64,000 bases of DNA from IMG/VR virus record IMGVR_UViG_3300043446_004437, positions 62,001 to 126,000 of that record. One strand, 5' to 3'. The notes below the pieces were generated by a model, which did not search any database, had not been told where the DNA came from, and worked only from the letters and a program-made list of their open reading frames with translations. This DNA comes from a virus. Both the position numbers and the translations under genes were made by a program. This document shows positions 1-64,000 of this stretch, piece by piece; the stretch's first letter is position 1; the number at the start of each line of letters is the position of its first letter.

Positions 1-441
1 GTACCTCTCACCCTCTCGGTGAAGTTCGACAGCCCCGCCGGCTTCACCCCGGGTGTCATCTACACCTTGTGGATGGACCCGAAGGCTGACGCTCAGGTGA
101 TCGCCGGTGCAACGGCTTTCATCGACGGGACCGCCAAGACCCGCGACGGTCAGGACTACCACCGTGCTTGCCGGCTCGCTGTGGCCAACGACATCTCGGA
201 CTTCGAGATGACCGCCATCAAGACCGACAAGTACACCTCGTTCGGTGTGGAGCGGACCTCGCAGAAGGCATCCATCTTCCTGAAGGAAGGTGCCATCGCA
301 CGCTGGGAGATCGGTGAATTGACGATCAGCCCGGAGACCGGCGACTTCGACGACCTCGACTTGTTCGTCGACACCAAGGGGATGGCTCTCTTGAGCGCAC
401 CCGCAGCCCCATCCATCGTGACCGAAGAAGACCCCTTCTAG
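1..441 (+). CDS. 5'-truncated protein with acidic DPF tail, possible single-strand DNA-binding-like
   Basis: The frame is open from the first base, so the true start lies outside the window; a GTG at 19 is an internal alternative. At least 146 residues are present. Base composition is clearly GC-richer than the rest of the window and third positions are mostly G or C, as in the gene at 3301, which suggests shared codon selection or high expression. The C-terminus is Ala/Pro-rich and ends EEDPF, resembling the acidic Phe-ended tip of SSB proteins. The body has alternating beta-prone stretches but I do not recognise a family. The SSB-like role is inference from the tail only. A strong terminator follows. 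Confidence 0.7.
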   Translation, partial: VPLTLSVKFDSPAGFTPGVIYTLWMDPKADAQVIAGATAFIDGTAKTRDGQDYHRACRLAVANDISDFEMTAIKTDKYTSFGVERTSQKASIFLKEGAIARWEIGELTISPETGDFDDLDLFVDTKGMALLSAPAAPSIVTEEDPF

Positions 442-466
442 CGGGTTCGGTCACCCAACCGTTGTT

Positions 467-524
467 CAGCCAGGTCGGTGCATGTCCCCTACATGCATCG
501 ACTTGGTTGGACTTCTTTTTTTTT
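467..524 (+). terminator. Rho-independent terminator after the first gene
   Basis: A 19-bp stem with G-U pairs (467-485 with 491-509) closes a short CCCCT loop and is followed by a run of T residues at 516-524. It ends the high-GC transcription unit. Confidence 0.85.
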
Positions 525-546
525 CTTACTTAGCCCCTAGTCTAAT

Positions 547-561
547 AATAATAGTATTATT
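547..561. promoter_or_regulatory. AT palindrome upstream of the first small-gene operon
   Basis: AATAATA-G-TATTATT is a perfect 15-bp inverted repeat lying 36 bp before the start codon at 598. It may be an operator or part of a promoter; no clear -35/-10 pair is visible. Confidence 0.35.
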
Positions 562-567
562 GTTTAG

Positions 568-579
568 GGAATAAGTCGG
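568..579 (+). promoter_or_regulatory. Repeated motif GGAATAAGTCGG, copy 1
   Basis: First of four copies of GGAATAAG(T/A)CGG in the window. It sits in an intergenic gap just 5' of the ribosome site AAGGAGG (585-591) of the gene at 598. Role unknown; transcription-start or processing element is a guess. Confidence 0.45.
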
Positions 580-597
580 TATTTAAGGAGGCTTAAG

Positions 598-870
598 ATG
601 AGCATTGACACCAACATCCGTGCGTTTGATCTTTCGGACGCCGGCCAAGAAACAATCTGGGGCAGAAACCAGTGTCATCACTGCAAAAAGATCAATCACA
701 TCAAGTTGAACAAGGAACAGTTTGTTGCTTGGACAACTGGTGGTCTTTTGATTCAGGACGCTTTCCCCCAGTTGACCCCAGAAGAACGAGACCTCATTCT
801 CATGGGCTTTCACCCAGAATGCTGGAATGAAGTCTTCAAGAAACCCGAAAACAAAAAGGAACAAGCATGA
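598..870 (+). CDS. Small conserved actinophage-type protein with Cys pair
   Basis: 90 residues behind a strong AAGGAGG site. A CHHC motif near residue 26 and a later Cys in HPECW could make a zinc site. The layout (CxxC, then a Phe-Pro-x-Leu-Thr segment, then a Cys-Trp-x-x-x-Phe end) is reminiscent of small hypothetical proteins common in actinobacteriophages; this is from memory, not a search. It overlaps the next gene by ATGA, so the two are translationally coupled. Confidence 0.75.
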   Translation: MSIDTNIRAFDLSDAGQETIWGRNQCHHCKKINHIKLNKEQFVAWTTGGLLIQDAFPQLTPEERDLILMGFHPECWNEVFKKPENKKEQA

Positions 871-1073
871 TGTACTACGCCTCAATTCTCGTGTACACTC
901 TTATCGTGTGTGCACTTTTCATTCGTTGGGTCTTAAAGAATAAGAAGCCAACGAACAACCCGTGTGCCGACAGACACCTTGCAATGTACTTCATGGATGA
1001 AAAATCACATGGCTTGTACTGCGGCAGATGCAACAAGATCATCGACGAAGAGTTCTACGGAACAGAGGAGTAA
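867..1073 (+). CDS. Small membrane-anchored zinc-ribbon-like protein
   Basis: 68 residues, starting at ATG within the stop of the upstream gene. Residues 1-20 form one hydrophobic segment followed by a basic stretch, so the C-terminus is probably cytoplasmic. The soluble part has C..H and a CGRC pair that could bind a metal. No known family recognised. Confidence 0.7.
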   Translation: MMYYASILVYTLIVCALFIRWVLKNKKPTNNPCADRHLAMYFMDEKSHGLYCGRCNKIIDEEFYGTEE

Positions 1074-1076
1074 AAC

Positions 1077-1325
1077 ATGTTGCGACACTGGATGATCACT
1101 TGGGGTTGTCACCCCCCGGAAGGTTTCGCACCTCGTTGCGAAGAGTTCACCCACGAAACACTGGGTACCACTTACCAGCACGTCAACTGCGTAGACTGCC
1201 TTCACCAGATCATTATCGATCTGACCAAGAAGCTCGACGCACAAACCCAAGCCACCTTGGACTGGAAATCCGAATTCGAAGAAATCAACTGGAAATCCAA
1301 ATTCGAAGAACTGAACAAGGAGTAA
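1077..1325 (+). CDS. Hypothetical small protein with tandem WKSxFEE repeat
   Basis: 82 residues, four bases after the preceding stop. It holds several Cys and His residues (GCHPP, CVDCLH) and a short near-tandem duplication at the C-terminus, WKSEFEEI then WKSKFEEL, in a predicted helix. Function unknown. Confidence 0.7.
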   Translation: MLRHWMITWGCHPPEGFAPRCEEFTHETLGTTYQHVNCVDCLHQIIIDLTKKLDAQTQATLDWKSEFEEINWKSKFEELNKE

Positions 1326-1328
1326 AAC

Positions 1329-1622
1329 ATGTCGTTCACAACCCGTATCCTTTTGGATACCTTCAAGCAAATTGGTGAAGCTACCTTTCGTGATGGCTTT
1401 ATCAACTTTGAAATTGGAGATGTAGTCCAAAACGGAGAAACTCATCTCAAAATGGCTCTGCGTGTTACGGTTCAGTACCAAATGACCGACAACACCAGTA
1501 CCTATGTCCAAATTTTCAAAGGCTCTAACAAGCACAAAAGAGCAGCCGAATGGCTGTTTCAGATGACTGAAGGTGAACTCGGTCCCAATAATATGGAGAC
1601 CTTCATCGAAAAGATCATCTAA
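1329..1622 (+). CDS. Hypothetical protein
   Basis: 97 residues, start ATG after a GGAG-like site overlapping the end of the previous gene. Mixed alpha/beta composition, no Cys clusters, no signal peptide. It is the last gene before a 280-bp structured gap. No family recognised. Confidence 0.7.
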   Translation: MSFTTRILLDTFKQIGEATFRDGFINFEIGDVVQNGETHLKMALRVTVQYQMTDNTSTYVQIFKGSNKHKRAAEWLFQMTEGELGPNNMETFIEKII

Positions 1623-1639
1623 AAGATCTTGTGTAAGGT

Positions 1640-1861
1640 TTCGAATAGCCAGCCAATAGGTTGGAATTCCTATGTCGAATACCTTTTCACGAGAAATCCT
1701 AGTTATAACTAGGCGTGTAAATAATCATAGGACACGATCCAGTAAACAGGAAAAGCCTATGTACTGGTAGCCTGACACCAATGGATGTCGAATCAGGCTG
1801 GGTAGTCAACACCCAAAAACCCCTCGGTCTGCCCCACCGGGACAAAGTTGATAACGGGGCA
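1640..1861 (+). ncRNA. Intergenic stretch dense in hairpins
   Basis: The gap 1623-1900 has no convincing gene. It holds a 16-bp perfect palindrome CCTAGTTATAACTAGG (1697-1712), a 7-bp stem AGCCTGA/TCAGGCT (1769-1799) and a TGCCCC/GGGGCA stem (1830-1861). The word GTCGAAT occurs twice. This could be a structured leader of the operon starting at 1901 or an independent small RNA. Confidence 0.4.
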
Positions 1862-1873
1862 TTATAAACATTC

Positions 1874-1885
1874 GGAATAAGTCGG
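1874..1885 (+). promoter_or_regulatory. Repeated motif GGAATAAGTCGG, copy 2
   Basis: Identical to the copy at 568, again a short distance (16 bp) before a start codon, here the gene at 1901, and followed by a purine-rich ribosome site. Confidence 0.45.
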
Positions 1886-1900
1886 GAAAGGGAAAACACC

Positions 1901-2059
1901 ATGACAAACATTCAGAATATGGACAGTAGCGAACTGGTTTTGGAAGCCTTGAAGGGCTTGACCAGAATCACCGAAAAGCTCGGTAACATCATCGAAACAC
2001 ACCAAAGGCTTCTTCACATGATGAACGACCGAATCAATCAGCTCGAAAGGGGCGAATAA
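1901..2059 (+). CDS. Small helical protein
   Basis: 52 residues, start ATG after GGGAAAGGGA. Mostly amphipathic helix with Leu/Ile heptads (LVLEALKGL, LGNII), so probably a coiled-coil or helix-hairpin. Its stop overlaps the next start (TAATG), which supports translation. Function unknown. Confidence 0.65.
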   Translation: MTNIQNMDSSELVLEALKGLTRITEKLGNIIETHQRLLHMMNDRINQLERGE

Positions 2060-2169
2060 TGAAGAAAATGATCATCAGTAATCTCATCAGCAATTTGATC
2101 TGGGTAGTGACAGTCACCATTGGTGTGGTTGGCGCTGCTCTTTTCATCGACTCAAAGGAGAACAAATAA
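2059..2169 (+). CDS. 36-residue single-pass membrane peptide
   Basis: Begins in the TAATG junction with the upstream gene and ends in another TAATG junction. Two N-terminal Lys, then a hydrophobic segment of about 20 residues and a charged tail (DSKENK). Membrane location is inferred; role unknown. Confidence 0.6.
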   Translation: MKKMIISNLISNLIWVVTVTIGVVGAALFIDSKENK

Positions 2170-2471
2170 TGAGCATCATCACCGTACGCCAAGTCGACAT
2201 TGACACAGCACACGAGCAGGCATATGGTTTCAACGCGTGGTACACCGATGGACGCAGCCTTCCAAAGGGCATGTATTCATCGTTTGTGGCACACTACCAC
2301 GTTGCAACCGAAACCTGCTACATCGAGTTCAGCATCCAATCACCCACCGGTGATTCTTCCGACCATCACAACTTCGCATTCCCGTGTGCCAATTTCACGC
2401 AAGCAATGAACATCGTGGACATGCACTCGGCAATGATGCAAGCGTGGATCGTGGAGAACACACCCGTATGA
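2169..2471 (+). CDS. Hypothetical protein
   Basis: 100 residues, coupled to its neighbours by TAATG upstream and ATGA downstream. Rich in aromatic residues and His, with no signal peptide or membrane segment. No family recognised. Confidence 0.7.
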   Translation: MSIITVRQVDIDTAHEQAYGFNAWYTDGRSLPKGMYSSFVAHYHVATETCYIEFSIQSPTGDSSDHHNFAFPCANFTQAMNIVDMHSAMMQAWIVENTPV

Positions 2472-2638
2472 AAATCAAAATCATCGATGACGTACCGCGC
2501 AAAGGTTTGTGTGCCATGTGTCACAAAACCAAACTGACAGTAACCGTCGCAATATCTTCAAAGAACAGTCCAATAGTTACAACTGAAGACTGGTGCCTTG
2601 AAGACTTCCACAAGATACAAGATAGGACTCTACGATGA
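2468..2638 (+). CDS. Small zinc-binding-like protein
   Basis: 56 residues from the ATG that overlaps the upstream stop; a longer reading of the same frame from 2384 would lie inside the previous gene and is rejected. A CAMCHKTK knuckle plus a later Cys and His (WCLEDFH) suggests a small metal-binding fold. Coupled to the next gene by ATGA. Confidence 0.65.
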   Translation: MKIKIIDDVPRKGLCAMCHKTKLTVTVAISSKNSPIVTTEDWCLEDFHKIQDRTLR

Positions 2639-2745
2639 ATAAGATTCTAAAGAAAGTTGCGCTAGTCACCACAGCGATAGCATTTGTTGTCGCCGGCCTT
2701 GCACTATACGTCAAGAACATGACATTGTTCAAGAAGGAGAAATAA
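2635..2745 (+). CDS. 36-residue single-pass membrane peptide
   Basis: Overlaps the upstream stop (ATGA) and the downstream start (TAATG). Lys-rich N-terminus, a hydrophobic Ala/Val-rich core, and a Lys-rich tail. It mirrors the size and arrangement of the peptide at 2059, so the two could be a pair of small membrane proteins. Confidence 0.6.
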   Translation: MNKILKKVALVTTAIAFVVAGLALYVKNMTLFKKEK

Positions 2746-2942
2746 TGTTTAAAATACTTTTATTCCTCGCCGGCGTAATCTCTGGCTTAATAACTAACGC
2801 AGTAATAGTCCGCAAAAAGCGCACTGTGACAAACGACACACTCGATTTCCCAATGTGGGTAAACGATGCGTGCAATGATATTGAAACTAAATTCAATAAC
2901 ATTGTTGCACGTTACAACCACCCGACTTATCGAAACCAGTAG
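2745..2942 (+). CDS. Small N-terminally anchored protein
   Basis: 65 residues. Residues 1-22 are a hydrophobic anchor followed by RKKR, then a soluble tail with no Cys. Starts in the TAATG of the previous gene. Unknown role. Confidence 0.65.
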   Translation: MFKILLFLAGVISGLITNAVIVRKKRTVTNDTLDFPMWVNDACNDIETKFNNIVARYNHPTYRNQ

Positions 2943-2953
2943 GAATAAGTCGG
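2942..2953 (+). promoter_or_regulatory. Repeated motif GGAATAAGTCGG, copy 3
   Basis: Overlaps the stop codon of the gene at 2745 and precedes AGGGAAGGGGG and a possible 18-codon reading frame. Same relation to a downstream ribosome site as copies 1 and 2. Confidence 0.45.
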
Positions 2954-2978
2954 CACATCTAGGGAAGGGGGTGACCGT

Positions 2979-3035
2979 TTGTTAGATTGGCTATTTGATT
3001 TAATTCATGACATTCTAGATTCACTATTCAACTAA
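2979..3035 (+). CDS. Possible 18-residue amphipathic peptide
   Basis: TTG start eight bases after AGGGAAGGGGG. The predicted peptide MLDWLFDLIHDILDSLFN is a strongly amphipathic acidic helix. Such a short frame can occur by chance, and the alternative GTG at 2971 stops after four codons. Listed because the ribosome site otherwise has no purpose. Confidence 0.3.
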   Translation: MLDWLFDLIHDILDSLFN

Positions 3036-3045
3036 GGAGAAAACT

Positions 3046-3222
3046 ATGTTAGGCAAGTTTCTTGGAAAAGTAACTGGCAAGTCAGTTGACATTGTTACTG
3101 CTACGCCAGAGTTTGTGAAGACAAACACAAAGGCAACCATGGAAGCATTGAAGAATGCTAAAAATGAGTTCGTCTCTGATTTCAAGACCGAGTTCAACAA
3201 GTCCGATTCAGAAGGACTGTAA
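3046..3222 (+). CDS. 58-residue helical protein
   Basis: ATG nine bases after AAGGAG. Lys-rich, N-terminal amphipathic helix (MLGKFLGKVTGK), no Cys, acidic end. Function unknown. It precedes the larger gene at 3301 with an 80-bp gap. Confidence 0.65.
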   Translation: MLGKFLGKVTGKSVDIVTATPEFVKTNTKATMEALKNAKNEFVSDFKTEFNKSDSEGL

Positions 3223-3300
3223 TAATACAAAGATTTGGGCTAGTCCCAAAGTAAGCAATATCCACAATACAATATCCATAAAATACACAAAGGAATAAAC

Positions 3301-4341
3301 ATGTCATTACTCGAAAAGTTCGGATACAAGAAGGACGAGTTCGCAATCGCTTTGGAGAACCCAGAGTTGTTTGCTTCCAACTCAACCACCACCAAGATCG
3401 TAGTTGGTAAGCCAACTCGGATTCCTGGTTCAATCAACGGAGTTGCGGTTCCAACCACAATTCTCGTCAAGAAGGCACAGTGGAGCCGCCTCACGGTTCG
3501 TGACCACATCGTTCGCCGCGCAGACGCAGAAGCACGCGTTTCGCAGGTGTTTGGTGGTGTGTTCAACAACCTTCAGGCAGACGTCACCCTCGAAATCGAC
3601 GGCACCGAAATGTCGTTGTACGATCTCATGAAGCAGTTCTGCATCGAATCGTACGGCAAGTCGTTGACCGACGACAAGATCGACCAGATGTTGAGCACCA
3701 ACTTGTCATTAAACGGCATCCGCAATGGTGGACCGCTCATGTTCCAGCAGATGGGTGCTAGCGTTGCTGGCATTGCACACGCTGTGGACGCATTCAAGTC
3801 GGCTGGTGCATTCGATGACATTCGTTCGGTTGGATCCAGCAAGTCCTTCACCACAGCATACAAGATGCCTGATGGTAGCGGACTTGACGTGGTTTCCTTC
3901 GAGCTTGGTACCTCGGATCGTAACCTGTCCAAGACTGGTCAGGGCTTCATTGACATCGTCAGTGCAGTGACCGAGAACTTCGAGCGTGTCAAGAACCACA
4001 AGTCTGTGGCCAAGGTGCTGCAGGACAAGTTGGACGCTGGCATTGGTTCGATGAGTCAGGAAGACATCAAGAAGGCACAAGGGGAAATCAAGATTGAGCT
4101 TGACATGGCCAAGGACTACGCAAACTGCTGGTCTGGTGCTGCTCGTCAAACCAAGATTGACAACGGTCGCAAGATTGTTGAGAACAAGTACAACGCATCC
4201 AACGCACCATGTGGTCGCTGGTCTGCCGTTGTAAACGGTACGGTTGTGGACTTCGATGTCTGGTCAAACTCGACCAAGAGCGCAGTCAACACCACAGAAC
4301 AGGAACTGAGCAGCATCGCAACTGCTGTCGACCCGTTCTGA
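3301..4341 (+). CDS. 346-aa protein of unknown role with DPF C-terminus
   Basis: ATG 7 bases after AAAGGA. The codon third positions are G/C-rich compared with neighbours, as in the truncated gene at the left edge, which suggests selection for high expression. The middle is a long helical region (residues about 215-280, many Lys/Glu). The C-terminus ends AVDPF, again echoing the EEDPF tail of the first gene. No signal peptide or membrane segment. I do not recognise the family; a nucleic-acid-associated abundant protein is possible. Confidence 0.8.
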   Translation: MSLLEKFGYKKDEFAIALENPELFASNSTTTKIVVGKPTRIPGSINGVAVPTTILVKKAQWSRLTVRDHIVRRADAEARVSQVFGGVFNNLQADVTLEIDGTEMSLYDLMKQFCIESYGKSLTDDKIDQMLSTNLSLNGIRNGGPLMFQQMGASVAGIAHAVDAFKSAGAFDDIRSVGSSKSFTTAYKMPDGSGLDVVSFELGTSDRNLSKTGQGFIDIVSAVTENFERVKNHKSVAKVLQDKLDAGIGSMSQEDIKKAQGEIKIELDMAKDYANCWSGAARQTKIDNGRKIVENKYNASNAPCGRWSAVVNGTVVDFDVWSNSTKSAVNTTEQELSSIATAVDPF

Positions 4342-4353
4342 ACCAAGTTTAGT

Positions 4354-4384
4354 GGGGTTGGTCTGATGATCGCAGGCCAACCCC
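4354..4384 (+). terminator. Stable hairpin after the 346-aa gene
   Basis: GGGGTTGG (4354-4361) pairs perfectly with CCAACCCC (4377-4384). No T-run follows, so it may be a processing or stabilising hairpin as well as a terminator. Confidence 0.55.
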
Positions 4385-4420
4385 TCTAATAATAAAAATA
4401 CTCAAACGAAGGAGCAAGAC

Positions 4421-4705
4421 ATGTACACAATTGCACTTGTCGTTCTGCTTGGTTTGGTATCCGCAACTGTGACTCAGATTGTATTGGACATTGTTCCAGC
4501 AATCAAAAAGATCCCTGTTGTTGGAGACCCAATCAGACTCTACGCTATTGTGGCTATCCTTATCGTATGGCTCACTGACACATCAGTGTTAAGAACCTTC
4601 GGTATTGGTGCCACAGAACAGTGGATTGATGTAGTGGGCTCAGGTTTGGCAATTGCAGGCGCATCTGCAATCGTTGACGCTGTAGTCAATTACCTCGATA
4701 AATAA
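4421..4705 (+). CDS. Small two- or three-pass membrane protein
   Basis: 94 residues behind AAGGAGCAAG. Hydrophobic segments at about 3-25, 40-52 and 68-85, joined by short polar loops. Size and topology fit phage holin-like or accessory membrane proteins, but no endolysin is adjacent, so the holin idea is weak. Confidence 0.65.
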   Translation: MYTIALVVLLGLVSATVTQIVLDIVPAIKKIPVVGDPIRLYAIVAILIVWLTDTSVLRTFGIGATEQWIDVVGSGLAIAGASAIVDAVVNYLDK

Positions 4706-4786
4706 AACTAAATTTAGTGGGTAGTAGACGAGCATATCCCCGATTATATGCTGCAAACCAACCGTTTGCTACCCACTATTTAGTTT
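4705..4786 (+). ncRNA. Three-way-junction RNA element
   Basis: A closing stem of about 18 bp with a TT bulge (4705-4724 with 4769-4786) encloses two perfect hairpins: AGCATAT/ATATGCT (4731-4752) and GCAAAC/GTTTGC (4753-4769). It starts at the stop codon of the membrane-protein gene and ends 39 bp before the WhiB gene. It may act as a terminator, an mRNA processing signal or a stable small RNA. Confidence 0.6.
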
Positions 4787-4824
4787 ATTATAAAAAAATT
4801 TTTATTAATTCAAAAAGGAATAAC

Positions 4825-5076
4825 ATGTCATCACCACTTGAAATGTTTGAAATACTGCAATGGATGAAAGACGCCGGCTGCAAAGGAAATACAGAAGCAA
4901 ACTTCTTTCCAGAAAGCGGCTACACCAAAGAATCACAACTTGCATACGAAATCTGTTCACGATGCAATGTTAAAACTGAATGTTTAAACTATGCTGTTGA
5001 TCGTCCCGAACTTCTTGGTATTTGGGGTGGCACATCACACAGACAACGCCGACACATCCGTATGGGAAGGAAATAA
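4825..5076 (+). CDS. WhiB-family iron-sulfur transcription regulator (first of three)
   Basis: 83 residues. Four Cys in the WhiB pattern: Cys19, then C-x2-C-x5-C at 45-54 (CSRCNVKTEC), followed by the family GIWGG turn and a basic tail (HRQRRHIRMGRK) for DNA contact. WhiB proteins bind a 4Fe-4S cluster and act with the host primary sigma factor in Actinobacteria; phage copies are known to repress host whiB genes. The ATG at 4825 follows AAGGAATAAC; a longer reading from 4717 would run through the upstream hairpins and is rejected. The gene strongly supports an actinobacterial host. Confidence 0.9.
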   Translation: MSSPLEMFEILQWMKDAGCKGNTEANFFPESGYTKESQLAYEICSRCNVKTECLNYAVDRPELLGIWGGTSHRQRRHIRMGRK

Positions 5077-5077
5077 A

Positions 5078-5455
5078 GTGAATGAATATCCAGACAATTA
5101 TCCTCGCCACGGTTTTCACATCTGTCATGGGTGTGGCTCTATGGCTCCGCATCATACTCATAAAAACCTTCCAAATAATGGATGGACATTTAATATCAAT
5201 AACTTCGGATACTACAGTGGATTCACCGACCAAATCGACGAAGGACCAATAAACATCAGAATGTGTCATGAATGTGTAAATAAATTCCTTGAAACATTTC
5301 CACTATTAAGTATGTTTGTTCCCCGTGGATCACACCCAATGTGGGGACCCAGCGAAAAACCATGCTGCAAATATGCTTGGAAACAAGAAAATATTGGAAA
5401 TGCATCCTTTATTTATATGCCCACCGAAGACGGCGAAAAATGGGAAATTCAGTGA
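5078..5455 (+). CDS. Zinc-ribbon-like hypothetical protein
   Basis: 125 residues from a GTG start just after the WhiB stop and behind GGAAGG. It carries CHGC near residue 17 and CHEC near residue 65, the layout of a split zinc ribbon, and ends with an aromatic-rich domain containing CCKY. It is probably cotranscribed with WhiB. Function unknown. Confidence 0.65.
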   Translation: MNEYPDNYPRHGFHICHGCGSMAPHHTHKNLPNNGWTFNINNFGYYSGFTDQIDEGPINIRMCHECVNKFLETFPLLSMFVPRGSHPMWGPSEKPCCKYAWKQENIGNASFIYMPTEDGEKWEIQ

Positions 5456-5468
5456 AAGGAGTCACACA

Positions 5469-5636
5469 ATGTGGCTATGTGATTACTGCGGCAAAGAATT
5501 AGAAGAACCCATAGTAGCATGCGACACCTGCTACGCAAAACCAAAAATAAAGAAAAACATACTTCTAAAGCATCAAGAACACCAAATAGCTATTATGTTG
5601 AAACACATCAAAAAACCACGCACAGGACACTCATAA
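5469..5636 (+). CDS. Small zinc-ribbon protein
   Basis: 55 residues. CDYCGKEL and CDTCYAK near the N-terminus make a compact CxxC...CxxC zinc knuckle, followed by a Lys/His-rich helix. ATG follows AAAGGAGTC. It is the last gene before the poly-G tract. Confidence 0.65.
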   Translation: MWLCDYCGKELEEPIVACDTCYAKPKIKKNILLKHQEHQIAIMLKHIKKPRTGHS

Positions 5637-5677
5637 CCATTATGACTATCTCCTATAACACCATCATACCAACTTTA

Positions 5678-5708
<31 letters not shown>

Positions 5709-5807
5709 CGAAGCGAGCCCCCCTACCCCCTAGTAGACTTCCGTAAGGAAGCTTCTAAAAAAATTCGAGTAGTCCTCAGGACGCCGAGAAAAAAAGAAGT
5801 ACAAATG

Positions 5808-5837
5808 TTGCAAGCGAGTACACGAGTCTGCTATACT
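5808..5837 (+). promoter_or_regulatory. Sigma-70-like promoter for the HicA-like gene
   Basis: TTGCAA (5808-5813), an 18-bp spacer, and TATACT (5832-5837), 36 bp ahead of the start at 5874. Confidence 0.6.
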
Positions 5838-5873
5838 GATATCCTAGGAAATAAACACATAAGGAGATTATGT

Positions 5874-6089
5874 ATGCCTCGGCAGCATCAATCTAAAGCA
5901 GTCCGGAAAGTTCTCGCAGAACTAACCAGACTAGGCTTTAACGTTGAACAAAAAAAATCAGGTGTCTATCGGATCACTCCACCTCCAGGTGTAGACGGTC
6001 CAATGTATACGACACATGGCACGGAATCAGCATTGCACCCAATGCGCCGTGACTTTAAAAAATATTATAACATAGATATCAACGTTTAA
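5874..6089 (+). CDS. HicA/dsRBD-like small protein
   Basis: 71 residues. The segment VRKVLAELTRLGF, then a basic strand pair and GTESALHPMRRDFKKYY, resembles the beta-alpha fold of HicA-type mRNA interferases and the related single-domain proteins found in actinophages. The His-Gly-Thr corresponds to the family's GTP-S turn, but the canonical GxH catalytic pattern is not clear. No HicB antitoxin is adjacent. ATG 5874 follows AAGGAG; a longer reading from 5805 would include the promoter. Confidence 0.6.
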   Translation: MPRQHQSKAVRKVLAELTRLGFNVEQKKSGVYRITPPPGVDGPMYTTHGTESALHPMRRDFKKYYNIDINV

Positions 6090-6150
6090 AAATGTTTGCT
6101 TCCACGGGAGAGCTCATCTTGTACTTCTATTAGGTGGTGGTAGAAATACT

Positions 6151-6178
6151 GTGGGTGGTGGGCTCTCCCACCCTCCAC
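6151..6178 (+). terminator. G/C hairpin downstream of the HicA-like gene
   Basis: GGTGGG (6157-6162) pairs with CCCACC (6167-6172) around a CTCT loop, extended by a GTG/CAC pair outside. No T-run; the sequence that follows is almost free of G and T. Confidence 0.4.
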
Positions 6179-6294
6179 AATACCCCCAAAAACCTCAACC
6201 AAACCACAAAAAACCCTACAAAAACACCTACCTCACACACACAAAAACCAGACCAAACCCAACCAAAAATGTTAAAAAAACAATAAAAATAAAC
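6178..6294. other. A/C-only strand-skewed tract
   Basis: About 115 bases made almost only of A and C on the plus strand, with very few G or T. It is not a plausible gene. Extreme strand skew beside AT repeats is seen near replication origins and at protein-loading sites; that reading is inference. Confidence 0.5.
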
Positions 6295-6322
6295 TTTCTC
6301 GGGGCACTGCCCATTATAACTT

Positions 6323-6368
6323 ATATAACTTATATAAATTGATATAAATCGATATAAAACAATATAAA
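6323..6368. repeat. Five helically phased ATATAA repeats
   Basis: ATATAA recurs at 6323, 6332, 6342, 6352 and 6362, that is with 9-10 bp spacing, one helix turn. Phased AT repeats are typical of DNA-unwinding elements or of iteron and operator arrays. A candidate replication origin is inferred from this plus the neighbouring skewed tract and palindromes. Confidence 0.55.
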
Positions 6369-6381
6369 CGTAGTGAAACAC

Positions 6382-6426
6382 ATGTGTACACATACATCAA
6401 ACCATTTGATACCCATGTGTACACAA
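6382..6426. promoter_or_regulatory. Pair of 12-bp palindromic sites
   Basis: ATGTGTACACAT (6382-6393) is a perfect palindrome; a second copy, ATGTGTACACAA, with one change, sits at 6415-6426. ATCAAA/TTTGAT lies between them. These look like binding sites for a dimeric protein. Two GAATTC words flank CTCCCTTT just downstream. Confidence 0.5.
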
Positions 6427-6546
6427 TAAAGAATTCTCCCTTTGAATTCTGATATAGAAATAAGACAGGCTAACAATGCCTAGTCCATACAGATAAGTAT
6501 TAGAATAGTATTAGAATAAAACATTGTATTATGAAAGGATACATAT

Positions 6547-6981
6547 ATGCTCTTTATGATGATGATATGGTTAGCTATAGCTTCTACAGTTGTAGAGATG
6601 ATGTTTGCCGCCAGGATTCCAGCATGGCGTAAAAACGCACACAAATACAAATGGGTAAATATGACTCTGTCATTGATGCTCTCATTCATCTTAGGCCTCA
6701 TGTTCGGTGCCGCCGGACTGATCGCCTTAGGTGCAGCCATGATCTCAACCGTCCTATCCATCCCAGGCTATGCCATCCTACACTGGAATTATGATTCCAA
6801 GGAAGCACAAAAGCATGGTGGAAATATGATGGTTCATCTTCGCGCCAAATGGCACCAAGCATTCAAAGACCTACTCAAAGTCATATACACCATAATCAGA
6901 ATAATCACATTCCCCATCTGGGCCACCCGGGCAGCAGTAAACAAAATCAACGCAATCAAAGCACGCAGAGCAATACCATGA
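6547..6981 (+). CDS. Membrane protein with three or four helices
   Basis: 144 residues, AAAGGA site before the ATG. Hydrophobic segments at about 2-22, 42-62, 66-80 and near 115-128 alternate with basic loops. Topology is holin-like but there is no neighbouring lysin. The basic, helical tail suggests membrane-peripheral contact. Coupled to a tiny peptide gene by ATGA. Confidence 0.65.
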   Translation: MLFMMMIWLAIASTVVEMMFAARIPAWRKNAHKYKWVNMTLSLMLSFILGLMFGAAGLIALGAAMISTVLSIPGYAILHWNYDSKEAQKHGGNMMVHLRAKWHQAFKDLLKVIYTIIRIITFPIWATRAAVNKINAIKARRAIP

Positions 6982-7046
6982 TAACCTTACTATTTAGAAT
7001 CATACGACAAATAGCACTAGCAATAAACAATCGTATAAAACACTAA
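6978..7046 (+). CDS. 22-residue basic amphipathic peptide
   Basis: ATG overlaps the stop of the membrane-protein gene. MITLLFRIIRQIALAINNRIKH is an amphipathic cationic helix, plausible as a membrane-associated partner of the preceding protein. Short, so chance cannot be excluded. Confidence 0.4.
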   Translation: MITLLFRIIRQIALAINNRIKH

Positions 7047-7075
7047 AAATTACAAAAAAATTTTGCGCCGAAACA

Positions 7076-7148
7076 GCCCTGATAGCTCAGAGGACAGAGC
7101 AACGGACTTCTAATCCGCAGGTCGTAGGTTCGACTCCTACTCAGGGCG
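7076..7148 (+). tRNA. tRNA-Arg (TCT)
   Basis: Acceptor stem GCCCTGA/TCAGGGC, standard D-arm, anticodon loop CTTCTAA with anticodon TCT reading AGA, and T-loop TTCGACT. The outermost anticodon-stem pair is A-C. CCA is not encoded. AGA is frequent in AT-rich phage genes. Confidence 0.95.
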
Positions 7149-7211
7149 CTCAAATAAAAACAAAACAGTGACCAACCCAGCAATAAAAATAAACTTAATC
7201 GAGGTATAGAC

Positions 7212-7805
7212 ATGAACACCGTTCGCATTATACTCCCAAATGATTTCATCATTGAAGCTACCGTCGACCAAGCCACAGAAATTCTCAACAAAATTTCTTC
7301 TGGCACAACACTCACACCAGAGCAGAATCAGGAACGTTTAAAGAAACACAACGAATCTTTGCGGCCCCAAATACAGGAAGAAATGAACAACATTAAAGAG
7401 GATAAAGTTGTTCGTGTAAAGCCGGCGAAGCAAGTCAAAACCGTTGTTTTCCCAGTTCCTGTAACAGCAAGACTTACTGTTCCACAGCGTCAGCTTATCC
7501 AGGCTGCATTTTATTATGCACCAGATAAAGCAACCGCTAAAGGCAAGGCAGCATACATAGCTGCCATACTTATGGATCGTCAGATCTATACAGTTGATCA
7601 GCTTAAAAAGCTTGCCGATGCCCCAACATCAACAGTAACTTTTGCTATTCGCCGCCTTCGCGAAGCTGGATCTAAAGTAGATACGAGCTCAACTGTAATG
7701 AGCAAAAATACTTTAGTTCAATTATCACGCATTTCAAAACCTAAATTTAAAGTCGCAAGAACAGCCAAAAATGCTGGTCCAAAACCACAGAATTTAGCCG
7801 AATAA
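7212..7805 (+). CDS. Putative DNA-binding protein with winged-helix-like middle
   Basis: 197 residues. The segment from about 95 to 150 (KAAYIAAILMDRQIYTVDQLKKLADAPTS then TVTFAIRRLREAGSKV, described in pieces) has the helix-turn-helix plus wing rhythm of small replication or plasmid-partition regulators. The N-terminus is beta-rich and the tail is Lys/Ala-rich. It follows tRNA-Arg and precedes a folded RNA element that may control the next gene. Confidence 0.6.
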   Translation: MNTVRIILPNDFIIEATVDQATEILNKISSGTTLTPEQNQERLKKHNESLRPQIQEEMNNIKEDKVVRVKPAKQVKTVVFPVPVTARLTVPQRQLIQAAFYYAPDKATAKGKAAYIAAILMDRQIYTVDQLKKLADAPTSTVTFAIRRLREAGSKVDTSSTVMSKNTLVQLSRISKPKFKVARTAKNAGPKPQNLAE

Positions 7806-7877
7806 ATACAGAGCAATAGCTCTGAAATATAGGTTAAAATAAACAATCTAGCCAAACATCTGGCTTAACAGATGTCT

Positions 7878-7991
7878 TGACTGGGCTATGTAAATGAACC
7901 CGTTCATGCTCATTTTACATAGGGTCCCTTTCAGCTTAAATTTCCTGAGAATTTAAGTCCGCTCCGCTCCCCCAGGCGTGAGCCCCAGTCA
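7878..7991 (+). ncRNA. Multi-branched RNA element sharing a word with the one at 42879
   Basis: Closing stem TGACTGGG (7878-7885) with CCCAGTCA (7984-7991). Inside are CTATGTAAA/TTTACATAG (7886-7922), CTTAAATT/AATTTAAG (7935-7957) and a small GGC/GCC hairpin. Between the first two hairpins is GGGTCCCTTTCAGCTTAAAT, almost the same as the sequence at 42941-42960. An upstream hairpin ACATCTG/CAGATGT precedes it. It is immediately upstream of the gene at 8013. Confidence 0.6.
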
Positions 7992-8012
7992 GACAACAAC
8001 TTAAGGAATATT

Positions 8013-8474
8013 ATGACCATAACAGAAACACAATTACCTGAACACGTACAAAGAATGCTCGATGTACACGACACTCTTTGGAACGCCTTATCTATTGATG
8101 GCCAGGTAAATAAACTATCATACAAAGGCAACGAGTATGATATCTATATTCCTGGACATGGTGGCTATGCTTCCGTTATCTTAACCAATGATACAGGCAA
8201 AAACTTCCTGTGGATTACACAGAATTTAAATAAGTCAAGCTATGCTTCAATTGAAATAGCTAAAGCTCGCTCACAAGGCGACGATAAACGTGTCACATGG
8301 ATTGTCGACAACAGCAACAACGAATTTTATTATTGCGCCTTGATTAAAACATGTCAATATTTTGACGGCAAGAAAGATATACTCATAGAAAAGTATGATC
8401 ATGGAGCTACACATTTAGTGTATTCGACTGATCCTTTCTATGAAAATTATATCCCGCCAAAGTCTAAATATTAA
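8013..8474 (+). CDS. Hypothetical protein
   Basis: 153 residues, ATG after AAGGAATATT. Mixed alpha/beta with many aromatic residues, no signal peptide, two lone Cys. The folded RNA directly upstream suggests post-transcriptional or conformational control. No family recognised. Confidence 0.65.
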   Translation: MTITETQLPEHVQRMLDVHDTLWNALSIDGQVNKLSYKGNEYDIYIPGHGGYASVILTNDTGKNFLWITQNLNKSSYASIEIAKARSQGDDKRVTWIVDNSNNEFYYCALIKTCQYFDGKKDILIEKYDHGATHLVYSTDPFYENYIPPKSKY

Positions 8475-8497
8475 CTCAAAAATGTTGGACACCTAAA

Positions 8498-8627
8498 TTT
8501 ATACACCTTTGGTGTTCGCGCATACATAATATATATATTTTTTGTAATGTTGATTTTCTCAAAATTAAGTGTTATACTATTTTTTCACTAAAAATAACAT
8601 ATTATATATATAACTTTATACACCTTT
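8498..8627. repeat. 13-bp direct repeat flanking a promoter
   Basis: TTTATACACCTTT occurs at 8498-8510 and again at 8615-8627, on either side of the promoter at 8550. In the first copy CACCTTTGGTG also forms an inverted repeat. These are likely operator sites for a regulator, perhaps the product of the gene at 8654. Confidence 0.5.
8550..8578 (+). promoter_or_regulatory. Strong sigma-70-like promoter
   Basis: TTGATT (8550-8555), exactly 17 bp, TATACT (8573-8578), in a very AT-rich region, driving the gene at 8654 through a 70-nt leader. Confidence 0.7.
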
Positions 8628-8653
8628 CACAACACAAAAAAGGACATATTATC

Positions 8654-8857
8654 ATGGCAAAACCTTCAAAAACTCCACTCATTCAAGAATTCATCGCAGC
8701 CAACAATGGCAAGATTTATTCAACAAAAGAGATGTGCACAGAGATCGGCGTCAGCCTTCCAACACTTCTCGCATTCATCAAAAACAATCCTGAGTCATTT
8801 GCCCAACAGGCATATGGAGTTTACAAGATTGAAGTAAACGCACAAGCAACATACTAA
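8654..8857 (+). CDS. Small HTH-like DNA-binding protein
   Basis: 67 residues. IYSTKEMCTEIGVSLPTLLAF reads as a helix-turn-helix (first helix, Gly-Val turn, recognition helix) followed by a short wing (AYGVYKIEV). It has its own promoter with repeated flanking sites, so auto-regulation is likely. Acts in the cytoplasm on DNA; targets unknown. Confidence 0.6.
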   Translation: MAKPSKTPLIQEFIAANNGKIYSTKEMCTEIGVSLPTLLAFIKNNPESFAQQAYGVYKIEVNAQATY

Positions 8858-8916
8858 AACATATATAAAAATAAAGAAAGAAACTTAAGTTTTAATCTTT
8901 ATACAGGTACTATTCA

Positions 8917-9124
8917 ACTATCGCCTAACAAGCGATAGCGCAGGTAAGTTTAGACTTACCATCCTCTAACAAAGGATATGTATTGAAGACATACTTGTTA
9001 CACCACCATATATGTGATAAACTAATACCAATGCCCGTAACCAGCGGGCAGGGGAATAATCCCTAACGTAACAGAGAAATACTGTGAAGTCGGAGATGGC
9101 TAACCTTGCCACTGTGACGGGCAT
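8917..9124 (+). ncRNA. Riboswitch-like structured leader of the cell-wall hydrolase gene
   Basis: Four consecutive hairpins: CTATCGC/GCGATAG (8918-8938), GGTAAGT/ACTTACC (8943-8960), ATCCT/AGGAT (8961-8977) and a weaker one; two have the same loop CTAACAA. Then TGCCCG (9032-9037) can pair either locally with CGGGCA (9045-9050) or distantly with CGGGCA (9118-9123), a mutually exclusive switch. Words such as GTAACAG and GGCTAACCT and the position ahead of an Rpf/lysozyme-type gene recall the ydaO/c-di-AMP riboswitch of actinobacterial cell-wall hydrolases. The fit to that family is partial and unverified. Downstream hairpins at 9138-9200 lead to the ribosome site. Confidence 0.5.
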
Positions 9125-9223
9125 TTCGTATATGTCCGCACATCTTCGGTTTCGCAACCTGCGCCGTACTAATGGCTTCTTCAGTTAGAAGTCAGACAAA
9201 GACGAAAAGGAGCGAACACGGAA

Positions 9224-9799
9224 ATGCAGCAAAACCATAAAAACTCTATATTATCAAGCATACTAGTTGCAATATTCTTATCATCTGGCATTGGCGCTTT
9301 ATTGGCCCAGCCAGTAGAGGAACCTCCCAGTACCCTTTGGGTACAACAAGCACCTGACCTACTTGATATTAGAGATAAAACTGAACCCATTGCGTTCAAA
9401 CATGGAGATATATCCTGGCTTCCACAATTAGCCGAACAGGCTGGTTGGCCACGTAAAACGTGGAAGAAGCTAGGTACAATTATTCTCCGTGAATCTGGTG
9501 GATGCCCCAACCGAGTTGGTGGATCTATAGTTGATGCTAATTGCAACATCACAGGACATACTGGTGCAACCAATAAGTCCGATTCAGGATTGTTGCAAAT
9601 CAATGGCGTCAACTGGGATCCTAAAAGATCAGGTAGACAAATACTGTGTGCAGATTATAAAATTTGTACACAAGAACAGCTACTTGATCCATTAACCAAC
9701 CTTAAAGCTGGATACATACTGTATCAAAAAGCTGGTTGGGATCCTTGGGACCCATGTGCATGGGGACCACAATATGCACACAAATGTAATGATTCTTAA
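9224..9799 (+). CDS. Secreted lysozyme/transglycosylase-like (Rpf-like) cell-wall hydrolase
   Basis: 191 residues. Residues 8-28 form a signal or membrane anchor. The rest has the lysozyme-superfamily plan: a helix ending LRESGG with the likely catalytic Glu90, then DSGLLQING, and a C-terminal LKAGYILYQ-GWDPWDPC segment, as in soluble lytic transglycosylase and resuscitation-promoting-factor domains. It would cleave host peptidoglycan glycan strands. Cys pairs suggest disulfides outside the cytoplasm. ATG 9224 follows AAGGAG at 9208-9213. Expression probably depends on the folded leader. A terminator follows. Confidence 0.75.
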   Translation: MQQNHKNSILSSILVAIFLSSGIGALLAQPVEEPPSTLWVQQAPDLLDIRDKTEPIAFKHGDISWLPQLAEQAGWPRKTWKKLGTIILRESGGCPNRVGGSIVDANCNITGHTGATNKSDSGLLQINGVNWDPKRSGRQILCADYKICTQEQLLDPLTNLKAGYILYQKAGWDPWDPCAWGPQYAHKCNDS

Positions 9800-9822
9800 A
9801 TAATTAATTATTTAATTATGTA

Positions 9823-9834
9823 GGAATAAGACGG
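9823..9834 (+). promoter_or_regulatory. Repeated motif GGAATAAGACGG, copy 4
   Basis: One base differs from copies 1-3. Here it runs straight into the terminator hairpin rather than a ribosome site, which argues against a simple translation-start role. Confidence 0.4.
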
Positions 9835-9856
9835 GGGGCCTTGTGCCCCCCTTTTT
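9833..9856 (+). terminator. Rho-independent terminator after the hydrolase gene
   Basis: GGGGGGC (9833-9839) pairs with GCCCCCC (9845-9851) around a CTTGT loop and is followed by TTTTT. Confidence 0.85.
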
Positions 9857-9877
9857 AATTAACACAAAACACACTTT

Positions 9878-9906
9878 TTTTTGCTAACCCAAAAGTATAG
9901 CAAAAA
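9878..9906. promoter_or_regulatory. Inverted repeat upstream of the 877-aa gene
   Basis: TTTTTGCTA (9878-9886) and TAGCAAAAA (9898-9906) form a 9-bp inverted repeat 18 bp before the ATG at 9924. It may be an operator or a minus-strand terminator. Confidence 0.45.
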
Positions 9907-9923
9907 CTAAACCAGAAGGGGAT

Positions 9924-12557
9924 ATGAACATGCCAACATTCAAGCCAGCTTTACGCTTGCACACAATGCACAACGGTCCGTTGCGCAGCATTAACGATTA
10001 TCAATTTGGGTTCTATGATGTAGGCTTTGCTCGCCAAGCACTACAATATCTTAACTCTGTTGAAGATGTTGAGAACCCAATCTTTAAGATGGCTACCATG
10101 CCAATTCCAACCAGCAAGGCTGAAGCAAAGATTGCAGAAGCCTACATTCGGAACCCAAACATCTGCTATTCTGTAGTAGACAAAAACAAAATTGTTCTCG
10201 TACAGATTAAAGGCAACGACGGTTGGCTTGATGTGTACAAGAAGCTTGGTTATGAAATTCTCAGCGGTGACAAAACAGCAAAGCGTTTGAAGACTTTTCA
10301 TCGCGCAGCTTTGCTCAACGCACATTTCGAAAAGCATGAAATCAATGTTAAGATTGTTAATTCAGACGAATATTCATCTTGGTCATATGAAGATCCATCT
10401 GTAGTTGAATGGATTCGCAATGAATATCCTAACGTAGATGTTACAGATCCTAAAGTCATTGAGCGTTTGCTTGACGGTGGTTTCGTAATTTCTCGCAAAT
10501 TCATTCAGCGAGCAGTAGAGAACCTTCCTGTTTACGAACCACACAAAACGCTCGACACAAAAGAATATTATTATGACTGGCGTGTCCGCAAAAACTTCAT
10601 TAAAGATATGATGGAATGTTCAATCTTCAATACTCGTATTGTATTTGAACTTGGCTTTCTTAAAGGCAATGCCATCGTATCAGACAACATGCCAGAAGGC
10701 ATAGACGTCATCACTAGTCGAGCCAACATCAAGAACGAAATCAAGTATCACAATGGTTTCAAGTTTCTTGCAGAACCAGTTGGCTCATATGAATCAGTTC
10801 TTACTGACACTCAAACTGTAATCAATTTGCCAAAATTGTTTCCGCTCAACGATCTTGAATACTGGCTTGATGAAGAGTACAAAAAGATCTTTGATCTTGC
10901 CACATCCGACAAACTTTTGACCAACTGGCGTGCAGTTTACAAGCGTCAGTTTCGCAAAATACATGAGGCGGAAGACGAAGAAGCTTATGCTCGCATGAAC
11001 TATGTCGGTTACCGTTGGCGTAAGTTGGGCATGAAAATTACTGATTCGCCATGGCTCTTTGAAACTTTGGCAATCAGTCATGCCCGACCCTTTGCCGACT
11101 CTTCCAAGCCTCGTATCCCAATTCCATGCGCAATTAGCGAGCAGGTTATTCCTGAGTCGCTTTCTCGCATGGCAGGCTATGACGTAGAAGTAGACATGGG
11201 CAAGATCCGCCGCATCGAAGAACTTGGAGTGCACGTCGTTAGCGACCTTGACTGGCTCGAGATGTATGAATCTCATGGCGGTCATGACGAGGACGACTAC
11301 TTCAAGCTGTTCTATCGCACCATGCGTGGTGGAGAATATGATGGCAAGAAAGTTGTCATCATATGTCGTTCTCCAAATGATCTTGGCGAGTATTCAATCT
11401 TTGAATACACTGAAGGTGACTGGTATCCAACTTGGACTAACTCTCAAGGTATTCCTTTAGAGTTTCCAGAAGTAAACGGACGGGATTGGCCTAAGCGTTT
11501 GAGCAAAGCCATCTATGATGGCGATATCTCATATGCTGGTCTCCCATCCAAATCTTTGCCCAAAAAGAAGTTTGAACCAGCACCGTATTCTCCAGACGAT
11601 GTTATTCGAGACATGAACATTGCAATGGCCGGCGGTCAAATCGGTGGATATGTAAATGCTTGCATGCTGCATTCATCTGTTATTCACCGCCACCGACCAG
11701 TGCAGCTGTGTACTTTGGAGACTGCTCTCGACAAATGCATCAACCCAGACTCTGTCGAAGATGTAATCGCAATTGATGCAGAAGCTCGATCCATCGTACG
11801 CCAAATCATTCAGTCTAAAACTCCGATTGACCAATTTGTTTGGTCAACTCGTGGTTCTTCTAGACTGCTCGAAGCAGATGATGAACTCATCCTTGATGAC
11901 AATGGCAAGCTTACAATGATTTCTAAACTTTGTTACGACAAGTTTGCTGAGCACTGTGCGCGTGTTCGTGAATGGTCGCAGGCTAATGCCCGCCCATCTG
12001 ACGAACGCATCGCACAACTTGGTAACAGTCAACTGCAAATGTTTTATCACGCCCTGCCCATTGTCAACCAATTCCGCTCAGGTATTTGGTCTATCAATAC
12101 ATCTGAAGCAACTGCAGAAAATGGCAACATTGTTCGTAACTCATGGGAATATCTCTATTCAAAGCAAGTTGACATCATCAACTCGTTTGAACTTGAATCA
12201 GATCGTCATGACTTTGTACTTGCATTGTATCAAGTCTGCTTGACTGTTCCAACCAAAGGTGGCAAAATCACGGATCATTATATGATGAACCGTTTTGTTT
12301 ATCCTTATTTGGAAGCAGCATTGCAGTATTATGGCATTGGCCGATCTGTCAGCTTCTTTTCCGATGAAGAAGGTGAAGTAAAGATTGTTGAATCCATTGT
12401 TACCGAATGGAAGTTTACCGATCCAGATGGTAACACTACAATCTTTAACGATCCCGTTGAGTTTCAACAAGCTCAATCCATTTATTCTAAAGTTGAATTT
12501 GTTACAAATTCTGCTTCGTTACTTCCAAACGAAACTCGTTTAACTTCAAAATACTAA
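9924..12557 (+). CDS. 877-aa protein of unknown function, possible polymerase-like core
   Basis: ATG after AGAAGGGG. A long soluble protein without signal or membrane segments and without Cys clusters. The region around residues 400-520 has a beta-rich stretch with HGGHDEDDY (residues 451-459). Its acidic cluster after HGG loosely recalls the metal-binding DxDGD loop of double-psi-barrel RNA polymerases, including the one-chain phage types; the third Asp is not at the usual spacing, so this is only a hint. C-terminal 350 residues are helical. It is the largest plus-strand gene and is followed by a small membrane protein and a helicase gene. Confidence 0.8.
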   Translation: MNMPTFKPALRLHTMHNGPLRSINDYQFGFYDVGFARQALQYLNSVEDVENPIFKMATMPIPTSKAEAKIAEAYIRNPNICYSVVDKNKIVLVQIKGNDGWLDVYKKLGYEILSGDKTAKRLKTFHRAALLNAHFEKHEINVKIVNSDEYSSWSYEDPSVVEWIRNEYPNVDVTDPKVIERLLDGGFVISRKFIQRAVENLPVYEPHKTLDTKEYYYDWRVRKNFIKDMMECSIFNTRIVFELGFLKGNAIVSDNMPEGIDVITSRANIKNEIKYHNGFKFLAEPVGSYESVLTDTQTVINLPKLFPLNDLEYWLDEEYKKIFDLATSDKLLTNWRAVYKRQFRKIHEAEDEEAYARMNYVGYRWRKLGMKITDSPWLFETLAISHARPFADSSKPRIPIPCAISEQVIPESLSRMAGYDVEVDMGKIRRIEELGVHVVSDLDWLEMYESHGGHDEDDYFKLFYRTMRGGEYDGKKVVIICRSPNDLGEYSIFEYTEGDWYPTWTNSQGIPLEFPEVNGRDWPKRLSKAIYDGDISYAGLPSKSLPKKKFEPAPYSPDDVIRDMNIAMAGGQIGGYVNACMLHSSVIHRHRPVQLCTLETALDKCINPDSVEDVIAIDAEARSIVRQIIQSKTPIDQFVWSTRGSSRLLEADDELILDDNGKLTMISKLCYDKFAEHCARVREWSQANARPSDERIAQLGNSQLQMFYHALPIVNQFRSGIWSINTSEATAENGNIVRNSWEYLYSKQVDIINSFELESDRHDFVLALYQVCLTVPTKGGKITDHYMMNRFVYPYLEAALQYYGIGRSVSFFSDEEGEVKIVESIVTEWKFTDPDGNTTIFNDPVEFQQAQSIYSKVEFVTNSASLLPNETRLTSKY

Positions 12558-12566
12558 GGAGACAAT

Positions 12567-12797
12567 ATGAAGATCGCATCCAAACTTGGAAAGTATACAG
12601 CTAAATTCTTTCGTTTTATGAAACGCAAAGAAACAAGAGCAGCGTGGCTTACAGCCGAATGGGCTGTTAGCACACTTGCTTTTGCTACAACAATTTATGC
12701 TTTACTTTTGATTGGTGCACCATTGTCAGCACTGTTATTTTTAGCAGTGTATGGTTATGGCACCTATGCCTTATTCTCATTTATTACTGCTAAATAG
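12567..12797 (+). CDS. Small membrane protein
   Basis: 76 residues, AAGGAG before the ATG. A basic N-terminal helix (KFFRFMKRKETR) is followed by two hydrophobic segments at about 28-48 and 52-72. It lies 9 bp after the 877-aa gene, so they are cotranscribed. Function unknown. Confidence 0.7.
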   Translation: MKIASKLGKYTAKFFRFMKRKETRAAWLTAEWAVSTLAFATTIYALLLIGAPLSALLFLAVYGYGTYALFSFITAK

Positions 12798-12807
12798 AAG
12801 GTACCGC

Positions 12808-13428
12808 ATGTCTAATGTAGCAAGCAATACCGAAAAAATGTATTTATATTTAGAACAGTTTTGTAAAGAACCACGAGAAGAAGTACAAAATATTAAAAGT
12901 TCGTTTGAACAATATTATTCTTTGTCTGGACGTCAACCTTACAGACCAAAACTTATTTTGTTTGATAATTTTCAAAACAAAAAGTTTGGTATATCGTCAA
13001 GACAGTATGATAATCAGGACGACTTTTTTGTTTCTATATCAGAAATGCTGTTTTCTTATTCAGCTTTTCACGCTGGTTCTTGCATTATGGTATTAGATTC
13101 ATCTAGCACTAGTTATGAAGATTCATCTGGTTCACTCATTACATATTTTGCTTCAGAAGATTCTGCAGCAGTTCTTAACCAAGAATATAAATATGTTGAC
13201 GACACAACCATTCAATGGCGCACATCAGATGAAGGATATAAAGAAATAGATATCAAAACTGGAGATGCTACAAATAAAATTGTTGAAATGTTATTTGTTT
13301 ATACTCATTTAGAATCTCCACCATTTACATCATCAGAACTTCTTTCATATTATTCTATGAAGAATTATTCTTTTAGATCATTTAAAGATCTACAAACAAC
13401 ATACCTTGATTACAGCTTTAAAGATTAA
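12808..13428 (+). CDS. Hypothetical protein
   Basis: 206 residues from the ATG at 12808, which follows GAAGG; a longer reading from 12751 overlaps the membrane protein and is rejected. Ser/Tyr/Phe-rich, soluble, with alternating strand and helix. No family recognised. Confidence 0.7.
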   Translation: MSNVASNTEKMYLYLEQFCKEPREEVQNIKSSFEQYYSLSGRQPYRPKLILFDNFQNKKFGISSRQYDNQDDFFVSISEMLFSYSAFHAGSCIMVLDSSSTSYEDSSGSLITYFASEDSAAVLNQEYKYVDDTTIQWRTSDEGYKEIDIKTGDATNKIVEMLFVYTHLESPPFTSSELLSYYSMKNYSFRSFKDLQTTYLDYSFKD

Positions 13429-13430
13429 TT

Positions 13431-13598
13431 ATGAATACTAAAAAATATAAAAATAATGTAAATAAAAATAATAAAAAAATTTGTTATATATCTGACAAAT
13501 CAGTTCTAATATCTACTATCATTAATGAAAATGAAGATGATGAAGTAGATCAACTGATGCAAACACACAAACAATTCCATTGGATGGAGTCTTATTAA
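13431..13598 (+). CDS. Small Asn/Lys-rich protein
   Basis: 55 residues between two well-supported genes with only 1-2 bp gaps. N-terminal half is Asn/Lys-rich, C-terminal half acidic (NENEDDEVD). Probably translated from the operon; role unknown. Confidence 0.55.
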   Translation: MNTKKYKNNVNKNNKKICYISDKSVLISTIINENEDDEVDQLMQTHKQFHWMESY

Positions 13599-13599
13599 A

Positions 13600-15279
13600 A
13601 TGACTTTAACTTTGCGTCCTTATCAAAAAGAAGCACTTGAAGCAATACAAACAAACATTGATAAAGGTATTGTTAAGCAGCTCGTTGTGCTTCCAACAGG
13701 CGCAGGTAAAACTGTAATTTTTAGTAATATTCCTCAGACTATAAAAGATAGTCTACCAATGCTCGTATTGGCACATCGTGGAGAATTACTCAACCAGGCC
13801 AAAGATAAAATTCTTTGGTCTAATCCTCAACTCGATGTTCAAATAGAAAAAGCTGAAGACACAGCTGATTTATGTGATGTTGTTGTTGCATCAGTACCCA
13901 CACTGGGTAGAGCTGATTCTCAAAGAATATTAAAATATCCTAAAGATTATTTTAAAACTATTATTATTGATGAAGCACACCATGCTGCAGCAGAAACTTA
14001 TCGAAGAATAGTAGATTACTTTACTCCTAACTTTTTATTGGGAGTAACTGCTACTCCACAAAGATCTGATTCTGTAAGATTGACTGATGTATTTCAGGAA
14101 ATAACATACTATAAAACAATACAAGATTTAATACAAGAAGGATACTTGTGTAGACTTGTTGGTTATAGAATCACAACAGAAACAGATATTTCGGAAGTGG
14201 AGACATCACATGGCGACTACATGGCGTCCCAATTGGAAGATGCTATTAACAATACTGCTCGTAACACTTTGGTTGTTAAATCGTATCTTGAGTTTGCTCA
14301 AGACAAAAAAGCAGTCGTATTTGCATCCGGAATCAAACATGCAGCAGACTTGGCCGCATCCTTTGCGAAAAAGCAAATACCTGTACGAGTAATACTTGGT
14401 GATACACCAGATGATGAGAGAGCCCAGACTTTAACTGATTTTGCTTCTGGCAAAATAAAAGTCATAGTTAACGTAGGTGTTCTTACAGAAGGTTTTGACG
14501 AACCATCAATAGGCGCAATTATACTTGCTCGACCTACACGATCAACATTATTGTATACCCAAATTGTTGGTCGTGGCACGCGTCTATATAAAGGCAAAGA
14601 ACATTGTATTATTATAGACATAGCCGATACTACAAAAGGCAAGAAACCTTTAGGCTTACCAACACTCTTAGGTATGCCACCTGAATTTGATCTTAAAGGT
14701 GGAGACCTTGTTGATATAGCTGAAAAGTATAAAGAACTAGAAGACTATTGTCCTGGTGAAGCTATTCGTGTTCTATCTTTAGAAGACATAGAATTAGCTT
14801 ACAAACGCATAGATCTATTTATGCCACCACCACCTAATGAAGTAGTGCAGACATATTCTAGATTTGTTTGGGCAGAAGTAGCCGAAAATGATTTTCATTT
14901 AGGCGTCAACGAAAACGAATCTCTAAGAATACATATTGATGCACTTGGTAGATGGACTACCACTTTAAAGCAAAGATCTTCTACCGGATCTATTGACACC
15001 ATTCTTGGTCATCCTGAAGACATGCGCGAAGCGTTCGTTAGAACTGACCGATGGATAGTTAATCATAGATCCCATAACTTGAATCTTATTGATAACACCG
15101 CTGCTTGGAGATCTGATGCTCCAACAGACAAACAACAAAAAATGTTAAAAAGAATAGGTGTTCCTGTAACGTCAGACATGACTAAAGGAACAGCTAGCCA
15201 AATTATATCTAAATATTATGAAGCTAATCCTAAACCTAAATGGTTACAAAATAAAATAGCTTCAAAAAAATGGAGTTAA
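13600..15279 (+). CDS. Superfamily 2 DEAH-type helicase
   Basis: 559 residues. Q-type start LRPYQKEAL, Walker A LPTGAGKT (residues 31-38), DEAH at 124-127, motif III-like GVTATP, and in the second RecA domain the GFDEPSI and QIVGRGTRLYKG (motif VI) signatures. It matches the broad SSL2/RecG-like DNA or RNA helicases often found in phages, ATP-driven and cytoplasmic. The last 60 residues (TDKQQKMLKRIGV, then MTKGTASQII) form the small C-terminal domain often seen in phage helicases of this group. Likely role is replication or recombination. Confidence 0.92.
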   Translation: MTLTLRPYQKEALEAIQTNIDKGIVKQLVVLPTGAGKTVIFSNIPQTIKDSLPMLVLAHRGELLNQAKDKILWSNPQLDVQIEKAEDTADLCDVVVASVPTLGRADSQRILKYPKDYFKTIIIDEAHHAAAETYRRIVDYFTPNFLLGVTATPQRSDSVRLTDVFQEITYYKTIQDLIQEGYLCRLVGYRITTETDISEVETSHGDYMASQLEDAINNTARNTLVVKSYLEFAQDKKAVVFASGIKHAADLAASFAKKQIPVRVILGDTPDDERAQTLTDFASGKIKVIVNVGVLTEGFDEPSIGAIILARPTRSTLLYTQIVGRGTRLYKGKEHCIIIDIADTTKGKKPLGLPTLLGMPPEFDLKGGDLVDIAEKYKELEDYCPGEAIRVLSLEDIELAYKRIDLFMPPPPNEVVQTYSRFVWAEVAENDFHLGVNENESLRIHIDALGRWTTTLKQRSSTGSIDTILGHPEDMREAFVRTDRWIVNHRSHNLNLIDNTAAWRSDAPTDKQQKMLKRIGVPVTSDMTKGTASQIISKYYEANPKPKWLQNKIASKKWS

Positions 15280-15290
15280 TCTGATATACT
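15261..15290 (+). promoter_or_regulatory. Promoter placing the start codon at or near +1
   Basis: TTCAAA (15261-15266), 18 bp, TATACT (15285-15290). The next ATG is only 7 bp after the -10 box with no ribosome site, so the transcript is probably leaderless, a common mode in Actinobacteria. Confidence 0.5.
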
Positions 15291-15297
15291 TATATCA

Positions 15298-15756
15298 ATG
15301 GACAGATTTGATATTAAGCATCCGCAGGTAACTCCTGAAAAATACATACTTAACAAATCAGATAAAAGAATTAATTATTTAAAAGGTTTATACATACCTG
15401 CTGATCCTGTTGAAACAGTAAAAATTATTTATTCTGATCCTAAAAATGCAATACATGATTGTATTGGCGAACAAGATACAATAACAGTTGTTCCCTTGCA
15501 TTCGCGATACCACATGTATTTAGATTTGTTAAATTATATTGATCCTGATTCAATTAATATAATTGCAACTAAATTATATAGAATGTGTTTTTCTAATAAT
15601 ATTGGAAGAAACACATCCGAAATAATACATGGTCCAGTTTTAATTTATGGCACAACAATAGATTTATCTACATCTAAATATAAAGATTGTTCTGTACCTT
15701 ACGAAGTTGTAGAACAATGTTTTAGATTATATGAAAGTTATTGTTATGAACTATAA
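15298..15756 (+). CDS. Hypothetical protein, probably leaderless
   Basis: 152 residues, soluble, rich in Tyr/Ile/Asp. The ATG lies right after a -10 box. No catalytic motif recognised. The gene is followed by a small helical protein and tRNA-Leu. Confidence 0.65.
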   Translation: MDRFDIKHPQVTPEKYILNKSDKRINYLKGLYIPADPVETVKIIYSDPKNAIHDCIGEQDTITVVPLHSRYHMYLDLLNYIDPDSINIIATKLYRMCFSNNIGRNTSEIIHGPVLIYGTTIDLSTSKYKDCSVPYEVVEQCFRLYESYCYEL

Positions 15757-15811
15757 GTTACAACAAAACCCTGGGGATTGTAAAAACCCAGTAAGTAAAC
15801 AAGGAAAAAAT

Positions 15812-16012
15812 ATGTTAAGCGTAGTAATAGGCAATGACATTAAAGATATAGAAAAACTTAATACTGTTATTAATACTTTAGAACAAACAAAAGTTTCTGA
15901 CCAGAATCAATCTGTTGAAGAAGCTATTGATTGGCTGAAAGATATTCATACAATTCTAACTGATAGAACATTTGGTCAAGAATTATATGATCCATCTGAA
16001 ATAACAGACTAA
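15812..16012 (+). CDS. Small acidic helical protein
   Basis: 66 residues from ATG 15812, which has AAGGAAAAAAT in front. An in-frame ATG at 15746 would add 22 residues but reads through a CTGGG/CCCAG hairpin (15768-15790) and lacks a ribosome site, so the shorter start is preferred. Helix-rich and acidic. Function unknown. Confidence 0.55.
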   Translation: MLSVVIGNDIKDIEKLNTVINTLEQTKVSDQNQSVEEAIDWLKDIHTILTDRTFGQELYDPSEITD

Positions 16013-16018
16013 CTGTCT

Positions 16019-16105
16019 GCCCAGGTGGCGGAATTGGTAGACGCAAGGGGCTTAAACCCCCTCGCTATGTGAAATAGCGTACGGGTTCGATTCCCGTCTT
16101 GGGCA
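16019..16105 (+). tRNA. tRNA-Leu (TAA)
   Basis: Type II tRNA of 87 nt. Acceptor GCCCAGG/CTTGGGC, anticodon loop CTTAAAC (anticodon TAA, reads UUA), a long variable arm (CGCTAT/ATAGCG) and T-loop TTCGATT. No encoded CCA. Confidence 0.95.
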
Positions 16106-16122
16106 CAATACAAAGGATTTTT

Positions 16123-17568
16123 ATGCGGAATAAAAATTTTGTATACAAGTTTCTGTTATCAGCAACTCTGTTGTCAGCATTACTTGTTAACACAAAAAAT
16201 ACTACAGTTCTAGCTGGAGATGTTGCACCTGCAACTACTACAGTAAAGTTCTACAGAAAGACAACTAATGTTGTTCTTCCAGCTTTAGGAACTGTTGGAC
16301 CAAAAATTGGTATTGATACAGCATACAACAATAACTATCGAGGCCAAGACACTTACATTGTTTTGTTAGATACTGGCATAGAATCATCTCATCCATTTTT
16401 TGGTGGAAGAGTTGCACTTGAAGCATGCTTTACCGCAAGATGCCCTAATGGACAGACTTCTATGGTTGGACCAGGAGCTGCTGCACCTGTTCACTGGCAT
16501 GGTACTCATACTGCAGGAATTGCAGCTGGTGCTAATTCTTCTATTCGTGGAATTGCACCCAGTGCAAAAATTATTGCAGTCAACGTATTTGCATTAGACG
16601 GTTCCGCATCAGATGCCGATTTAATTAGAGCATTACAATGGGTTGATTCAATATCTAACGATTATAATATTGTTGCAGTCAACATGTCTTTAGGCACACC
16701 TGGAACATTTAGATCATCATGCAATTCTTATATTCCTGATCTTACTGCAATTATCTCAACGCTAAAGTCCAAAAATATTGCAACCGTTGTATCTGCTGGC
16801 AACGAAGGCCAAGTTGGCATGAGTTCACCAGCATGTATTACAGATACTGTCAGTGTTGCAGCAACATACTTTTTGGCCGATGGTAGTGACAGAGTTACAA
16901 GCTTTAGTAACGTAAATGAATTGACAGATTTATCTGCTCCAGGATACAACATTGTATCTTCTAAACTCATGGGCTCATATGGTTCCTCTTCAGGAACTTC
17001 AATGTCTGCCCCAATGGTTGCTGGAGCTTTTGCAGTCTATCGTTCTAAGTTTGGCTCACAGCCAGTTGATAAAGTTGTTTCTGATTTTCAATCTACCGGC
17101 ATAAATGCTAAAGATGATTATAGTGGAATTGTTACAAAAAGAATAGATTTTAAATCTATGTTTGCTGGCGGTGGTACAACACCAACACCAACTACCACAA
17201 TTCCAGTCACAACAACAACTGTACCTGGTTCAACAACAACCACTACCGTTCCTTCTGATGAAGATGACGAATCAGAAGATTATTTGAATATTCCTTATAT
17301 TATATCATTAAAGAAATATTCAACAAGATTGTCATATATCCAACTTGATTTTACTTATCGATACACTAACATACCTGTATCTAAATTTATTTTAAGATGC
17401 AGATATACAGATGGTAAAATAGTTGATAAGACAATACCCAACAGAAATAGAACAACTAATTTTTATTTAGTTTCTATTTCTTCTGTTAATATTCGCTCAT
17501 GTAGAATGGCCGCTGTTTCCACTTCTGAAACAATAGGTACATTTTCAAAATATATATTGGTAAAATAA
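16123..17568 (+). CDS. Secreted subtilisin-like serine protease (S8)
   Basis: 481 residues. Signal peptide at 1-31 (hydrophobic core, cut near VLAG). Catalytic triad in the family motifs: Asp83 in LLDTGIESSH, His126 in HGTHTAG, Ser293 in GTSMSAPMVAG, with oxyanion Asn227 in SAGNEG. After the catalytic domain comes a Thr/Pro linker (residues about 350-390) and a C-terminal beta-rich domain of about 95 residues. The architecture predicts export and cell-surface or virion association. ATG 16123 follows AAAGGA right after tRNA-Leu. Phage-coded secreted subtilases are uncommon. Confidence 0.93.
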   Translation: MRNKNFVYKFLLSATLLSALLVNTKNTTVLAGDVAPATTTVKFYRKTTNVVLPALGTVGPKIGIDTAYNNNYRGQDTYIVLLDTGIESSHPFFGGRVALEACFTARCPNGQTSMVGPGAAAPVHWHGTHTAGIAAGANSSIRGIAPSAKIIAVNVFALDGSASDADLIRALQWVDSISNDYNIVAVNMSLGTPGTFRSSCNSYIPDLTAIISTLKSKNIATVVSAGNEGQVGMSSPACITDTVSVAATYFLADGSDRVTSFSNVNELTDLSAPGYNIVSSKLMGSYGSSSGTSMSAPMVAGAFAVYRSKFGSQPVDKVVSDFQSTGINAKDDYSGIVTKRIDFKSMFAGGGTTPTPTTTIPVTTTTVPGSTTTTTVPSDEDDESEDYLNIPYIISLKKYSTRLSYIQLDFTYRYTNIPVSKFILRCRYTDGKIVDKTIPNRNRTTNFYLVSISSVNIRSCRMAAVSTSETIGTFSKYILVK

Positions 17569-17569
17569 T

Positions 17570-17638
17570 ATGACTATATTATCCGCAATTGGAATGTTAA
17601 TAGGTATATTAATTTTTATTATTATATTTTTTACTTAA
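17570..17638 (+). CDS. 22-residue hydrophobic peptide
   Basis: MTILSAIGMLIGILIFIIIFFT is a single membrane span with no charges. It sits 1 bp after the protease gene and 12 bp before a WhiB gene. Short, so support is from composition and tight spacing only. Confidence 0.4.
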   Translation: MTILSAIGMLIGILIFIIIFFT

Positions 17639-17650
17639 CAATGGAGCTTT

Positions 17651-17965
17651 ATGCATTGGTTTGATTCTGCATTATGCAAGGGGTTAACACATATCTTTTT
17701 TGCAAAAGATTCTGAAAGACCACAAGCTACAATAAAGCGCGAGGCAATAGCTCAAAGCGTTTGTAACCAATGTGAAGTTTTTGAACAATGCAGAACATAT
17801 GCTAGAACTCACGGTGAAATAGGATATTGGGCCGGCGAAAATGAATATGATAGATATCTTTTGGGCTTTATGCCCAAAGGTGGTTTTGGTCCAATTACCA
17901 GATCCGTTAGTGCTTACGCAAAAAGAAAACAACAATTACTTAAAAAGGAAATAACAACATCATGA
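17651..17965 (+). CDS. WhiB-family iron-sulfur regulator (second)
   Basis: 104 residues, ATG behind TGGAGC. Cys9, Cys38, Cys41 and Cys47 match C-x28-C-x2-C-x5-C; the turn motif is GYWAG rather than GIWGG. The C-terminal basic tail (YAKRKQQLLKK) would bind DNA. Coupled to an XRE-type regulator by ATGA, so the two may act together in phage gene control. Confidence 0.88.
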   Translation: MHWFDSALCKGLTHIFFAKDSERPQATIKREAIAQSVCNQCEVFEQCRTYARTHGEIGYWAGENEYDRYLLGFMPKGGFGPITRSVSAYAKRKQQLLKKEITTS

Positions 17966-18204
17966 ATAACAAAAAGAAAATTGATTCTAAAATCAACAAC
18001 ATTAAAGATCATCTTGCAGAAATTATTTACAGCAGAAGAATTAAGCTTGGTTATTCACAACAAGCTTTAGCTGATCTTTGCGATGTTGATCGCAAGACAA
18101 TTAATCGTATTGAGAATGGACATTTCTCTCCAAACCTTGATACACTGGTACGTATCTTTGCTGCATTAGATATTAAAGCAAAGACTGTATTCGAAACTAA
18201 CTAA
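17962..18204 (+). CDS. XRE/Cro-type helix-turn-helix regulator
   Basis: 80 residues. Canonical five-helix XRE domain at about 17-75: RRIKLGYSQQALADLCDVDR, then TINRIENGHFSPNLDTLVRI. The recognition helix starts near DRKTINRIE. Predicted cytoplasmic repressor or activator. Overlaps the WhiB stop. Confidence 0.9.
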   Translation: MNNKKKIDSKINNIKDHLAEIIYSRRIKLGYSQQALADLCDVDRKTINRIENGHFSPNLDTLVRIFAALDIKAKTVFETN

Positions 18205-18213
18205 GGAATAAAA

Positions 18214-18273
18214 ATGAAAAAGATTATCTTTTGTCCTGAGTGGCAAAGTTATGTAGCGGCTGCGACTTCGTAA
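18214..18273 (+). CDS. Possible 19-residue peptide
   Basis: ATG behind AAGGAATAA and ending in TAATG with the next frame. The peptide MKKIIFCPEWQSYVAAATS has no recognisable role. Kept at low confidence because of the good ribosome site and the coupling. Confidence 0.3.
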   Translation: MKKIIFCPEWQSYVAAATS

Positions 18274-18377
18274 TGACTTGGTTTGATTGGATAAGATTAG
18301 TATTAGCTATTCCAGTAGGTTTAGCTTTTGTTGGATTAGTTGCAATCTTATTGGATGACATTAAACGCAACAAATAA
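18273..18377 (+). CDS. 34-residue single-pass membrane peptide
   Basis: Starts in a TAATG junction. One hydrophobic span (IRLVLAIPVGLAFVGLVAIL) and a charged tail DDIKRNK. It precedes the deaminase gene by one base. Confidence 0.5.
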   Translation: MTWFDWIRLVLAIPVGLAFVGLVAILLDDIKRNK

Positions 18378-18378
18378 A

Positions 18379-18831
18379 ATGACAACTAAATTTTATTCTC
18401 GCTTTGTAGTAGATCCATATCTTGATTATCAATCTATTGATTACTCAGATGTATCTAAAAGTGATTATTCATTTTTAGCTGTTGCTACAAAGTTAGCCGC
18501 AACATCTGACAATAGATTTCGCGTTGGAGCATTAGTAGTAAAATCTGGTAGAGTGTTTGGTGGTAGTGCAAACATAACTAAGAAATCACCAAGTACTCCA
18601 CCAAATAGATTTTCTACTCATGCAGAAATTGCAGCTTTGAGAATAGCTTCACAAACACAAGACGCTACTTTATATGTTTCCAGACTTAGTTCTACTGATA
18701 CACCAGCACTTGCTAAACCATGTGCTTGGTGTATACAAGAGATACTTGAATCCGGAATATACAGAGTAGTGTATACTGTTAGTGATAAAATATCTAAATA
18801 TTTTTATACATCTAATTTAGTTTGGAATTGA
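18379..18831 (+). CDS. Cytidine/deoxycytidylate deaminase-like enzyme
   Basis: 150 residues from ATG 18379; a longer reading from 18340 lies in the upstream peptide. Zinc-site motifs are complete: His81-Ala-Glu83 and Pro114-Cys115-x-x-Cys118 (PCAWC). This fits the dCMP/CMP deaminase fold used for pyrimidine supply in phage replication. Substrate (dCMP, cytidine or tRNA base) is not determinable here. A tRNA gene follows seven bases later, so tRNA editing is a conceivable alternative. Confidence 0.82.
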   Translation: MTTKFYSRFVVDPYLDYQSIDYSDVSKSDYSFLAVATKLAATSDNRFRVGALVVKSGRVFGGSANITKKSPSTPPNRFSTHAEIAALRIASQTQDATLYVSRLSSTDTPALAKPCAWCIQEILESGIYRVVYTVSDKISKYFYTSNLVWN

Positions 18832-18837
18832 TTCCAA

Positions 18838-18910
18838 TGGCGAGTAGCTCAGTTGGCAGAGCAAGGGACTGTTAATCCCTGGGTCGCAGGTTCGAGCCCT
18901 GCCTCGCCAG
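18838..18910 (+). tRNA. tRNA-Asn (GTT)
   Basis: Acceptor TGGCGAG/CTCGCCA, D-loop AGTTGGC, anticodon loop CTGTTAA (GTT, reads AAC/AAU), T-loop TTCGAGC. No CCA. Confidence 0.95.
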
Positions 18911-18912
18911 CT

Positions 18913-19074
18913 ATGAAAAATTTTATTTATACTTCAATATTGTTTCCAGGTTCTTTTGAACCTGATCTACGCCCTATGATTATTCTTGTAGTTATTATGA
19001 TATCTTCCATATATTATGTTATTAAAAAAAATTGGAATGATATTAAAGACGATTTTAATTCCGATTGGGAATGA
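18913..19074 (+). CDS. Small single-pass membrane protein
   Basis: 53 residues from ATG 18913, two bases after tRNA-Asn; a longer reading from 18853 is inside the tRNA and rejected. Membrane span at about 22-38 (MIILVVIMISSIYYVI), acidic tail. Lies between tRNA-Asn and tRNA-Lys. Confidence 0.5.
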   Translation: MKNFIYTSILFPGSFEPDLRPMIILVVIMISSIYYVIKKNWNDIKDDFNSDWE

Positions 19075-19079
19075 TTTAA

Positions 19080-19152
19080 GCGCCTTTAGCTCAGCCGGTA
19101 GAGCACCGGACTTTTAATCCGTTGGTCCTGGGTTCGACCCCCAGAGGGCGCA
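19080..19152 (+). tRNA. tRNA-Lys (TTT)
   Basis: Acceptor GCGCCTT/AGGGCGC, anticodon loop CTTTTAA (TTT, reads AAA/AAG), T-loop TTCGACC. No CCA. Confidence 0.95.
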
Positions 19153-19219
19153 CTGGATATAAGAAATAAAAACATACAGTGATATGTATTTCTAGTCCAA
19201 TTTTTAACAAAGGAAAAAA

Positions 19220-19939
19220 ATGAAAAACAAATTTAAATTGTGGTTATTATTGCCTGCATTATTTGCCTCATCTTTTTATTTTTCAGATAGAGCATTAGCC
19301 CAGGATAATGAACCTATCTTAATTCAGATCAGTGATACTGAAATTGGCACTGAAGCATTTGAGCAATTAATTCAATACGGTAATGGCGGTCATGCTGCCA
19401 TGGGCACATTGCTTGGCGAAGGTCAAGGAATGGAAACTAATCCAGGTATTGGATTTAGTATTGGTTCTGGCGGTAATGGTTATCGTCCATCAATTATTAT
19501 TGCCGTTTGGACTGATCAACCTTTTGATACTACTGCTGCTTTGGCAACTATTAAAGCACATTTAAATGTTCCAACTAATCCTGTAACAACAAATGGTGAT
19601 TGCGCCATTGCTTGTGACGGAACTTATCAAGAAACAACAACAACTATTGCTGTTTCTCAACCTGACCCTATTGTTCAATCTGCCCCAGATCCAGAACCAC
19701 AGCCCACTTCTCAACCTGAATCAGTTTCTGTAGTTGTCGAAACTACAACAACTACAACTATTCCAGTAGAAGAAATGTATAGTTATCAATATACACTTGA
19801 GCCAACATTGTTATTTACTGCTCCTGTTCAACAAGCAATTGTTAAACCTGTTCAGAAAATAGCAACTAAAAAAGTTATCAACAATAGGAGCAAACGTGCC
19901 ACCATTAAAACAGCAAAAAAAAGCAGCAGTAAAAGATAG
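19220..19939 (+). CDS. Secreted protein with Gly-rich core and Thr-rich linker
   Basis: 239 residues with an N-terminal signal peptide cut near RALAQ (residue 28). The mature part has a Gly-rich stretch (GNGGHAAMG, IGSGGNG), a Pro/Gln/Glu linker, a TTTTTTIP run, and a strongly basic C-terminus (NNRSKRATIK, AKKSSSKR). No enzyme motif seen. Export is well supported; role unknown. Its 3' end overlaps the next gene by 44 bp in another frame. Confidence 0.7.
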   Translation: MKNKFKLWLLLPALFASSFYFSDRALAQDNEPILIQISDTEIGTEAFEQLIQYGNGGHAAMGTLLGEGQGMETNPGIGFSIGSGGNGYRPSIIIAVWTDQPFDTTAALATIKAHLNVPTNPVTTNGDCAIACDGTYQETTTTIAVSQPDPIVQSAPDPEPQPTSQPESVSVVVETTTTTTIPVEEMYSYQYTLEPTLLFTAPVQQAIVKPVQKIATKKVINNRSKRATIKTAKKSSSKR

Positions 19940-20255
19940 CCGCTCTTCTGAAGAAATTGCTGTTCATTCTGCAATTACTTCTCACTATAATACTTTGATA
20001 CCAGGATTCAAAGCTGAACACATTCGTATTAAAAATCCTTTGACTGGCAAAGATCCATTGTTTAATGTTAATGATCCACAGTTTTTTGAATTGTTTTATG
20101 AACTTTCTGAACTTGGTCTTAAGGACAAAATGATGAACGAAGTACAGCAGTTTGCTGAAACAATTGATCCAGCTTGGAATTCTGTTCACGCTGCTCTCCA
20201 AGGTTATTTTAAAGCTAAGGAAGTCAGCGATGATTCACCTCAAGACGCTGGTTAA
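19896..20255 (+). CDS. Hypothetical protein
   Basis: 119 residues from a GTG behind AGGAG, beginning inside the end of the previous gene. N-terminal 12 residues are basic; the body (GFKAEHIRIKNPLTGKDPLF and later helix) is soluble. No family recognised. Confidence 0.65.
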   Translation: MPPLKQQKKAAVKDSRSSEEIAVHSAITSHYNTLIPGFKAEHIRIKNPLTGKDPLFNVNDPQFFELFYELSELGLKDKMMNEVQQFAETIDPAWNSVHAALQGYFKAKEVSDDSPQDAG

Positions 20256-20403
20256 GCGTAATTTAGAACTCGCTAAAGTTCGTCAGTCTGAAACTTTAAA
20301 TTCTGATGTATCTACCTTCCGATATTGGGAAGGCTATATTAATGCATTAGAATCTATAATTCATGTACTGCCACACGAAGAAGAAACATATGAACATCAA
20401 TAG
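20230..20403 (+). CDS. Small protein with YWEGYxxA motif
   Basis: 57 residues starting within the end of the previous gene. The motif FRYWEGYINALESI is shared with the product of the gene at 21565 (YDYWEGYLTAIDLA), so the two are small paralogues. Predicted helix-hairpin. Function unknown. Confidence 0.6.
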   Translation: MIHLKTLVKRNLELAKVRQSETLNSDVSTFRYWEGYINALESIIHVLPHEEETYEHQ

Positions 20404-20704
20404 TATTAAACCAGGTAGTTCAACTATTTTAATATTAAACTATCTCGGTATGCGGCAAAGAAGTAAAGAAAAATATACTACTGCTACTCAGATAGCAGAA
20501 TTTTTTTCACATAAGTTTCAGACTAGAACTAAAAAAACTTCTGATGTAGTAACCTGTTTAAACAGATTGGTCAAAGCAGGATTCGTAGATATTCAAGTAG
20601 TAGATGATGTTCTGTCTTATTCTGTTACTACTCTTGGATTAGAAGTTCCATTTAAAGTTGCTTTTAGAATGAGACAGAACAACAAACTTGTTATTGAAGA
20701 TTAA
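20390..20704 (+). CDS. Winged-helix-like small regulator
   Basis: 104 residues from ATG 20390, overlapping the previous stop. TATQIAEFFSHKFQT, then SDVVTCLNRLVKAGFVDIQV, reads as helix-turn-helix plus wing, as in MarR/ArsR-type folds. Nearby divergent small gene on the other strand shares its 3' end. Confidence 0.55.
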   Translation: MNINSIKPGSSTILILNYLGMRQRSKEKYTTATQIAEFFSHKFQTRTKKTSDVVTCLNRLVKAGFVDIQVVDDVLSYSVTTLGLEVPFKVAFRMRQNNKLVIED

Positions 20705-20832
20705 CTATAGAATTCAGGTTTTGGTTTAGTTTCTAAACCAACATTTGATGAATCTACTATCTTCATGAGCGTTTTGTGAACTGCTGTTGCTATTCCAAAC
20801 GCTAGTGTAAGTGATATTGTTAATGTAATCAT
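20701..20832 (-). CDS. Small membrane protein on the opposite strand
   Basis: 43 residues, ATG at 20832, stop overlapping the stop of the plus-strand gene. N-terminal hydrophobic segment (ITLTISLTLAFGIATAV) then a polar tail ending KPKPEFYS. A TATGAT box sits about 15 bp upstream. It is the only minus-strand frame in a 44-kb plus-strand region, hence moderate confidence. Confidence 0.45.
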   Translation of the reverse strand: MITLTISLTLAFGIATAVHKTLMKIVDSSNVGLETKPKPEFYS

Positions 20833-20861
20833 GCGTTAGATAGTATCATATTTATCACTAA

Positions 20862-20883
20862 ATTGAATACAGTTTTGTTCAAT
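20862..20883. promoter_or_regulatory. Inverted repeat between divergent genes
   Basis: ATTGAA (20862-20867) and TTCAAT (20878-20883) form an inverted repeat with centres 16 bp apart, between the minus-strand gene at 20832 and the plus-strand gene at 20909. Likely operator. Confidence 0.35.
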
Positions 20884-20908
20884 ATCTCTAAATTAGATAG
20901 GTCTTATC

Positions 20909-21268
20909 ATGGATGAAGAAACAATGCCTTGTGGTTATTACAAATGCGATGTTCATATGGTTCGTCCAGGAAAGTCTCAATGTTCTTATGTAGAAAGTCC
21001 ATTGTGCGGCATACTTAAAATGTCAAGCAAACAAAACAGATATAATCGTTTAAAGTCTTTATTTCAGAGTACTAAAGAAGATCTTAACCATTTAAAAGAT
21101 CAGCTTGAAGAAGCGGATTTTTGTATTGATTATTTGCAGGGCAAAGTTCTTGATCGTGATGCTAAGATTGAGCGTTTAGAAGGTTTAGTTTTACATTTAT
21201 TGTATTGCCCGAAACAAGCATGTTCTTTTTGTACACAGATAGAAAAAGAGTTTCGCAATGAGCGATAA
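20909..21268 (+). CDS. Coiled-coil protein with Cys-rich ends
   Basis: 119 residues. N-terminus holds CGYYKC and later C residues; residues 45-95 are a coiled coil (heptads in STKEDLNHLKDQLEEADF and DRDAKIERLEGLVLHL); C-terminus has CPKQACSFC, a zinc-knuckle-like site. Overlaps the next gene by 11 bp. Unknown role. Confidence 0.65.
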   Translation: MDEETMPCGYYKCDVHMVRPGKSQCSYVESPLCGILKMSSKQNRYNRLKSLFQSTKEDLNHLKDQLEEADFCIDYLQGKVLDRDAKIERLEGLVLHLLYCPKQACSFCTQIEKEFRNER

Positions 21269-21572
21269 ATTACCAATTGAATGTCATAAAGGTTGGCACA
21301 AAATAATTGAAGAGTGTCATCAAGAACTTTTACAGATTGATCCTGATTACAAACCTATTCAGATAAAAGAAAAGTTTGGAACACTTCGTTATTATTTTGA
21401 CGCATCAATAAAAGATCTTGACGTAGTCCATCAAATGTATGAAATCGTTTTATCATATGAAGAAGCTTCTGCTGTTACTTGTGAAGAATGTGGTAACTAT
21501 GGAACTTTAACTAAAATTCATGGTTGGTATAAAACTTTATGCGTAGATCATCAGGGAACTCATAATGACTAA
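21258..21572 (+). CDS. Conserved phage hypothetical (GWHKIIEECHQEL family)
   Basis: 104 residues. The N-terminal GWHKIIEECHQELLQIDPDY and KEKFGTLRYYFDA are features I recall from a small hypothetical family found in many phages. C-terminal CEECGNYG and CVDH could bind zinc. Function unknown. Coupled to the next gene. Confidence 0.72.
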   Translation: MSDKLPIECHKGWHKIIEECHQELLQIDPDYKPIQIKEKFGTLRYYFDASIKDLDVVHQMYEIVLSYEEASAVTCEECGNYGTLTKIHGWYKTLCVDHQGTHND

Positions 21573-21741
21573 TCATACTATTGATGATATTATAAGAGTT
21601 CTTAAAACAGAATCAGATAAAGCGGCAGAGCATAAAAAATCTGCAGAAGCTGACGGTACCAGCGATTACGATTACTGGGAAGGTTATCTTACAGCTATAG
21701 ATTTAGCAATTGATCTACTGCATTATGATTTGATTCTCTGA
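21565..21741 (+). CDS. Small protein with YWEGYxxA motif, paralogue of the gene at 20230
   Basis: 58 residues, ATG overlapping the preceding stop. Shares the Tyr-Trp-Glu-Gly-Tyr motif and helical plan with the gene at 20230. Function unknown. Confidence 0.6.
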   Translation: MTNHTIDDIIRVLKTESDKAAEHKKSAEADGTSDYDYWEGYLTAIDLAIDLLHYDLIL

Positions 21742-21755
21742 ACAAAAGGAACTTT

Positions 21756-21995
21756 ATGCCGTATCTTAAAAATTCAGATCGTATAGAACTTGAAGATCGT
21801 CGTCCTCAAACATCTGGTGAATTAAACTATACTATCACTAATTTACTTATTGATTATATTGACTCAAAAGGAACAAGTTACGATGTTATTAATTCTATTA
21901 TTGGTGTATTAGAATGCGCCAAATTAGAATTTTATCGTAGACTTGCTGCACCATATGAAGATACAAAAATAGCGGAAAACGGTGACGTTTATTAA
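21756..21995 (+). CDS. Conserved phage hypothetical (GELNY / EFYRR-APYED)
   Basis: 79 residues behind AAAGGAAC. The blocks SGELNYTIT, GVLECAKLEFYRRLAAPYED and KIAENGDVY match a small protein family widespread in bacteriophages (recalled, not searched). No function is established. It ends three bases before tRNA-Met. Confidence 0.78.
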   Translation: MPYLKNSDRIELEDRRPQTSGELNYTITNLLIDYIDSKGTSYDVINSIIGVLECAKLEFYRRLAAPYEDTKIAENGDVY

Positions 21996-21998
21996 TAA

Positions 21999-22071
21999 GG
22001 GCCGTTAGCTCAGCGGTTAGAGCAGGGCACTCATAATGCCTTGGCCGTAGGTTCGATCCCTACACGGCCCA
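21999..22071 (+). tRNA. tRNA with CAT anticodon (Met, or Ile2)
   Basis: Acceptor GGGCCGT/ACGGCCC, anticodon loop CTCATAA (CAT), T-loop TTCGATC. The first acceptor pair is a normal G-C, so it is not an initiator; elongator Met or lysidine-modified Ile2 cannot be separated by eye. Confidence 0.93.
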
Positions 22072-22073
22072 CT

Positions 22074-22259
22074 ATGACAAAAAAAACTAAGAAACAAAAA
22101 GAAAAACCTATTGTTGATAGTGTCTATGCATTAGAAACACTTGTTACAAGTTTTGTTCCATCAGCCGATTTTGATTATGACAATGAAGGTCAGATTATTA
22201 TCTATACAAATCTTTATACAGATGATGATGGGAACTTGCTCCAAAAGGTATCTTTATGA
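22074..22259 (+). CDS. Small acidic hypothetical protein
   Basis: 61 residues from ATG 22074, two bases after the tRNA; a longer reading from 22041 is inside the tRNA. Lys-rich N-terminus, acidic C-terminal half. Coupled by ATGA to the next gene. Confidence 0.55.
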   Translation: MTKKTKKQKEKPIVDSVYALETLVTSFVPSADFDYDNEGQIIIYTNLYTDDDGNLLQKVSL

Positions 22260-22447
22260 ACAAAAAGATTGGCGCAATCACTGATCATCCATCTATAATT
22301 TGTTTAGAATGTTATAATGATGGACGCCTTCAACATTACGAAAAGCATAATGTAGTTTGGGCTTATTCTGATGGATATCCGGACGGATATACTTGTGATG
22401 ATTGCGGAGATGTCTACAACAAACAAGGAAAGATTGTAACACAATAG
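22256..22447 (+). CDS. Small zinc-ribbon protein
   Basis: 63 residues. CLEC near residue 17 and CDDCGD near residue 48 form a two-knuckle zinc ribbon separated by an aromatic segment (VVWAYSDGYPDGY). Unknown partner. Confidence 0.65.
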   Translation: MNKKIGAITDHPSIICLECYNDGRLQHYEKHNVVWAYSDGYPDGYTCDDCGDVYNKQGKIVTQ

Positions 22448-22489
22448 TAAACAAGCGTATTGAACATTTTATTCGTTAAAGGAAACAGT

Positions 22490-22666
22490 GTGGTAGATAA
22501 TACTCAATCTAAGCCGTTTGTATTTATGCAGTTTGCTCCAGAAGGAGAATGCTCATACTGTGATCGCGAACGAGCGCAAGGAAACAAATGGTTTCCACCA
22601 CATACTGCTAGACCAAATTGCCAAAGTGGTCAATACAACCACTGCACTTGCGACACCTGCTATTAA
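22490..22666 (+). CDS. Small Cys-rich zinc-binding-like protein
   Basis: 58 residues from GTG 22490, which follows AAAGGA; a TTG at 22460 is an alternative. CSYCDRE and CTCDTC plus an extra Cys and several His point to a metal-bound fold. Confidence 0.55.
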   Translation: MVDNTQSKPFVFMQFAPEGECSYCDRERAQGNKWFPPHTARPNCQSGQYNHCTCDTCY

Positions 22667-22675
22667 GGATTAATT

Positions 22676-22759
22676 ATGACTCTTACATGTCCATGCAAAT
22701 ATAGTTTTTTAAACTGGCATTTTCCAGTTTGCGATCCACATGAAGACGACGAAGATTAG
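22676..22759 (+). CDS. 27-residue Cys-containing peptide
   Basis: MTLTCPCKYSFLNWHFPVCD and an acidic end. AAGGATT precedes the ATG. Small and unknown, supported by tight spacing within the operon. Confidence 0.4.
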   Translation: MTLTCPCKYSFLNWHFPVCDPHEDDED

Positions 22760-22768
22760 GAATACAAT

Positions 22769-22987
22769 ATGATTACATTACCTAAAAATCCTTTGAACAG
22801 TTACGGCACACAACCAGCTGTAACCAATTTAAAAATTGGTGACGTTTTGTATATTGGCGATCAGTACACACTTGAAGAAATGACAGTAACAGGTTTTAAA
22901 TCAGACGGAAATAATTTTATTATTTACACTGATAAAGAAACTTTATCTGCCACTAACATAACTAGAGTTAATAAAAAAGGTTTTTAA
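22769..22987 (+). CDS. Small beta-rich hypothetical protein
   Basis: 72 residues behind TAGGAAT. Alternating strands (IGDVLYIGDQYTLEEMTVTG) suggest a small barrel. No family recognised. Confidence 0.6.
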   Translation: MITLPKNPLNSYGTQPAVTNLKIGDVLYIGDQYTLEEMTVTGFKSDGNNFIIYTDKETLSATNITRVNKKGF

Positions 22988-22989
22988 AA

Positions 22990-23076
22990 ATGTCGTTGGC
23001 TAAATTTAGAAAAGTTTCTAAAGGACCCAAAAAACCGGAACCTAAACCAGAACCTGAACAGCCAAAGGAGAAGTAA
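22990..23076 (+). CDS. 28-residue Lys/Pro-rich peptide
   Basis: Basic N-terminus followed by PEPKPEPEQPKEK. It lies 2 bp after the previous gene and 1 bp before the next. Disordered; role unknown. Confidence 0.4.
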   Translation: MSLAKFRKVSKGPKKPEPKPEPEQPKEK

Positions 23077-23077
23077 T

Positions 23078-23533
23078 ATGGGCATGGATGTTTATGGTAA
23101 AAAACCTAAAAACGAAAAAGGCGAATACTTTCGCAACAATGTTTGGTATTGGCATCCACTTTGGGATTACTGTTTAACTCAACACCCAGACCCTGCTGCC
23201 AAAGTAGAGCATGGTCATTCCAATAGTGGTGATGGTTTAAACTCTCAAGATGCCACTAAACTTGGCAAGCTTCTTAAACAGGATTTACTTTCCGGCAAAG
23301 TTGATTCCTATGAGCAATCATACAAAAAAGAACTAGACGCACTACCAATGCAAGAATGCACAATTTGTAATTCTACTGGCATACGCAACGATCAACATGT
23401 TCAAGGCACTTGTAACGCTTGCAAAGGCAAAGGTAAAGTAGAACATTTTGGCAAACACTATCCTTTTGTTAAACAAAATGTTGAAGAGTTTTCTGAATTT
23501 TTAATTAACTCTGGTGGTTTTGAAATTTGCTAA
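23078..23533 (+). CDS. Phage protein with DnaJ-type zinc knuckles
   Basis: 151 residues behind AAGGAGAAG. N-terminus MGMDVYGKKP and WYWHPLWDYC; then CTICNSTG and CNACKGKGK, the paired CxxCxGxG zinc knuckles used by DnaJ-like and other modular proteins. Similar proteins (MGMDVYG...) are found in other phages and bacteria as hypothetical proteins. Function unknown. Confidence 0.72.
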   Translation: MGMDVYGKKPKNEKGEYFRNNVWYWHPLWDYCLTQHPDPAAKVEHGHSNSGDGLNSQDATKLGKLLKQDLLSGKVDSYEQSYKKELDALPMQECTICNSTGIRNDQHVQGTCNACKGKGKVEHFGKHYPFVKQNVEEFSEFLINSGGFEIC

Positions 23534-23539
23534 ACCATC

Positions 23540-23611
23540 GCCCAGTTAGCACAGTGGTAGTGCATCCGCCTTGTAAGCGGAAGGTCCTCAGTTCAATCCT
23601 GAGACTGGGCT
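23540..23611 (+). tRNA. tRNA-Thr (TGT)
   Basis: Acceptor GCCCAGT/ACTGGGC, anticodon loop CTTGTAA (TGT, reads ACA), T-loop TTCAATC. It begins the run of folded RNAs extending to 23939. Confidence 0.93.
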
Positions 23612-23613
23612 CT

Positions 23614-23710
23614 AAGACAGCAACGTGATACACTTAACCTAGTGTGTGGAACGCAAGAATGATGTAATAAACACGTGGGACCCATATTCTCCTGGCATCA
23701 TTGCTGTCTT
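23614..23710 (+). ncRNA. tRNA-sized three-way-junction RNA, element A
   Basis: AAGACAGC (23614-23621) pairs perfectly with GCTGTCTT (23703-23710). Inside are ACACT/AGTGT (23630-23645) and AATGATG/CATCATT (23658-23702), the latter stacked directly on the closing stem. 97 nt long, two bases after tRNA-Thr. It lacks a recognisable T-loop, so it is not a standard tRNA. Confidence 0.55.
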
Positions 23711-23719
23711 TTAATTTCA

Positions 23720-23805
23720 TGATAGTAGCGCATTAAACTGTTGGTAATGGTAGAATATAAATGCGTACTACGGCTTCCCGTTGTAGAACTCTATCACTAC
23801 TATCA
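23720..23805 (+). ncRNA. tRNA-sized three-way-junction RNA, element B
   Basis: TGATAGTAG (23720-23728) pairs perfectly with CTACTATCA (23797-23805). Inside are CGCATT/AATGCG (23729-23765) and ACGG/CCGT with a CTTC loop (23770-23781) extended by TAC/GTA. Same plan as element A but no sequence match. Not a canonical tRNA. Confidence 0.55.
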
Positions 23806-23863
23806 CCTTTTAAAGAAAGAATAATTAAATGTTAACTAACCGAATAGGCAACATATAAGACAC

Positions 23864-23939
23864 AGGGCGGTATACCCTCACTCTTATAAAGTGTTGAAAG
23901 GTTAGTTGGTCCACGTGGGTTCAATCCCCACCCGCCCTA
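23864..23939 (+). tRNA. Non-canonical tRNA-like RNA, possible tRNA-Ile (TAT)
   Basis: Acceptor AGGGCGG/CCGCCCT and a textbook T-arm GTGGG-TTCAATC-CCCAC abut correctly. A stem CACT/AGTG holds the loop CTTATAA, whose centre TAT would read AUA. But the anticodon arm begins only 7 nt after the acceptor, so no D-arm is visible, and about 20 nt lie between it and the T-arm. GGTTAGTT (23890-23898) can also pair with AACTAACC upstream (23833-23841). Could be a D-armless tRNA, an interrupted tRNA or a mimic. Confidence 0.5.
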
Positions 23940-23954
23940 CTAAAGAGGCACTCA

Positions 23955-24281
23955 ATGTTCATTCAACGCAAGCCTTGGATGCAGGAAGCATCATGTGTTG
24001 AGCAAAGTTTAGATATATTTTTCCCCAACAGATATACAGAAAACACCGTTTCTAAACCATTTTCTGTATGTGAACAGTGTTCTGTTAGATGCGAATGTTT
24101 ATACGAAGCTATGACAACTGAATCTGTTGGCATATGGGCGAAAACAACAGACTATCAAAGATCAGTTATCATGTCTAGATTTTTTAATGATAACCCAAAA
24201 AATATTAACATTGACACAATATTCCAGATCGTTGAAAACAATAATTATTCTATACCAATTTCATTAAAATACGATCAATAA
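23955..24281 (+). CDS. WhiB-family iron-sulfur regulator (third)
   Basis: 108 residues. Cys14, then Cys39-x2-Cys42-x5-Cys48 (CEQCSVRCEC, with one extra Cys) and the turn GIWAK. The tail is less basic than in the other two copies. Located just ahead of the protease and ubiquitin-like block, so it may regulate that block; that link is inference from position. Confidence 0.85.
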   Translation: MFIQRKPWMQEASCVEQSLDIFFPNRYTENTVSKPFSVCEQCSVRCECLYEAMTTESVGIWAKTTDYQRSVIMSRFFNDNPKNINIDTIFQIVENNNYSIPISLKYDQ

Positions 24282-24327
24282 TAAAAATTCTAAAAAAGGC
24301 CCTATCATAACATAGAGTAGGTTGATT

Positions 24328-25083
24328 ATGACAAACGAAGCTTTTAATAACGACGACGATCTGTTTTCTTATGATCCAGACCAAACCAAACACATTCAAT
24401 CAAACGATTTTTATTCTAGCGCCTCAGACAACACCACATCTGGAGTATTTGATGATATATCTAAACGGATTGATGACACAAAAGATGACGATATTTTAGG
24501 ATCGTTTAGTTTAAAGATTAGATTTGCAGAATCTTTACTCGATACTTATAATAAATTTGTTCGTCCATCAAATGTCTTTTTCCACAAAGCTGTACATCAA
24601 ACATTAGACCAATTAACTAACGGTCGTTTTTCTATGTTTTATATGTATAATTTTTTGGAACAAAATATTATACGTAGACTTAATGTAAGTTATTTGTTTG
24701 AGAACGCTTTTCTCCAAAAAACAGAAGATGGCAGTTTAGAGATTTCTTCTGAATTCAAACAGTTTTTAGATCAAATAAAAATGGATTCAGACAACAATTT
24801 TGTTAATTGTTACATAAAAACTAATTTGCATATAAACAATCATGTTTTAAACAATGAACGTTCTATGTACGCTCAAATTGCAGAAAAATTAGATCTGCCA
24901 ATGCACCCAGTTATTGCAGATCCAAATCCACCCTTACAAGACTTGATACATACTCTTGCCACCAGCGTTAGTGACTACCATGACACAATGTACAAATCTA
25001 TGTTTGAATCATTGTCTGACGCACAATATACAGAAAAACTTTCTGAACTTTATTCCAATCCTGTTAGGATTACAAAAATATGA
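24328..25083 (+). CDS. Hypothetical acidic protein
   Basis: 251 residues from ATG 24328 (a TTG at 24322 is possible). Residues 1-60 are Asp/Asn/Ser-rich and probably disordered; the rest is helical. Coupled by TATGA to the S2P-like gene. No family recognised. Confidence 0.68.
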   Translation: MTNEAFNNDDDLFSYDPDQTKHIQSNDFYSSASDNTTSGVFDDISKRIDDTKDDDILGSFSLKIRFAESLLDTYNKFVRPSNVFFHKAVHQTLDQLTNGRFSMFYMYNFLEQNIIRRLNVSYLFENAFLQKTEDGSLEISSEFKQFLDQIKMDSDNNFVNCYIKTNLHINNHVLNNERSMYAQIAEKLDLPMHPVIADPNPPLQDLIHTLATSVSDYHDTMYKSMFESLSDAQYTEKLSELYSNPVRITKI

Positions 25084-25538
25084 TAGGTAAAAAATTTAAA
25101 AAAGTTACTGTGTCAGTTTTTTCTGCAGCTGCTGTTGCTGCGATAAACTACACTATATTCCATAGCAGTTTTGTGTTTATTATACTTGCAGTTTTAATAT
25201 CTCATGAACTTGGTCACTATATAACTGCAAGAATAAACAACGCTGATGCAGACTTGCCATACTTTGTGCCAATACCAATAGTATCTATTGGTGTTACCCG
25301 AATACGCAACATGAAACATTTGCCTTCACACATTGCAAAAAAAATTGTTGCATACGGTCCTATAACAGGATTCATAGCAGCTTTCTATCTTTTATTATTA
25401 TCTTTTATTTATACCTCACTACCAACTCTACCTTTACTTCTTGTTTGCGCATCTGAAATTATATTTAATTATTTTGGTTTTGATGGTACAAAATATCGTC
25501 AAATAAAAGAACAGGATACAGCTTTATGTACATTATAA
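25080..25538 (+). CDS. Site-2-protease-like membrane zinc metallopeptidase (M50)
   Basis: 152 residues with membrane segments at about 10-28, 30-50, 95-120 and 121-135. The zinc motif HELGH (residues 42-46) lies inside a membrane segment, and a later FGFDG (NYFGFDGTKY) corresponds to the family's third-ligand Asp in the NPDG-type loop. S2P enzymes cut substrates within the membrane. It is very compact for the family and has no PDZ domain. Its 3' end overlaps the next gene. A phage-encoded S2P next to a ubiquitin-like cassette is notable. Confidence 0.8.
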   Translation: MIGKKFKKVTVSVFSAAAVAAINYTIFHSSFVFIILAVLISHELGHYITARINNADADLPYFVPIPIVSIGVTRIRNMKHLPSHIAKKIVAYGPITGFIAAFYLLLLSFIYTSLPTLPLLLVCASEIIFNYFGFDGTKYRQIKEQDTALCTL

Positions 25539-25729
25539 TTGCACCTTTTGTATTTTTAGGTTTAGCTGCAAAGCTAATCAACAACAAAATAAATAAACAA
25601 AAACAAAATAATGAACTTTCGTTATTCAATAATATAATTTCCACATACACAAACAAAGTAGAGAAAGAGACAGATACTAGTGACACCGACAGAAAAAGAA
25701 TACGAAGATTCAATAAAACTAACATCTGA
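25526..25729 (+). CDS. Small N-terminally anchored basic protein
   Basis: 67 residues starting inside the end of the S2P-like gene. Hydrophobic N-terminus (YIIIAPFVFLGLAAKL), then a Lys/Asn/Thr-rich soluble tail. Overlaps the next gene by 50 bp. Might be a partner or substrate of the membrane protease; inference only. Confidence 0.55.
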   Translation: MYIIIAPFVFLGLAAKLINNKINKQKQNNELSLFNNIISTYTNKVEKETDTSDTDRKRIRRFNKTNI

Positions 25730-25910
25730 ATCAATTAAATCATACTTAGATGATTGTTGTTTAGATGTTCAATTTAGCCCAAACGGAACATTATCTGCAA
25801 CCGAAACATATCTTATAAAATTAATTTCTAAAATTGCTATAGGTTCAGCTACCGTTTGGTGGTCACTTATTGAATTGAAACAATTCATAAAAAATCGTAA
25901 ATCCATTTAG
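25680..25910 (+). CDS. Small hypothetical protein
   Basis: 76 residues from a GTG. Soluble N-terminal helix, then a hydrophobic segment near residues 45-62 (IGSATVWWSLIEL). Starts within the previous gene in a different frame. Unknown. Confidence 0.5.
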   Translation: MTPTEKEYEDSIKLTSESIKSYLDDCCLDVQFSPNGTLSATETYLIKLISKIAIGSATVWWSLIELKQFIKNRKSI

Positions 25911-25918
25911 GAGAAACA

Positions 25919-26302
25919 ATGAGCTCAGAAGATTACAAAAAATTAGATAAAATAAAAAAGTTTAACTTTTCTTTTGACATGGCATCTAAAACTAAGTCTG
26001 AGCTTCAACAACAACGCGATACAGTAAAGGAAAGAATAGATAAGATCGTCAATCATTTTACAATCGATGACGTTCCTATTCTTTCCTACATACTGCATGT
26101 AACATCTTCTCGCGTAGAATTAAAAAAGCTTGCTAAAGCTATTGATAGGTTAGCTGATCTTGTAGAAATAAATACTTCTTTAAATAATAAACTTAAAGTT
26201 ATTGAAGCTGCGGAAACAGATCCAAATTGGTTTGCTCTTGCATTTGGTGATTTTGATCAAGAAATAGATTCAGATTTAGAAAAATTTTTTACCCAAGAAT
26301 AG
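25919..26302 (+). CDS. Helical protein at the head of the ubiquitin-like cassette
   Basis: 127 residues behind TAGGAGA. Mostly helical, with coiled-coil-like heptads (KSELQQQRDTVKERIDKIV and later LKKLAKAIDRLADLV) and an acidic C-terminal tail. It ends 18 bp before the E2-like gene, so it is probably in the same transcript. Function unknown; a substrate adaptor or scaffold is possible. Confidence 0.65.
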   Translation: MSSEDYKKLDKIKKFNFSFDMASKTKSELQQQRDTVKERIDKIVNHFTIDDVPILSYILHVTSSRVELKKLAKAIDRLADLVEINTSLNNKLKVIEAAETDPNWFALAFGDFDQEIDSDLEKFFTQE

Positions 26303-26320
26303 TTGAAGAAAGAGATTATC

Positions 26321-27973
26321 ATGGATAAAGTTTCATATTCTTTTGTTAAAGATCAAGACAATATTATCTTTAGATCAAAAGTAAAGTCATTTAATTTAGA
26401 CCATGTTACAGATAAAGATATTGCTTCGTTTTACACCGCATTTTCTGACTATTCTTATTTTGATACTGGTCTTTTGCCTTTAGATGGCACCGGTCTTTTA
26501 GGTGTACGCAAAGCCGGCAACCACACTCAAGTCATATATCAGTACAAACCAGGCATGTATTATGTTAACTGGGGTGCTTACGAGAAAGACTCAAATTACA
26601 CAAAATACTATTTTGCTCAACCATACAGAATTGTTATCATAGATTTTCTTGATAACAATCTTTTAGGTGCAAGAACATTTTATGCTGTCGAGCCAGCAAT
26701 ACATTCAAATGTTCAGCTGTATCATGTTAATCTACCAAACATCAATTGCCAAGGGTACCGCGGAAATGCTGTTGGTTGGATATGTTTATATCACAATGAA
26801 GATTGGTCTAAGTTACCTTTTAACGAAAGACTCAATAGAGCATTAGAGCGTTGTTCTGGCGTAGAAGTTTACAATGACGCCAACATGAGCGAAACAGATG
26901 GTCCTCGTTTTTATGAACAATCTGAAATGCCTGATTACACTTATAGCCCAACTTTATGGGAGAACAAATCAGCAGAAGAGGGTTGGGAATGGACATTAGA
27001 TCCATCTCATTGGATACCTGTTAAAGTAAGATCAATTGATTCCCAAACCGATCATTATGCAAACGGCATTCCTCTTACCCTTCTTACGGCAATAACTGGC
27101 AATTACAAAGCGTACTACACTGACACTTATTTGCCAAAACCAATTAACGCTATTACCAGACCTGATTTACAATTACCTAATTCTCAAGTTGTAAACTGGT
27201 TTGTGCAGTCTTACAATACTTCTTCAACAACATTTTCTGGTCTTGATCCTTATTCTCAAAGCCAAGCTCATAGAGAACATGCTGCAACTATACAGCAAAC
27301 TTTATTTGATAACGATGATGAAGAAGAAGACGAAGATTCAGAAAATGAATCAGATGAATTATACTGCCCAGTTGTTCATGAATTTGTTTCTTCTGATTCT
27401 TGTGGCGATAAAAGTTCAACCTATCAAGATGAAGAAGGAAACTGTTACGAAGTTTGTCAATCTTGCGTTTATCACAACGATTTGATTTATGCAAAAAATA
27501 CTATGAAGCTACATAGCTCTTCGGAAAATTTGCATTATCAAGAATGTGAAGAAGAATATTATTATCTTCCAGCTATTAATTCTCCGTACAAAATTTGTCC
27601 AAATTGTGACACTTTACACATATCATTGCTTAAAGATGCTGCAATATTTCCTATTTGGAAATACACCAACCAACCAGGCGATCATGCTTGCTCAACTTGT
27701 ATAGCATCTCATCCAGACAAATATACACAATGTTCAGAATGTTCAACTGATGTTCCTCACAATACTTCTAAATTCTTTAATGATACTTTACATTATGATG
27801 AAGATTATGAAAAAGTTACTTGCGAATCTTGTTTGAAATTAGCTGATAACACTATTCAAACAGAGTTTACTCAAAAAAATTTAGTTCCTCCTTCTGAATT
27901 AATTATAACGGCTATACAAGATTTAGTGAATAAAATTAATTCTACTCCAAACACTGCTGAAGAACCATTTTAA
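26321..27973 (+). CDS. E2-like ubiquitin-conjugating-type protein with zinc-rich C-terminus
   Basis: 550 residues from ATG 26321. Residues about 100-165 read like the core of an E2/UBC fold: PYRIVIID strand, then LYHVNLPNINCQG and VGWICLYHNEDW, closely resembling the E2 pattern of a Pro-Asn turn followed by a catalytic Cys in ICL and a downstream Trp. The candidate catalytic residue is Cys155. The N-terminal FDTGLLP and YQYKPGMYYV blocks are shared with the protein at 36759. Residues about 345-520 carry four or more CxxC pairs, a zinc-ribbon or RING-like array, after an acidic linker. It ends AEEPF. Its neighbours (JAB, ThiF, small beta-grasp protein) support the E2 call; it corresponds in position to PRTRC protein B. 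Activity is unproven. Confidence 0.62.
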   Translation: MDKVSYSFVKDQDNIIFRSKVKSFNLDHVTDKDIASFYTAFSDYSYFDTGLLPLDGTGLLGVRKAGNHTQVIYQYKPGMYYVNWGAYEKDSNYTKYYFAQPYRIVIIDFLDNNLLGARTFYAVEPAIHSNVQLYHVNLPNINCQGYRGNAVGWICLYHNEDWSKLPFNERLNRALERCSGVEVYNDANMSETDGPRFYEQSEMPDYTYSPTLWENKSAEEGWEWTLDPSHWIPVKVRSIDSQTDHYANGIPLTLLTAITGNYKAYYTDTYLPKPINAITRPDLQLPNSQVVNWFVQSYNTSSTTFSGLDPYSQSQAHREHAATIQQTLFDNDDEEEDEDSENESDELYCPVVHEFVSSDSCGDKSSTYQDEEGNCYEVCQSCVYHNDLIYAKNTMKLHSSSENLHYQECEEEYYYLPAINSPYKICPNCDTLHISLLKDAAIFPIWKYTNQPGDHACSTCIASHPDKYTQCSECSTDVPHNTSKFFNDTLHYDEDYEKVTCESCLKLADNTIQTEFTQKNLVPPSELIITAIQDLVNKINSTPNTAEEPF

Positions 27974-28013
27974 TTAAAAATAACGGAATATTATTTTATT
28001 TAGGAGACCACCT

Positions 28014-29744
28014 ATGCAAGAAGAAGAAGTGCAGCCTCAAGTAACCCTTGATCAGCTTCAATATTTTTGGATGCCGTCAGGCGTTCCATGTTTTATTGCT
28101 GACAGGGATACAATTTGTGATATTGTTGAAGACATTGGCTTTAACATATATTATCTTTTGGCCAACAAAAAGACAGTGAAAACAATTCAGCAGCCTGCAA
28201 ATAACAACAAAGTTGGTTACACCACCACAACCCAGCCTGTGCAGGTTGCTACTTACAATTCTTCATTATTTAAGGTTGTGAATAATTTTGTTGGTAGGGT
28301 AATTAAACCATCTGATGATGAATTGCCAGCAGAGTTTTATGTTGCAGAAGAGTGTTGTGAATACAACATGCCTGAATTGCCTTACGTTCTTGTTGAAAAG
28401 ATGGATCAATTCTTTAGACTTGTTTATTCTCAGCACGGCACGGAGTCAATTGTTCTTCTTACTTACGATACAGAAAAACAGGGATCTGATGGTTGGGGTG
28501 TTTTAGTTCCTGATCAGGTAAATACTCCTGCTCACTGCAAATACGATGCGGACAGCATCGCTGCAATCAAACCAGAAAATGTTATGATTGTTGGTTCTGT
28601 TCATAGTCATCCAGAAATGTCTGCGTATGCTTCTGGTACCGACCACGCAGATCAAGCAGATTTTGATGGTCTTCACATCACCTATGGTTGGCAGAAGAGC
28701 GTCAACAATGGCGCCACTCAGTACCACATAGAACTTCAGATGTCTGGATCTTCTTATACCTTGAAACCTGAAGATGTTTTTGAGAATTTTTATATTCAAA
28801 AAGAACCTGATTCTGAAGTTGTAGAATGGTCTACTAAAGTAAAAAAAGCACACCCCCCTATAGCGGGGGGAGTCAGCACGTCGGCACCAGCGCAGGTTCC
28901 AGCGCCGTACAACCAGTCTCATCGGGCTCAACAACCGTATCAAAACTCGACGCAACATACGGCGGCTGGGGAGCCTACGATTGGTAAAAGACTTTTAACC
29001 AAACACTGGAACGACATGGTTGCCGATCTTGGTGACAATGCCATTGTTATTGTTGAAGCAGACCCCCAAATAGCTTATGCTTCAATATGTCCTGCTTGCG
29101 ATTACGATCTTGATACTCAAGATTTTAGAGCAGGATATTGTGCTTGTTGCGATGTTCCAGTTGTGTTAAACAGTCATAGTATTTTTCAAATAGCTTCGAT
29201 ATACAACAGATATTGTCTTGAGAGATCTTTAGATCCAACTCAAATGGTTCCATATTTGTATGGTGAAAACGAAAAGTTTGAACACTTTTTGATGAAACTA
29301 AATATTGAACAAGAAATACACGATATACACAAATATAATTATGGCATAGATGACGATGAAGATGTTCCATTAAGTTTAATAGAATCTTCTGATAATTATG
29401 ATTATTATCACAGTCTAAACGATAATGATTATGATGGAACAAAAACCATATGTTGCAATACACCTATGGAAAATTACATTAATAACTGTAATTGTCTTGT
29501 TCCAATTCTTTATGAAGATTTAAGTGCATTTGAATCGGCAGTTGAAACTATTGAGCTTTATGACACTAATTCTTCTTGTATATATTGCGCTCATTATTAT
29601 ACTCCTGCATGTCCTGCATATCGTTATTTATTAACTCAATATGTTACAAATAAATACGGTTTTGATCTTGAAACCCAAAGAAACGGCATAATACCGTGCA
29701 CTCATTATGAGTCAATGTATGCAGATACATTAGAAAAGGAATAA
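28014..29744 (+). CDS. JAB/JAMM-domain isopeptidase-like protein
   Basis: 576 residues behind TAGGAGACC. The MPN+/JAMM metal site is complete: His197-Ser-His199-Pro, then Ser207 and Asp210 in HSHPEMSAYASGTDHAD, with a probable acid at Glu144 (HGTESIVLLTYD). This is the zinc site of deubiquitinases such as Rpn11 and of PRTRC protein A. Residues about 285-325 are an Ala/Pro/Gln linker encoded by strikingly GC-rich DNA. The C-terminal half has CPACDYD and CACCDVP and further Cys pairs, likely zinc ribbons. Three bases separate it from the E1-like gene. Predicted role is trimming or removing the small modifier. Confidence 0.82.
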   Translation: MQEEEVQPQVTLDQLQYFWMPSGVPCFIADRDTICDIVEDIGFNIYYLLANKKTVKTIQQPANNNKVGYTTTTQPVQVATYNSSLFKVVNNFVGRVIKPSDDELPAEFYVAEECCEYNMPELPYVLVEKMDQFFRLVYSQHGTESIVLLTYDTEKQGSDGWGVLVPDQVNTPAHCKYDADSIAAIKPENVMIVGSVHSHPEMSAYASGTDHADQADFDGLHITYGWQKSVNNGATQYHIELQMSGSSYTLKPEDVFENFYIQKEPDSEVVEWSTKVKKAHPPIAGGVSTSAPAQVPAPYNQSHRAQQPYQNSTQHTAAGEPTIGKRLLTKHWNDMVADLGDNAIVIVEADPQIAYASICPACDYDLDTQDFRAGYCACCDVPVVLNSHSIFQIASIYNRYCLERSLDPTQMVPYLYGENEKFEHFLMKLNIEQEIHDIHKYNYGIDDDEDVPLSLIESSDNYDYYHSLNDNDYDGTKTICCNTPMENYINNCNCLVPILYEDLSAFESAVETIELYDTNSSCIYCAHYYTPACPAYRYLLTQYVTNKYGFDLETQRNGIIPCTHYESMYADTLEKE

Positions 29745-29746
29745 TT

Positions 29747-30505
29747 ATGAACCCTAAACGTTTTGTTGTTATAGGAGCTGGTGGCGTAGGCACATGGCTT
29801 ATTTCAGGTTTAGTAAGATTGCTTGAATGGAAAGCTCCAGGTTCAGGTTTGATAATTGTTGACGGCGACAATTATGAACAAAAGAACAAAGAGCGTCAAG
29901 AGTTTACAAAAATTGGCAATAAAGCTGTTGTTAAAGCTCATGAACTTACACCTAGTTTTCCAAAAACAACTATTATTCCTGTACCCAAATGGGTTGTAGG
30001 AGACGACTTTAAAGGAGTTACGACAGATGAAGATTCTCCAAAAATTAAAGCATCAGCTTTATTATCTGAAGGAGATGTGGTCTTTGCGGTTGTCGATAAT
30101 TTTGCTGCGCGCAAGATTATTTTTGATGCGGCGTCGCGGTTAGACAACATTGATGTATTTACTGGTGGCAACGACGATGCTTTATTTGGTTCAATATATC
30201 ATTATCAAAAAAGAGATGGCGTTGCTATAACAGAACATCCAGCAGTGTTTCACCCCGAATATGATAACGCACCAGACAAAAATCCTGGTGAATTATCATG
30301 TCAAGAAAGATCTGAAATAGAAGGTGGAACACAGTTACTTGCCACTAATATGGCAGTTGCTGCATTTATTCTTGGTAGAGTACAAAAGACAATTGTGCTA
30401 GACCAAAGCCCCGAAGAAACAGAGATATATTTTGATTTAGGTATCGGTAAATCCGAACCATATAACAGAATGGTATCTTATGTTTCAGAACCTGTTCAAG
30501 TATAA
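29747..30505 (+). CDS. ThiF/E1-like activating enzyme
   Basis: 252 residues. Rossmann nucleotide loop GAGGVG at residues 10-15, acidic strand end IIVDGDNYE with Asp39, then the conserved Asn47-x-x-Arg50-Gln51 that contacts ATP in the E1/MoeB/ThiF family. DNFAARKII gives the second conserved Asp/Arg region. Cys185 in LSCQERSEIEGGTQ is apparently the only Cys and sits where the catalytic thioester Cys is expected. It would adenylate the C-terminal Gly of a ubiquitin-like protein, very likely the product of the next gene. Equivalent to the ThiF protein of PRTRC cassettes. Confidence 0.88.
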   Translation: MNPKRFVVIGAGGVGTWLISGLVRLLEWKAPGSGLIIVDGDNYEQKNKERQEFTKIGNKAVVKAHELTPSFPKTTIIPVPKWVVGDDFKGVTTDEDSPKIKASALLSEGDVVFAVVDNFAARKIIFDAASRLDNIDVFTGGNDDALFGSIYHYQKRDGVAITEHPAVFHPEYDNAPDKNPGELSCQERSEIEGGTQLLATNMAVAAFILGRVQKTIVLDQSPEETEIYFDLGIGKSEPYNRMVSYVSEPVQV

Positions 30506-30523
30506 ATAAAATAAGGAGCAATC

Positions 30524-30775
30524 ATGGAAAACAATATGTCAAACGCTTCCGCATCTCAGCCAACTGGTATGGCAAATTTGAGGTTTGGTGTTTACAACCA
30601 GCCTACAAATGTTGCTGGAAAATCTGTTCAGCAAGCGCGCGAACAGTTTTCTAAAATTTGGGGTATCCCAAATGACGCAGTTGCTTACAAGGGCAAGGAC
30701 AAGCTCGACGAGAATTACGTTATTCAGCCAGGTGACAACGTAGAATTCCACCGTCGTGCCGGCGAGAAGGGCTGA
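30524..30775 (+). CDS. Ubiquitin-like (beta-grasp) modifier candidate ending in Gly
   Basis: 83 residues behind AAGGAGC. After a 15-residue Ser/Ala/Asn lead come two strands (NLRFGVYNQPTNV), one helix (SVQQAREQFSKIWGI), and GKDKLDENYVIQPGDNVEF, the beta-grasp order seen in ThiS, MoaD and ubiquitin. The last residues are RRAGEKG with Gly at the very end. PRTRC protein C has the same length class and also ends in KG, as I recall. Located directly between the E1-like gene and a strong terminator. Conjugation through the terminal Gly is inference. Confidence 0.72.
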   Translation: MENNMSNASASQPTGMANLRFGVYNQPTNVAGKSVQQAREQFSKIWGIPNDAVAYKGKDKLDENYVIQPGDNVEFHRRAGEKG

Positions 30776-30794
30776 TTAATTCAGTCATAAGATC

Positions 30795-30843
30795 GTGGGA
30801 AGGCTCTAATTTCCGCTAATAGAGCCTTCCCACATTTTTTTTA
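30795..30843 (+). terminator. Strong Rho-independent terminator after the modifier gene
   Basis: A perfect 13-bp stem (30795-30807 with 30821-30833, core GTGGGAAGGCTCT) with a 13-nt loop and nine T residues. It may raise stability of the upstream mRNA and separate modifier expression from the AAA+ gene. Confidence 0.93.
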
Positions 30844-30874
30844 AAAGGCGTAAGTCTATCTATCAGGGGAAAAA

Positions 30875-32479
30875 ATGTTATTTGATGAAATAAAACTTGG
30901 TTATCCATCTTTATGGCTTAAAACCACAGAATATTCAAGAGCCGCAGAAAGTTTAGTTTCTTATGATTTTAGAGACTTTTATACAATAAATTTTGAGTCT
31001 GGCTTTTCTCAGTATGTTGGTGGTGCATGGAAAACAATTCTTATAGAATCTATAAATCCAGAAAATGGAGAAACAATCCATCAATCTACATTTGATCCTT
31101 CTGTATCGTTAAATTATTTACTTAATCTTAAATCAGATAAGCCAGTTACTTATTTGCTACCAATTTTAGGCAAACCTGATTCTGTTCTTCTTCCATACAT
31201 TTCTTTTGTTGCTGCTTTAAATGATAATTACAGAAAGAACTTTTGGCTTGATAATATTGAAGCAACATCGCTTCAAGTAGTATTTATATCTTCTGCCGAT
31301 GCTCCAGAAGAATATTTGCATATGTTTAAAACTGTTCAGTTTTCTTATCCTAATTCAGAAGAACTTTTTACAGTAGTTAATCATATCGATACTTCTTCTG
31401 CTGGAAGATTTGTTGATCAAAATGAAATCAAAGATATTGTTCGTTCTGGCTTAGGTCTTACAGAAGATCGTTTTGTTGATCTTTGTTTACGTTCTATTGT
31501 CAACAACAATAAGATTGATAGCAAATATGTTTATGATCAAAAGATGGCTCATATTAAAGAAGCTGGTATTTTGGAGATTATTAAACCTAAAATATCTTTT
31601 GATAATATTGGTGGCTTAGATAATATTAAAGATATTATTCAAAGAACAAAACTATTGTGGGCTAACCGGGAACAAGCAAAATCTTTTGGCGTTGTTCCGA
31701 TTAGAAGAGTTCTTATGGTGGGCGTTCCCGGCACCGGCAAGTCTGCTATTTGTCAAGCAACTGCGAAAGAACTTGGCCTTGACTTGGCCCGTACTGGCAT
31801 TAGCCAAGTTATGAACTCTTTTGTCGGCAAATCAGAAGCAAACATGAGAGCTGTTTTTGATCAGATTAAAATGATGACTCCGCTTTGTGTTTGGATCGAC
31901 GAGTTTGGTCGCGATCTTTCAGGTGGCTCTAGCAGTTCTCATGTTGACGCAGGCACTACTGATCGTGTTCACGGTGAATTTTTGACAGGATTGCAGGAAC
32001 TTCCAGAAGATACTTTCCTTATGTGTGCCGCAAACCAGCTAGATAATCTTCGTCCAGAAATGCTTCGTGCAGATCGTTTCGACAAGATAGTCTTTGTTGG
32101 TTTGCCTTCACATCAAGAAAGAAAAGATATCTTTAAAATTATTCTTAAAGATATTGAAACTGATCACATCTTTGATTACGATGCACTTGCGGAAAAAGCA
32201 CAGTACTTTACTGGCGCAGAAATTACCGCACTAATCAAAGAAGTTAAATTCTTTGTTGTTTCTTCACAACTTCGACCAATCAATACTCAAGATATTATAT
32301 CTTATATTCCTACTGTAAGAAATATTCTCTGGAACAAAAACAGAGATATGATTAAAAACATGTATCAGTATGCTCTTGAACAATGGGATTGGGCTTCTAC
32401 TGAACAGCTACAAGATGCTAAAATGATTATACACGGTACGAGAAGCAACTCTGATAAAGACTTAGCTTGGAAAATATAA
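30875..32479 (+). CDS. AAA+ ATPase, unfoldase-like
   Basis: 534 residues. Residues 1-235 are an N-terminal domain; the AAA core begins FDNIGGLDNIKDII. Walker A GVPGTGKS at 283-290, Walker B CVWIDE with Asp342-Glu343, sensor 1 CAANQ, and an arginine-finger region ending LRADRFDKIV. The pattern of the core is closest to the FtsH/proteasomal/Ycf46 branch of classical AAA proteins. It lies right after the modifier terminator and in the same region as a proteasome-like peptidase gene (40976), so a role as the ATP-driven unfolding partner is attractive but inferred. No membrane segment. Confidence 0.88.
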   Translation: MLFDEIKLGYPSLWLKTTEYSRAAESLVSYDFRDFYTINFESGFSQYVGGAWKTILIESINPENGETIHQSTFDPSVSLNYLLNLKSDKPVTYLLPILGKPDSVLLPYISFVAALNDNYRKNFWLDNIEATSLQVVFISSADAPEEYLHMFKTVQFSYPNSEELFTVVNHIDTSSAGRFVDQNEIKDIVRSGLGLTEDRFVDLCLRSIVNNNKIDSKYVYDQKMAHIKEAGILEIIKPKISFDNIGGLDNIKDIIQRTKLLWANREQAKSFGVVPIRRVLMVGVPGTGKSAICQATAKELGLDLARTGISQVMNSFVGKSEANMRAVFDQIKMMTPLCVWIDEFGRDLSGGSSSSHVDAGTTDRVHGEFLTGLQELPEDTFLMCAANQLDNLRPEMLRADRFDKIVFVGLPSHQERKDIFKIILKDIETDHIFDYDALAEKAQYFTGAEITALIKEVKFFVVSSQLRPINTQDIISYIPTVRNILWNKNRDMIKNMYQYALEQWDWASTEQLQDAKMIIHGTRSNSDKDLAWKI

Positions 32480-32487
32480 GGATAAAT

Positions 32488-33135
32488 ATGTCAGATCAAA
32501 TTGATTTTTCTAACATTGAAGAAGTATTAGAAAGCATACAAGTAGATAAAGATGTTCCCAACAACCATTCTTTATCTGCAAATAAACAGTATGATCAGGA
32601 CCTTTATAAAAAATGGTTTCGTTCTAAAACACAAAGCGGATTTCTTTCTATCAAACCATGGTATCAAGGTTTGAAATTTAAGATTGATATTGGTAAAACA
32701 TCTCCAGATGGAAAGCTTTTAGGAAGCACTATGGTGTTTGTCGACGCCATAGATTTTGCAGCATATTTAGATTCTGTTGTTAACGGTACAGCAAAACTTA
32801 ATTTTCCCGCCAATGAAAAAAATGGTAGCGTTACAGATGAATCTTTTGTTTCCTATGGCGGTGGCATCATAGAATCAAAACCAATATCAAGAATATTTAA
32901 ATCTCACTATTGGCAGAACTCTGACAAATCTTATGATTCTAATGCATTCGTTTGGAAATGCGGACATTTTGCTGCACGTAAAACAGAAAGCGGAGCTTTT
33001 ATTCCAAACATGTCTTCACCTGTATCTGTAGACTCAATTAAAGTTACAAGACAGGATCTTGTAAGCATTTCTTATATGCTAAAATTGTCACTAACATCTC
33101 ACGTGACAAACAATCCTGATTGGTATAACATATAA
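32488..33135 (+). CDS. Hypothetical protein of the cassette region
   Basis: 215 residues from ATG 32488 behind AAGGATAAAT; a longer reading from 32467 overlaps the AAA+ gene. Beta-rich middle with GGGIIESKPISRIFK, no metal motif. Probably cotranscribed with the AAA+ gene. No family recognised. Confidence 0.68.
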   Translation: MSDQIDFSNIEEVLESIQVDKDVPNNHSLSANKQYDQDLYKKWFRSKTQSGFLSIKPWYQGLKFKIDIGKTSPDGKLLGSTMVFVDAIDFAAYLDSVVNGTAKLNFPANEKNGSVTDESFVSYGGGIIESKPISRIFKSHYWQNSDKSYDSNAFVWKCGHFAARKTESGAFIPNMSSPVSVDSIKVTRQDLVSISYMLKLSLTSHVTNNPDWYNI

Positions 33136-33137
33136 TT

Positions 33138-33524
33138 ATGACTGATAACTACACTGAAGCTAACATTGAAATAATGACTAAGATTCTTTCTTCTTTAGTT
33201 GAAGAAGTATATCAAAAAATATTAACTGATATCGAGTCTCAGTTTAAAGATATACTTGCAAAATTAGAAAAATATGAAGATCAAGTTGCGACAATAGTGT
33301 ATGCTTATGGAGAGCAAGCTATAGTTATGGAAGCGTTAACTTCCCAACTTGAGTATGCTACTCCAGAAGCTCAAAAAGCTTTTACTGATAGTTTATCAGA
33401 GCAACGAAAGAAAATGATACAGGTTCTCAATGAAAGCTCTAAAGGATTTATGGCCGACAACGATCCAGGAATTGCAAGAGCCCTTGGCAACCTGGTTGAA
33501 AAAAAGTTATCTGACACAAATTAA
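33138..33524 (+). CDS. Helical hypothetical protein
   Basis: 128 residues, two bases after the previous stop. Almost entirely helical (LVEEVYQKILTDIESQ, ILAKLEKYEDQVATIV), probably a coiled-coil adaptor or scaffold. Unknown. Confidence 0.65.
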   Translation: MTDNYTEANIEIMTKILSSLVEEVYQKILTDIESQFKDILAKLEKYEDQVATIVYAYGEQAIVMEALTSQLEYATPEAQKAFTDSLSEQRKKMIQVLNESSKGFMADNDPGIARALGNLVEKKLSDTN

Positions 33525-33537
33525 TAACAATGAATGC

Positions 33538-33717
33538 GTGTTATTTGTAGATAAACATAATTATTTACTTTTACAAAATATTGTTTATCTTTCACAGATA
33601 TATCCTCTTGTTAAATCATTATGTCCTGAATTTAAATCTTTACATTTATTAGAAACAAATCTTTTAACTTATTTAAGACAATCAAAAATAGAATTGTATT
33701 CTGTAGAGGTAGTATAA
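33538..33717 (+). CDS. Small hypothetical protein, start uncertain
   Basis: 59 residues from GTG 33538; the frame is open from 33430 inside the previous gene, with several TTG options and no clear ribosome site. Helical, Leu/Tyr-rich. Its stop overlaps the next start (TAATG), which supports translation through this frame. Confidence 0.45.
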   Translation: MLFVDKHNYLLLQNIVYLSQIYPLVKSLCPEFKSLHLLETNLLTYLRQSKIELYSVEVV

Positions 33718-34376
33718 TGCTTATAACTAATTTTAATGATATTTCTTCTTTTAACCATTTTTGGAATGATGGCATTGATAGACTGCACAACTGCAGGCCA
33801 CTTACAGAAGAACTGTATGTTTTATTATCTTTTAATCGGTTAGATATAGTCAAAGCTCATGTAGAGTCCGGAGCATCAGTATCTAACTATGTTGAACAAA
33901 TTCAACAAAATCTTCCTGAACAATATCAAACTATCGTTTCGGAATACCATACAAAATTTAAATCCGAACACACTGCGTACGTTTATCCTTACAGTTCAAC
34001 AAAATTCTTTAACAGTATGTTTAAAGAAATTTTACCCTCCGCTGCAAAAAAACTTTACTCATTAATTTTTAATGATTCTTCTTTTATACAAATGTATGAT
34101 TCAACTGCAACATCTTTCAAAGGATGTATCTTATTTAAGATTGTTCCTACTTTAAAGAACTTAAAAGAAATAAATAATATAGTTTTTAACACAGTTTCAT
34201 CTGATTCTGTCGCAGTTCTTCAAGATGTATTATCTCATATACAGCTAATAGTAGAAGACAATGAAGCTTACAAAAATTATATCTTAGAACTTGAATCTGC
34301 TGTAATTAATCTAAACAGTAAAATAGATCTTCTTCAAAAAGAAGGCATGAACGGTTATCTTCTTAGCTGGCATTAA
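33717..34376 (+). CDS. Hypothetical protein
   Basis: 219 residues, soluble, helix-rich at the C-terminus (IQLIVEDNEAYKNYI, NSKIDLLQKEG). Starts in a TAATG junction. No family recognised. Confidence 0.65.
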   Translation: MLITNFNDISSFNHFWNDGIDRLHNCRPLTEELYVLLSFNRLDIVKAHVESGASVSNYVEQIQQNLPEQYQTIVSEYHTKFKSEHTAYVYPYSSTKFFNSMFKEILPSAAKKLYSLIFNDSSFIQMYDSTATSFKGCILFKIVPTLKNLKEINNIVFNTVSSDSVAVLQDVLSHIQLIVEDNEAYKNYILELESAVINLNSKIDLLQKEGMNGYLLSWH

Positions 34377-34396
34377 TGTGAAAAGGAAATATATAT

Positions 34397-35266
34397 ATGT
34401 ATAAAATAAAAACTTCATTAAGCGGCTCATCATATGCTGCTATCCCTGTTGATTCAGTCAACAGTATGAATTTATTTGTAAATCAATACAGTAAAATTCC
34501 TTTAAATAAAGTTGTTTACGATTACTTTAATACAGGTCAAGTATATGTAAACTTCCCATCTAGCTCAGGTAAGATTCTTGGTTTTTCTGATACTATGTGC
34601 ACCATACTCGTCAGGTATGTTGTCAAGCCTTCTTTCTTTAACCAGTTTGATGATAATCATACTTTTGAAGTTCCTAGTTGGGCTACTAGGTTCGTTGATG
34701 ATCAGTTAAATGGCTGGATGCTTGATATTGGTTTAGTCTTTGAAATTGACAGTTCACCTGCTGCAAATCCAATCTGTAAACATTATACTGGTTACACTTC
34801 TGAAAACAATTATGTAACTTCTAAAAATTATTTGTTTGCCAACAAACCTAATTCTATTAGATCTAATTGTTCAAATTCAAAAGTTTATGTGAATAAACTT
34901 ACTCCACATTCATGCATATACAGTGATACAAAAACTCCTTTTGTTAGCTGTCCTTTTTATGAATATGATTATGAAGTAGTTGAAAGTTTTCAAATACACA
35001 AAAACACGCATTCTCCACAAGAATTTGAACTAAGATATATTCCTTGTTCAGATAGCTTTGCAATATATCATTTTTATGATATTACAAATAAACAAATTAA
35101 TTATTCTATCTTTGAAAAAGATACACCAGAATTAAAAGATACTGTTATGTTGGCTGTAAATGAAATCATTTCATCTTACTCTAACTATGAAGTTAAACAA
35201 ATTCAAAATCAAGGCGTTTCTGTCAGTGCGCCAGAAAAGAAAAGCTACATACTTTCTTTAGTCTGA
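34397..35266 (+). CDS. Hypothetical protein in the E2-like group
   Basis: 289 residues behind AAAAGGAAAT. Beta- and aromatic-rich, with several isolated Cys (PICKH, NCSNS, HSCIYS, SCPFY, IPCSDS). It sits immediately before two E2-like genes and has a similar overall composition, but I cannot align the ERPP, Pro-Trp and Cys blocks, so a relation is only suggested. Confidence 0.62.
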   Translation: MYKIKTSLSGSSYAAIPVDSVNSMNLFVNQYSKIPLNKVVYDYFNTGQVYVNFPSSSGKILGFSDTMCTILVRYVVKPSFFNQFDDNHTFEVPSWATRFVDDQLNGWMLDIGLVFEIDSSPAANPICKHYTGYTSENNYVTSKNYLFANKPNSIRSNCSNSKVYVNKLTPHSCIYSDTKTPFVSCPFYEYDYEVVESFQIHKNTHSPQEFELRYIPCSDSFAIYHFYDITNKQINYSIFEKDTPELKDTVMLAVNEIISSYSNYEVKQIQNQGVSVSAPEKKSYILSLV

Positions 35267-35273
35267 GGTCACC

Positions 35274-36734
35274 ATGCAATACAACATTTTATCCTGTAAT
35301 GAACAGGACACAACGCTTTACAATACAAGTTACAATATGAATAATTATTATTCTTATATTCATAATATAACTAAGTATTTGTCACAAAACGGCACAGATA
35401 TTACCGCTCCAATACTTACAACTGTGTCAATGCGTCGAACTGTTAGCGTTTCTACAGATAGAGTTTATGATTCCATTAACGCCAACGCAGCAGGAAAATA
35501 CAACCCATCATTTTATCCAATGGCTGTACGCTATATATCTGCTAAAGGAACTTACGTAGTTGAACGACCACCTTTTCAACTAGAAGTTGACTATAGAATG
35601 GGCTCTGCTCATTCTGGTCATCCCAAAATGCCGCCTGTAAAAATTTGGGTTCCATGGACTGTTATGGTTTTTTCAGCTTCTTCTTTTGCAGAAGGTAATT
35701 TTTCTGAAGCTCAGCTTTATTTTTCTGATACCTCTTTGCAATCGCTAGACCAGCATCTAGTCCCCTGCTTTTATCCCAATTCTTATAACGATGCCAGAAT
35801 ATGTTTTTCTAATTCTTTAAGTGATTTTTCAGATGTTTTAGATATGAAGGAATTTGAAAACTTCAATATATCTTACATCTATAATTATATCTTTAATAAT
35901 TATATGATGGGTGGATGGAACTCTGACTTACACTCAAATCTACTAGGATCTCTTTCGACTCACAACTTCTCTGTTATTAATTCTTATCCAGAATTAAAAC
36001 TCTTTTTGCAACCTTCTAGCGATCAATCATTTTACGAAAAACTATCTACAGTTTTTCCTAAAGAACTTTTTTCAAAATTAAAAAGATTTTATAAACAAGA
36101 GTTCAATTATTTTAAAAGCAGAATTAGTCCTGAAAAATTGTTTGTAAGAAATTTTGGTATATTTTCTGCTTTTACACTAGAACAAAAGTTAAATTTTATT
36201 TCTTCGATAAAAGATCTTACATATTCTCAAGTTAAAGATCGTTATACGCTTTCTGCAATTGTTCAAAGAATTGACAAAAATGATTCTATTGTTGATTCTT
36301 CATCTAAAAATGCTTTACTTACTTCAATAAATTCAGATTATTTTAATTATGATTATAGTGAAGTAGATTATCATGTTTACTTTTATAATTATAATCCTCA
36401 GGATTTACAAAATCATCATCGTTTATCTTCTCTCTTTTCCAACAACTTGTGTGCGTCTTTAATTGGCGACATGATTACTTGTTTTAATGACGAAGAACCG
36501 ATTGCTTTTGCTGTTAATGCTCAAACTGGTTCTTATGACATAATTACTAATTATTCTGCGTACGATTATATAAAAGAAATCATAGACACTGTCGTTGCTA
36601 AAGCTCAAGAATTTCTACAGGAAAATTCTTCAGACAAAAACAAACAAAAAGTTTGTACGTATATTTCTAATGAAATAAACCATAATTTTACTCCTGATAA
36701 AGTTGAACATGCTTTAAAGTATTCTTTTTCCTAA
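35274..36734 (+). CDS. E2-like paralogue (486 aa)
   Basis: ATG eight bases after the previous stop, preceded by GAGGTC. Blocks in order: YVVERPP (residues 94-100), WVPWTVMVF with Pro127-Trp128, LYFSDTSL, then HLVPCFYPNSYNDARICFSN with candidate catalytic Cys177. The same order (ERPP, Pro-Trp, an Asn-x-Tyr turn then Cys) occurs in the gene at 36759, and resembles the E2/PRTRC-B plan of strand, Pro-Asn turn and Cys. The long C-terminal half is helical with no zinc site. Probable conjugating-enzyme-like or inactive E2-variant protein. Confidence 0.52.
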   Translation: MQYNILSCNEQDTTLYNTSYNMNNYYSYIHNITKYLSQNGTDITAPILTTVSMRRTVSVSTDRVYDSINANAAGKYNPSFYPMAVRYISAKGTYVVERPPFQLEVDYRMGSAHSGHPKMPPVKIWVPWTVMVFSASSFAEGNFSEAQLYFSDTSLQSLDQHLVPCFYPNSYNDARICFSNSLSDFSDVLDMKEFENFNISYIYNYIFNNYMMGGWNSDLHSNLLGSLSTHNFSVINSYPELKLFLQPSSDQSFYEKLSTVFPKELFSKLKRFYKQEFNYFKSRISPEKLFVRNFGIFSAFTLEQKLNFISSIKDLTYSQVKDRYTLSAIVQRIDKNDSIVDSSSKNALLTSINSDYFNYDYSEVDYHVYFYNYNPQDLQNHHRLSSLFSNNLCASLIGDMITCFNDEEPIAFAVNAQTGSYDIITNYSAYDYIKEIIDTVVAKAQEFLQENSSDKNKQKVCTYISNEINHNFTPDKVEHALKYSFS

Positions 36735-36758
36735 TTTTTAAATTAAAAAGGATTTGAT

Positions 36759-37943
36759 GTGGATCTTATAAATAATTTTATTATAGCCGATAATGAACGC
36801 GATCATTATTATTGGCATACAGGCTTTAAACCTTTTGTTCGCTACAGTAGCGTTGTATTAGACGAAACTCATACGATAACTGATAAAGATACAGTCGCTC
36901 AGTTATCATCTAGCTTTTTTAATTCTTTAGTTAGTTATAAAACTCAGTCTTTTGATTCTGGTTTAATTCCGCCAGGCTTAAAAATGCTTGGTTCTAATTA
37001 TCTAGTATTTGAAAGGCCTCCGACAGTTAAAAACATTTTTTATGTTCCTGCACATAAAAGCAGTGTTCCAGATAACACCGATAACTTGCAGCAGGTTTAT
37101 GCTTTACCAATTCCTTGGCAATTATATTTTGTATATTTTAATCCTGATATGTACACTTATTCTGTATATATGTTTTTCATGAATACAAGTATCAATAGTC
37201 CTAATCAAAATCTTTATCTTCCACCACTTCCAAATTTTTATACTCATTCTTTATTGTGTCCTCCAGTTATGAGTACAATGGAAGATGTTGACCGATACTC
37301 TAAAAATGTTTCTGGCATCATGCACTGCGCTTACGATTGGGTTTGGAATTCTGGCACAAACCATGATTTAACAGAAGCATGCATGCACGTTTCTTTTCAG
37401 TGCCCTAAAGAAAATTCTGTTATGAAGTATTTAGACGATAATGTATACAATGTATATTTTAACAAAAATCGTTTTTTAACATCTAATAGATATCAAGCTA
37501 GCACATCATACATGAGTCATTTATTTTCTTCTTGGGAAAAATGTACTTTATCTGAAGTTTGTAATTTTGTTTGGCCAAATACATCTGCGCCTTTTAGAAA
37601 TTTTAATTATGAGTCTAACGACATTACAGGCACCAGTGTTTATCAGGATAATTTAGTAAGCTATTTAGATAATGGCGATTATGACATGGATGATATTCAA
37701 GATATTATTGAGAATGATTCTTATGATCATAATGATTACATTAATTACTTGTATGCAGAAAAATTGATATCAGAAGACGAAATGTTTAATGATTTAAACA
37801 GAGCTTGGAGTCATGTTTATACTTATGAAGAAGTTATCCCAAAATTAATTGCTGACGTTTCTACAACTTTTTCTAGAACTACTAACAGTTTTTCACGCAC
37901 TTTAGTTTCTATTGATCAGGCTCGTCGTAATATTTCTGCTTGA
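36759..37943 (+). CDS. E2-like paralogue (394 aa)
   Basis: GTG start behind AAAAAGGATT. FDSGLIP (residues 65-71) matches FDTGLLP of the E2-like protein at 26321; YLVFERPP (81-88) matches ERPP of the protein at 35274; LPIPWQLYF with Pro119-Trp120 and LYLPPLPNFYTHSLLC with Cys167 complete the shared blocks. This protein therefore links the other two into one family. An acidic, helical C-terminal region follows (NGDYDMDDIQDIIE). Whether Cys167 is catalytic is unknown. Confidence 0.52.
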   Translation: MDLINNFIIADNERDHYYWHTGFKPFVRYSSVVLDETHTITDKDTVAQLSSSFFNSLVSYKTQSFDSGLIPPGLKMLGSNYLVFERPPTVKNIFYVPAHKSSVPDNTDNLQQVYALPIPWQLYFVYFNPDMYTYSVYMFFMNTSINSPNQNLYLPPLPNFYTHSLLCPPVMSTMEDVDRYSKNVSGIMHCAYDWVWNSGTNHDLTEACMHVSFQCPKENSVMKYLDDNVYNVYFNKNRFLTSNRYQASTSYMSHLFSSWEKCTLSEVCNFVWPNTSAPFRNFNYESNDITGTSVYQDNLVSYLDNGDYDMDDIQDIIENDSYDHNDYINYLYAEKLISEDEMFNDLNRAWSHVYTYEEVIPKLIADVSTTFSRTTNSFSRTLVSIDQARRNISA

Positions 37944-37979
37944 TTTTTTGAGTTACCTATGATACTATATGATCATATA
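37940..37979 (+). promoter_or_regulatory. Promoter with overlapping palindromic operator
   Basis: TTGATT (37940-37945), 17 bp, TACTAT (37963-37968), overlapped by the 14-bp perfect palindrome TATATGATCATATA (37966-37979). It overlaps the end of the E2-like gene and drives the MerR-like regulator at 38004, which may bind the palindrome. Confidence 0.6.
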
Positions 37980-38003
37980 TAAACTTAAATAAAGGTAGAT
38001 AAT

Positions 38004-38300
38004 ATGCCTAAAAATTCAATAACAGAACCTATTTTTAATAGGTCTGAAGTTGCTCAAATACTAAATGTATCCACACTCACTATTTCCAATAGAGAAAAAA
38101 ATAACAAATATCCTTCACCTAAAAGAGATTTAAATAATTATAGAATCTATAGTTTAAATGATGTTTTCAATCTTCAGTTAATTACATACAACCATATTGA
38201 TCCAAAACCAATTATATCGATAATGTATGATAAAGGTTTTGAAGATGTAAAACAGCTAGGCAAGATGATTGATGCTGCTTTATCAAGAAGGACTCAATAA
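38004..38300 (+). CDS. MerR-type helix-turn-helix regulator
   Basis: 98 residues. FNRSEVAQILNVSTLTISNR, then PSPKRDLNNYRIYSLNDVF, is the MerR-like winged-helix start: HTH, basic wing, and RxYxxxD turn. The effector domain is short and helical. Likely autoregulator through the palindrome at 37966. Start ATG 38004 follows AAAGGTAGAT. Confidence 0.75.
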   Translation: MPKNSITEPIFNRSEVAQILNVSTLTISNREKNNKYPSPKRDLNNYRIYSLNDVFNLQLITYNHIDPKPIISIMYDKGFEDVKQLGKMIDAALSRRTQ

Positions 38301-38301
38301 C

Positions 38302-38550
38302 GTGCAGGAACAATACGATAACCCAACAGCAGACAGCTTAGTTGAGCAAGTTTCTGAACAAGTTTCTACTGACAAAATTTTAGATTTAAAAAATGGTATC
38401 TATAATTTGTTTGTATCTTTGTTCAATGATTACACAATTGACTTTGGTCCAATTAAAGCTGTAGAATTATCAACACAATTTCTTGATGAAATATCAGAAA
38501 ACTTTAAGCAGATCCTTAATCAAAACACAGAAAGCAAGGAAAAACCATGA
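38302..38550 (+). CDS. Small helical hypothetical protein
   Basis: 82 residues from GTG 38302, one base after the previous stop and behind AAGGAC; a longer reading from 38269 overlaps the regulator. Helical and acidic. Coupled to the SSB-like gene by ATGA. Confidence 0.58.
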   Translation: MQEQYDNPTADSLVEQVSEQVSTDKILDLKNGIYNLFVSLFNDYTIDFGPIKAVELSTQFLDEISENFKQILNQNTESKEKP

Positions 38551-38978
38551 TAGACCCACGCAATTTACTCAATCTTACTGGCGGAGTTGTAACCGACGTA
38601 GAGTTGATAAATGATAAAATAGCAAAGTTTCGTTTAGCTGTTGATTACGCAGGATCAGAAAAAGGTTCTGATAATACATCTGGTTATTTTGATGTTGTGT
38701 ATTATCTTAAGGATTCTAACGGTTTTATCGGAAAGAATGCTACATTTATTCATGGTCAGATTAAAAATGACAAGATTAAAAAGGGCGCAAAACTTCAGAT
38801 CGTTGGTCGCTTGGTTCAGGAAAGATGGAAGCAAGATGATCAAAATAAAAATCGCGTTGTTGTAGTTGCTGAGCACATTTCTTATGCAGCAACTGCTGGA
38901 GCCCAAGGAACTAAAACATCTTCCGCTGGAACATCATCTGACACAGAGACGCAGAGTTCTGTTCCAGATAGTTTCTAA
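38547..38978 (+). CDS. Single-stranded DNA-binding (OB-fold) protein
   Basis: 143 residues. Beginning NLTGGVVTDVELINDKIAKF, a DVVYYLKDS strand, and KGAKLQIVGRLVQERWKQDD, NRVVVVAEHIS matches the SSB OB-fold order, including the typical 'V-x-G-x-L' strand. A Ser/Thr-rich flexible tail follows and ends PDSF, a reduced version of the acidic SSB tip. It would coat ssDNA in replication. Coupled upstream by ATGA and downstream by TAATG. Confidence 0.8.
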   Translation: MIDPRNLLNLTGGVVTDVELINDKIAKFRLAVDYAGSEKGSDNTSGYFDVVYYLKDSNGFIGKNATFIHGQIKNDKIKKGAKLQIVGRLVQERWKQDDQNKNRVVVVAEHISYAATAGAQGTKTSSAGTSSDTETQSSVPDSF

Positions 38979-39727
38979 TGGAAGAATTTAGCGAAGAGTT
39001 ATTAAACTCTTTAATAGAAGAAGCTTTGAATGAAAAGGGGGAGAGCTTATTAAGACCGGCTTCTAGTATGTATCTTTCATATAATGAAACAGATTTATTG
39101 TCTCTTGTTTATAACTATATGTCTAAACACTTACCAGAATCTGAGCTTAATAATGTTTTTCAAGAGTTTCGTTCAGAGCTTCTTTCTAGGAAAGTTCCTA
39201 TTACTCCAAAAGAACTACACACGGTTACAAAAAACTGTAGAAAATGCGGCATATCTGCAACCGCAGAACTTCCTAAGTGGAATGTAATAGATCCTGATGT
39301 AGTTATTGTTGTTGAATCTCCTTCAATAGAACCAGAAGCCATAAATCTTATGATAGATTCTATAAAAGAATCTAAGTTTAAATCATCAGATTTATGTTTG
39401 ACTTATGTTAATAGATGTCCTAAATACGGTAAATATGATAACAAAGAAATAATTAATTGTTCACCATATTTGCATACAGAAATACAAAGTTTAAATCCTA
39501 AACTTATTGTAACTATGGGAGCTTTAGCAGCTTCTGTTTTATTTGGAACAGATATTAAACTAAAAGATTACCGAGGCAATGTTACTTGGCTTGGCTATTG
39601 GCCTATATTGCCAACATATTCTCCAGGATATGTTTTAAAATCTGGTGCTAATTCTATTGAGCAGTTTAAATCTGATATTGTTCAAGCTTATCAGTTTGTA
39701 CATAAACCTAAAAAGGAAGTTGTGTAA
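38978..39727 (+). CDS. Uracil-DNA glycosylase family 4/5-like protein, divergent
   Basis: 249 residues. Four Cys in the layout of the 4Fe-4S UDGs: NCRKCG, NRCPK and INCSP. LIVTMGALAASVLFG and PTYSPGYVL follow the family plan. But the usual GEAPG-type first motif is VVESPS and the HP motif is SP, so key catalytic residues are changed. It may be an inactive or retargeted glycosylase, possibly a DNA-binding factor; family-4-like SPO1-type and PolIII-associated forms are known. Adjacent to SSB, fitting DNA metabolism. Confidence 0.7.
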   Translation: MEEFSEELLNSLIEEALNEKGESLLRPASSMYLSYNETDLLSLVYNYMSKHLPESELNNVFQEFRSELLSRKVPITPKELHTVTKNCRKCGISATAELPKWNVIDPDVVIVVESPSIEPEAINLMIDSIKESKFKSSDLCLTYVNRCPKYGKYDNKEIINCSPYLHTEIQSLNPKLIVTMGALAASVLFGTDIKLKDYRGNVTWLGYWPILPTYSPGYVLKSGANSIEQFKSDIVQAYQFVHKPKKEVV

Positions 39728-40125
39728 TGAAAGATACAATATATACTTATTCTTTTGTTTCTGATCTTAATCAATCTCAGCTTTCTCAATTTGAAGAACT
39801 TGTTACAAAAGATGTCAAAAATGGCTCTGCTCCAGAAGAGTTGGAAATATTAAAATCTAATATTGATTTGTGGCTGTATTTTCTTTCTTCGATTAGAAGA
39901 AACGTAGAATATCATTTATCTTCTCGAACTGCTGCACGCAAAGCAAAAATATCAGAAATGATACAAAATAAAGATTCTAAAGAGCTTCTTGATTCTTTTA
40001 GAAAATCAGAAGATGAGTGGAGAGTAAACGCTATAAAATTTCTTTCTACAATAGAAAAGAAAACTTTATATGTTAAGATGATTGTTAAAGAACAAAAACA
40101 AGCAGAAAAAATACAGTATCTTTAA
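39727..40125 (+). CDS. Helical hypothetical protein
   Basis: 132 residues, ATG overlapping the previous stop. Nearly all helix, Lys/Ser-rich, with a repeated long coiled-coil-like tract (LLDSFRKSEDEWRVNAIKFL). No known family. Confidence 0.62.
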   Translation: MKDTIYTYSFVSDLNQSQLSQFEELVTKDVKNGSAPEELEILKSNIDLWLYFLSSIRRNVEYHLSSRTAARKAKISEMIQNKDSKELLDSFRKSEDEWRVNAIKFLSTIEKKTLYVKMIVKEQKQAEKIQYL

Positions 40126-40574
40126 TGCAGCCCGTATTACATTGTCCTGAAATAATACATTCAATTGAAGCAACTTTAGATGAAGAAGATTCATTTGAAC
40201 TCGTAAAAAATTTTTCTCAGGTTTTTCCTTTTTATTATCATTACAGTGTCTCTCAACATGGCTTTAAACAGGTTCTTGATTTAGCTACTACTTTTTCTGC
40301 TCTTCATTCTAGAGTAAAAATAAAAATAAGTGGTTTTGAACAAACAATAAATTCATCTATTCCTTTAGATGTTTTACGTTACAAGATGCTTCCAGATGGC
40401 TCTTATTGCTCTCTAGGAAGCTCTAGGATCGCTAATCAACCTAGTTACATAGTAGAGGGCGCTTTATGGTCAAATGGCTTTTATTATTTGACTAGAGAGC
40501 AAGATTCAATTAACATACTTGATTTACATTTTTATGTTGACCAGTATACAAAAACGATGCACAGGTACATATGA
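40125..40574 (+). CDS. Hypothetical protein
   Basis: 149 residues, ATG sharing one base with the preceding stop. Soluble alpha/beta with aromatic-rich C-terminal half. Coupled to the KTSC gene by ATGA. Unknown. Confidence 0.62.
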   Translation: MQPVLHCPEIIHSIEATLDEEDSFELVKNFSQVFPFYYHYSVSQHGFKQVLDLATTFSALHSRVKIKISGFEQTINSSIPLDVLRYKMLPDGSYCSLGSSRIANQPSYIVEGALWSNGFYYLTREQDSINILDLHFYVDQYTKTMHRYI

Positions 40575-40861
40575 CAATTAAATCTTATTTTTTCCGCGAT
40601 AGTTCTTTTATAACTAATGTTTCCTATAGTGAAGATACAGAAGTTTTATATATTAAATTTAATTCTGGTACCACATGGGTTTATTATGATGTATCTCAAG
40701 AAGTTTATAATAGACTTGTAAAGTCTACTTCTGTTGGTGAATATTTTAATAAAAACATTCGAAATAAATATTCATCTCAAAGAATTAATTATAAAATTGA
40801 GGATAGCCAAAATGTCCAGGAACAAGAAAAAGAAGAAAAAGAACAGAAATCTTTATCATAA
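40571..40861 (+). CDS. KTSC-domain small protein
   Basis: 96 residues. FITNVSYSEDTEVLYIKFNS, then WVYYDVSQEVYNRLVKSTSV, then GEYFNKNIRNKY follow the KTSC domain pattern (Tyr-x-Tyr-x-x-V-P... then GxYFNxxIR). KTSC domains occur alone or near aminoacyl-tRNA-synthetase-like and phage proteins; exact function unknown. Acidic/Lys/Gln tail. Confidence 0.75.
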   Translation: MTIKSYFFRDSSFITNVSYSEDTEVLYIKFNSGTTWVYYDVSQEVYNRLVKSTSVGEYFNKNIRNKYSSQRINYKIEDSQNVQEQEKEEKEQKSLS

Positions 40862-40979
40862 TTATTATAATTCTTCTGTTTCTGTAACTTTTGATCAGAT
40901 TCAACATTTGGCAGTACAGGTGTTTGGTTCTCGTTTTTACCAGCATAATGAACCAAATGATGATATAATAAATACATGA
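40812..40979 (+). CDS. Small basic peptide overlapping KTSC gene
   Basis: 55 residues from ATG 40812, in another frame, starting within the KTSC gene and ending four bases into the peptidase gene (ATGA). Very Lys-rich N-terminus (MSRNKKKKKKNRN), then a short helix. The coupling to the next gene gives the main support. Confidence 0.45.
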   Translation: MSRNKKKKKKNRNLYHNYYNSSVSVTFDQIQHLAVQVFGSRFYQHNEPNDDIINT

Positions 40980-41587
40980 CGACCATCGTTGCTTTACAAG
41001 GTGATAATTTTGCTGTCGTATATGTAGATTCTCGTATATCAACATCTGATTCTTCTGGTTTTATATCGCAGGTTTCTACCTTAAAAGAAGGTTCTGGTAA
41101 AGTAGCATTAAACGGAAAGTATTTGTTGGGTGCTGCCGGAGATGTGAGGGCAATTAACATTTTGCATCACGTTTTTCAGCCTCCTACTCCCCCTCCAAAT
41201 ATGAAAGGTAAAAAACTAGATCAGTTTTTTACTGCTAAGTTTATACCTGCTTTGCGTGAATGTTTTGAGCAGCAGGGATACGCAATGCCAGACATAGAAG
41301 AAAAAGAACATATCGCAGAACAATCTTCAACAATACTTGTTGTTATACATGGCACAATATATGTTGTTGATGGAGATTATTCTTGGATATCTGATTCTTC
41401 CGGAATGTATGCTTTAGGTACCGGAGCACCTTATGCTTTAGGCGCTATGCAAGCATTGAATCTAAACAAAAAACTTACCATACCTCAGGCTAAAAAAATG
41501 GCCTTAAAAGCTTTAACCACCGCTGCCAAATTCGACCCACACACCGGATCTCCTTTTCATTATCATTTACAGGAACAGGCTAAATAG
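40976..41587 (+). CDS. HslV/20S-proteasome-beta-like Ntn peptidase
   Basis: 203 residues. Starts Met-Thr-Thr-Ile-Val, as HslV does; removal of Met1 exposes Thr2 as the N-terminal nucleophile. VVYVDSRIS places Asp18 (mature Asp17) where proteasome subunits have their active-site Asp. KYLLGAAGDVRAINIL equals the 'GxAGxxxDA' helix of HslV, and MYALGTGAPYALGAMQAL equals 'AIGSGGPYAxAAAxAL'. The active-site Lys is at 37 or 42 rather than mature 33, with a short insertion. Probably assembles into a ring peptidase working with an AAA+ unfoldase; the AAA+ gene at 30875 is the candidate partner. Its position in the ubiquitin-like region is striking. Confidence 0.8.
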   Translation: MTTIVALQGDNFAVVYVDSRISTSDSSGFISQVSTLKEGSGKVALNGKYLLGAAGDVRAINILHHVFQPPTPPPNMKGKKLDQFFTAKFIPALRECFEQQGYAMPDIEEKEHIAEQSSTILVVIHGTIYVVDGDYSWISDSSGMYALGTGAPYALGAMQALNLNKKLTIPQAKKMALKALTTAAKFDPHTGSPFHYHLQEQAK

Positions 41588-41666
41588 TTACTTTTTGACT
41601 TTTTACTGCTTACCTATATATAATGTCCAAAGTTTGTTATTTGGCAGATACAGTAAGGAGCAGTGA

Positions 41667-42029
41667 ATGCCGAAAGAAAAACTGGTTTGTGAACAATGTA
41701 AATCTTCTTGGCAGCGTGAACAATCTAGAGGCAGAAAACCTCGTTTTTGCCCTAATTGTTTAGCTTCTCCGCAAAACGTTGTTGGACCTTCTAAAACTGT
41801 AATAGAAGATTTCTCTTTGAGAAGACCAACCGTAAAGGCTTTGGATACTACAGATAAAGTTTTACCGGAGACTAAATACAAAGGTAAGAACTCTTGGGTT
41901 TGCGCACAATGCCAAACAACGCTTGAAACTTATGTTGGTTTGACAGAAGAGCCAATGCATTGGTGCAGAAAAAACAGCAGATCCTATATCCCGTACCAAC
42001 TTAAAGGTCGGCAAGAGGCGCAGGCTTAA
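41667..42029 (+). CDS. Two-zinc-ribbon protein
   Basis: 120 residues behind AAGGAGCAG. An N-terminal CEQCKSSW...CPNC ribbon and a second CAQCQTTL...W-C ribbon near residue 75-95. Such double ribbons bind nucleic acid or act as adaptors. Follows the peptidase gene by 80 bp. Confidence 0.68.
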   Translation: MPKEKLVCEQCKSSWQREQSRGRKPRFCPNCLASPQNVVGPSKTVIEDFSLRRPTVKALDTTDKVLPETKYKGKNSWVCAQCQTTLETYVGLTEEPMHWCRKNSRSYIPYQLKGRQEAQA

Positions 42030-42079
42030 TTAATATATTATATCTTTTTACACTTTTCATCTCACAAAAGGAACTCCTC

Positions 42080-42226
42080 ATGCGCACAATTATCTCCAAA
42101 CATTCAATGAAAAAAGCTTTCTCCAAAGTGAAGGAAGTTAAAGTTGTTTTTAGTTTAATACAGGAATTATTGTATTTATTGTTTATTGTTTTTTATGGTT
42201 CTAAACCTTTATTGGCGGCGGCGTAA
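42080..42226 (+). CDS. 48-residue membrane-tailed peptide
   Basis: ATG nine bases after AAAGGAA. Basic N-terminus (KHSMKKAFSKVKEVK) and hydrophobic C-terminus (IQELLYLLFIVFYG), a tail-anchored layout. Three bases before the next gene. Unknown. Confidence 0.5.
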   Translation: MRTIISKHSMKKAFSKVKEVKVVFSLIQELLYLLFIVFYGSKPLLAAA

Positions 42227-42228
42227 AA

Positions 42229-42507
42229 ATGGAACCATCTAACCATAAAGATTATTCACCGTTTACTTACATAGATTATTCCAACAAGTATTCACCTATT
42301 AACAATGATACTGACAACAGTTATGCTTCTAAAACATACCCGCACAAGCATGACTCTATTGCTGATCTAAAGAAACAGATTGAAGAATACAGAAATTTGT
42401 GTGAAGACTTAATGTTATTAATAGACATGTTTTCAACTAATAATGTAGATTTAATTTTATTTCAAAGAATCAGAGATCAGTATTCTAGAACAATGTCCAA
42501 AAAATAA
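42229..42507 (+). CDS. Small hypothetical protein
   Basis: 92 residues. Asn/Tyr/Asp-rich first half, then a helix KKQIEEYRNLCEDLML. Unknown. 13 bp before the next gene, which has its own GGAG site. Confidence 0.58.
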   Translation: MEPSNHKDYSPFTYIDYSNKYSPINNDTDNSYASKTYPHKHDSIADLKKQIEEYRNLCEDLMLLIDMFSTNNVDLILFQRIRDQYSRTMSKK

Positions 42508-42520
42508 ATAGGAGCTTATC

Positions 42521-42871
42521 ATGGCTATCGCATCCCCATCCACCGAAACACAAATTCACCTTGCCCCAAAGCGTTTTGCAATAGCAGAACCATCAAAGCT
42601 TGTAACCTTTCTTAAAGGTGAGCCACCTGTAAATGCAGGCAAAGGCAGAAAGCGTAACCCAGTCATCACTCAGATTTACAATGAGTTGATCGAAAACCGT
42701 AACGTGTGGGCACACATTAACATTCCGATCACCAGCAAAGCACAACTTGCCTCAATCAGAGCAGGACTGTTTGCTCGTGCAACAAAAGACAATTTGGCCA
42801 CCCAGACTTCATCACTTTTCAATGAAAAGACAAAGATGTATGATCTGTGGGTCATGCTCACCAACGCCTAA
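42521..42871 (+). CDS. Hypothetical protein, possibly DNA-associated
   Basis: 116 residues behind TAGGAGCT. Basic central stretch (GKGRKRNPV) followed by a compact alpha/beta part with TSKAQLASIRAGLFARATKD. Third-position GC is higher than its neighbours, as in the gene at 3301, suggesting high expression. A large folded RNA element follows the stop. Confidence 0.62.
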   Translation: MAIASPSTETQIHLAPKRFAIAEPSKLVTFLKGEPPVNAGKGRKRNPVITQIYNELIENRNVWAHINIPITSKAQLASIRAGLFARATKDNLATQTSSLFNEKTKMYDLWVMLTNA

Positions 42872-42878
42872 TTAGGTT

Positions 42879-42971
42879 TTACCACAGGGATTTAAGTTTA
42901 AACTTATGTGTTTGGTCGCACATAAGCCCGCATTATATGCGGGTCCCCTTTCGCTTAAATCCCTGTGGTAA
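42879..42971 (+). ncRNA. Perfect three-way-junction RNA element
   Basis: An 18-bp perfect closing stem (42879-42896 with 42954-42971, TTACCACAGGGATTTAAG) encloses CTTATGTG/CACATAAG (42903-42926) and CCCGCAT/ATGCGGG (42927-42943). The single-stranded strand next to the second hairpin, GGTCCCCTTTCGCTTAAAT, nearly matches the element at 7878. It follows the stop of the gene at 42521 and has no T-run, so it is more than a simple terminator. Confidence 0.68.
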
Positions 42972-43020
42972 TCAAAATTATTTTTATTTTGTTAACTCAA
43001 AAAAATTTTTTGTTTAGAAC

Positions 43021-43070
43021 CTTAGATCGCGGATTTAACTAGGCCTCAGATCGCGGATTTATGATATACT
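43021..43070 (+). promoter_or_regulatory. Promoter with two tandem 17-bp operator-like repeats
   Basis: CTTAGATCGCGGATTTA (43021-43037) and CTCAGATCGCGGATTTA (43045-43061), 24 bp apart, run into the -10 box TATACT (43065-43070). No good -35 is present, so an activator binding the repeats is likely. Confidence 0.6.
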
Positions 43071-43091
43071 ATACACACGAAGTCAGATGCT

Positions 43092-43124
43092 CTTAGTGGG
43101 CGGGACAAAATCTCGCCCACTGAG
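43092..43124 (+). ncRNA. Leader hairpin of the gene at 43162
   Basis: CTTAGTGGGCG (43092-43102) pairs over 11 bp with CGCCCACTGAG (43114-43124) around a loop. It lies in the 5' leader, 20 nt downstream of the -10 box, with no T-run. Confidence 0.5.
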
Positions 43125-43161
43125 TTACTTTGTATAACAATTTTTAAATACAGGAGAATTT

Positions 43162-43512
43162 GTGTCACTGTTTGATTACCTAGACATATCTTACGATTTA
43201 CCGTATCCAGATAACGCTACAGAAGAACACAAAAAATATATACGGTACACTATCAATATAGATAACTTTCAAACCAAAGATTTATATTGTTCTTTGAATA
43301 CATATTTTATAGATAGAACTGGTCTTATCTATGAAAAAATTGGTGAAGAATACAAACAGTTTTACGTCCACCAACACGTAGAGTGCTATACTTATGTAGA
43401 TGTTCCTTCTGAAGATACAAAATATTATTTAAAATATGATATAAAATTTACAGATGGAAAAGTAAAAAAAGTTACTGTTTTAGACTGGAAAACACTAAAA
43501 AAAATTGATTAG
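43162..43512 (+). CDS. Hypothetical beta-rich protein
   Basis: 116 residues from GTG 43162 behind CAGGAGA. Alternating strands, Tyr/Lys/Asp-rich, no Cys cluster. Has its own regulated promoter with tandem repeats. Unknown. Confidence 0.62.
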   Translation: MSLFDYLDISYDLPYPDNATEEHKKYIRYTINIDNFQTKDLYCSLNTYFIDRTGLIYEKIGEEYKQFYVHQHVECYTYVDVPSEDTKYYLKYDIKFTDGKVKKVTVLDWKTLKKID

Positions 43513-43524
43513 GATAAAATCTAG

Positions 43525-43722
43525 ATGGAATATACACAAATATATCAGCAAATATACAGTGCTCTTTTAAAAGATAGTGTAGATCCAACAGCAATAGTTG
43601 GGCCAGCAAAAAGAATCACTGATGCGTTGTGGGAATTAAAAATTATTACCACTTTACCAAATTTTCAAATACCAAACACAATTGCAACTGCTAAATCGAT
43701 TATTGATAACCGGTTTGAATAA
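43525..43722 (+). CDS. Small hypothetical protein
   Basis: 65 residues, ATG behind TAGGATAA. Helix-rich with WELKIITTLPNF. Cotranscribed with the preceding gene. Unknown. Confidence 0.55.
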   Translation: MEYTQIYQQIYSALLKDSVDPTAIVGPAKRITDALWELKIITTLPNFQIPNTIATAKSIIDNRFE

Positions 43723-43771
43723 TAACAATAATTTAGCTGATTATTTAAAATCAAATTGGTTTGACTGATTT

Positions 43772-43844
43772 GCGGTTGTAACTTAACAGTAGAGTACATG
43801 AGTTTCCGATCCATGGTGTGAGGGTGCAATTCCCTTCAACCGCT
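43772..43844 (+). tRNA. Divergent tRNA-Gly (TCC)
   Basis: Acceptor GCGGTTG/CAACCGC with discriminator T, as expected for Gly, and order like a Gly tRNA. Anticodon loop TTTCCGA gives TCC (reads GGA); position 37 is G. The T-loop is TGCAATT in place of TTCAA, and the anticodon stem has an A-C mismatch. So it may be a degenerate or specially modified tRNA. Confidence 0.78.
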
Positions 43845-43857
43845 CCAAAGAAAAATT

Positions 43858-44244
43858 ATGAAAAATAAAAAAGATTATCAAAAACGTAGAGAATATATAA
43901 GAGCCTACCAAAATAGATGGTTACAAGATCGTCGCAAACAATGGCTTCAGGAAAACGGACCATGCAAAGAGTGCGGTACTTGGGAAAATCTAGAAATAGA
44001 TCACATAGATCCCAATAAAAAAACGCATGAGGTTTCTTCGCTTTGGAGTAGAAAAGAAGAAGTACGAGAAAAAGAATTAGCTAAATGCCAGGTTCTTTGT
44101 AAAAAACATCATCGACAAAAAACATCTGAAGAAAATCGTTTAGCTGGTCACGGCACCCCAGAAAGATACAAGCATAAAAGATGCAAATGTGCTTCTTGTT
44201 TGTCCGCCAAAAAAAGAGCTCAGCTTACAGCTAAAAAATCTTAA
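43858..44244 (+). CDS. HNH endonuclease
   Basis: 128 residues. CKECG...LEIDHIDPN...CQVLCKKHHRQKT is a complete HNH/zinc-finger nuclease core: the two Cys pairs hold the zinc, His/Asp/His/Asn-type residues sit in IDHIDPN and KKHH. The C-terminal CKCASC adds a further knuckle. Free-standing HNH nucleases are common homing or packaging-related genes in phages. It starts 14 bp after tRNA-Gly and ends converging on the minus-strand gene at 44241. Confidence 0.88.
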   Translation: MKNKKDYQKRREYIRAYQNRWLQDRRKQWLQENGPCKECGTWENLEIDHIDPNKKTHEVSSLWSRKEEVREKELAKCQVLCKKHHRQKTSEENRLAGHGTPERYKHKRCKCASCLSAKKRAQLTAKKS

Positions 44245-45242
44245 GATTCATTCATCTTTCTTCTATTTCTAATACCAAGAACAAGTGCTCCTGCACCAGC
44301 GGCAACAGCCGCATAACCCAACTTCCTACTTTGGACTACTTCTACCGCTCGTAAAGTATCTTCAGCTATTTTCTTTTTAGTAGAACTAGACGCAGCTGCA
44401 GCAACTTCAGATAATTCTCCCGTTAGTCCAGAAGAAGCTTTAGAAGCTTTGTGCGCTATTTCATCAGAAGATATTTTTGCTTGCGTAATTACACCATTTG
44501 GCACATCTTGTGATATTTCAAATGGGACATATTTATGATGATATGTTTCTTTTGGCATCCATATTGGACCAGGTGGTTCTGGTGGATAAGGGTTTAATGG
44601 AACGATTTCACCAGCCTCGTTTCTTGTATAGCCAAATACTTTTTTATTTTTGGGTTTAACTTTTTTGCCAACTTTATTTGTTGTATTTATGGGCAACTCT
44701 GACTTAACTTCTCCTCTCTCAGAAAGCACTGCTTGCCTAATATCCTCTATTGTTTCTATTGTTGATCGCATTGCCGGAGTCTCTACTTCATTTGGATCAA
44801 AACCAACTCTTGCAAGAATATGACTTTTAAGAGCAGAATATCTGTCTTCATGAACAAACTTTAATTTTTGTCTTCTACCTAAATTTGGCAATAATTTTTT
44901 TGCATTTGAAGATTCAAACGGACTATCAACAATAGCTTGAGTTAATTGCTCAAGTCTTGCAAAATCATCTATACTTCTTGTTATTGGCTTGTTTGTTGGA
45001 AAGTCTTTTTTTAGTTGTCTTGTTTGTTTTCTAGTTATTTTAGGCTTAGGTTTATTGGCTTCAACTTTGGCGGCACGTTGTGCGTCAATTCTAGCTCTAA
45101 TTTCTGGAGAATTTTTATTAAGCTTGGAAGAGACTGCTTTAGCTTTTTTTTCTCTAGCTGCATTTTGTTTAGCGGCTTTTGCTGCTTCAGCCTGTCTTTG
45201 ACCTTCACCAAGCTTTTTGCCCCTTTTTATTATGTCATCCAT
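44241..45242 (-). CDS. Lys/Ala-rich protein with C-terminal membrane anchor
   Basis: 333 residues. N-terminal 100 residues are basic and helical (KAAKQNAAREKKAKAV and similar); residues 200-260 are a Lys/Pro-rich stretch; the end has a membrane segment (AVAAGAGALVLGI) with RNRRK after it. Overlaps the upstream gene by one base. No family recognised; possibly a virion-internal or membrane-linked protein. Confidence 0.68.
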   Translation of the reverse strand: MDDIIKRGKKLGEGQRQAEAAKAAKQNAAREKKAKAVSSKLNKNSPEIRARIDAQRAAKVEANKPKPKITRKQTRQLKKDFPTNKPITRSIDDFARLEQLTQAIVDSPFESSNAKKLLPNLGRRQKLKFVHEDRYSALKSHILARVGFDPNEVETPAMRSTIETIEDIRQAVLSERGEVKSELPINTTNKVGKKVKPKNKKVFGYTRNEAGEIVPLNPYPPEPPGPIWMPKETYHHKYVPFEISQDVPNGVITQAKISSDEIAHKASKASSGLTGELSEVAAAASSSTKKKIAEDTLRAVEVVQSRKLGYAAVAAGAGALVLGIRNRRKMNES

Positions 45243-45904
45243 TAGAATCTCTTACCCAATATAGTCAATGCAGAAGCAGCATCTCTTAATAATCCAGATT
45301 TACCAACACCTCCAGCAACAGCAGCAGATGCATCCATGGATGCTTCTACTAAATGACTAGATCCTCTAGCCATAAAAGGTCTTTCTAGTTTATCAATTGT
45401 ATTGGGTAAATTTAGAGGTTTTACATCTTCCACAATACGAGCAGCGTAGTCTGCGGATCGATCTTCCGTATAAATCCCTAAGAGTGGATCGATTGATTTA
45501 AAACGAGTTCTTTTTAGTTCTTGTCTTGAGGAAAAATTATGGCTAACGACATCCCCAACGCGCATTGAAACCTTTTCTTCATTATTTAATGCAGCGCTTA
45601 TTGCTTTTCTATATTCATCCGCTTTATATGCGCTCCAAAAAGAAGGGTTTGTTCTAATTTTATCTGCTTGAATGTCAAAATTTTGTCTTAAAAGTTCTCT
45701 AACTGTATCGTCAACTTCTTCTGGTACCTGAAGGTTTGCATGGAAAGAAGTGTGAGCGGCCATACGACCTAATTCGTGGAATCGAAGCATCTCAGCAACA
45801 GAACGATCTTCGCCGTAATTTAAATTCTTAATAAGAGTAACAAAGTGTTCTGTTACAAGGTTTTCATAGTGATTAAAACCGTGTATTAAGTCCCGTATAA
45901 CCAA
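45242..45904 (-). CDS. Hypothetical protein, maybe continuation of the metallopeptidase-like gene
   Basis: 220 residues from a TTG at 45904. It overlaps the end of the gene at 45873-46604 by 32 bp in the +1 frame. Contains HELGRMAAH, a near HExxH motif but with Gly at the third position. A +1 frameshift near the upstream stop (TTT TAA) would fuse both into one protein of about 460 residues. Role unknown. Confidence 0.58.
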   Translation of the reverse strand: MVIRDLIHGFNHYENLVTEHFVTLIKNLNYGEDRSVAEMLRFHELGRMAAHTSFHANLQVPEEVDDTVRELLRQNFDIQADKIRTNPSFWSAYKADEYRKAISAALNNEEKVSMRVGDVVSHNFSSRQELKRTRFKSIDPLLGIYTEDRSADYAARIVEDVKPLNLPNTIDKLERPFMARGSSHLVEASMDASAAVAGGVGKSGLLRDAASALTILGKRF

Positions 45905-46604
45905 TAATATCTTCTATACTTTTTGCTTCATTTATTTTTCTTGCATATCCCCCTCTGACCATCAAAGATAAGGCCCCACTTTCAGCCCTAGCTTCTTCTA
46001 ACCCAAATCCCGCCATGCCTTGTATATGATCACGCAGTGCTTTGTTGTAGGCTCCAACATCTCCGGGGCTATCTAACGCATCATTAAGAGAATCCCAGGA
46101 TCTATAGAATGTATCCTGTACATCTCTTTTTTGCAATCCCGCTTCGGAGCTAAAAGCATGTGATATTTCATGCAGTGGCGCCATTAAGCCGTACGTATTA
46201 AATTCTGAAAATTTATAAGGATTAAATATAAGAAAATGAGTTGCCGTGTCTATCTTATTCCCAACTTTTATATTTTCAGCTTCAAATAAACGCTTATATG
46301 CTGTATGTTGTGGACTCCCAGGTTTAAGTGCAAGATGATATGCGTAGTTAACCGGCTCTAAACCAAAAGCTTTAAGTCTTTCTGGGGGGAAAGCACCTAA
46401 TACAGTTTTTTCAGCTAAGGTTTTACCAGAAATAATTTGAGAAGAACCACCAAAATGCACCGTGGTTCCAGGAATATCCATTTTTTTTACAATTCTATTA
46501 ATCCTGTTTAATGCCCTCGTGTTGACTGTTTCACGTGCGCTACTTCCAACGCGGATCTCAAAATCATTTGCTCTGAAATCATCTATTCTTCTTGTAAATC
46601 TCAT
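45873..46604 (-). CDS. Metallopeptidase-like protein with HExxH
   Basis: 243 residues. APLHEISHAFSSE provides a HExxH zinc motif at about residue 144. The N-terminal part has beta-rich DNA-adjacent-like region (FTRRIDDFRANDFEIRVG) of unknown role. No signal peptide, so it may act on cytoplasmic or virion proteins. Starts in an ATGA overlap with the short gene upstream. Confidence 0.62.
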   Translation of the reverse strand: MRFTRRIDDFRANDFEIRVGSSARETVNTRALNRINRIVKKMDIPGTTVHFGGSSQIISGKTLAEKTVLGAFPPERLKAFGLEPVNYAYHLALKPGSPQHTAYKRLFEAENIKVGNKIDTATHFLIFNPYKFSEFNTYGLMAPLHEISHAFSSEAGLQKRDVQDTFYRSWDSLNDALDSPGDVGAYNKALRDHIQGMAGFGLEEARAESGALSLMVRGGYARKINEAKSIEDIIGYTGLNTRF

Positions 46605-46717
46605 ATTATTTCTCGTTTTAATTTTCTGCGGGATTTTTCTTCAGCTGCTGCAGGGGGTGTAGGATTGCAAAAATTTTTTCTAATTTCTGAAATATCAGGT
46701 GTAAAATCTTCGGCCAT
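46601..46717 (-). CDS. 38-residue basic peptide
   Basis: ATG at 46717, stop overlapping the metallopeptidase start (ATGA). Basic tail (EEKSRRKLKREII). Leads the minus-strand operon. Small, but coupling supports it. Confidence 0.45.
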   Translation of the reverse strand: MAEDFTPDISEIRKNFCNPTPPAAAEEKSRRKLKREII

Positions 46718-46778
46718 AAAAATCCAATCAATTCATTACTATTTGACTCTATAGTAACCATACTTTAGGAGGTGTGTA

Positions 46779-46994
46779 GTGGCCGGGAAAAAACCAGCTA
46801 AAGGTAATTCTTTAAATAAAGTAACACAACCAGAAAAACCTGGCAAAGTAATAAAGTATATTGGCGCATATAAAGGCGTTTTTCATACTTGCCCCACATG
46901 CAAAAATAAAACCGGTAGAGGATTATTATTTGAATATAAAGATTCAATGTATTGTTCAAGGAATTGCATACCAAAAGATCTAATGGTACTATAA
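46779..46994 (+). CDS. Small zinc-ribbon protein
   Basis: 71 residues from GTG behind a strong AGGAGGT site. CPTCKNKTG and YCSRNC form a zinc ribbon. First gene of a plus-strand group divergent from the minus-strand operon. Confidence 0.68.
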   Translation: MAGKKPAKGNSLNKVTQPEKPGKVIKYIGAYKGVFHTCPTCKNKTGRGLLFEYKDSMYCSRNCIPKDLMVL

Positions 46995-46998
46995 AGTT

Positions 46999-47379
46999 AT
47001 GCAAAATTACTGGCTTTCTGATATTAATTATCAAAAAAAATTGATGAAAAGAATAAGCGAACACGTACGCGAAAAAGCTTCTGATAATTCAGAAGACCCA
47101 GAAGACATGCCCAGAAAAGATTTAACTGAACGTCAACAAATGATGTATGAAAACTATGAATCCGTTGTAGAAATGCATGGCATGTTTGATCAATCAAGCA
47201 AAGCTAGCGGTGCTCATTATGCGCCAGGTCAATTAAACCCTTTTAAAAATGAAGGATTGATTTGCGGTAATTGTGTATTTTTTGTAGGTGGGGGTTCATG
47301 TGAATTAGTTTCTGGCCAAATAGACCCAAATGGAATTTGTAAATTATGGATAATACCTCAAAAACTAATCAAGAAATAG
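46999..47379 (+). CDS. HiPIP-like Cys-motif phage protein
   Basis: 126 residues. The C-terminal CGNCVFFVGGGSCELVSGQI, then DPNGICKLWIIP, resembles the Cys pattern of high-potential iron proteins (CxxC...C...GxCxxW), a motif also found in phage structural-gene neighbourhoods. The long N-terminal part is helical and charged. Iron-sulfur binding is inferred. Confidence 0.62.
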   Translation: MQNYWLSDINYQKKLMKRISEHVREKASDNSEDPEDMPRKDLTERQQMMYENYESVVEMHGMFDQSSKASGAHYAPGQLNPFKNEGLICGNCVFFVGGGSCELVSGQIDPNGICKLWIIPQKLIKK

Positions 47380-47504
47380 ATACCACTAAAAATAAACAGT
47401 TAGATTATTTAACGCTTCAAGAAAAACTTGAAGAATTGTGGGAAAAAGAAAAAGAATTTTTAAAAAAACTAAATATAGACCCCGATTCAAACCAACCTAT
47501 ATAA
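47346..47504 (+). CDS. Small helical peptide
   Basis: 52 residues starting inside the end of the previous gene. Central coiled-coil-like helix (LQEKLEELWEKEKEFLKKL). Unknown. Confidence 0.5.
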   Translation: MDNTSKTNQEIDTTKNKQLDYLTLQEKLEELWEKEKEFLKKLNIDPDSNQPI

Positions 47505-47549
47505 TTAGACGCTTTTAGTTACTATAACCCCTATAAAAACGGAGGGTTT

Positions 47550-47801
47550 ATGGAACAAATTAAAAATATACTTATGCGAATGATGGCCACTTTTGCGGCT
47601 TCCGGTCTTGGAGTAATTGGTGCAGGCACGATAGCTGGTGTACCACTCATTAAAGCAGTTTTTATGGCTGGCATTGCTGGTGTAGCTACTGTTGTAGAAG
47701 GTCTTTCACGTGCGTTCTTAGATGACGGAAAACTTTCTGTAAAAGAAATAAATGAAGTTTTTAATCAAGTAGACAAAAAGGCCAAAAAGGCCGCAGAATA
47801 A
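47550..47801 (+). CDS. Small membrane protein, holin-like
   Basis: 83 residues, GGAGG before the ATG. Hydrophobic segments at about 10-30 and 33-50 (Gly/Ala-rich, GLGVIGAGTIAGV), then a Lys/Ala-rich cytoplasmic tail (KKAKKAAE). Typical size and layout of a class II-type phage holin, and followed by a lipoprotein gene and another small membrane protein, so a lysis-cassette reading is reasonable. Confidence 0.58.
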   Translation: MEQIKNILMRMMATFAASGLGVIGAGTIAGVPLIKAVFMAGIAGVATVVEGLSRAFLDDGKLSVKEINEVFNQVDKKAKKAAE

Positions 47802-47806
47802 AGATA

Positions 47807-48019
47807 ATGAAAAAAATATTTTTTATTACTTTTTTATTATTGGCTGGCTGTGGATATAATGGAAATTACAGATATGAATGTCAAGATCCCCAAAATTGGA
47901 AAATACCAGAATGCAACCCACCGCTATGCAAAGTAGATGGCGCATGCACAGAAGCCTTATTGGGTTTCGATCCAAACGAAACAACTACAAGTGTCGCACA
48001 GGAGACAACAGTACCGTGA
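47807..48019 (+). CDS. Small lipoprotein
   Basis: 70 residues. MKKIFFITFLLLAGCGYN contains a lipobox (LAGC) with Cys near 15 for lipid attachment. The mature part is Cys/Asp-rich and ends in TTTSVAQETTV. Overlaps the next gene by GTGA. A Rz1- or superinfection-type lipoprotein is possible. Confidence 0.62.
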   Translation: MKKIFFITFLLLAGCGYNGNYRYECQDPQNWKIPECNPPLCKVDGACTEALLGFDPNETTTSVAQETTVP

Positions 48020-48276
48020 GAAAGAAATTAACCCCAGAAGATTTAGACGCAAGACTAAAATTTGTAGTAGGTTGCGTTTTAGCAGGTGTTTTAACACTTA
48101 CAACAATTGGTGTATTATATGCTCTTGTGTTTGTTACCCAGCCAATCGGCGCTCAAGCAGAAAATGACAAAATGTTTTTTGGAGTTCTTTCCTCGGTAGC
48201 AACCTTTATTACTGGAACACTTGCTGGTTTAATGATTTCTACTGGAAGAAACAAAGAACAAGACACAGAAGAATAA
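48016..48276 (+). CDS. Small two-pass membrane protein
   Basis: 86 residues from GTG 48016, overlapping the lipoprotein stop. Helices at about 18-40 and 54-74. Acidic tail. With the two genes upstream it may form a lysis or envelope-modifying group. Confidence 0.58.
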   Translation: MRKKLTPEDLDARLKFVVGCVLAGVLTLTTIGVLYALVFVTQPIGAQAENDKMFFGVLSSVATFITGTLAGLMISTGRNKEQDTEE

Positions 48277-48288
48277 TTACATTAAACA

Positions 48289-48888
48289 ATGTCTTTAGAG
48301 GTAGATGCCTGGAATAAATGTGATTTAAAAGATCTTTGGATTTTTGATAAATTAATTGTTGCTAAAAAAGCGGGGCATTTGTGTGGTCCGCGTGGAATAC
48401 CTGTTCCAAAACCAGGTGAATATTTTGTAAAGCCGGTAACAAATATCGAGGGTATGGGCGAAAAAGCTCGAGTAGAATATTTAGAAAAAGATACTTGTCA
48501 CCTTCATCCAGGTGAATTTTGGTGCGAAATATTTACTGGTGAACATATTAGTATTGATTACGAAAAGTATCAACCAATATTATCCGTTGTTGGGACTAAG
48601 CACGCTATATATCCGTACAAGAGATTTACCTATTGGGAAAAAACAGAAAAAATATATCCACTCCCACATTTTATTGGATTAATACCATTAAGATATAAAA
48701 CAATAAATTGTGAATTCATTGGCGGGAAACTTATAGAAATACATCTTCGCGGAAATCCAGATTTTTCATATGGAAATAAATCAATGATTCCAGTTTGGAA
48801 AGATGAAGAAGATCCTAAGCCAGAAGGATACACATTTATCAGTGATGATGGGGAAGAAGTAGAACGTTTAGGAATTTGGATTCTTTAG
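48289..48888 (+). CDS. Hypothetical protein
   Basis: 199 residues, soluble, aromatic-rich, with DTCHLHPGEFWCEIF and CGPRGIPVP. A Cys-His-Cys spread might bind metal or be an ATP-grasp-like remnant, but I do not recognise it. Convergent with the minus-strand genes that follow. Confidence 0.62.
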   Translation: MSLEVDAWNKCDLKDLWIFDKLIVAKKAGHLCGPRGIPVPKPGEYFVKPVTNIEGMGEKARVEYLEKDTCHLHPGEFWCEIFTGEHISIDYEKYQPILSVVGTKHAIYPYKRFTYWEKTEKIYPLPHFIGLIPLRYKTINCEFIGGKLIEIHLRGNPDFSYGNKSMIPVWKDEEDPKPEGYTFISDDGEEVERLGIWIL

Positions 48889-48901
48889 TTTTATTTTAAT
48901 T

Positions 48902-48978
48902 TTTCCTATATAGGTAAAAATTGGGAAAAATTTTTTTGGCCCAAAATGGTTTTTGACTTTTTCTAATAGGCCGAAAAC
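48902..48978. terminator. Bidirectional AT-rich terminator region between convergent genes
   Basis: CCTATATAGG (48904-48913) is a palindrome flanked by T- and A-runs, and T-rich stretches follow on both strands (AAAAATTTTTTT). Likely ends both converging transcripts. Confidence 0.4.
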
Positions 48979-48979
48979 G

Positions 48980-49138
48980 TTAACGAATTAAATTATAGAT
49001 ATCTAATAGCATATCTTCTAACTCTTGATGCGTAAAAAGCTCTCTGTCTTGCTTTGTTATTTCAGATAACAATAACTCAACAGAGGCTTTTACACTGGCT
49101 ACTTTTGCATCTTCTCTATTTAAAAGAAGCTTACTCAT
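48980..49138 (-). CDS. Small helical protein
   Basis: 52 residues from ATG 49138, overlapping the upstream stop; a longer reading from 49180 lies in the upstream gene. Helical (LLLSEITKQDRELFT, LEDMLLDIYNLI). Unknown. Confidence 0.55.
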   Translation of the reverse strand: MSKLLLNREDAKVASVKASVELLLSEITKQDRELFTHQELEDMLLDIYNLIR

Positions 49139-49361
49139 TGTCCTCATCTTTTTTTGTAGCCTTTGCACCAAAATAGCCACCCAAAATTCCGATTACACCA
49201 CCAAGAGCAGTTTGAACAAGGGTCATTACCTCAGCAGAAACTTCTACTGGTTCTCCAGTCTCTGCTGTTTCTAGAGCTGCAGTAACATAATCACCAACTA
49301 TTGCTGCAATGACACAAATACCCACCATCATTGCTAACATGTACATAGTTTTTTCTTTCAT
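49131..49361 (-). CDS. Small two-pass membrane protein
   Basis: 76 residues. Segments at about 6-25 (MLAMMVGICVIAAIVG) and 46-65 (ALGGVIGILGGYF), tail KATKKDEDNE. Size and Gly/Ala-rich second helix are holin-like. Two bases downstream of the giant adhesin-like gene in the minus-strand operon. Confidence 0.6.
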   Translation of the reverse strand: MKEKTMYMLAMMVGICVIAAIVGDYVTAALETAETGEPVEVSAEVMTLVQTALGGVIGILGGYFGAKATKKDEDNE

Positions 49362-49363
49362 GA

Positions 49364-52300
49364 CTAAGCCTCATCATTCTTTAAAAGAACATGAATATAA
49401 TGAACCGCTAAGGCAACACCTGTTGCAATCATAGCTGTCTTTCTTGTATCGCCGGACAATGTAATGAACACAACTACGCTACCAGCTAAAGTAAATGCTA
49501 GTGCAGCTGTCTCATTGACAAACTTTCTTATTAGTCCGAGCCAACTTATTTTTTTCTTCCATATACCCTCCTCTAGGTAATAATTAAATATGCTATTTCT
49601 TGTATATTCTTCGTCGTCTTCGTCTTCTGGACCAGCTATTTCTCCTGCTGGCTCATCGCCTTCTTCTTCTTTCTTACTACGACCCTCTGGGGTTGATCCT
49701 CCAGAACCGCCACCAGAACCTCCTGTAGAGCCTCCAGAAGAGCCTCCTGTGGCTGCAGCTCCGGCAATACCAGCAACAGCTGTAGAAGCTGCTATAAGCG
49801 TTCTACGGCTTCCTACGTCGACTTGTGAGCCAACTGGAACATAATCATCCAAACCCTCACCATAGATGTCAATAGTAGCTTCAAAGGTATTTTTAATTTC
49901 TTCAGGAGCATTGGTTACAGCTTCAACGAGAGCTGCTTCTTCTGCTTGGGTTAGATCTCCAACTGGGATAGTTTCAAACACAGCTTCTGCTTGAGTGGTA
50001 TCAATACTTTCTAGAACCTTGGAACTACTTGCAAGTTCCGTAGCTTGGCTTTCGGTCACACCATTTTCAAGTACCGCATCAACGGCTTCAGCTACCTGTT
50101 CTTCTGAAACCGTATCGGATTCAAGAACGTTTAAAACTTCAGCAAATTGTTCGTCTGTTATATCTTCTGTGATAAGAGAATCTATAACTGCAGTAAATTG
50201 TTCATCTGATAATGGCTCATCAAAGACCGCATGAAGAACTGCAGCAAATTGTTCTGTTGTAATGTCAGCTGATAACACTGTATCAAGTGCGGCCATCAAA
50301 ACTTCTGGATCTGCGTCAGCAGTAAATACTGCATCCAACACTTCTGTTAGTTGCTCATCAGATATATCAGAAGTTAAAAAATCTTCTAACACTGTGGCTA
50401 CTTCCTCTGGGGAAGCATCTTCAATATTATCAATTATAATACTAACTTCTTGATCGCTAAGGTCAGTAGTCGTATCTGGTTCTGTTGCTGCTGTTTCTTC
50501 TGGCACTGTTTCGGGTTCTGTAGTTAAATCTATATCTTCTGGAATCTCAACAGTTGTTTCTGGTATTTCTACAGTTGTCTCTGTAATTTGTTCCGGTTCG
50601 GTATCAGGAGTTGTATCTTCAGGAGCAGTTTCTACTGGAGCTTCTGTAGTTGTTGGCTGTGGATCTTGTGGTTGAGGTTCTGGAGCCACTGGAACTGTTG
50701 TAGTAGTGGTGGTTGTCGTGGTAGTAGTAGTGGTGGTTGTGGGAACAACAATTGTATCATTATCAACAACATAACCAGAACCAGAATAGTTAACAGTATT
50801 TTCAGCAGATTGGCCAAACACGTTATTTCTTGAGGTTGACCAAGAGTTTGCACTTACGCCGTTAAAAGTTGTAGAACCATTATTGAATGAGTTACCGAAT
50901 GTTATTGCAGTGTCATTGCTATTAAATGTATTTCCTTGCACTAACTGGTTATCTGCACCAGGAGTCCATGTTGTCGGAATCCATGAGAAAAACATAATGG
51001 CGTTGCCGTTATCATTAAACTGAGAGTTGTAAACCTGCTGTCTATTTAGGCCGCGGATATTTGCACCAACAGTATTGTTTTCAAAAGTGCTTGAATTTAT
51101 ACGTATAAAACGCTCAACAAATACGCCATATGTATTGTTTTCAAATGTTGAGTTATTCACATATATTCTGTTGCTGTAATTCGAATCAGTAGTGCTCAGT
51201 GAAGATGGAGTTGAGCCATGGTCTGAAGTTATTCCAGCACCATTAAGTGTAAACTCGCAGTTTGTGAAGGTAGTTACGCCACCATTGTGTTGGTAGAAAG
51301 CCCAACCCGGTGATTCGGTTATGTGTACATTTGTAATAGTAAATGTGCCCTGGCTGTTATAAATAGTTCCGCCGTTCCAGGAAACATTTTTCCCTTGCTT
51401 GAATGTCATGTTCTGAATCGTTACGGAGCGGGAGCCACTGCTGTAGATAGCTCGATACAGGTCGTTTCCATCAATAATTGTCGTTGTCTTGCCAGTTCCA
51501 GTAATTGATACGCCTTGAGTTATTGCAGGAAGATCAGATGTGAGAGTAACCGTTCCCTGGACGCTAAAAGTAATTGAATCATAGATACCACCAGACTGCG
51601 AGTTTGCCTGAGTTATCGCCCAGCGGAAAGTTCCTGAAGAACCATCATCAAGAAGGCTTGTAACTTCTAGTGAAGTTGGTTGTGGAACAGTGGTAGTTGT
51701 AGTAGTAGTCGTAGTGGTAGTAGTTGTACTTGTCGTAGTGGTTGTCTCGACGGCTGGGGCTGTATCGTTATTTGGCTGTACACCACCAAATGTTGTACAG
51801 GTTCCACTAGTCGTACATGACTGCGTAACTCCCTGTTCGTTGTCAATCATTAGGGCGGGGGATAGGGAAGTATCACCCAGGTTAAATACGGCAAATCCAA
51901 GCTTGTATGTTCCAGTAACGGAAACTTCATACGTAGATGTCTGCCATCCCGTTGCGCCAAAAGAGTTAACCGAATAATCACCAGTTCCAGGGTTGGTGAA
52001 TCCAAGAAGCGCATATTTTTGCGTGTAGTTATTTACGGTTATTGTTGGCTCAGAAGCAACCGTTACAGGAACAAGCGAGGTTAGTGAGCCGTCGTTGAAC
52101 GGCACATAATCTGTACCGACATAGTTCCACGACATTGTGTACGTAACACCAGCAGTAAGTTCGACCTCTTTAGAAATCCAAGCTGCATCTGTTGGTGTTG
52201 GACTTCCATACCCAGAAGCCTGGGAATCTGCAATGAGAAGATTTTGTATTGCAGTTTGAGGTGCACCAGATAAGCCAAGTGCAGTCATCGCCTGAGTAAA

Positions 52301-53287
52301 GGTCTGTTGACCTTTTGGTTGAAGAAGTGCAGCGTAGGATGCATTGTTTGGAGAGAATGTCCAGCTTCCAGCAGCTACCGCAGGTGCATAGTATGAATTA
52401 GGGCTTCCATTAGCAAGCGTTGGGTTTCCAACCGCACTACGCGAACCATGCGTAAATGTCCTTGAACCACTGAATATAGATACACCAGTTCCGTTAGAAG
52501 TTATTGTCGCTCCGAGGGTTCCGGTTTGCGAACCCTTTTCCCACCCGGTAAATGAATTGTCTTCAAATCCAGCGTTTGCAATTGAAAATGGACCTGGGTC
52601 AATGGTTGTTGTAGTAGTTGGTGGCTCTGTAGTTGTAGTGGTTGTGGTGGTTGGATTATTGACCTCAACTGCAGTGAGCCCAACGCATGGCTTCCCACCA
52701 GCATTACCAGAACAAGTCTGCCAGCCAAGAGATGAAGTCCAGCCAGTAGTAGATGTGAACTCAGTATTGGATAGAAGCTCTGTTCCATCAAGCTTTAAGG
52801 ATGCAGACTCAACTTGAGTTCCGTAGTTTCCTGCCCAAAACTCACCATCGCCTCCAATAATAAATATGCGGGCCGTGGCCACACTAGCCCACCCAGCACC
52901 AACCCCAGCTGCAGTAACACTGATAGAATAATCATTAAAAACCCCACCGTCTGTAAGGCTCAGGTATCCAGTACTGTGCGAATAAATACCTCCACCACCA
53001 GCACCCAGGAGCTCTATACCAACAGCAAGGACGTCAGATGATGCCTTCCAGTCTTGAACCTCTGCAGCAGAAACAGTTGCCGTAAGGGTGCTGCCACCTG
53101 AAATTATTGAAGAAACATCTACATCTTGCGATACTGTTGCCTGCTGGTAGGCAAATACAATTTTATTGCCGTCAGATGCTTGAGCAGAGTTTGTTGAAGG
53201 AACAAAAGATCCTATTAAAAATAGTGGAACAAAAATCCATGCGGCTTTGCGCGTAAAAGCATATCTCAATCTAGTGGTTAAATTCAT
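49364..53287 (-). CDS. Giant secreted beta-helix protein with Thr repeats and C-terminal membrane anchor
   Basis: 1307 residues. Signal peptide 1-37 (cut near AQAS). Residues about 40-200 and 230-520 are beta-sandwich-like modules separated by TTT linkers; about 545-840 is a right-handed beta-helix (repeated short strands with NSTFENN-like turns, as in pectate-lyase-fold adhesins); another TTTTT run, then about 940-1170 has an acidic helical repeat with units such as ISDEQLTEVLDAVF and ITDEQFAEVLNVLE. A Gly/Ser-rich hinge and two C-terminal membrane segments end the protein. It resembles a cell-surface adhesin or tail-fibre-type protein. The DNA is less AT-rich than its surroundings. Export is well supported; function inferred. 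Confidence 0.82.
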   Translation of the reverse strand: MNLTTRLRYAFTRKAAWIFVPLFLIGSFVPSTNSAQASDGNKIVFAYQQATVSQDVDVSSIISGGSTLTATVSAAEVQDWKASSDVLAVGIELLGAGGGGIYSHSTGYLSLTDGGVFNDYSISVTAAGVGAGWASVATARIFIIGGDGEFWAGNYGTQVESASLKLDGTELLSNTEFTSTTGWTSSLGWQTCSGNAGGKPCVGLTAVEVNNPTTTTTTTTEPPTTTTTIDPGPFSIANAGFEDNSFTGWEKGSQTGTLGATITSNGTGVSIFSGSRTFTHGSRSAVGNPTLANGSPNSYYAPAVAAGSWTFSPNNASYAALLQPKGQQTFTQAMTALGLSGAPQTAIQNLLIADSQASGYGSPTPTDAAWISKEVELTAGVTYTMSWNYVGTDYVPFNDGSLTSLVPVTVASEPTITVNNYTQKYALLGFTNPGTGDYSVNSFGATGWQTSTYEVSVTGTYKLGFAVFNLGDTSLSPALMIDNEQGVTQSCTTSGTCTTFGGVQPNNDTAPAVETTTTTSTTTTTTTTTTTTTVPQPTSLEVTSLLDDGSSGTFRWAITQANSQSGGIYDSITFSVQGTVTLTSDLPAITQGVSITGTGKTTTIIDGNDLYRAIYSSGSRSVTIQNMTFKQGKNVSWNGGTIYNSQGTFTITNVHITESPGWAFYQHNGGVTTFTNCEFTLNGAGITSDHGSTPSSLSTTDSNYSNRIYVNNSTFENNTYGVFVERFIRINSSTFENNTVGANIRGLNRQQVYNSQFNDNGNAIMFFSWIPTTWTPGADNQLVQGNTFNSNDTAITFGNSFNNGSTTFNGVSANSWSTSRNNVFGQSAENTVNYSGSGYVVDNDTIVVPTTTTTTTTTTTTTTTVPVAPEPQPQDPQPTTTEAPVETAPEDTTPDTEPEQITETTVEIPETTVEIPEDIDLTTEPETVPEETAATEPDTTTDLSDQEVSIIIDNIEDASPEEVATVLEDFLTSDISDEQLTEVLDAVFTADADPEVLMAALDTVLSADITTEQFAAVLHAVFDEPLSDEQFTAVIDSLITEDITDEQFAEVLNVLESDTVSEEQVAEAVDAVLENGVTESQATELASSSKVLESIDTTQAEAVFETIPVGDLTQAEEAALVEAVTNAPEEIKNTFEATIDIYGEGLDDYVPVGSQVDVGSRRTLIAASTAVAGIAGAAATGGSSGGSTGGSGGGSGGSTPEGRSKKEEEGDEPAGEIAGPEDEDDEEYTRNSIFNYYLEEGIWKKKISWLGLIRKFVNETAALAFTLAGSVVVFITLSGDTRKTAMIATGVALAVHYIHVLLKNDEA

Positions 53288-53329
53288 TGGCCCTCCACCA
53301 ATGATAGTAATGCCTAACAGTTAAATCTG

Positions 53330-54733
53330 TTAATCATTTATACCAAGTAACCAAGAATCAAATGCAGTTCTTCTACTAGGAGATATATATGCTGATAATT
53401 TTTGTAAATCAGATTTAGCTCTAGCTTTTGCTTGGGCAGTTGTGGGTCTAGCGTCTCTTTCTGATGAAAAATAACCATATTTTTTATACCAATTAACTAA
53501 AACATTAAAAGCTACGTTAACATCGGAACCATTTTTCCAACTATCTTCTCCATCAGCGTCCCAATGTCTTAATAAAAACGATAAGCCAGTAACATTCCAG
53601 GGTTTTTCTTGTTCTTTTAATATAGAAGCTTGAGGGGTATAGGGCAAAGCGATGTTAGTCGACTGTTTTTGTAAATAATTTGGCGCAAAATTAAATCTTG
53701 ACCTCATCATCCATACTTGGTTGGCTGGTATTCTAGCCCAATCTGCAATGTATGCCGATGCATTTATTCTATCTTCGCCACCATACTGTCCGCTAAAACT
53801 AGGTGAATTTTCATAAAATATAGATACGGCCGAATTTCTAGAAGAAGCTGAAGAACTAGAAGCTTTGTTTTTAATTTGTTTTATAATATTTTCATCTTTT
53901 ATAAAAGCTTCCCATGCATATCTTTTATTAATTTTTGATAAAATTGGTTCACCTGAAATATTATAAGGAACAGACCACAATAAACCGGTACCAAGCCAAC
54001 CATATTTAAGATCAAAACTGTTAGTATCTTCTGGTTTGCATCTCAGCTGCAAAAACCCCAAATGCTCAGACCCGTTAGCTGTGCCTATGCTTATTTTACC
54101 TGGTTCTAAAAACCCTTCTCTTGATGCTATTGCAGTAAGAACTGCAGCTAATGCAAAAGAAAAATTACCAACCAACGGATGAATCATCATTTCAAAAAAC
54201 TCATCGTAAGTAAAATAGTCACCCATAAGGGCCTGAGAAGAACCACTATATGGTTTGGCTACTTTAAATATTTTTGCGGGTAAACCATTCGTATTTTTTA
54301 GACTAGGTAACATGATCTTATTTGCCGAAACAAGTGTTGTTTGTCTACCAAAAGCCCCACCACCAAAAGAAGAATTAATTGGCTCTTTTGAATACGGTAC
54401 AAAAAAGTTTATAGAATTTGCTTCTTGTTGTAAAGAATTATTAATTCCAGTGTTAACTTTAAGTTCTGTTAAAGATAAATTAGATTTGTTTCTTTCAACA
54501 GTATTAACAATATTTGTTTTAGATTCTATAGACAAGGATTTTATTTGAGAGTTTTTAACCCTATCAGCAACTAACGGTGTAGCAAAAGCAACAATATAAT
54601 AAGTTATATGGTAAAAATCTCCATCTAAATTTTCATTTGCCCAACCATAGTCAAGCATGTTTTTTGCCATCCAATCAACTGCTTTTTTTGCGTTGGGTAG
54701 CTTTTGGTCAAAAATTTCGCTATCTAAATCCAC
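53330..54733 (-). CDS. M15 peptidase C-terminal section, frame-broken
   Basis: 467 residues from the GTG at 54733, but the frame is open back to about 54786 and there reads SISNHGWGISVDLD, the SxHGxGxAxDL zinc motif of M15 D-Ala-D-Ala carboxypeptidases/endopeptidases. Hence the real gene begins upstream in another frame (54792-55407). The rest contains a second module with EHLGFLQLRC and a Trp-rich repeat, probably substrate binding. It would cleave host peptidoglycan peptides. The break is a frameshift, not a normal start. Confidence 0.62.
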   Translation of the reverse strand: MDLDSEIFDQKLPNAKKAVDWMAKNMLDYGWANENLDGDFYHITYYIVAFATPLVADRVKNSQIKSLSIESKTNIVNTVERNKSNLSLTELKVNTGINNSLQQEANSINFFVPYSKEPINSSFGGGAFGRQTTLVSANKIMLPSLKNTNGLPAKIFKVAKPYSGSSQALMGDYFTYDEFFEMMIHPLVGNFSFALAAVLTAIASREGFLEPGKISIGTANGSEHLGFLQLRCKPEDTNSFDLKYGWLGTGLLWSVPYNISGEPILSKINKRYAWEAFIKDENIIKQIKNKASSSSASSRNSAVSIFYENSPSFSGQYGGEDRINASAYIADWARIPANQVWMMRSRFNFAPNYLQKQSTNIALPYTPQASILKEQEKPWNVTGLSFLLRHWDADGEDSWKNGSDVNVAFNVLVNWYKKYGYFSSERDARPTTAQAKARAKSDLQKLSAYISPSRRTAFDSWLLGIND

Positions 54734-54791
54734 AGATATACCCCAGCCATGATTAGATATACTAGGCGTTGCAGAGGGGGGGTCGGGAGGC

Positions 54792-55196
54792 CTACCGTTT
54801 CACCGCATCTTCTTGTGTATATCTAGAGTATTTTTCTTTTTTATACCACCACTTACCGCTATCGTTTGGATATAGCGGATCATACCACCAATATTTTATA
54901 TAATTATTGCCAACAAAATTTCCTCCATACTCAGATGAAGAACGATTTGTCCCAGCTTTAAGAACCGGATCAACAAGTATAGTTTCAAACTGATGGTTAT
55001 TTATAAATAACTTTCCGTTACGCTTCCATTCAGGTTTGTCATCAAAATATGCTACATATCTTCTATCCCACTTTGTTAACCAAGGTGTTGGTGAATACTT
55101 GGTTTTAAAACTACTTACAGCACTAGATAGGCTTCTAAAGGCTTCGGTTATTTTTAATTTATATTTTGTTGCAGCGTAGAGATCGTCTGCCATCAT
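54792..55196 (-). pseudogene. M15 peptidase middle fragment
   Basis: 134 residues. LYAATKYKLKITEAFRSLSS fits the helix and 'SGYRS'-type strand that precede the HGWG motif in M15 enzymes. Translation stops at TAG, while the downstream sequence in the +1 frame continues into NHGWG. So this is the central part of one broken gene spanning 53330-55407, or a sequencing indel. Confidence 0.5.
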
Positions 55197-55197
55197 T

Positions 55198-55407
55198 TTA
55201 AAAGAGTCTGCAGCCGTTCCGATTCAACAAAAAATCTTTTCCACTTGGATTTTTAAATCCAAATGGTCCAAGAGTTAAAAGTTGTTCTGCTCTTCCATTT
55301 TCACTTTTTTTAAAAGTCTTGGATTTATAATCCCAATAAAAATTACCTGCCCATGGATCTAGTGCTAAATCTTTTTTTGGCCAATCTTCTTTTTTCTTTA
55401 AAGTCAT
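55198..55407 (-). pseudogene. M15 peptidase N-terminal fragment
   Basis: 69 residues from ATG 55407, overlapping the upstream stop. It reads to a T6 run (near 55230), after which the frame that continues sensibly is -1, giving VESERLQTLLKMMADDLY. A lost T in the homopolymer would join it to the next fragment. Confidence 0.5.
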
Positions 55408-58400
55408 TGTGATTTATATACTCCTCTTGCGCCGTCATTGCTAAACCCTACAGGTGTTATGAATCTAGCAGAAGATTTTCTTTCCTGAACATTTGTTTTG
55501 CCTGACTCGGGTCCATAGTATCTAACATAATTTCTGGTTGCGTCGATGTTCAAATAATCTGCTGGAACAAATATTTTTCCTAAAGGATATGTTCTTCTTA
55601 ATGTTTTATTCCAAACCATTCCATACCACCAGTTGCCATTGATCATAAATGTATTTGGATTTTCAAAAGTTAAATTTTGAGATACATTTAAAGTAGAAGA
55701 AGCTAACTGGAACCACTCAAGACCATTCCACATATATATTTTATCTGTATCTGTTTCATAAATTGTTTCAGAAAAACCAGGAGAAGCTGGTCTTTCTGTC
55801 GACAAACACTTATATGTAACAATAAATTCTTGAGATTGTGTTTCGGAAAAAGAAACTCTAAATTCAAATGCGTCGCCAGATCTCCAAATTAATTTGTTTC
55901 TTAAAGAAAGACCTGGACCATAGTCAGAAACTTTATTCTCACACGGTGCCTGTCTGTAGCGATCTACAGCTTGTTCGGGCAAAGATTTCATTGCACCATA
56001 CATTGTAAAGAAACACACGGCTGGAGAATCTATTTCTCCTGTGCACTTGGGGGCATCTCTTTCCAAACCAATTCTACCAATATTTTTTACAACTCCCGCA
56101 TCATCTGTAATATTAAACTGTAGAACCCATGAAGTGTTTGCTGCCACCTGCGATATTATTACATCTTGTTTAATAGATTTAAATTTAATGTCAACAAAAT
56201 TTTCATTTCTTGTCCACAAACCATCATTTGATTGTAAAGTAATTTCATTTTTTACAGGATCAGGAATGGTAATAGTCCCATCTGAAGGGGGCTTTACTGT
56301 ATCATCCGGTGGTCTAATTTCTGGGGTTTCAGGTATTGATGGAGCGTCTTTTGGTGGTGGGGGACCTGGTTTAGGGTTTGGATTAACGGGCTTTGGATTT
56401 GTTGGTGCTGGTGTTGGACCTGGAGTAGGGATTGGTGTTGGTGCATTGGGATTTTTTATGGTTTGGAAATTTATACTATCCCATTTACCAATGTTGCCTG
56501 GCCAAGATTTATTTGAATAAGTTTTAAAAACACTTGACCCAATAATAACGCTAACATTCGTATCGTATGGTAAAACATTTTTAGGTATAATTTTTATAGT
56601 ATTAGAATCAATAAATAAAACATCAGAGCTTAATATATCTATTCTAGCTAAAGCTTTTGAAGTATTTTTCTTATAAAAGAAAATTGTACCAGTTCCCCTT
56701 TTAACTGGTATATCAAACTCTAGAGTAACACTAACATCTATGTTCACTCTTTGTGTATCATTTTCTGGAGTTAAAGATTCAACCAAATAGGAAACAAGTT
56801 TAGGTTCCGGCGCCGAAGGCAATGGTGGATCTATTCTGTCTGGAATGGTAGGATCGGGTCTTGTCGGAACAGTTGTTGTAACCGGCACCGATGTAGTGAC
56901 AGTTGTTGTAGGACCAGGTACGGTTGTTACCGTTGAAGGAGTTACTGTAGTTGTTGTTACAACGCCATTAGCTGCTGTTGTAGTGGTGGTCACTATTCCT
57001 TCTGGAGAAGTAGTTGTAGTTGTTCCGGGAGTGTAAGGAGGTAACACTGGAATTTTTGGCGGGAAAGTAATTGTTGTTGTAGTTATAGATCCATTTGAAG
57101 CAACTGTGGTTGTTGTGGTGGACTGCTGAGCGGGTGCTGTGGTACTAGTTGTCGAAGTTGTTGTGACCGGCTTTGGCGCACCAATACCTGCAGCACCAGA
57201 TCCAGGCCTTGCTCCTGGAGCAGCAGGAATCCATTTGGTTACAGTTGTGGTAGGGGCAATTGTAGTTGGAGTAGTTGGAGCTGTTGTTATCGGCACTGTT
57301 GTTGGTGGAACAACAGTTGTTGGGGGTATAACTATAGGCTTATCTGGTATCCTGCCAATTAAGTCGTCAACTAAATCATCGTATCCAGATGGATGCACAC
57401 CATCTCCAGGAGAATCAAAGCCACCTATAAATATATAATTATATTTTTGACACAAAGCTTTTAATTGACTGTTAAAATCTAGTGCACCTTTTTTATATTT
57501 TTGATTTTGTTGGTTAGATATTCCAACAACAAAAACCATTGCAATTTTTTTTCTATCTGTATAAACTTTTATTGAATCAAATTGAACTTTTATTTTAGAT
57601 AATATATCTTGTATCGGCATATAAGCTATCTCATTTGCGGCGCCGGTTGAAAGCCAAACAATTCTATTCGTTAATTTTTTATCTTTTTGATCTATATAAC
57701 GAAGTGTATTGCTAACTAATCTTTGTACGCTTGTAACATTAAGACCAACTTTTTGGTAAAAACCATCCCACTGACAAAATATGCTTCTTAAATTCCCAGG
57801 AAAATAAGTTGCATTTTCACAAGCAGAAGGATTTCCTTCTAAAACATTAGGTACTATTTGCGAAGTTTCAGTATTATTTAAAGAATCGTATCTATCAGAT
57901 AAACCTTTTGCAATACTGTCACCAATTATTATTGGTTCTTTATTTGTGATAACAGTTGTGTTAGGTGGAGTAATAGTCGATGGCGGCAAAGGATCAAGTC
58001 TATCTGGTATAACTTTAGGTTTAACAACTGTTGTCCCTGGTTTTGGTATAGTGCTAGTGGTTGTTGATTTAGGTGGAGTTAATGTAGTTGTCGTTGTTTT
58101 GGGAATGGTTGTAGTGGTTGTTGGTATGACAACAGGTTTAGGGACGGTAATTGATGGGGCAGAAGGTACTGTAACTTTTCCTGGAATATTTTTATTAATA
58201 GGTATATATTTTAATATTTCATCTATCCATTTTCTTTCTTGAAGTACATCTGCGCTCAAATAACCTCCAACAAAATCAGTATCATTGCCAAATAAAGGAA
58301 CCCACTTGGGCACGCTAAACGGAGGTAACCCAGCAATAACTTGATTTATTTCTTCTCTTTCTAAAGCGGTACTTGTCCCAAGGATAAACATTATATTAAA

Positions 58401-59174
58401 AGGAGAAACAGTTGTAATAGATAATTTTAAAGGGTATATTTTATCTCCCTGTTTTGTTGCAACAGTAATTTGTGCCCAATGATTAGAAGGATTTTTATCT
58501 GGTGTTTGAGTGCCACTAGGCCATTTTTTTATTGATTTAATTAATGGAAAATTTGTATAACTTTTATTAGTTGGGCTCAACGCATAATAAGAATTATTAA
58601 AAGTAAATTTGCTAATTTGTATTTGATAAAGAGCATAATCTAAATCATCTACTATAATACTTTTACCGTTTCTCATTAAACCTTCTAATGCAGCTGGTGC
58701 TTGCCTTAAATCATACTGATATAAAGATGCTTTTTGATGAACCATAATTAAACTTGTATTTAATATTCTTCCATTTAATTTATTTAATAAAGGAACAAAA
58801 GTTTTTTCTACATAATTTTTATACTCAGGCAAATAATATATTATAGATTTTTGAGGAGGATTACCTGGTTGAAATTTTGCTATATTTAATGGGTTATCTC
58901 CAATTATAGATTCTGTATTAAGCCCGCCCCAAGTTTCTTTTGAGCCGTATGTCATAAGATAGGAGTAACTAATGCCGTTAACGTTAGCGACATCCTCCTG
59001 AATATTCACACTAGAATATGTTTCATAGCTTTTTTTAATATAAGATTCAAAATAATTCACCATATTTTTAGGCACATATACTTTTGCGGAATCGCCCCTA
59101 TTGTTTTGTGCTATTGCAGACTCTTGTCTGGTTCCCCATAAATAAACAAAATTTTTACTGGTAGATTCGGGCAC
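55404..59174 (-). CDS. Large secreted or virion protein with SGNH hydrolase domain and Thr-rich linkers
   Basis: 1256 residues from the ATG at 59174, though the frame is really a continuation of the gene at 59155-60267 through an A-run. Order: N-terminal domain, TTT/PKTTTTT linkers, an SGNH/GDSL-type esterase core (IIIGDSIAKGL with the nucleophile Ser, TGAANEI, and DGVHPSGYDD giving Asp/His), further TTT linkers, an Ig-like or SbsA-type beta domain (residues about 770-890) and a C-terminal beta domain. Domains of this sort decorate phage tail fibres that deacetylate or cleave surface glycans. No signal peptide is visible on this piece. Confidence 0.72.
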   Translation of the reverse strand: MPESTSKNFVYLWGTRQESAIAQNNRGDSAKVYVPKNMVNYFESYIKKSYETYSSVNIQEDVANVNGISYSYLMTYGSKETWGGLNTESIIGDNPLNIAKFQPGNPPQKSIIYYLPEYKNYVEKTFVPLLNKLNGRILNTSLIMVHQKASLYQYDLRQAPAALEGLMRNGKSIIVDDLDYALYQIQISKFTFNNSYYALSPTNKSYTNFPLIKSIKKWPSGTQTPDKNPSNHWAQITVATKQGDKIYPLKLSITTVSPFNIMFILGTSTALEREEINQVIAGLPPFSVPKWVPLFGNDTDFVGGYLSADVLQERKWIDEILKYIPINKNIPGKVTVPSAPSITVPKPVVIPTTTTTIPKTTTTTLTPPKSTTTSTIPKPGTTVVKPKVIPDRLDPLPPSTITPPNTTVITNKEPIIIGDSIAKGLSDRYDSLNNTETSQIVPNVLEGNPSACENATYFPGNLRSIFCQWDGFYQKVGLNVTSVQRLVSNTLRYIDQKDKKLTNRIVWLSTGAANEIAYMPIQDILSKIKVQFDSIKVYTDRKKIAMVFVVGISNQQNQKYKKGALDFNSQLKALCQKYNYIFIGGFDSPGDGVHPSGYDDLVDDLIGRIPDKPIVIPPTTVVPPTTVPITTAPTTPTTIAPTTTVTKWIPAAPGARPGSGAAGIGAPKPVTTTSTTSTTAPAQQSTTTTTVASNGSITTTTITFPPKIPVLPPYTPGTTTTTSPEGIVTTTTTAANGVVTTTTVTPSTVTTVPGPTTTVTTSVPVTTTVPTRPDPTIPDRIDPPLPSAPEPKLVSYLVESLTPENDTQRVNIDVSVTLEFDIPVKRGTGTIFFYKKNTSKALARIDILSSDVLFIDSNTIKIIPKNVLPYDTNVSVIIGSSVFKTYSNKSWPGNIGKWDSINFQTIKNPNAPTPIPTPGPTPAPTNPKPVNPNPKPGPPPPKDAPSIPETPEIRPPDDTVKPPSDGTITIPDPVKNEITLQSNDGLWTRNENFVDIKFKSIKQDVIISQVAANTSWVLQFNITDDAGVVKNIGRIGLERDAPKCTGEIDSPAVCFFTMYGAMKSLPEQAVDRYRQAPCENKVSDYGPGLSLRNKLIWRSGDAFEFRVSFSETQSQEFIVTYKCLSTERPASPGFSETIYETDTDKIYMWNGLEWFQLASSTLNVSQNLTFENPNTFMINGNWWYGMVWNKTLRRTYPLGKIFVPADYLNIDATRNYVRYYGPESGKTNVQERKSSARFITPVGFSNDGARGVYKSQ

Positions 59175-60267
59175 AGTAAAAGATCCGTTGAATAATATTA
59201 TATTTTTTTCGAAGAACTATTTTAGGACTTGATATACCTATGTACTTAAGAGTATTGGCTACTTCCACTGCATAATCTTTTACAGAGGTAGCATTAACCA
59301 CTAAAACAACAGGGCCCAAAATGCTTTGTCTCTGATTTTGATCCCAAATAGGATTAATTTTTGTTGTTGCGCTACCAGTAGTTCCCCCAGTGTCTGAATC
59401 TGAAATTATTTCCCAATGACCGCCACCACTATCTGTCCCTATAGCTGATATAGTAGAACCTGCTACTCCTGTATCTGGGTCAATACTCACTATCCCACGA
59501 TCAACTTGATCAGGTTTTTTGTTACTGTCTGGGACCCAAACCCAACCTTGGTTGGGTCCTGGTACACCCTTTTGTGGAGGTAATGGTTTAAAATCATCAA
59601 CTTCTTGTTTAGTTCTATCTCTATATTTAGATGGCTTAGTATACCCAGCATAATAAACTAATACGTTTTGAAAATCTGGGTCAGCTAAAGGAATGTCTGC
59701 CGACCAGCTCCAACCATAACTTGATCCATTTGTTTTAATAAAATTAATTATTTTTTCATTATTATTTTTTATTCTAATACAAAGACCCGTACCAAAAATA
59801 TTAAAACCAGGAAGTGGATTATAAACAGTTATTGTTGTTGGATACCATTTAGAACCATTATACAATCTTCCGTTCTTTACTTCAGATAAAGTAGAAGATT
59901 TAGAAATAACCGTGGGTGTCTTGCTGTTTTTTGAAAAAAAATCTTTTTCTTGTACAGATAAAGTTTTGTAAACAGTTTCATATTGTATAGTTATACCTTG
60001 TTTTTTAGCCGCGGCAACCATGTCTTCCAGGGTCCAAGCCGGCGCATAAGGTAATTTTATTGTAGGCTTATAAAAATTTGTTTCTGTTAATGTTCCATTA
60101 TATAAGCCATATGTTTTTGTATTATTCCAATATAATTGTTTAAGAATAGGACCAAAATATAAAACCTTTGGTTTTCCGAGCTGCAACCCAAGCTTGATAA
60201 TCACCAGATAAATTGGTTTCAGGCACTGGTAAATTATAAAAATCTTCAAAGGGTCGGCTATTGCCAC
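59155..60267 (-). CDS. Tail-fibre-like N-terminal section, frame-broken on both sides
   Basis: 370 residues. Its 3' end overlaps the next gene; deleting one A from the A7 run near 59203 gives a continuous VLRKNIILFNGSFTVPEST reading into it. Its 5' end is likewise a frameshift continuation of the short frame at 60140-60331. Contains LPYAPAWTLEDMVAAAK and a Gly/Ser-rich C-terminal beta section. Together 55404-60331 probably encodes one protein of about 1640 residues. Confidence 0.6.
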   Translation of the reverse strand: MAIADPLKIFIIYQCLKPIYLVIIKLGLQLGKPKVLYFGPILKQLYWNNTKTYGLYNGTLTETNFYKPTIKLPYAPAWTLEDMVAAAKKQGITIQYETVYKTLSVQEKDFFSKNSKTPTVISKSSTLSEVKNGRLYNGSKWYPTTITVYNPLPGFNIFGTGLCIRIKNNNEKIINFIKTNGSSYGWSWSADIPLADPDFQNVLVYYAGYTKPSKYRDRTKQEVDDFKPLPPQKGVPGPNQGWVWVPDSNKKPDQVDRGIVSIDPDTGVAGSTISAIGTDSGGGHWEIISDSDTGGTTGSATTKINPIWDQNQRQSILGPVVLVVNATSVKDYAVEVANTLKYIGISSPKIVLRKKYNIIQRIFYCARIYQ

Positions 60268-60331
60268 CTGGCAAATTATATTGTAAACTATTTTTAGGCA
60301 GTGTGGCGTTATCTATTATAGTTTTGCCCAT
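60140..60331 (-). pseudogene. N-terminal fragment of the broken tail-fibre-like gene
   Basis: 63 residues from ATG 60331 behind AAAGG. Reads MGKTIIDNATLPKNSLQYNL and ends shortly after VAARKTK, while the +1 frame continues as GKPKVLYFGPI. So the true start of the large gene is probably here and an extra base near 60175 breaks it. Confidence 0.5.
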
Positions 60332-60387
60332 AAAAAACCTTTAATTTAATAGTTTGGATATATAAATAGTAACTAAACAATACAATT

Positions 60388-61140
60388 CTATCTATAATTT
60401 TTGTATACCCAATTGGGATAAGATTTATCTATCTGTTGATACTTTAATGGAAATCTATCAAAGGGATCAATTCCATTATTGATTCTATACAGAATTTCTA
60501 CGTCGTTTTTATACTCTTCTATATTATATTCTGTATGAGCAAAAGATTCTATTTTGTTTTTAACATTTTCAATTTCAGTAAAAAATGAAAAATGCCACCC
60601 AGCGTCAGGGATTGTATACCAAGACCCAGATCTCAATTCCTGACAAGAATAATCATCAAGGTCCTTATACCTAGCTATTATAGGTCTAGCTCCCTGATTG
60701 CAGTGCTGCGGAGCCTGCCAGTGATAGTTCCAAAAATACTGTTTAACATCTAATCTAGCAGGAGTATTAAATGATGAAATTTTTTTCAGAATACTTGATT
60801 TAACTATTTCATCGGCATCAGAAATAATAATTATATCTTCTGGTTGAGCATCAGTTAAACCAAGCTTAATAGCATTACGTTGATAATGTTCTTTTTGCCA
60901 AGCGTCTTTTAACAATGACAAATCAGATGAACTAAAATCTATTCTTACATTAATAATTTTTTGTTTCCACTTTTTAGCCCACTTTGGAAGATCATCTAAA
61001 TAAAATGGTTTAGGTTTGCCGGTAAAAGTTTCAGAAGCCTCAACTATAACAAAATAATCAACAATACTACCAAGCTCTTCAAACCTGACACGCAACATCT
61101 CTACTTCATTAAAGTATGTAAAACAATCAAATATTTTCAT
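60388..61140 (-). CDS. GT17-type glycosyltransferase
   Basis: 250 residues from ATG 61140. KIFDCFTYFNEVEMLRVR, then FVIVEASETFTGKPKP, and IIISDADEIV match the glycosyltransferase family 17 (N-acetylglucosaminyltransferase III-like) pattern, with the DADE as the metal/nucleotide-sugar site. Later YFWNYHW and WHFSF are also typical. It would add a sugar to a glycan or glycoprotein. Overlaps the upstream gene by ATGA. Part of a glycan cluster. Confidence 0.85.
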   Translation of the reverse strand: MKIFDCFTYFNEVEMLRVRFEELGSIVDYFVIVEASETFTGKPKPFYLDDLPKWAKKWKQKIINVRIDFSSSDLSLLKDAWQKEHYQRNAIKLGLTDAQPEDIIIISDADEIVKSSILKKISSFNTPARLDVKQYFWNYHWQAPQHCNQGARPIIARYKDLDDYSCQELRSGSWYTIPDAGWHFSFFTEIENVKNKIESFAHTEYNIEEYKNDVEILYRINNGIDPFDRFPLKYQQIDKSYPNWVYKNYR

Positions 61141-61588
61141 AAACCAACACATTTTCTTTTGAAAATAATGAATACTTTTTTATTTCTTTTTCATAAATTT
61201 TATTACGAAAAAATAATTTGTTAAGATTATCCGCCCATAAACCAGGGTTGCAAGCAAAAATAAAAGCTTTAGGTTTTAAAACTCTTTTTATTTCTTCTGC
61301 TACCTGTAAACTATTTTCATCAAATAGCGTTGGGTTATAATTAATTGAGACAAATAGGTCAACACAATTATCTCCAAAAAACATTCCATTCATACCTGCT
61401 GGCCAATAATATCTATTGTCTTCGTTTTGCGCGGGTGTAGATGTTCCGGACCACAAACTAAAAGCCCCTATACCGTGTTCTGAAGACCACAAAATAGAAG
61501 ACAATTTTTTTTCTTCTTCGTAACAAACCGTAAAAGAAGTTTCTTTAAAAACGTCTCTTATTATGTGAGCTACATGCTGCAAATTCAT
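61127..61588 (-). CDS. Methyltransferase-like protein lacking the SAM loop
   Basis: 153 residues. VAEEIKRVLKPKAFIFACNPG matches the final strands of class I SAM methyltransferases, but the N-terminal Gly-rich SAM loop is not visible. Could be an accessory or degenerate enzyme in the glycan cluster. Coupled to both neighbours. Confidence 0.58.
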   Translation of the reverse strand: MNLQHVAHIIRDVFKETSFTVCYEEEKKLSSILWSSEHGIGAFSLWSGTSTPAQNEDNRYYWPAGMNGMFFGDNCVDLFVSINYNPTLFDENSLQVAEEIKRVLKPKAFIFACNPGLWADNLNKLFFRNKIYEKEIKKYSLFSKENVLVYENI

Positions 61589-62127
61589 TTTTTAATCGGC
61601 TTAATCGCATCAACTTTAAGCCAGCCCCATTGATCTCCTCTTTGAATATCTTTTATAATAAAACCTAAATTTTTAAAATCATCCTCTAACATTCTGTGTG
61701 TTAATCCAACAAAATGAAAGTCAAATGGGTTTAACTGTTCCGCAAAAAATATTTGCTGCATTCTTCTATCGCCCTCAAGACTATCCCATTCTAAAATTTG
61801 TTTACAGGCAAGGAGAAAATCTGGAACCTCAATTCTAATCATTCCACCAGGCTTAACTATCCTACACCATTCAGCCAGGACGGCTTGATATTCTTTCCAG
61901 GGAAAATGCTCAAGGCACTCTGAGTTATAAACAATATCTGCAAAATCATTTGGCAAATCTATCTTTCTAGCATCACAAACCACGTCTACTGGGACATATG
62001 TTTTGTTAACATGGTCATACAATGGGGTTGGATCTATATCAATATGAATCCAGTCAGAACCAAGATAGGTTCGTGTACCAATAACAACTTTTTTTCCCTC
62101 ACCTTGAGGTATGGTTTCTAGTCTCAT
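61585..62127 (-). CDS. Class I SAM-dependent methyltransferase
   Basis: 180 residues. VVIGTRTYLGSDWIHIDIDP, then CDARKIDLPNDFADIVYNSECLEHFPW, and VLAEWCRIVKPGGMIRIEVPD are motifs I-IV of type 11 methyltransferases, with the SAM-binding acid in DIDP. It likely methylates a sugar or a small molecule in the glycan pathway. Ends at a TAAATGAGA overlap region with the GT2 gene. Confidence 0.82.
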   Translation of the reverse strand: MRLETIPQGEGKKVVIGTRTYLGSDWIHIDIDPTPLYDHVNKTYVPVDVVCDARKIDLPNDFADIVYNSECLEHFPWKEYQAVLAEWCRIVKPGGMIRIEVPDFLLACKQILEWDSLEGDRRMQQIFFAEQLNPFDFHFVGLTHRMLEDDFKNLGFIIKDIQRGDQWGWLKVDAIKPIKK

Positions 62128-63003
62128 TTAAATTATTCTTCCTCTATATAAATGTTGCCATCTTGGTACTTTTATTAAATCAACCTCTCTGCCTAAAGCC
62201 GCAATGTAAACGGTTTCTGGGTTATCATTTAACCCTTTAAGCTCTGGTTGTTGCTGATACCATTCTTCCAAGTATATCGCATTCCAATCTTCAAATCTAG
62301 TTACATTAGGGCTATGATAAGTTACGTGCTGACCAACATAATATTTGTTCCACTTATTGACCCAATTAATAACGCCTTGATTTATTCTTTCTTGCGCTTC
62401 AGGATTTTTTGTACTCGTTGCGTCATGAGCAACAAGTACTGTTGGATCTGCAACGATTCTATAGCCGCTTAATCTTATTCTTGTTTGGAAGTCGACCTCT
62501 TCTTGATGACCGATTTCAGTATCAAAGCCACCAATTTCTTTATATCTTTGACGATTTAAAATCCAACAAAAACCAACTCCCCATAAAATTTCTAAATATC
62601 TTGGTCGTTGTATTGGATAAGCGCCACCATTTGGGAAGGCCATAGCAACTTCGTGGTTTGATTCAAGATAAGATGCTAATTTTAGATCCCAACCTGGAGT
62701 CATTATGTACGCATCATTATCTATATAACCAACATTATTTGTTTCTGCCCAATCTAAAATTTCATTAACTGCCCCTGTATATCTAATATTTTTAGTTAAT
62801 TTTTTAATTATAATTCTAGAATCTTGATCAGAATGTTTTTGTGCAACCTCTAAAGTTTTTGGATCCTCCGACGCATTTTCCAATATTAGAAGTCTCCAAT
62901 CACAATGCGTGTTTAGTCTAAATGCAGTAATTGATTTGTCTAATTTATCAGGGTTATTGTAACTAGAAACACCAAAATCAATTCTCATTTTTTTATCCAC
63001 CAT
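62128..63003 (-). CDS. GT2-family glycosyltransferase
   Basis: 291 residues. IDFGVSSYNNPDKLDKSI, then LLILENASEDP (the NxS in the donor site), and GYIDNDAYIMTPGW with Asp-Asn-Asp as the DxD-like metal site. GEVDFQTRIRLSGYRIV and later sections fit the family. Uses a nucleotide sugar. Overlaps the next upstream gene by 19 bp. Confidence 0.87.
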   Translation of the reverse strand: MVDKKMRIDFGVSSYNNPDKLDKSITAFRLNTHCDWRLLILENASEDPKTLEVAQKHSDQDSRIIIKKLTKNIRYTGAVNEILDWAETNNVGYIDNDAYIMTPGWDLKLASYLESNHEVAMAFPNGGAYPIQRPRYLEILWGVGFCWILNRQRYKEIGGFDTEIGHQEEVDFQTRIRLSGYRIVADPTVLVAHDATSTKNPEAQERINQGVINWVNKWNKYYVGQHVTYHSPNVTRFEDWNAIYLEEWYQQQPELKGLNDNPETVYIAALGREVDLIKVPRWQHLYRGRII

Positions 63004-63722
63004 TGTTGGTTTTCATGAAGAACAAATCCAGTTTTTTGCAAGAGTGGGTGCCACTCGGTTTCATATTTATTATTGATAGCTAAATGCATTGGGATAGAAT
63101 TTCCGTGTTCAATATCACCTATTGCAAAAGCATTCTGTGCAATAAAAACGCCACCTTTTTTTAGACATGAAAACACAGCTTCAACCCAACTTTCAACATT
63201 AACAACATGTTCAAAAAAATCCAGCGCGACAACCGCTTCAAAACAACGGTGCCCTAATTTTGGTTCAAAATTTTCTGTAAATAAAGTTTTTATTTTTAAA
63301 TTATTTTTAATACCAAATCTATATTGTGCAAAAGAAGCTGTTTTACTTCCCGCCAAATCATGATAGGTTGGTTCCAAACCTTCTTCAGCCATTCTAATAC
63401 TCAAAGAACCAATCCCATCACCAAGATTAAGTACTTGTTTTTTGTTTGAGTTTTTTAAGCCTAGAGCAATGCCTTCACACATACCAGAATAATTAAACCC
63501 TGTCTCCAGGTGATAGGCAGACAATTCCCATATATAAGATTCTGTATTTTTATACCAATTTAACAACGACTCCGCGTTATTAACATCTATTTTTGCGTTT
63601 AAAAAATCTTGCGCTACTTCGTGATGATTATAATGAAAACCTCTAGAAAGTCTTTCGTTTGCGTAACCTTCTGGGACTTGAAGAAAATTTGCTATTTCTT
63701 TAGCTCGTAAATCTATACTCAT
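62985..63722 (-). CDS. SAM-dependent methyltransferase
   Basis: 245 residues. VLNLGDGIGSLSIRMAEEG is a clear motif I, VVALDFFEHV is motif III/IV, and GGVFIAQNAF follows. About 90 N-terminal residues form an extra helical domain. Likely acts with the two glycosyltransferases on a surface glycan or lipid carrier. Starts after the dioxygenase-like gene with no gap. Confidence 0.82.
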   Translation of the reverse strand: MSIDLRAKEIANFLQVPEGYANERLSRGFHYNHHEVAQDFLNAKIDVNNAESLLNWYKNTESYIWELSAYHLETGFNYSGMCEGIALGLKNSNKKQVLNLGDGIGSLSIRMAEEGLEPTYHDLAGSKTASFAQYRFGIKNNLKIKTLFTENFEPKLGHRCFEAVVALDFFEHVVNVESWVEAVFSCLKKGGVFIAQNAFAIGDIEHGNSIPMHLAINNKYETEWHPLLQKTGFVLHENQQWWIKK

Positions 63723-64000
63723 TTATACTCCATAATTAAATTTAGTTGTAATAATATTACCATTTCTTTGATTTTCTGGCGGAAGTTGTTCTCTCACCAA
63801 AATTCTTTGCACCCATCTGTCAGTGCCATCATATCTGGCCTGGAAAGGTTTTCTCCCATGAATTGTTTTTCTGTTGTCTATGACTAATAGATCACCTGTT
63901 TTTAATACTATTTCTTGAGTGCAATTTTCTATTGCTTTTTGAATATCAACTAAGGCTTTCTGCGCTTCATCATTAATGCCTTTAATCACGGTTACGTCAT
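63723..64000 (-). CDS. 3'-terminal part of an Fe(II)/2-oxoglutarate dioxygenase-like enzyme
   Basis: 92 codons in the window; the frame is open at 64000, so the start is beyond the edge (a GTG at 63989 is internal). GDLLVIDNRKTIHGRKPFQARYDGTDRWVQRILV is, in pieces, the second half of the TauD/clavaminate-synthase fold: the distal His in TIHGR, and the Arg that binds 2-oxoglutarate in RWVQRILV. The proximal HxD is outside. Such enzymes hydroxylate amino acids or modify sugars; substrate unknown. Confidence 0.72.
   Translation of the reverse strand, partial: DVTVIKGINDEAQKALVDIQKAIENCTQEIVLKTGDLLVIDNRKTIHGRKPFQARYDGTDRWVQRILVREQLPPENQRNGNIITTKFNYGV

Follow-up and report, generated by a model that had tools for sequence, protein, structure and literature searches.

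Bases 26303-30775 of the window, the whole 64,000-nucleotide stretch analyzed here, encode an E2-like protein, a JAB/JAMM protein, an E1-like enzyme and a ubiquitin-like modifier (Ubl), and this four-gene core (26303, 28014, 29747 and 30524) is probably a divergent, virus-borne branch of the PRTRC/'type 6d' reversible Ubl conjugation systems. On the best reading, extra E2 copies and zinc modules have been added to the core, which in this lineage is also linked to an AAA+ ATPase. The source record is a 216-kb tailed phage that also encodes a terminase (record positions 36518-38056), so the carrier of the cassette is a virus. Every gene named in the initial annotation was found, on the + strand and at the positions it had assigned. 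Direct support comes from the Ubl fold, the family assignments, the conserved catalytic residues, the gene linkage, the homology to plasmid proteins and the signature of purifying selection. Profile-profile comparison and iterated profile searching, both with clean controls, established the homology of E1, JAB and E2 to their plasmid counterparts. The suggestion of a viral E1-E2-JAB-Ubl conjugation cassette akin to PRTRC is supported.

The E1-like activating enzyme (29747..30505, + strand) contains a GAGGxGTWL nucleotide-binding loop, an NxERQ motif and an active-site cysteine, Cys185, within ELSCQER. It matches Pfam ThiF (E=2.8e-11) and NCBIfam PRTRC_ThiF (2.2e-6); the latter match scores 27 bits against a curated NCBIfam cut-off of 145 bits, which indicates a divergent branch. 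The proposed ThiF/E1-like identity with Cys185 is borne out, this residue being invariant in 28 distinct sequences. Comparison with the plasmid E1 is strong (hhalign 99.5%, E=1.1e-22) and places the phage ELSCQER on the plasmid ELSCDEA.

The JAB/JAMM isopeptidase-like protein (28014..29744, + strand) consists of an N-terminal domain, a JAMM core and a C-terminal Cys-rich probable zinc domain. It matches Prok-JAB (3.5e-5, slightly below the gathering score) and PRTRC_A (3e-4), and its predicted family stands, with E144, H197-x-H199, S207 and D210 all conserved. Both the HxH-x7-S-x2-D motif and the N-terminal domain are present, as in the type 6d JAB, and the plasmid JAB is matched at 97% by hhalign (E=1.2e-10). 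The C-terminal cysteines are kept in 97% of 31 sequences; in L057, the most divergent member, the Cys-rich module is a separate ORF.

The main E2-like conjugating enzyme (26303..27973, + strand; TTG start at 26303, probable ATG start at 26321) carries an N-terminal E2_D/PRTRC_B-like domain with the motif LYHVNLPNINCxGYRGNxVGWxC161LY and a C-terminal Cys-rich probable zinc module with CxxC pairs. Cys161 (GW-x-CL), the PN pair and the flanking motif are invariant in 32 distinct sequences. The zinc module is an independent ORF in one locus (L004) and missing in another (L034); a RING/E3 identity for it was considered and rejected, with matches at chance level only. Scans of this protein against Pfam and NCBIfam gave no direct match, and the E2 profile retrieved no sequence from the PDB. 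An iterated profile search seeded with plasmid E2s reached it at 2.9e-20 and recovered all three E2-like proteins of the window, with 0 stray matches among 1,268 ORFs. Compared directly by profile, it matches the plasmid E2s modestly (36%, E=3.8e-4), and the link gains strength only via the paralogues, of which 36759 matches it at 92% by hhalign. The full-length AlphaFold model (pLDDT 55, no meaningful PDB match) is too poor to show a UBC fold, and the assignment is therefore one of profile homology and conserved motif. The initial call of an E2-like gene with an ICL cysteine is supported at the level of motif and profile.

The two further E2-like paralogues proposed initially are both recovered from the plasmid E2 profile, and both are fast evolving. 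Paralogue 2 (35274..36734, + strand), defined by ERPPF and YPN-x5-RIC177F, was found on the second pass of the plasmid-E2 search (window copy 8.5e-23); its Cys177, Asn169 and ERPP are invariant in 28 sequences. Paralogue 3 (36759..37943, + strand), with DSGLIPPG, FERPP and LYLPPLPNFYxxxxLC167, was matched on the first pass (E=1.2e-6); it aligns with the plasmid E2 at 94.8% and with paralogue 2 at 98.9% by hhalign, and its Cys167 is invariant in 26 sequences. A fourth candidate, at 34397, was ruled out (hhalign under 0.1%).

The Ubl (30524..30775, + strand) is an 83-residue protein ending in HRRAGEKG. Pfam and NCBIfam scans gave no useful match, but its AlphaFold model (pLDDT 80) shows the beta-grasp order of elements, and the top 50 PDB matches retrieved by Foldseek are ubiquitin, SUMO, NEDD8 and other Ubls (E 1e-4 to 1e-3), in agreement with the small beta-grasp-like protein ending in Gly that had been predicted. 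Among 2,312 ORFs, only the Ubl carries the C-terminal [RK]x1-2GxKG motif. It shares its fold and the C-terminal G-x-K-G with the plasmid 6d/PRTRC Ubl, yet the sequence match to the plasmid Ubl profile is weak (best E about 0.07; hhalign 61%), so that the link is made through fold, C-terminal motif and gene context. Some copies extend two residues beyond the Gly (NI, SL or SK; four distinct viral or MAG sequences), and a Cytobacillus plasmid encodes tandem Ubls fused at KG; together these arrangements imply Ubl processing. An alternative is a sulfur-carrier system, in which a ThiS/MoaD-like donor would be made by a ThiF-like enzyme and its precursor trimmed by JAB, for instance for tRNA thiolation: the E1 is a ThiF-family protein, the beta-grasp fold is common to ThiS/MoaD, and the window contains seven tRNA genes. 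However, sulfur carriers do not need three linked E2-like proteins with conserved cysteines, the cassette proteins scanned include no sulfurtransferase, rhodanese or thiolase family, and the Ubl ends in KG rather than GG, which makes this reading very improbable.

The conjugation cassette is conserved as a unit across the relatives surveyed (40 viral loci from 39 other records). The proposed linkage is upheld, since the order E2-JAB-E1-Ubl-AAA recurs in 40/40 viral loci where the contig spans it. The E1 and E2 cysteines, the JAMM residues and the GEKG end of the Ubl are kept across the 40 viral loci, and catalytic residues are invariant in alignments of 26-32 distinct sequences. In the cassette genes dN is far below dS, the mark of purifying selection, which is strong on the Ubl (pN/pS 0.06-0.12, the lowest among the core genes) and E1, with the E2s evolving faster. 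The recurrent gene order and the low dN relative to dS argue that the cassette is not a chance assembly. The conserved block also includes a 127-residue protein with no function assigned (25919..26302, + strand), which lies directly upstream of E2 in 38/42 loci, L057 included, with 84-89% amino acid identity and dN of about 0.1. Neither Megablast nor E1 tblastn identified a direct relative in named phages, and E1 tblastn against plasmids gave two weak matches only.

Near the cassette, the window encodes an SSB and a uracil-DNA glycosylase (UDG), and other members are surrounded by ParB, RNase H-like, DnaN, Rad52, RadC, primase or UDG genes. A tailed phage that pairs JAB with a Ubl has a precedent in lambda gpK and gpI (Iyer et al. 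2006, PMC1779556), and the present set might likewise act in tail assembly with no conjugation. Such a role is extremely unlikely here: the set includes E2-like proteins and an E1 whose Cys is invariant, an NlpC domain was not detected, the Ubl is not fused to a tail protein, and the neighbors are DNA-metabolism genes rather than recognized tail genes. The targets of conjugation might lie around phage DNA replication or maintenance; this is the preferred but weakly supported guess, made by association, and ordinary phage gene order could explain the same neighborhood. The initially suggested roles in virion maturation and in destroying host defense proteins are likewise guesses.

Both proteasome-like elements named initially match their families. 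The AAA+ ATPase (30875..32479, + strand) has a CDC48/PAN/FtsH-like ATPase domain with intact Walker A/B motifs and an N-terminal region of roughly 230 residues (AAA 3.2e-23; phrog_8638 2.5e-70; Cdc48 in PDB 1e-53). It adjoins the Ubl in 40/40 viral loci and is absent beside the L057 Ubl. The HslV/proteasome-beta-like Ntn peptidase (40976..41587, + strand; Proteasome 6.6e-7; phrog_1040 6.5e-23) begins MTTI, with Thr at mature position 1; this Thr, Asp17 and a Lys are conserved in 13 aligned sequences. If the Ubl marked host or phage proteins for unfolding by the AAA+ ATPase and destruction by the peptidase, the phage would possess a dedicated degradation pathway. The location of all parts on one strand within 16 kb, the constant AAA+-Ubl adjacency in viral relatives, the closeness of the ATPase domain to Cdc48/PAN-type unfoldases, and the presence of the peptidase, with its catalytic residues kept, in 30/40 records (window included) are consistent with this. 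We nevertheless consider it unlikely. Seven related records that form one sub-lineage retain the cassette and lack the peptidase; three of these records are about 180 kb long or longer. E1-type genes also occur in five complete phage genomes that contain neither the peptidase nor this AAA+. Conversely, the DSL-LC01 phage has an HslV-like peptidase with no detectable E1, and the AAA+ family of 30875 is widespread among phages lacking this E1. The AAA+ C-termini vary among aligned relatives and carry no HbYX-like docking tail, and 8.5 kb containing E2 paralogues, SSB, UDG and genes of no assigned function separate the ATPase from the peptidase. The initial claim that the virus carries a whole pathway for tagging, cleavage and degradation is thus not sustained, and the peptidase is probably a lineage-variable element outside the core cassette. 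The fuller version, a self-contained system in which several E2s attach the Ubl and a Cdc48-like AAA+ feeds the HslV-like peptidase, is distinctly unlikely; if true, it would be a viral analogue, in bacteria, of the ubiquitin-proteasome pathway.

For the preferred 6d-like conjugation cassette, we infer the chemistry, the targets and the coupling to the AAA+ ATPase mostly from homology. JAB would trim Ubl precursors that carry residues beyond the Gly, E1 would adenylate the C-terminal Gly of ...GEKG and form a thioester on Cys185, and the Ubl would then pass to the main E2 at Cys161, with Cys177 and Cys167 of the two paralogues as probable further acceptors; the paralogues evolve fast and may differ in the targets they select. 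Through the E2s, the Ubl would become attached to lysines on proteins of the phage or the host, and JAB could remove it again. In this lineage, the neighboring Cdc48-like AAA+ may extract or remodel tagged proteins, with the HslV-like peptidase as an optional companion.

Related sets occur in cultured phages. Salmonella phage Arash and Bacillus phage KLEB27-3 encode an E1, a JAB and an E2-like protein, as in the window, and looser sets occur in crAss-like phages (Flavobacterium FpV4, Kolpuevirus), where E1-JAB sets have a Ubl-like N-terminal domain as read from sequence. All of these fall on branches different from that of the window in a poorly resolved, long-branched E1 tree, and the complete genomes among them lack the 30875 family AAA+ and the HslV-like peptidase. 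Gp246-Gp249 are listed in the proteome of Arash particle preparations, in which 116/252 proteins were detected (PMC10585845); given this breadth and labels that do not fully agree with those in GenBank, the listing indicates expression at most. Phage E1-type sets are often annotated as 'thiamine biosynthesis'. Phage Ubl cassettes are not described in the open literature searched, where type 6d sets are reported from plasmids and from the genomes of bacteria, and the terms ThiF, JAB, E1-like, Ubl and HslV do not appear in a survey of 224 jumbo phages. Conserved E1-E2-JAB-Ubl sets in several phage lineages, some of them culturable on laboratory hosts, would mean that phages use eukaryote-like protein conjugation in their own biology, beyond facing it as host defense. 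Arash, KLEB27-3 and similar phages make the long-open function of PRTRC accessible to testing, and many 'thiamine biosynthesis' labels would need correction.

Bacterial anti-phage Ubl systems (CBASS Cap2/Cap3, Bil, Bub) follow an E1, E2 and JAMM logic. These are host defenses, whereas the present genes are carried by the phage, in a set that resembles type 6d. For Cap2 of CBASS, the E1/E2 logic is documented (PMC10097602). The 40976 peptidase, like phrog_1040 and the phage HslV-like proteins PPH and AAH (Fuchs et al. 2021, PMC8665760), is a phage-encoded Ntn peptidase with an N-terminal Thr; it differs from these in a larger insertion and in being carried with or without the cassette. The closest parallel remains the PRTRC/6d systems, which share with the phage set the homologous E1, JAB and E2, the G-x-K-G end of the Ubl and the N-terminal domain of JAB. 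The E2-JAB-E1 order is the same in both, as seen in Cytobacillus, B. velezensis, Chlorohelix, Leptolyngbya, Nostoc and PRTRC plasmids. An HMM scan did not reach the PRTRC B and C families from the phage set, and an NCBIfam scan of ten proteins from the cassette region gave no match to PRTRC ParB, E or F; the phage set is therefore related to the broader 6d type and is not called PRTRC proper. Unlike PRTRC/6d, it resides in a phage, encodes its Ubl after E1, possesses three E2-like proteins, bears Cys-rich modules on E2 and JAB, and neighbors an AAA+ ATPase.

The conjugation cassette comprises genes for an E2-like protein (window gene start 26303), a JAB/JAMM protein (28014), an E1-like protein (29747) and an 83-residue ubiquitin-like protein (Ubl, 30524), and the same region encodes an AAA+ ATPase (30875), two E2-like paralogues (35274 and 36759) and an HslV-like Ntn peptidase (40976). 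All of these genes, listed in the initial annotation, were recovered at their positions. ThiF is the family hit of the E1-like protein (2.8e-11), which also has a weak hit to PRTRC_ThiF; the JAB protein hits Prok-JAB and PRTRC_A, and the AAA+ and HslV-like proteins have good family matches. The E2-like and Ubl proteins gave no direct family match in the family searches. Structural modeling places the Ubl (pLDDT 80) in the beta-grasp group to which it had been tentatively assigned: the model has a beta-beta-alpha-beta order with a loose C-terminal tail, and in the PDB it matches ubiquitin and variants of it, SUMO, NEDD8 and further Ubls. The predicted structure of E2-like 26303 is poor, and a fold search with that model returned nothing meaningful.

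Scans with the E1 identified relatives at 40 loci of 39 other IMG/VR records, many of them near-duplicates, and on one contig of a metagenome-assembled genome (L057). Among relatives, the E2-JAB-E1-Ubl-AAA order is retained together with about ten flanking genes. Several residues are invariant or nearly so: Cys185 in the E1, Cys161 and the accompanying PN motif in the E2, the JAMM residues, and GEKG at the end of the Ubl. Four distinct Ubl sequences extend two residues past the terminal Gly, a feature that suggests processing. Between close relatives, pN/pS is 0.06-0.15 for the Ubl and E1 but 0.56-0.66 for the E2-like paralogues, a contrast that reads as a stable activation core combined with fast-changing E2 bodies. 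The gene following the AAA+ ATPase (32467-33135) encodes a very conserved 222-residue protein (85-89% identity, dN about 0.1). A single contig of 267,766 bases, 3300042868_009074, carries two full cassettes (L036 and L042) whose E1s are 76% identical; this represents either an assembly error that fused two phages or a genuine duplication.

The parent virus record spans 216,024 bases, of which the window covers 62001-126000, and encodes a large terminase at record position 36518-38056, a gene also found in 9 of 11 large relatives. A WhiB gene lies at window position 23955 and recurs in 27 of 42 loci; WhiB is, to our knowledge, restricted to actinobacteria and their phages, and its presence therefore suggests an actinobacterial host. 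Other genes of the window encode a subtilase (S8) protease (16099-17568, Pfam 2.4e-35) and a deoxycytidylate deaminase-like protein (18340-18831), the same phage also having a uracil-DNA glycosylase gene (38978-39727). Upstream of the cassette, an M50 membrane peptidase-like gene (25080-25538) is present in 29 of 42 loci, L057 included, with an HExGH motif in 19.

The initial annotation proposed a complete tag, cleave and degrade pathway from a gene set that includes the AAA+ ATPase and the HslV-like peptidase. The catalytic residues of the HslV-like gene are conserved, and the gene occurs in 30 of 40 records, the window counted. Three of the absences coincide with contig ends; the other seven records, all of one sub-lineage, do not have the gene although the contig continues. 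Conversely, DSL-LC01 encodes the peptidase with no detectable E1. Other phages, too, commonly encode members of the AAA+ family, the C-terminal tails of the AAA+ proteins are variable, and five complete genomes with E1-type genes contain neither the HslV-like peptidase nor an AAA+ of this family. L057, the most divergent member, is a 10.4-kb contig from a genome labeled Ectothiorhodospiraceae, probably a phage contig binned with it, and holds the cassette and the M50 peptidase. Its order is X127 (a conserved 127-residue protein encoded at 25919-26302 in the window, directly upstream of E2)-E2-JAB-E1-Ubl, with no adjoining AAA+, though just 2.8 kb of sequence follow. Taken together, the shared unit is therefore the conjugation cassette, with the AAA+ linked only in the window's viral lineage and the peptidase optional. 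With gene order conserved across the whole region, being neighbors is not in itself proof that two genes act together. Of the proposed pathway, conjugation is likely to stand, while degradation of tagged proteins, though possible, is unsupported and in our estimation improbable. SSB and uracil-DNA glycosylase genes lie near the window cassette, and replication or partition genes near members elsewhere, so that DNA metabolism is a sensible starting point in the search for substrates.

More distant E1s led to two further loci (L117 and L118) and to cultured phages. Bacillus phage KLEB27-3 and Salmonella phage Arash encode an E2-like protein, JAB and E1, Flavobacterium phages and crAss-like Bacteroides phages encode JAB and E1, and in Xanthomonas phage PhiXhv-12 the E1 adjoins a long Cys-rich protein. 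Several E1s of cultured phages are labeled as thiamine biosynthesis proteins. In crAss-like and Xanthomonas phages (L119, L120, L122 and related records), E1-like genes so labeled adjoin JAB or Cys-rich proteins, and the label is likely a misannotation.

Beyond phages, the E2-JAB-E1 order is identical on plasmids of Cytobacillus, Bacillus velezensis, Chlorohelix, cyanobacteria and PRTRC-bearing proteobacteria. Profile comparison between phage and plasmid proteins gave 99.5% for E1, 97% for JAB and, for the E2-like proteins, 95% (36759), 74% (35274) and 36% (26303), with unrelated neighbors below 0.5%. An iterated search from the plasmid E2 profile (1,268 ORFs) retrieved 36759 first, then 35274 and then 26303, its other matches being only E2s of the other systems. 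Gene order and profile matches bear out the likeness to PRTRC noted in the initial annotation. The G-x-K-G motif of the phage Ubl is also present in the plasmid Ubls, but sequence similarity is weak; one plasmid Ubl is a tandem pair joined at this motif. These plasmid sets, akin to the phage cassette, belong to operon type 6d of Iyer et al. 2006 (PMC1779556), and the cassette is probably a phage-borne relative of type 6d that carries out conjugation.

Follow-up and report, generated by a model that had tools for sequence, protein, structure and literature searches.

A predicted proteasome/HslV-like threonine peptidase of phages and its alternation with a small protein in two genomic neighbourhoods

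The presence of a proteasome- or HslV-like peptidase gene in a phage genome that also encodes an AAA+ ATPase and apparent ubiquitin-like proteins raises the question of whether the peptidase belongs to that machinery or acts by itself. The gene lies in a 64,000-nucleotide stretch (the window) taken from a virus record of 216,024 bases, and a first-pass annotation of the window had proposed that it contributes to a dedicated protease complex. The comparisons described below point instead to a self-contained threonine peptidase resembling the beta-proteobacteria proteasome homologue (BPH), encoded by an exchangeable accessory gene and not a fixed component of the AAA+/ubiquitin-like machinery, a reading to which we would assign a probability of about 0.6.

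The peptidase gene and its predicted product

40976–41587 (+): proteasome/HslV/BPH-like threonine peptidase (Pfam, PHROG, AlphaFold2, Foldseek and profile evidence)
40979–40981 (+): codon of Thr1
41027–41029 (+): codon of Asp17
41099–41101 (+): codon of the putative catalytic Lys (mature position 41)

The open reading frame at 40976–41587 encodes 203 amino acids beginning MTTIVALQGD, exactly as annotated. The product scores above the cut-off of Pfam PF00227 (Proteasome; 29.6 vs. 22.4 bits), and a search with the same model at the genome level scored a single peptidase fragment (17.9). It matches PHROG 1040 (“peptidase HslV family”) over its whole length (E = 6.5e-23), and a family profile built from eleven phage relatives matches HslV (E = 4e-14) and BPH (E = 2e-11) in the PDB, the latter aligned over nearly its full length. 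An AlphaFold2 (AF2) model built from 33 phage sequences (pLDDT 84.5, pTM 0.83) contains strands and four helices (57–66, 78–99, 151–161, and 169–186) in the expected order, and together with Foldseek indicates a four-layer alpha-beta-beta-alpha arrangement, so that the structure prediction proposed by the first-pass annotation as a check returned an Ntn-type fold. More than 1000 PDB structures match the model at E ≤ 0.001, led by BPH (5ovs; E = 5.5e-12) and then HslV, with proteasome beta subunits also among the best, and the best matches among viral structures are phage relatives, either annotated or unnamed. By sequence and model, the predicted product is therefore a proteasome/HslV-like Ntn peptidase and not a chance match. 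No defence model of PADLOC is matched by it.

Once the initiating Met is removed, Thr becomes residue 1 and Asp residue 17, as had been noted. The putative catalytic Lys is found at mature position 41, and not at 33 as its HslV equivalent (Lys33) is, because an insertion follows Asp17; the displacement of this residue by a short insertion had also been read correctly. The triad of Thr1, Asp17 and the Lys33 equivalent is present throughout the 33 phage sequences, among which Thr1, Asp17, Lys41, the GxG block, Asp186 and Thr189 do not vary, the Ser/Thr position of the GxG block being occupied by Ser in 22 and Thr in 11. The two glycine-containing blocks were described as GxAG and GSG-x-YA; the first is indeed present (GAAGD), but the second reads GTG-APYA, with Thr where the majority of relatives have Ser. 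In comparisons of the window gene with its nearest relatives, dN is 0.09–0.25 and synonymous differences are near saturation; as dN is far below dS, the peptidase is under purifying selection. These patterns suggest that the enzyme is catalytically intact and probably active. In the AF2 model the second helix is followed, before the next strand, by a 19-residue loop (residues 100–118) with five acidic residues, which exceeds the E. coli HslV counterpart in length in an alignment made by eye.

Proteins of this kind have been found in phages before, as the annotation had stated: PHROG 1040-type peptidases are annotated in several cultured phages, a scan of IMG/VR yielded 411 contigs carrying relatives, and the family is abundant in freshwater phages. 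The group to which the window peptidase belongs differs from PHROG 1040 in the insertion that separates Asp17 from Lys and in the greater length of its acidic loop. HslV (ClpQ) is alike in its Thr1/Asp17/Lys triad, GxAG and G(S/T)G blocks, and fold. However, the phage protein falls far short of the HslV equivalog cut-offs (TIGR03692, 27.2 vs. 157.75 bits; NF003964, 28.2 vs. 137 bits), has the shifted Lys and the longer loop, and no HslU was found next to its gene. BPH (PDB 5ovs, 5ovu) is the best structural match, in a comparison that uses a predicted monomer, although identity to the phage protein is only ∼21%. BPH possesses a long acidic loop and has no known unfoldase (PMC8665760); the loop predicted for the phage peptidase is likewise long and acidic. 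Two further group I proteasome homologues, PPH and AAH, have already been reported from phages (Fuchs et al., 2021; PMC8665760). PPH comprises ∼140 residues and lacks helix H2 (PMC8665760), unlike the window peptidase, which has 203 residues and all four predicted helices. AAH, the alpha-proteobacterial and actinobacterial homologue, was absent from the actinobacteria-specific phages in that survey (Fuchs et al., 2021; PMC8665760); the distribution of the weakly matching plasmid homologues described below agrees with that reported for AAH. Phage proteasome homologues have been catalogued in the literature, but we came across no account of what they do or with which partner.

Genomic contexts and transcription of the peptidase gene

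Of 83 loci that were read, 73 place the peptidase in a head-morphogenesis module and 10 in a cassette of the type seen in the window, with no locus of mixed type. In the module, found in smaller phages, the order is terminase, metallophosphoesterase, peptidase, small protein, SPP1-like portal, scaffold-like protein and capsid, the peptidase thus lying between terminase and portal. The context in the window, which the first-pass annotation had called unusual, is unusual for the family, but as the minority one of two recurring contexts, and it is not decisive. Two label changes between context groups are needed on the peptidase tree; a tree holding the cassette group together was not rejected (p-AU 0.667).

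The closest cultured relative is the lake phage Actinomycetia phage DSL-LC01, whose peptidase is 51% identical. Together with two WhiB-family genes in the window (17651–17965 and 23955–24281), this relationship points to a freshwater actinobacterium as the likely host. The window also contains an apparent secreted subtilisin-like protease gene (16099–17568). A host origin of the peptidase was considered and set aside, as neither of two scans of bacterial genomes yielded a close relative. The only bacterial homologues that came up are ∼30% identical proteins on rhizobial and Streptomyces plasmids, where they are encoded by stand-alone genes annotated as hypothetical (L293, 4001–4546; L294, 4001–4543).

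Signals around the gene bear on whether it is transcribed independently:

40964–40969 (+): perfect TATAAT -10 element, separated by 6 nt from the peptidase ATG
41595–41624 (+): promoter-like TTGACT-18-TATAAT (11/12 consensus bases), before the next gene (41667)

The window has 66 + strand ORFs that start with ATG and encode at least 80 aa; of these, the peptidase gene alone has a perfect TATAAT 5–9 nt upstream. The position of this element 6 nt before the ATG implies that the peptidase is apparently expressed in the window from a leaderless, separately initiated transcript. The promoter-like site that follows the gene is a strong one, but the scan in which it was found gave, as a whole, no more such sites than shuffled sequences did. 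Several cassette-type relatives retain a TATAAT-like element at this position; in others the TATAAT lies farther upstream and is accompanied by a Shine-Dalgarno-like sequence. In morphogenesis-type phages the peptidase start is found at or near the phosphoesterase stop codon, and there the gene is therefore not an independent unit.

The ubiquitin-like/AAA+ cassette and its relationship to the peptidase

26303–27973 (+): candidate E2-like protein, LPN...GWICLY motif and Cys-rich C-terminal part (motif only)
28014–29744 (+): JAB/JAMM-domain protein, H-S-H...S...D motif (Prok-JAB, E = 3.5e-5, 24.1 bits, cut-off 25)
29747–30505 (+): E1/ThiF-like adenylyltransferase (Pfam PF00899, 43.5 bits, above cut-off)
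30524–30775 (+): small putative ubiquitin-like protein (Ubl), invariant C-terminal GEKG
30875–32479 (+): PAN/CDC48-type AAA+ ATPase (phrog_8638; profile matches), a constant cassette member
35274–36734 (+): candidate E2-like protein, PN...IC motif and conserved Cys (motif only)
36759–37943 (+): candidate E2-like protein, LPNF...LLC motif and conserved Cys (motif only)

These genes likely constitute a ubiquitin-like set. Their order is kept in relatives (E2-like candidate, JAB, E1, Ubl, AAA+, and further E2-like candidates) and continues, also as in relatives, with a MerR-like gene, SSB, UDG and KTSC. The C-terminus of the putative Ubl, RRAGEKG, is strongly conserved (the counterpart at 10763–11014 of L042 ends in the same way), and some relatives carry an appended Ser-Leu, which would suit a Ubl that undergoes processing and might be removable by a JAB peptidase. 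A 163-aa protein of another contig (L049, 1291–1779), encoded beside a distant E1, is in one stretch 36% identical to the Ubl of the window and is possibly a longer or tandem Ubl. A sequence-profile comparison of the putative Ubl with solved structures gave no match, and family profiles of the Ubl and E2-like proteins gave no useful match in the PDB. An E2-like fold for the 26303–27973 protein was likewise not recovered (pLDDT 51.8, no PDB match), which leaves motifs as the basis of that assignment. The combination of E1, JAB and a small protein with C-terminal Gly recalls the prokaryotic E1/E2/JAB/Ubl clusters, including those of PRTRC type (Iyer et al., 2006; PMC1779556), although the phage cassette adds the AAA+ and replication/repair genes, and the peptidase is inconstant. 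Scores are well below the PRTRC equivalog cut-offs (PRTRC_A, 20.4 vs. 101.8 bits; PRTRC_ThiF, 27.2 vs. 144.75 bits). In PADLOC, the broad IetA ATPase models are matched by the AAA+, and E1-E2 models, weakly, by the E1.

The AAA+ gene and the ubiquitin-like set to which the first-pass annotation referred, with its JAB, E1/ThiF and small Ubl-like genes, are real, but the AAA+ gene is not adjacent to the peptidase, which starts 8.5 kb beyond it. The main alternative to a self-contained peptidase is that a peptidase ring receives substrates unfolded by the AAA+ ATPase encoded at 30875, possibly after tagging with the phage Ubl by way of the E1 and E2-like proteins. Its attractions are that the AAA+ is of PAN/CDC48 type and carries an aromatic pore-loop-like FVG segment, that E1, JAB and a putative Ubl are encoded by the same phage, and that in all 13 peptidase-positive cassette records the AAA+ gene lies ∼10 kb upstream of the peptidase on the same strand. 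In addition, the AAA+ C-terminus (..DKDLAWKI), which follows a variable linker, resembles the HslU tail (..DEDLSRFIL). As a docking signal this tail is suggestive, but it was rejected since it does not follow the occurrence of the peptidase: two peptidase-positive relatives have lost it (..SSW, ..SNW), and peptidase-negative ones partly retain it (..VTWK).

The distribution of the two genes is more telling. Among 25 E1-bearing records, the AAA+ is found in 23 and the peptidase in only 13. Seven records contain the E1/Ubl/JAB/AAA+ cassette with another ORF in the peptidase slot; in the remaining E1-bearing records without the peptidase, the slot was either not read or falls outside the contig. 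A tree of fifteen cassette phages, built from seven genes, groups the six peptidase-negative records in one supported clade, and a single loss or replacement therefore suffices to explain them. Conversely, a search of 30 morphogenesis-type contigs encoding peptidases 64–75% identical to that of the window did not find the AAA+ in any of them, nor was it found in the complete genome of DSL-LC01, which also lacks an E1 of cassette type, or in four more distant peptidase-bearing phages. No HslU was found among the neighbouring genes read, although the host may supply one. Many of the compared records are fragments, in which single absences carry little weight; the double dissociation is nonetheless consistent and argues against an obligatory partnership. 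The cassette genes thus occur together with or without the peptidase, which is far commoner in phages where the AAA+ was not found, and the obligatory co-occurrence of peptidase and cognate AAA+ that characterizes pairs of the PAN-20S and HslUV type is not observed. New proteasome homologues without a co-occurring AAA+ have been described (Fuchs et al., 2021; PMC8665760). Given also the promoter-like element of the peptidase gene itself and a predicted fold nearer BPH than HslV, a dedicated AAA+ complex is ruled out as the main reading by the double dissociation and appears unlikely overall. In cassette phages the two may still be optional partners, in view of the shared AAA+-peptidase order and approximate spacing in the 13 records. 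A broader proposal is that the large cassette phages possess a complete, private ubiquitin-proteasome-like pathway (E1, E2-like, Ubl, JAB, AAA+, and peptidase) acting on host or phage proteins, in which the peptidase step is replaced in one subclade by the small protein described below; we regard this as quite unlikely.

Exchange of the peptidase with a phrog_25889 protein

40571–40861 (+): KTSC-domain gene (Pfam PF13619, E = 9.7e-19), upstream border of the peptidase slot, conserved in relatives
41667–42029 (+): small gene for a Cys-rich, zinc-finger-like protein, bounding the slot downstream in the relatives compared

In the peptidase-negative cassette phages the slot between these borders is occupied by an ORF of 107–127 aa; a peptidase remnant was considered, but the occupant is an unrelated, intact ORF. 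A corresponding replacement is found in the other neighbourhood, where, of 52 morphogenesis-type portal loci whose upstream sequence extends far enough, 43 have the peptidase and 9 have a 98-aa ORF in its position. Examples of the small genes are located at 12722–13087 of L090 and 6668–6961 of L211. Both types match PHROG 25889 (E 1.6e-6 to 6.5e-4) and have a W-DA...W...GYL...IP..M pattern (hhalign E = 0.0036), homology between them being indicated by PHROG and profile matches that are weak. Genome-wide, 40 records contain the peptidase without the small protein, 15 the small protein without the peptidase, and none both, the records being related and the counts therefore not independent. The portal tree calls for about four swaps between the two states, and well-supported branches force at least three of these. 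Swaps within one lineage can be explained by recombination between alike flanks. The same pair, however, alternates in two neighbourhoods with unlike flanks, which suggests functional exchange or incompatibility. This alternation is new and is the most informative observation made here.

It also bears on the two remaining explanations. The location of 73 of the 83 loci in a terminase-portal-scaffold-capsid module, and the finding of no S78 prohead protease, the one such family searched, in the window's record or in the sampled morphogenesis-type records, would be in keeping with a maturation protease that processes or clears scaffold or head proteins. Yet 9 of the 52 portal loci have the small non-peptidase protein instead, the large phages carry the peptidase in another neighbourhood, and the portal is SPP1-like; the SPP1 scaffold is not known to need a protease. 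Such a role is very unlikely. Equally improbable is that the protein serves not mainly as a protease but to interfere with a proteasome-type or other compartmentalized protease of the host, for example by mixing into its rings or binding its ATPase: the two WhiB genes suggest an actinobacterial host, 20S proteasomes are present in many actinobacteria, and a swap with a small non-peptidase would be easier to grasp if both bound or modulated a host target, but binding alone would not demand that all catalytic residues be invariant.

For the preferred reading, a self-contained BPH-like peptidase, the following sequence of events can be envisaged. The phage gene would encode an N-terminal-threonine peptidase of the proteasome-like group I, on the HslV/BPH side, with Thr1 probably exposed by methionine aminopeptidase and the catalytic triad completed by Asp17 and the shifted Lys. 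The subunits would most likely assemble into a self-compartmentalized ring barrel similar to that of BPH, the acidic loop narrowing its entrance, and such a barrel could degrade polypeptides that are small or unfolded with no need of a dedicated unfoldase. The gene would represent an accessory (moron-like) gene of actinobacterial phages, with its own transcription start in the window, and the phrog_25889 protein, when swapped into the slot, probably acts at the same step of infection through a different mechanism.

A nearby ubiquitin-like/AAA+ cassette should accordingly not be read as the obligatory partner of the peptidase. The exchange in two unrelated neighbourhoods hints, at the level of the genome, at what the peptidase takes the place of or competes with; if the two proteins do perform one task, a phage deprived of one would be expected to be rescued by the other.
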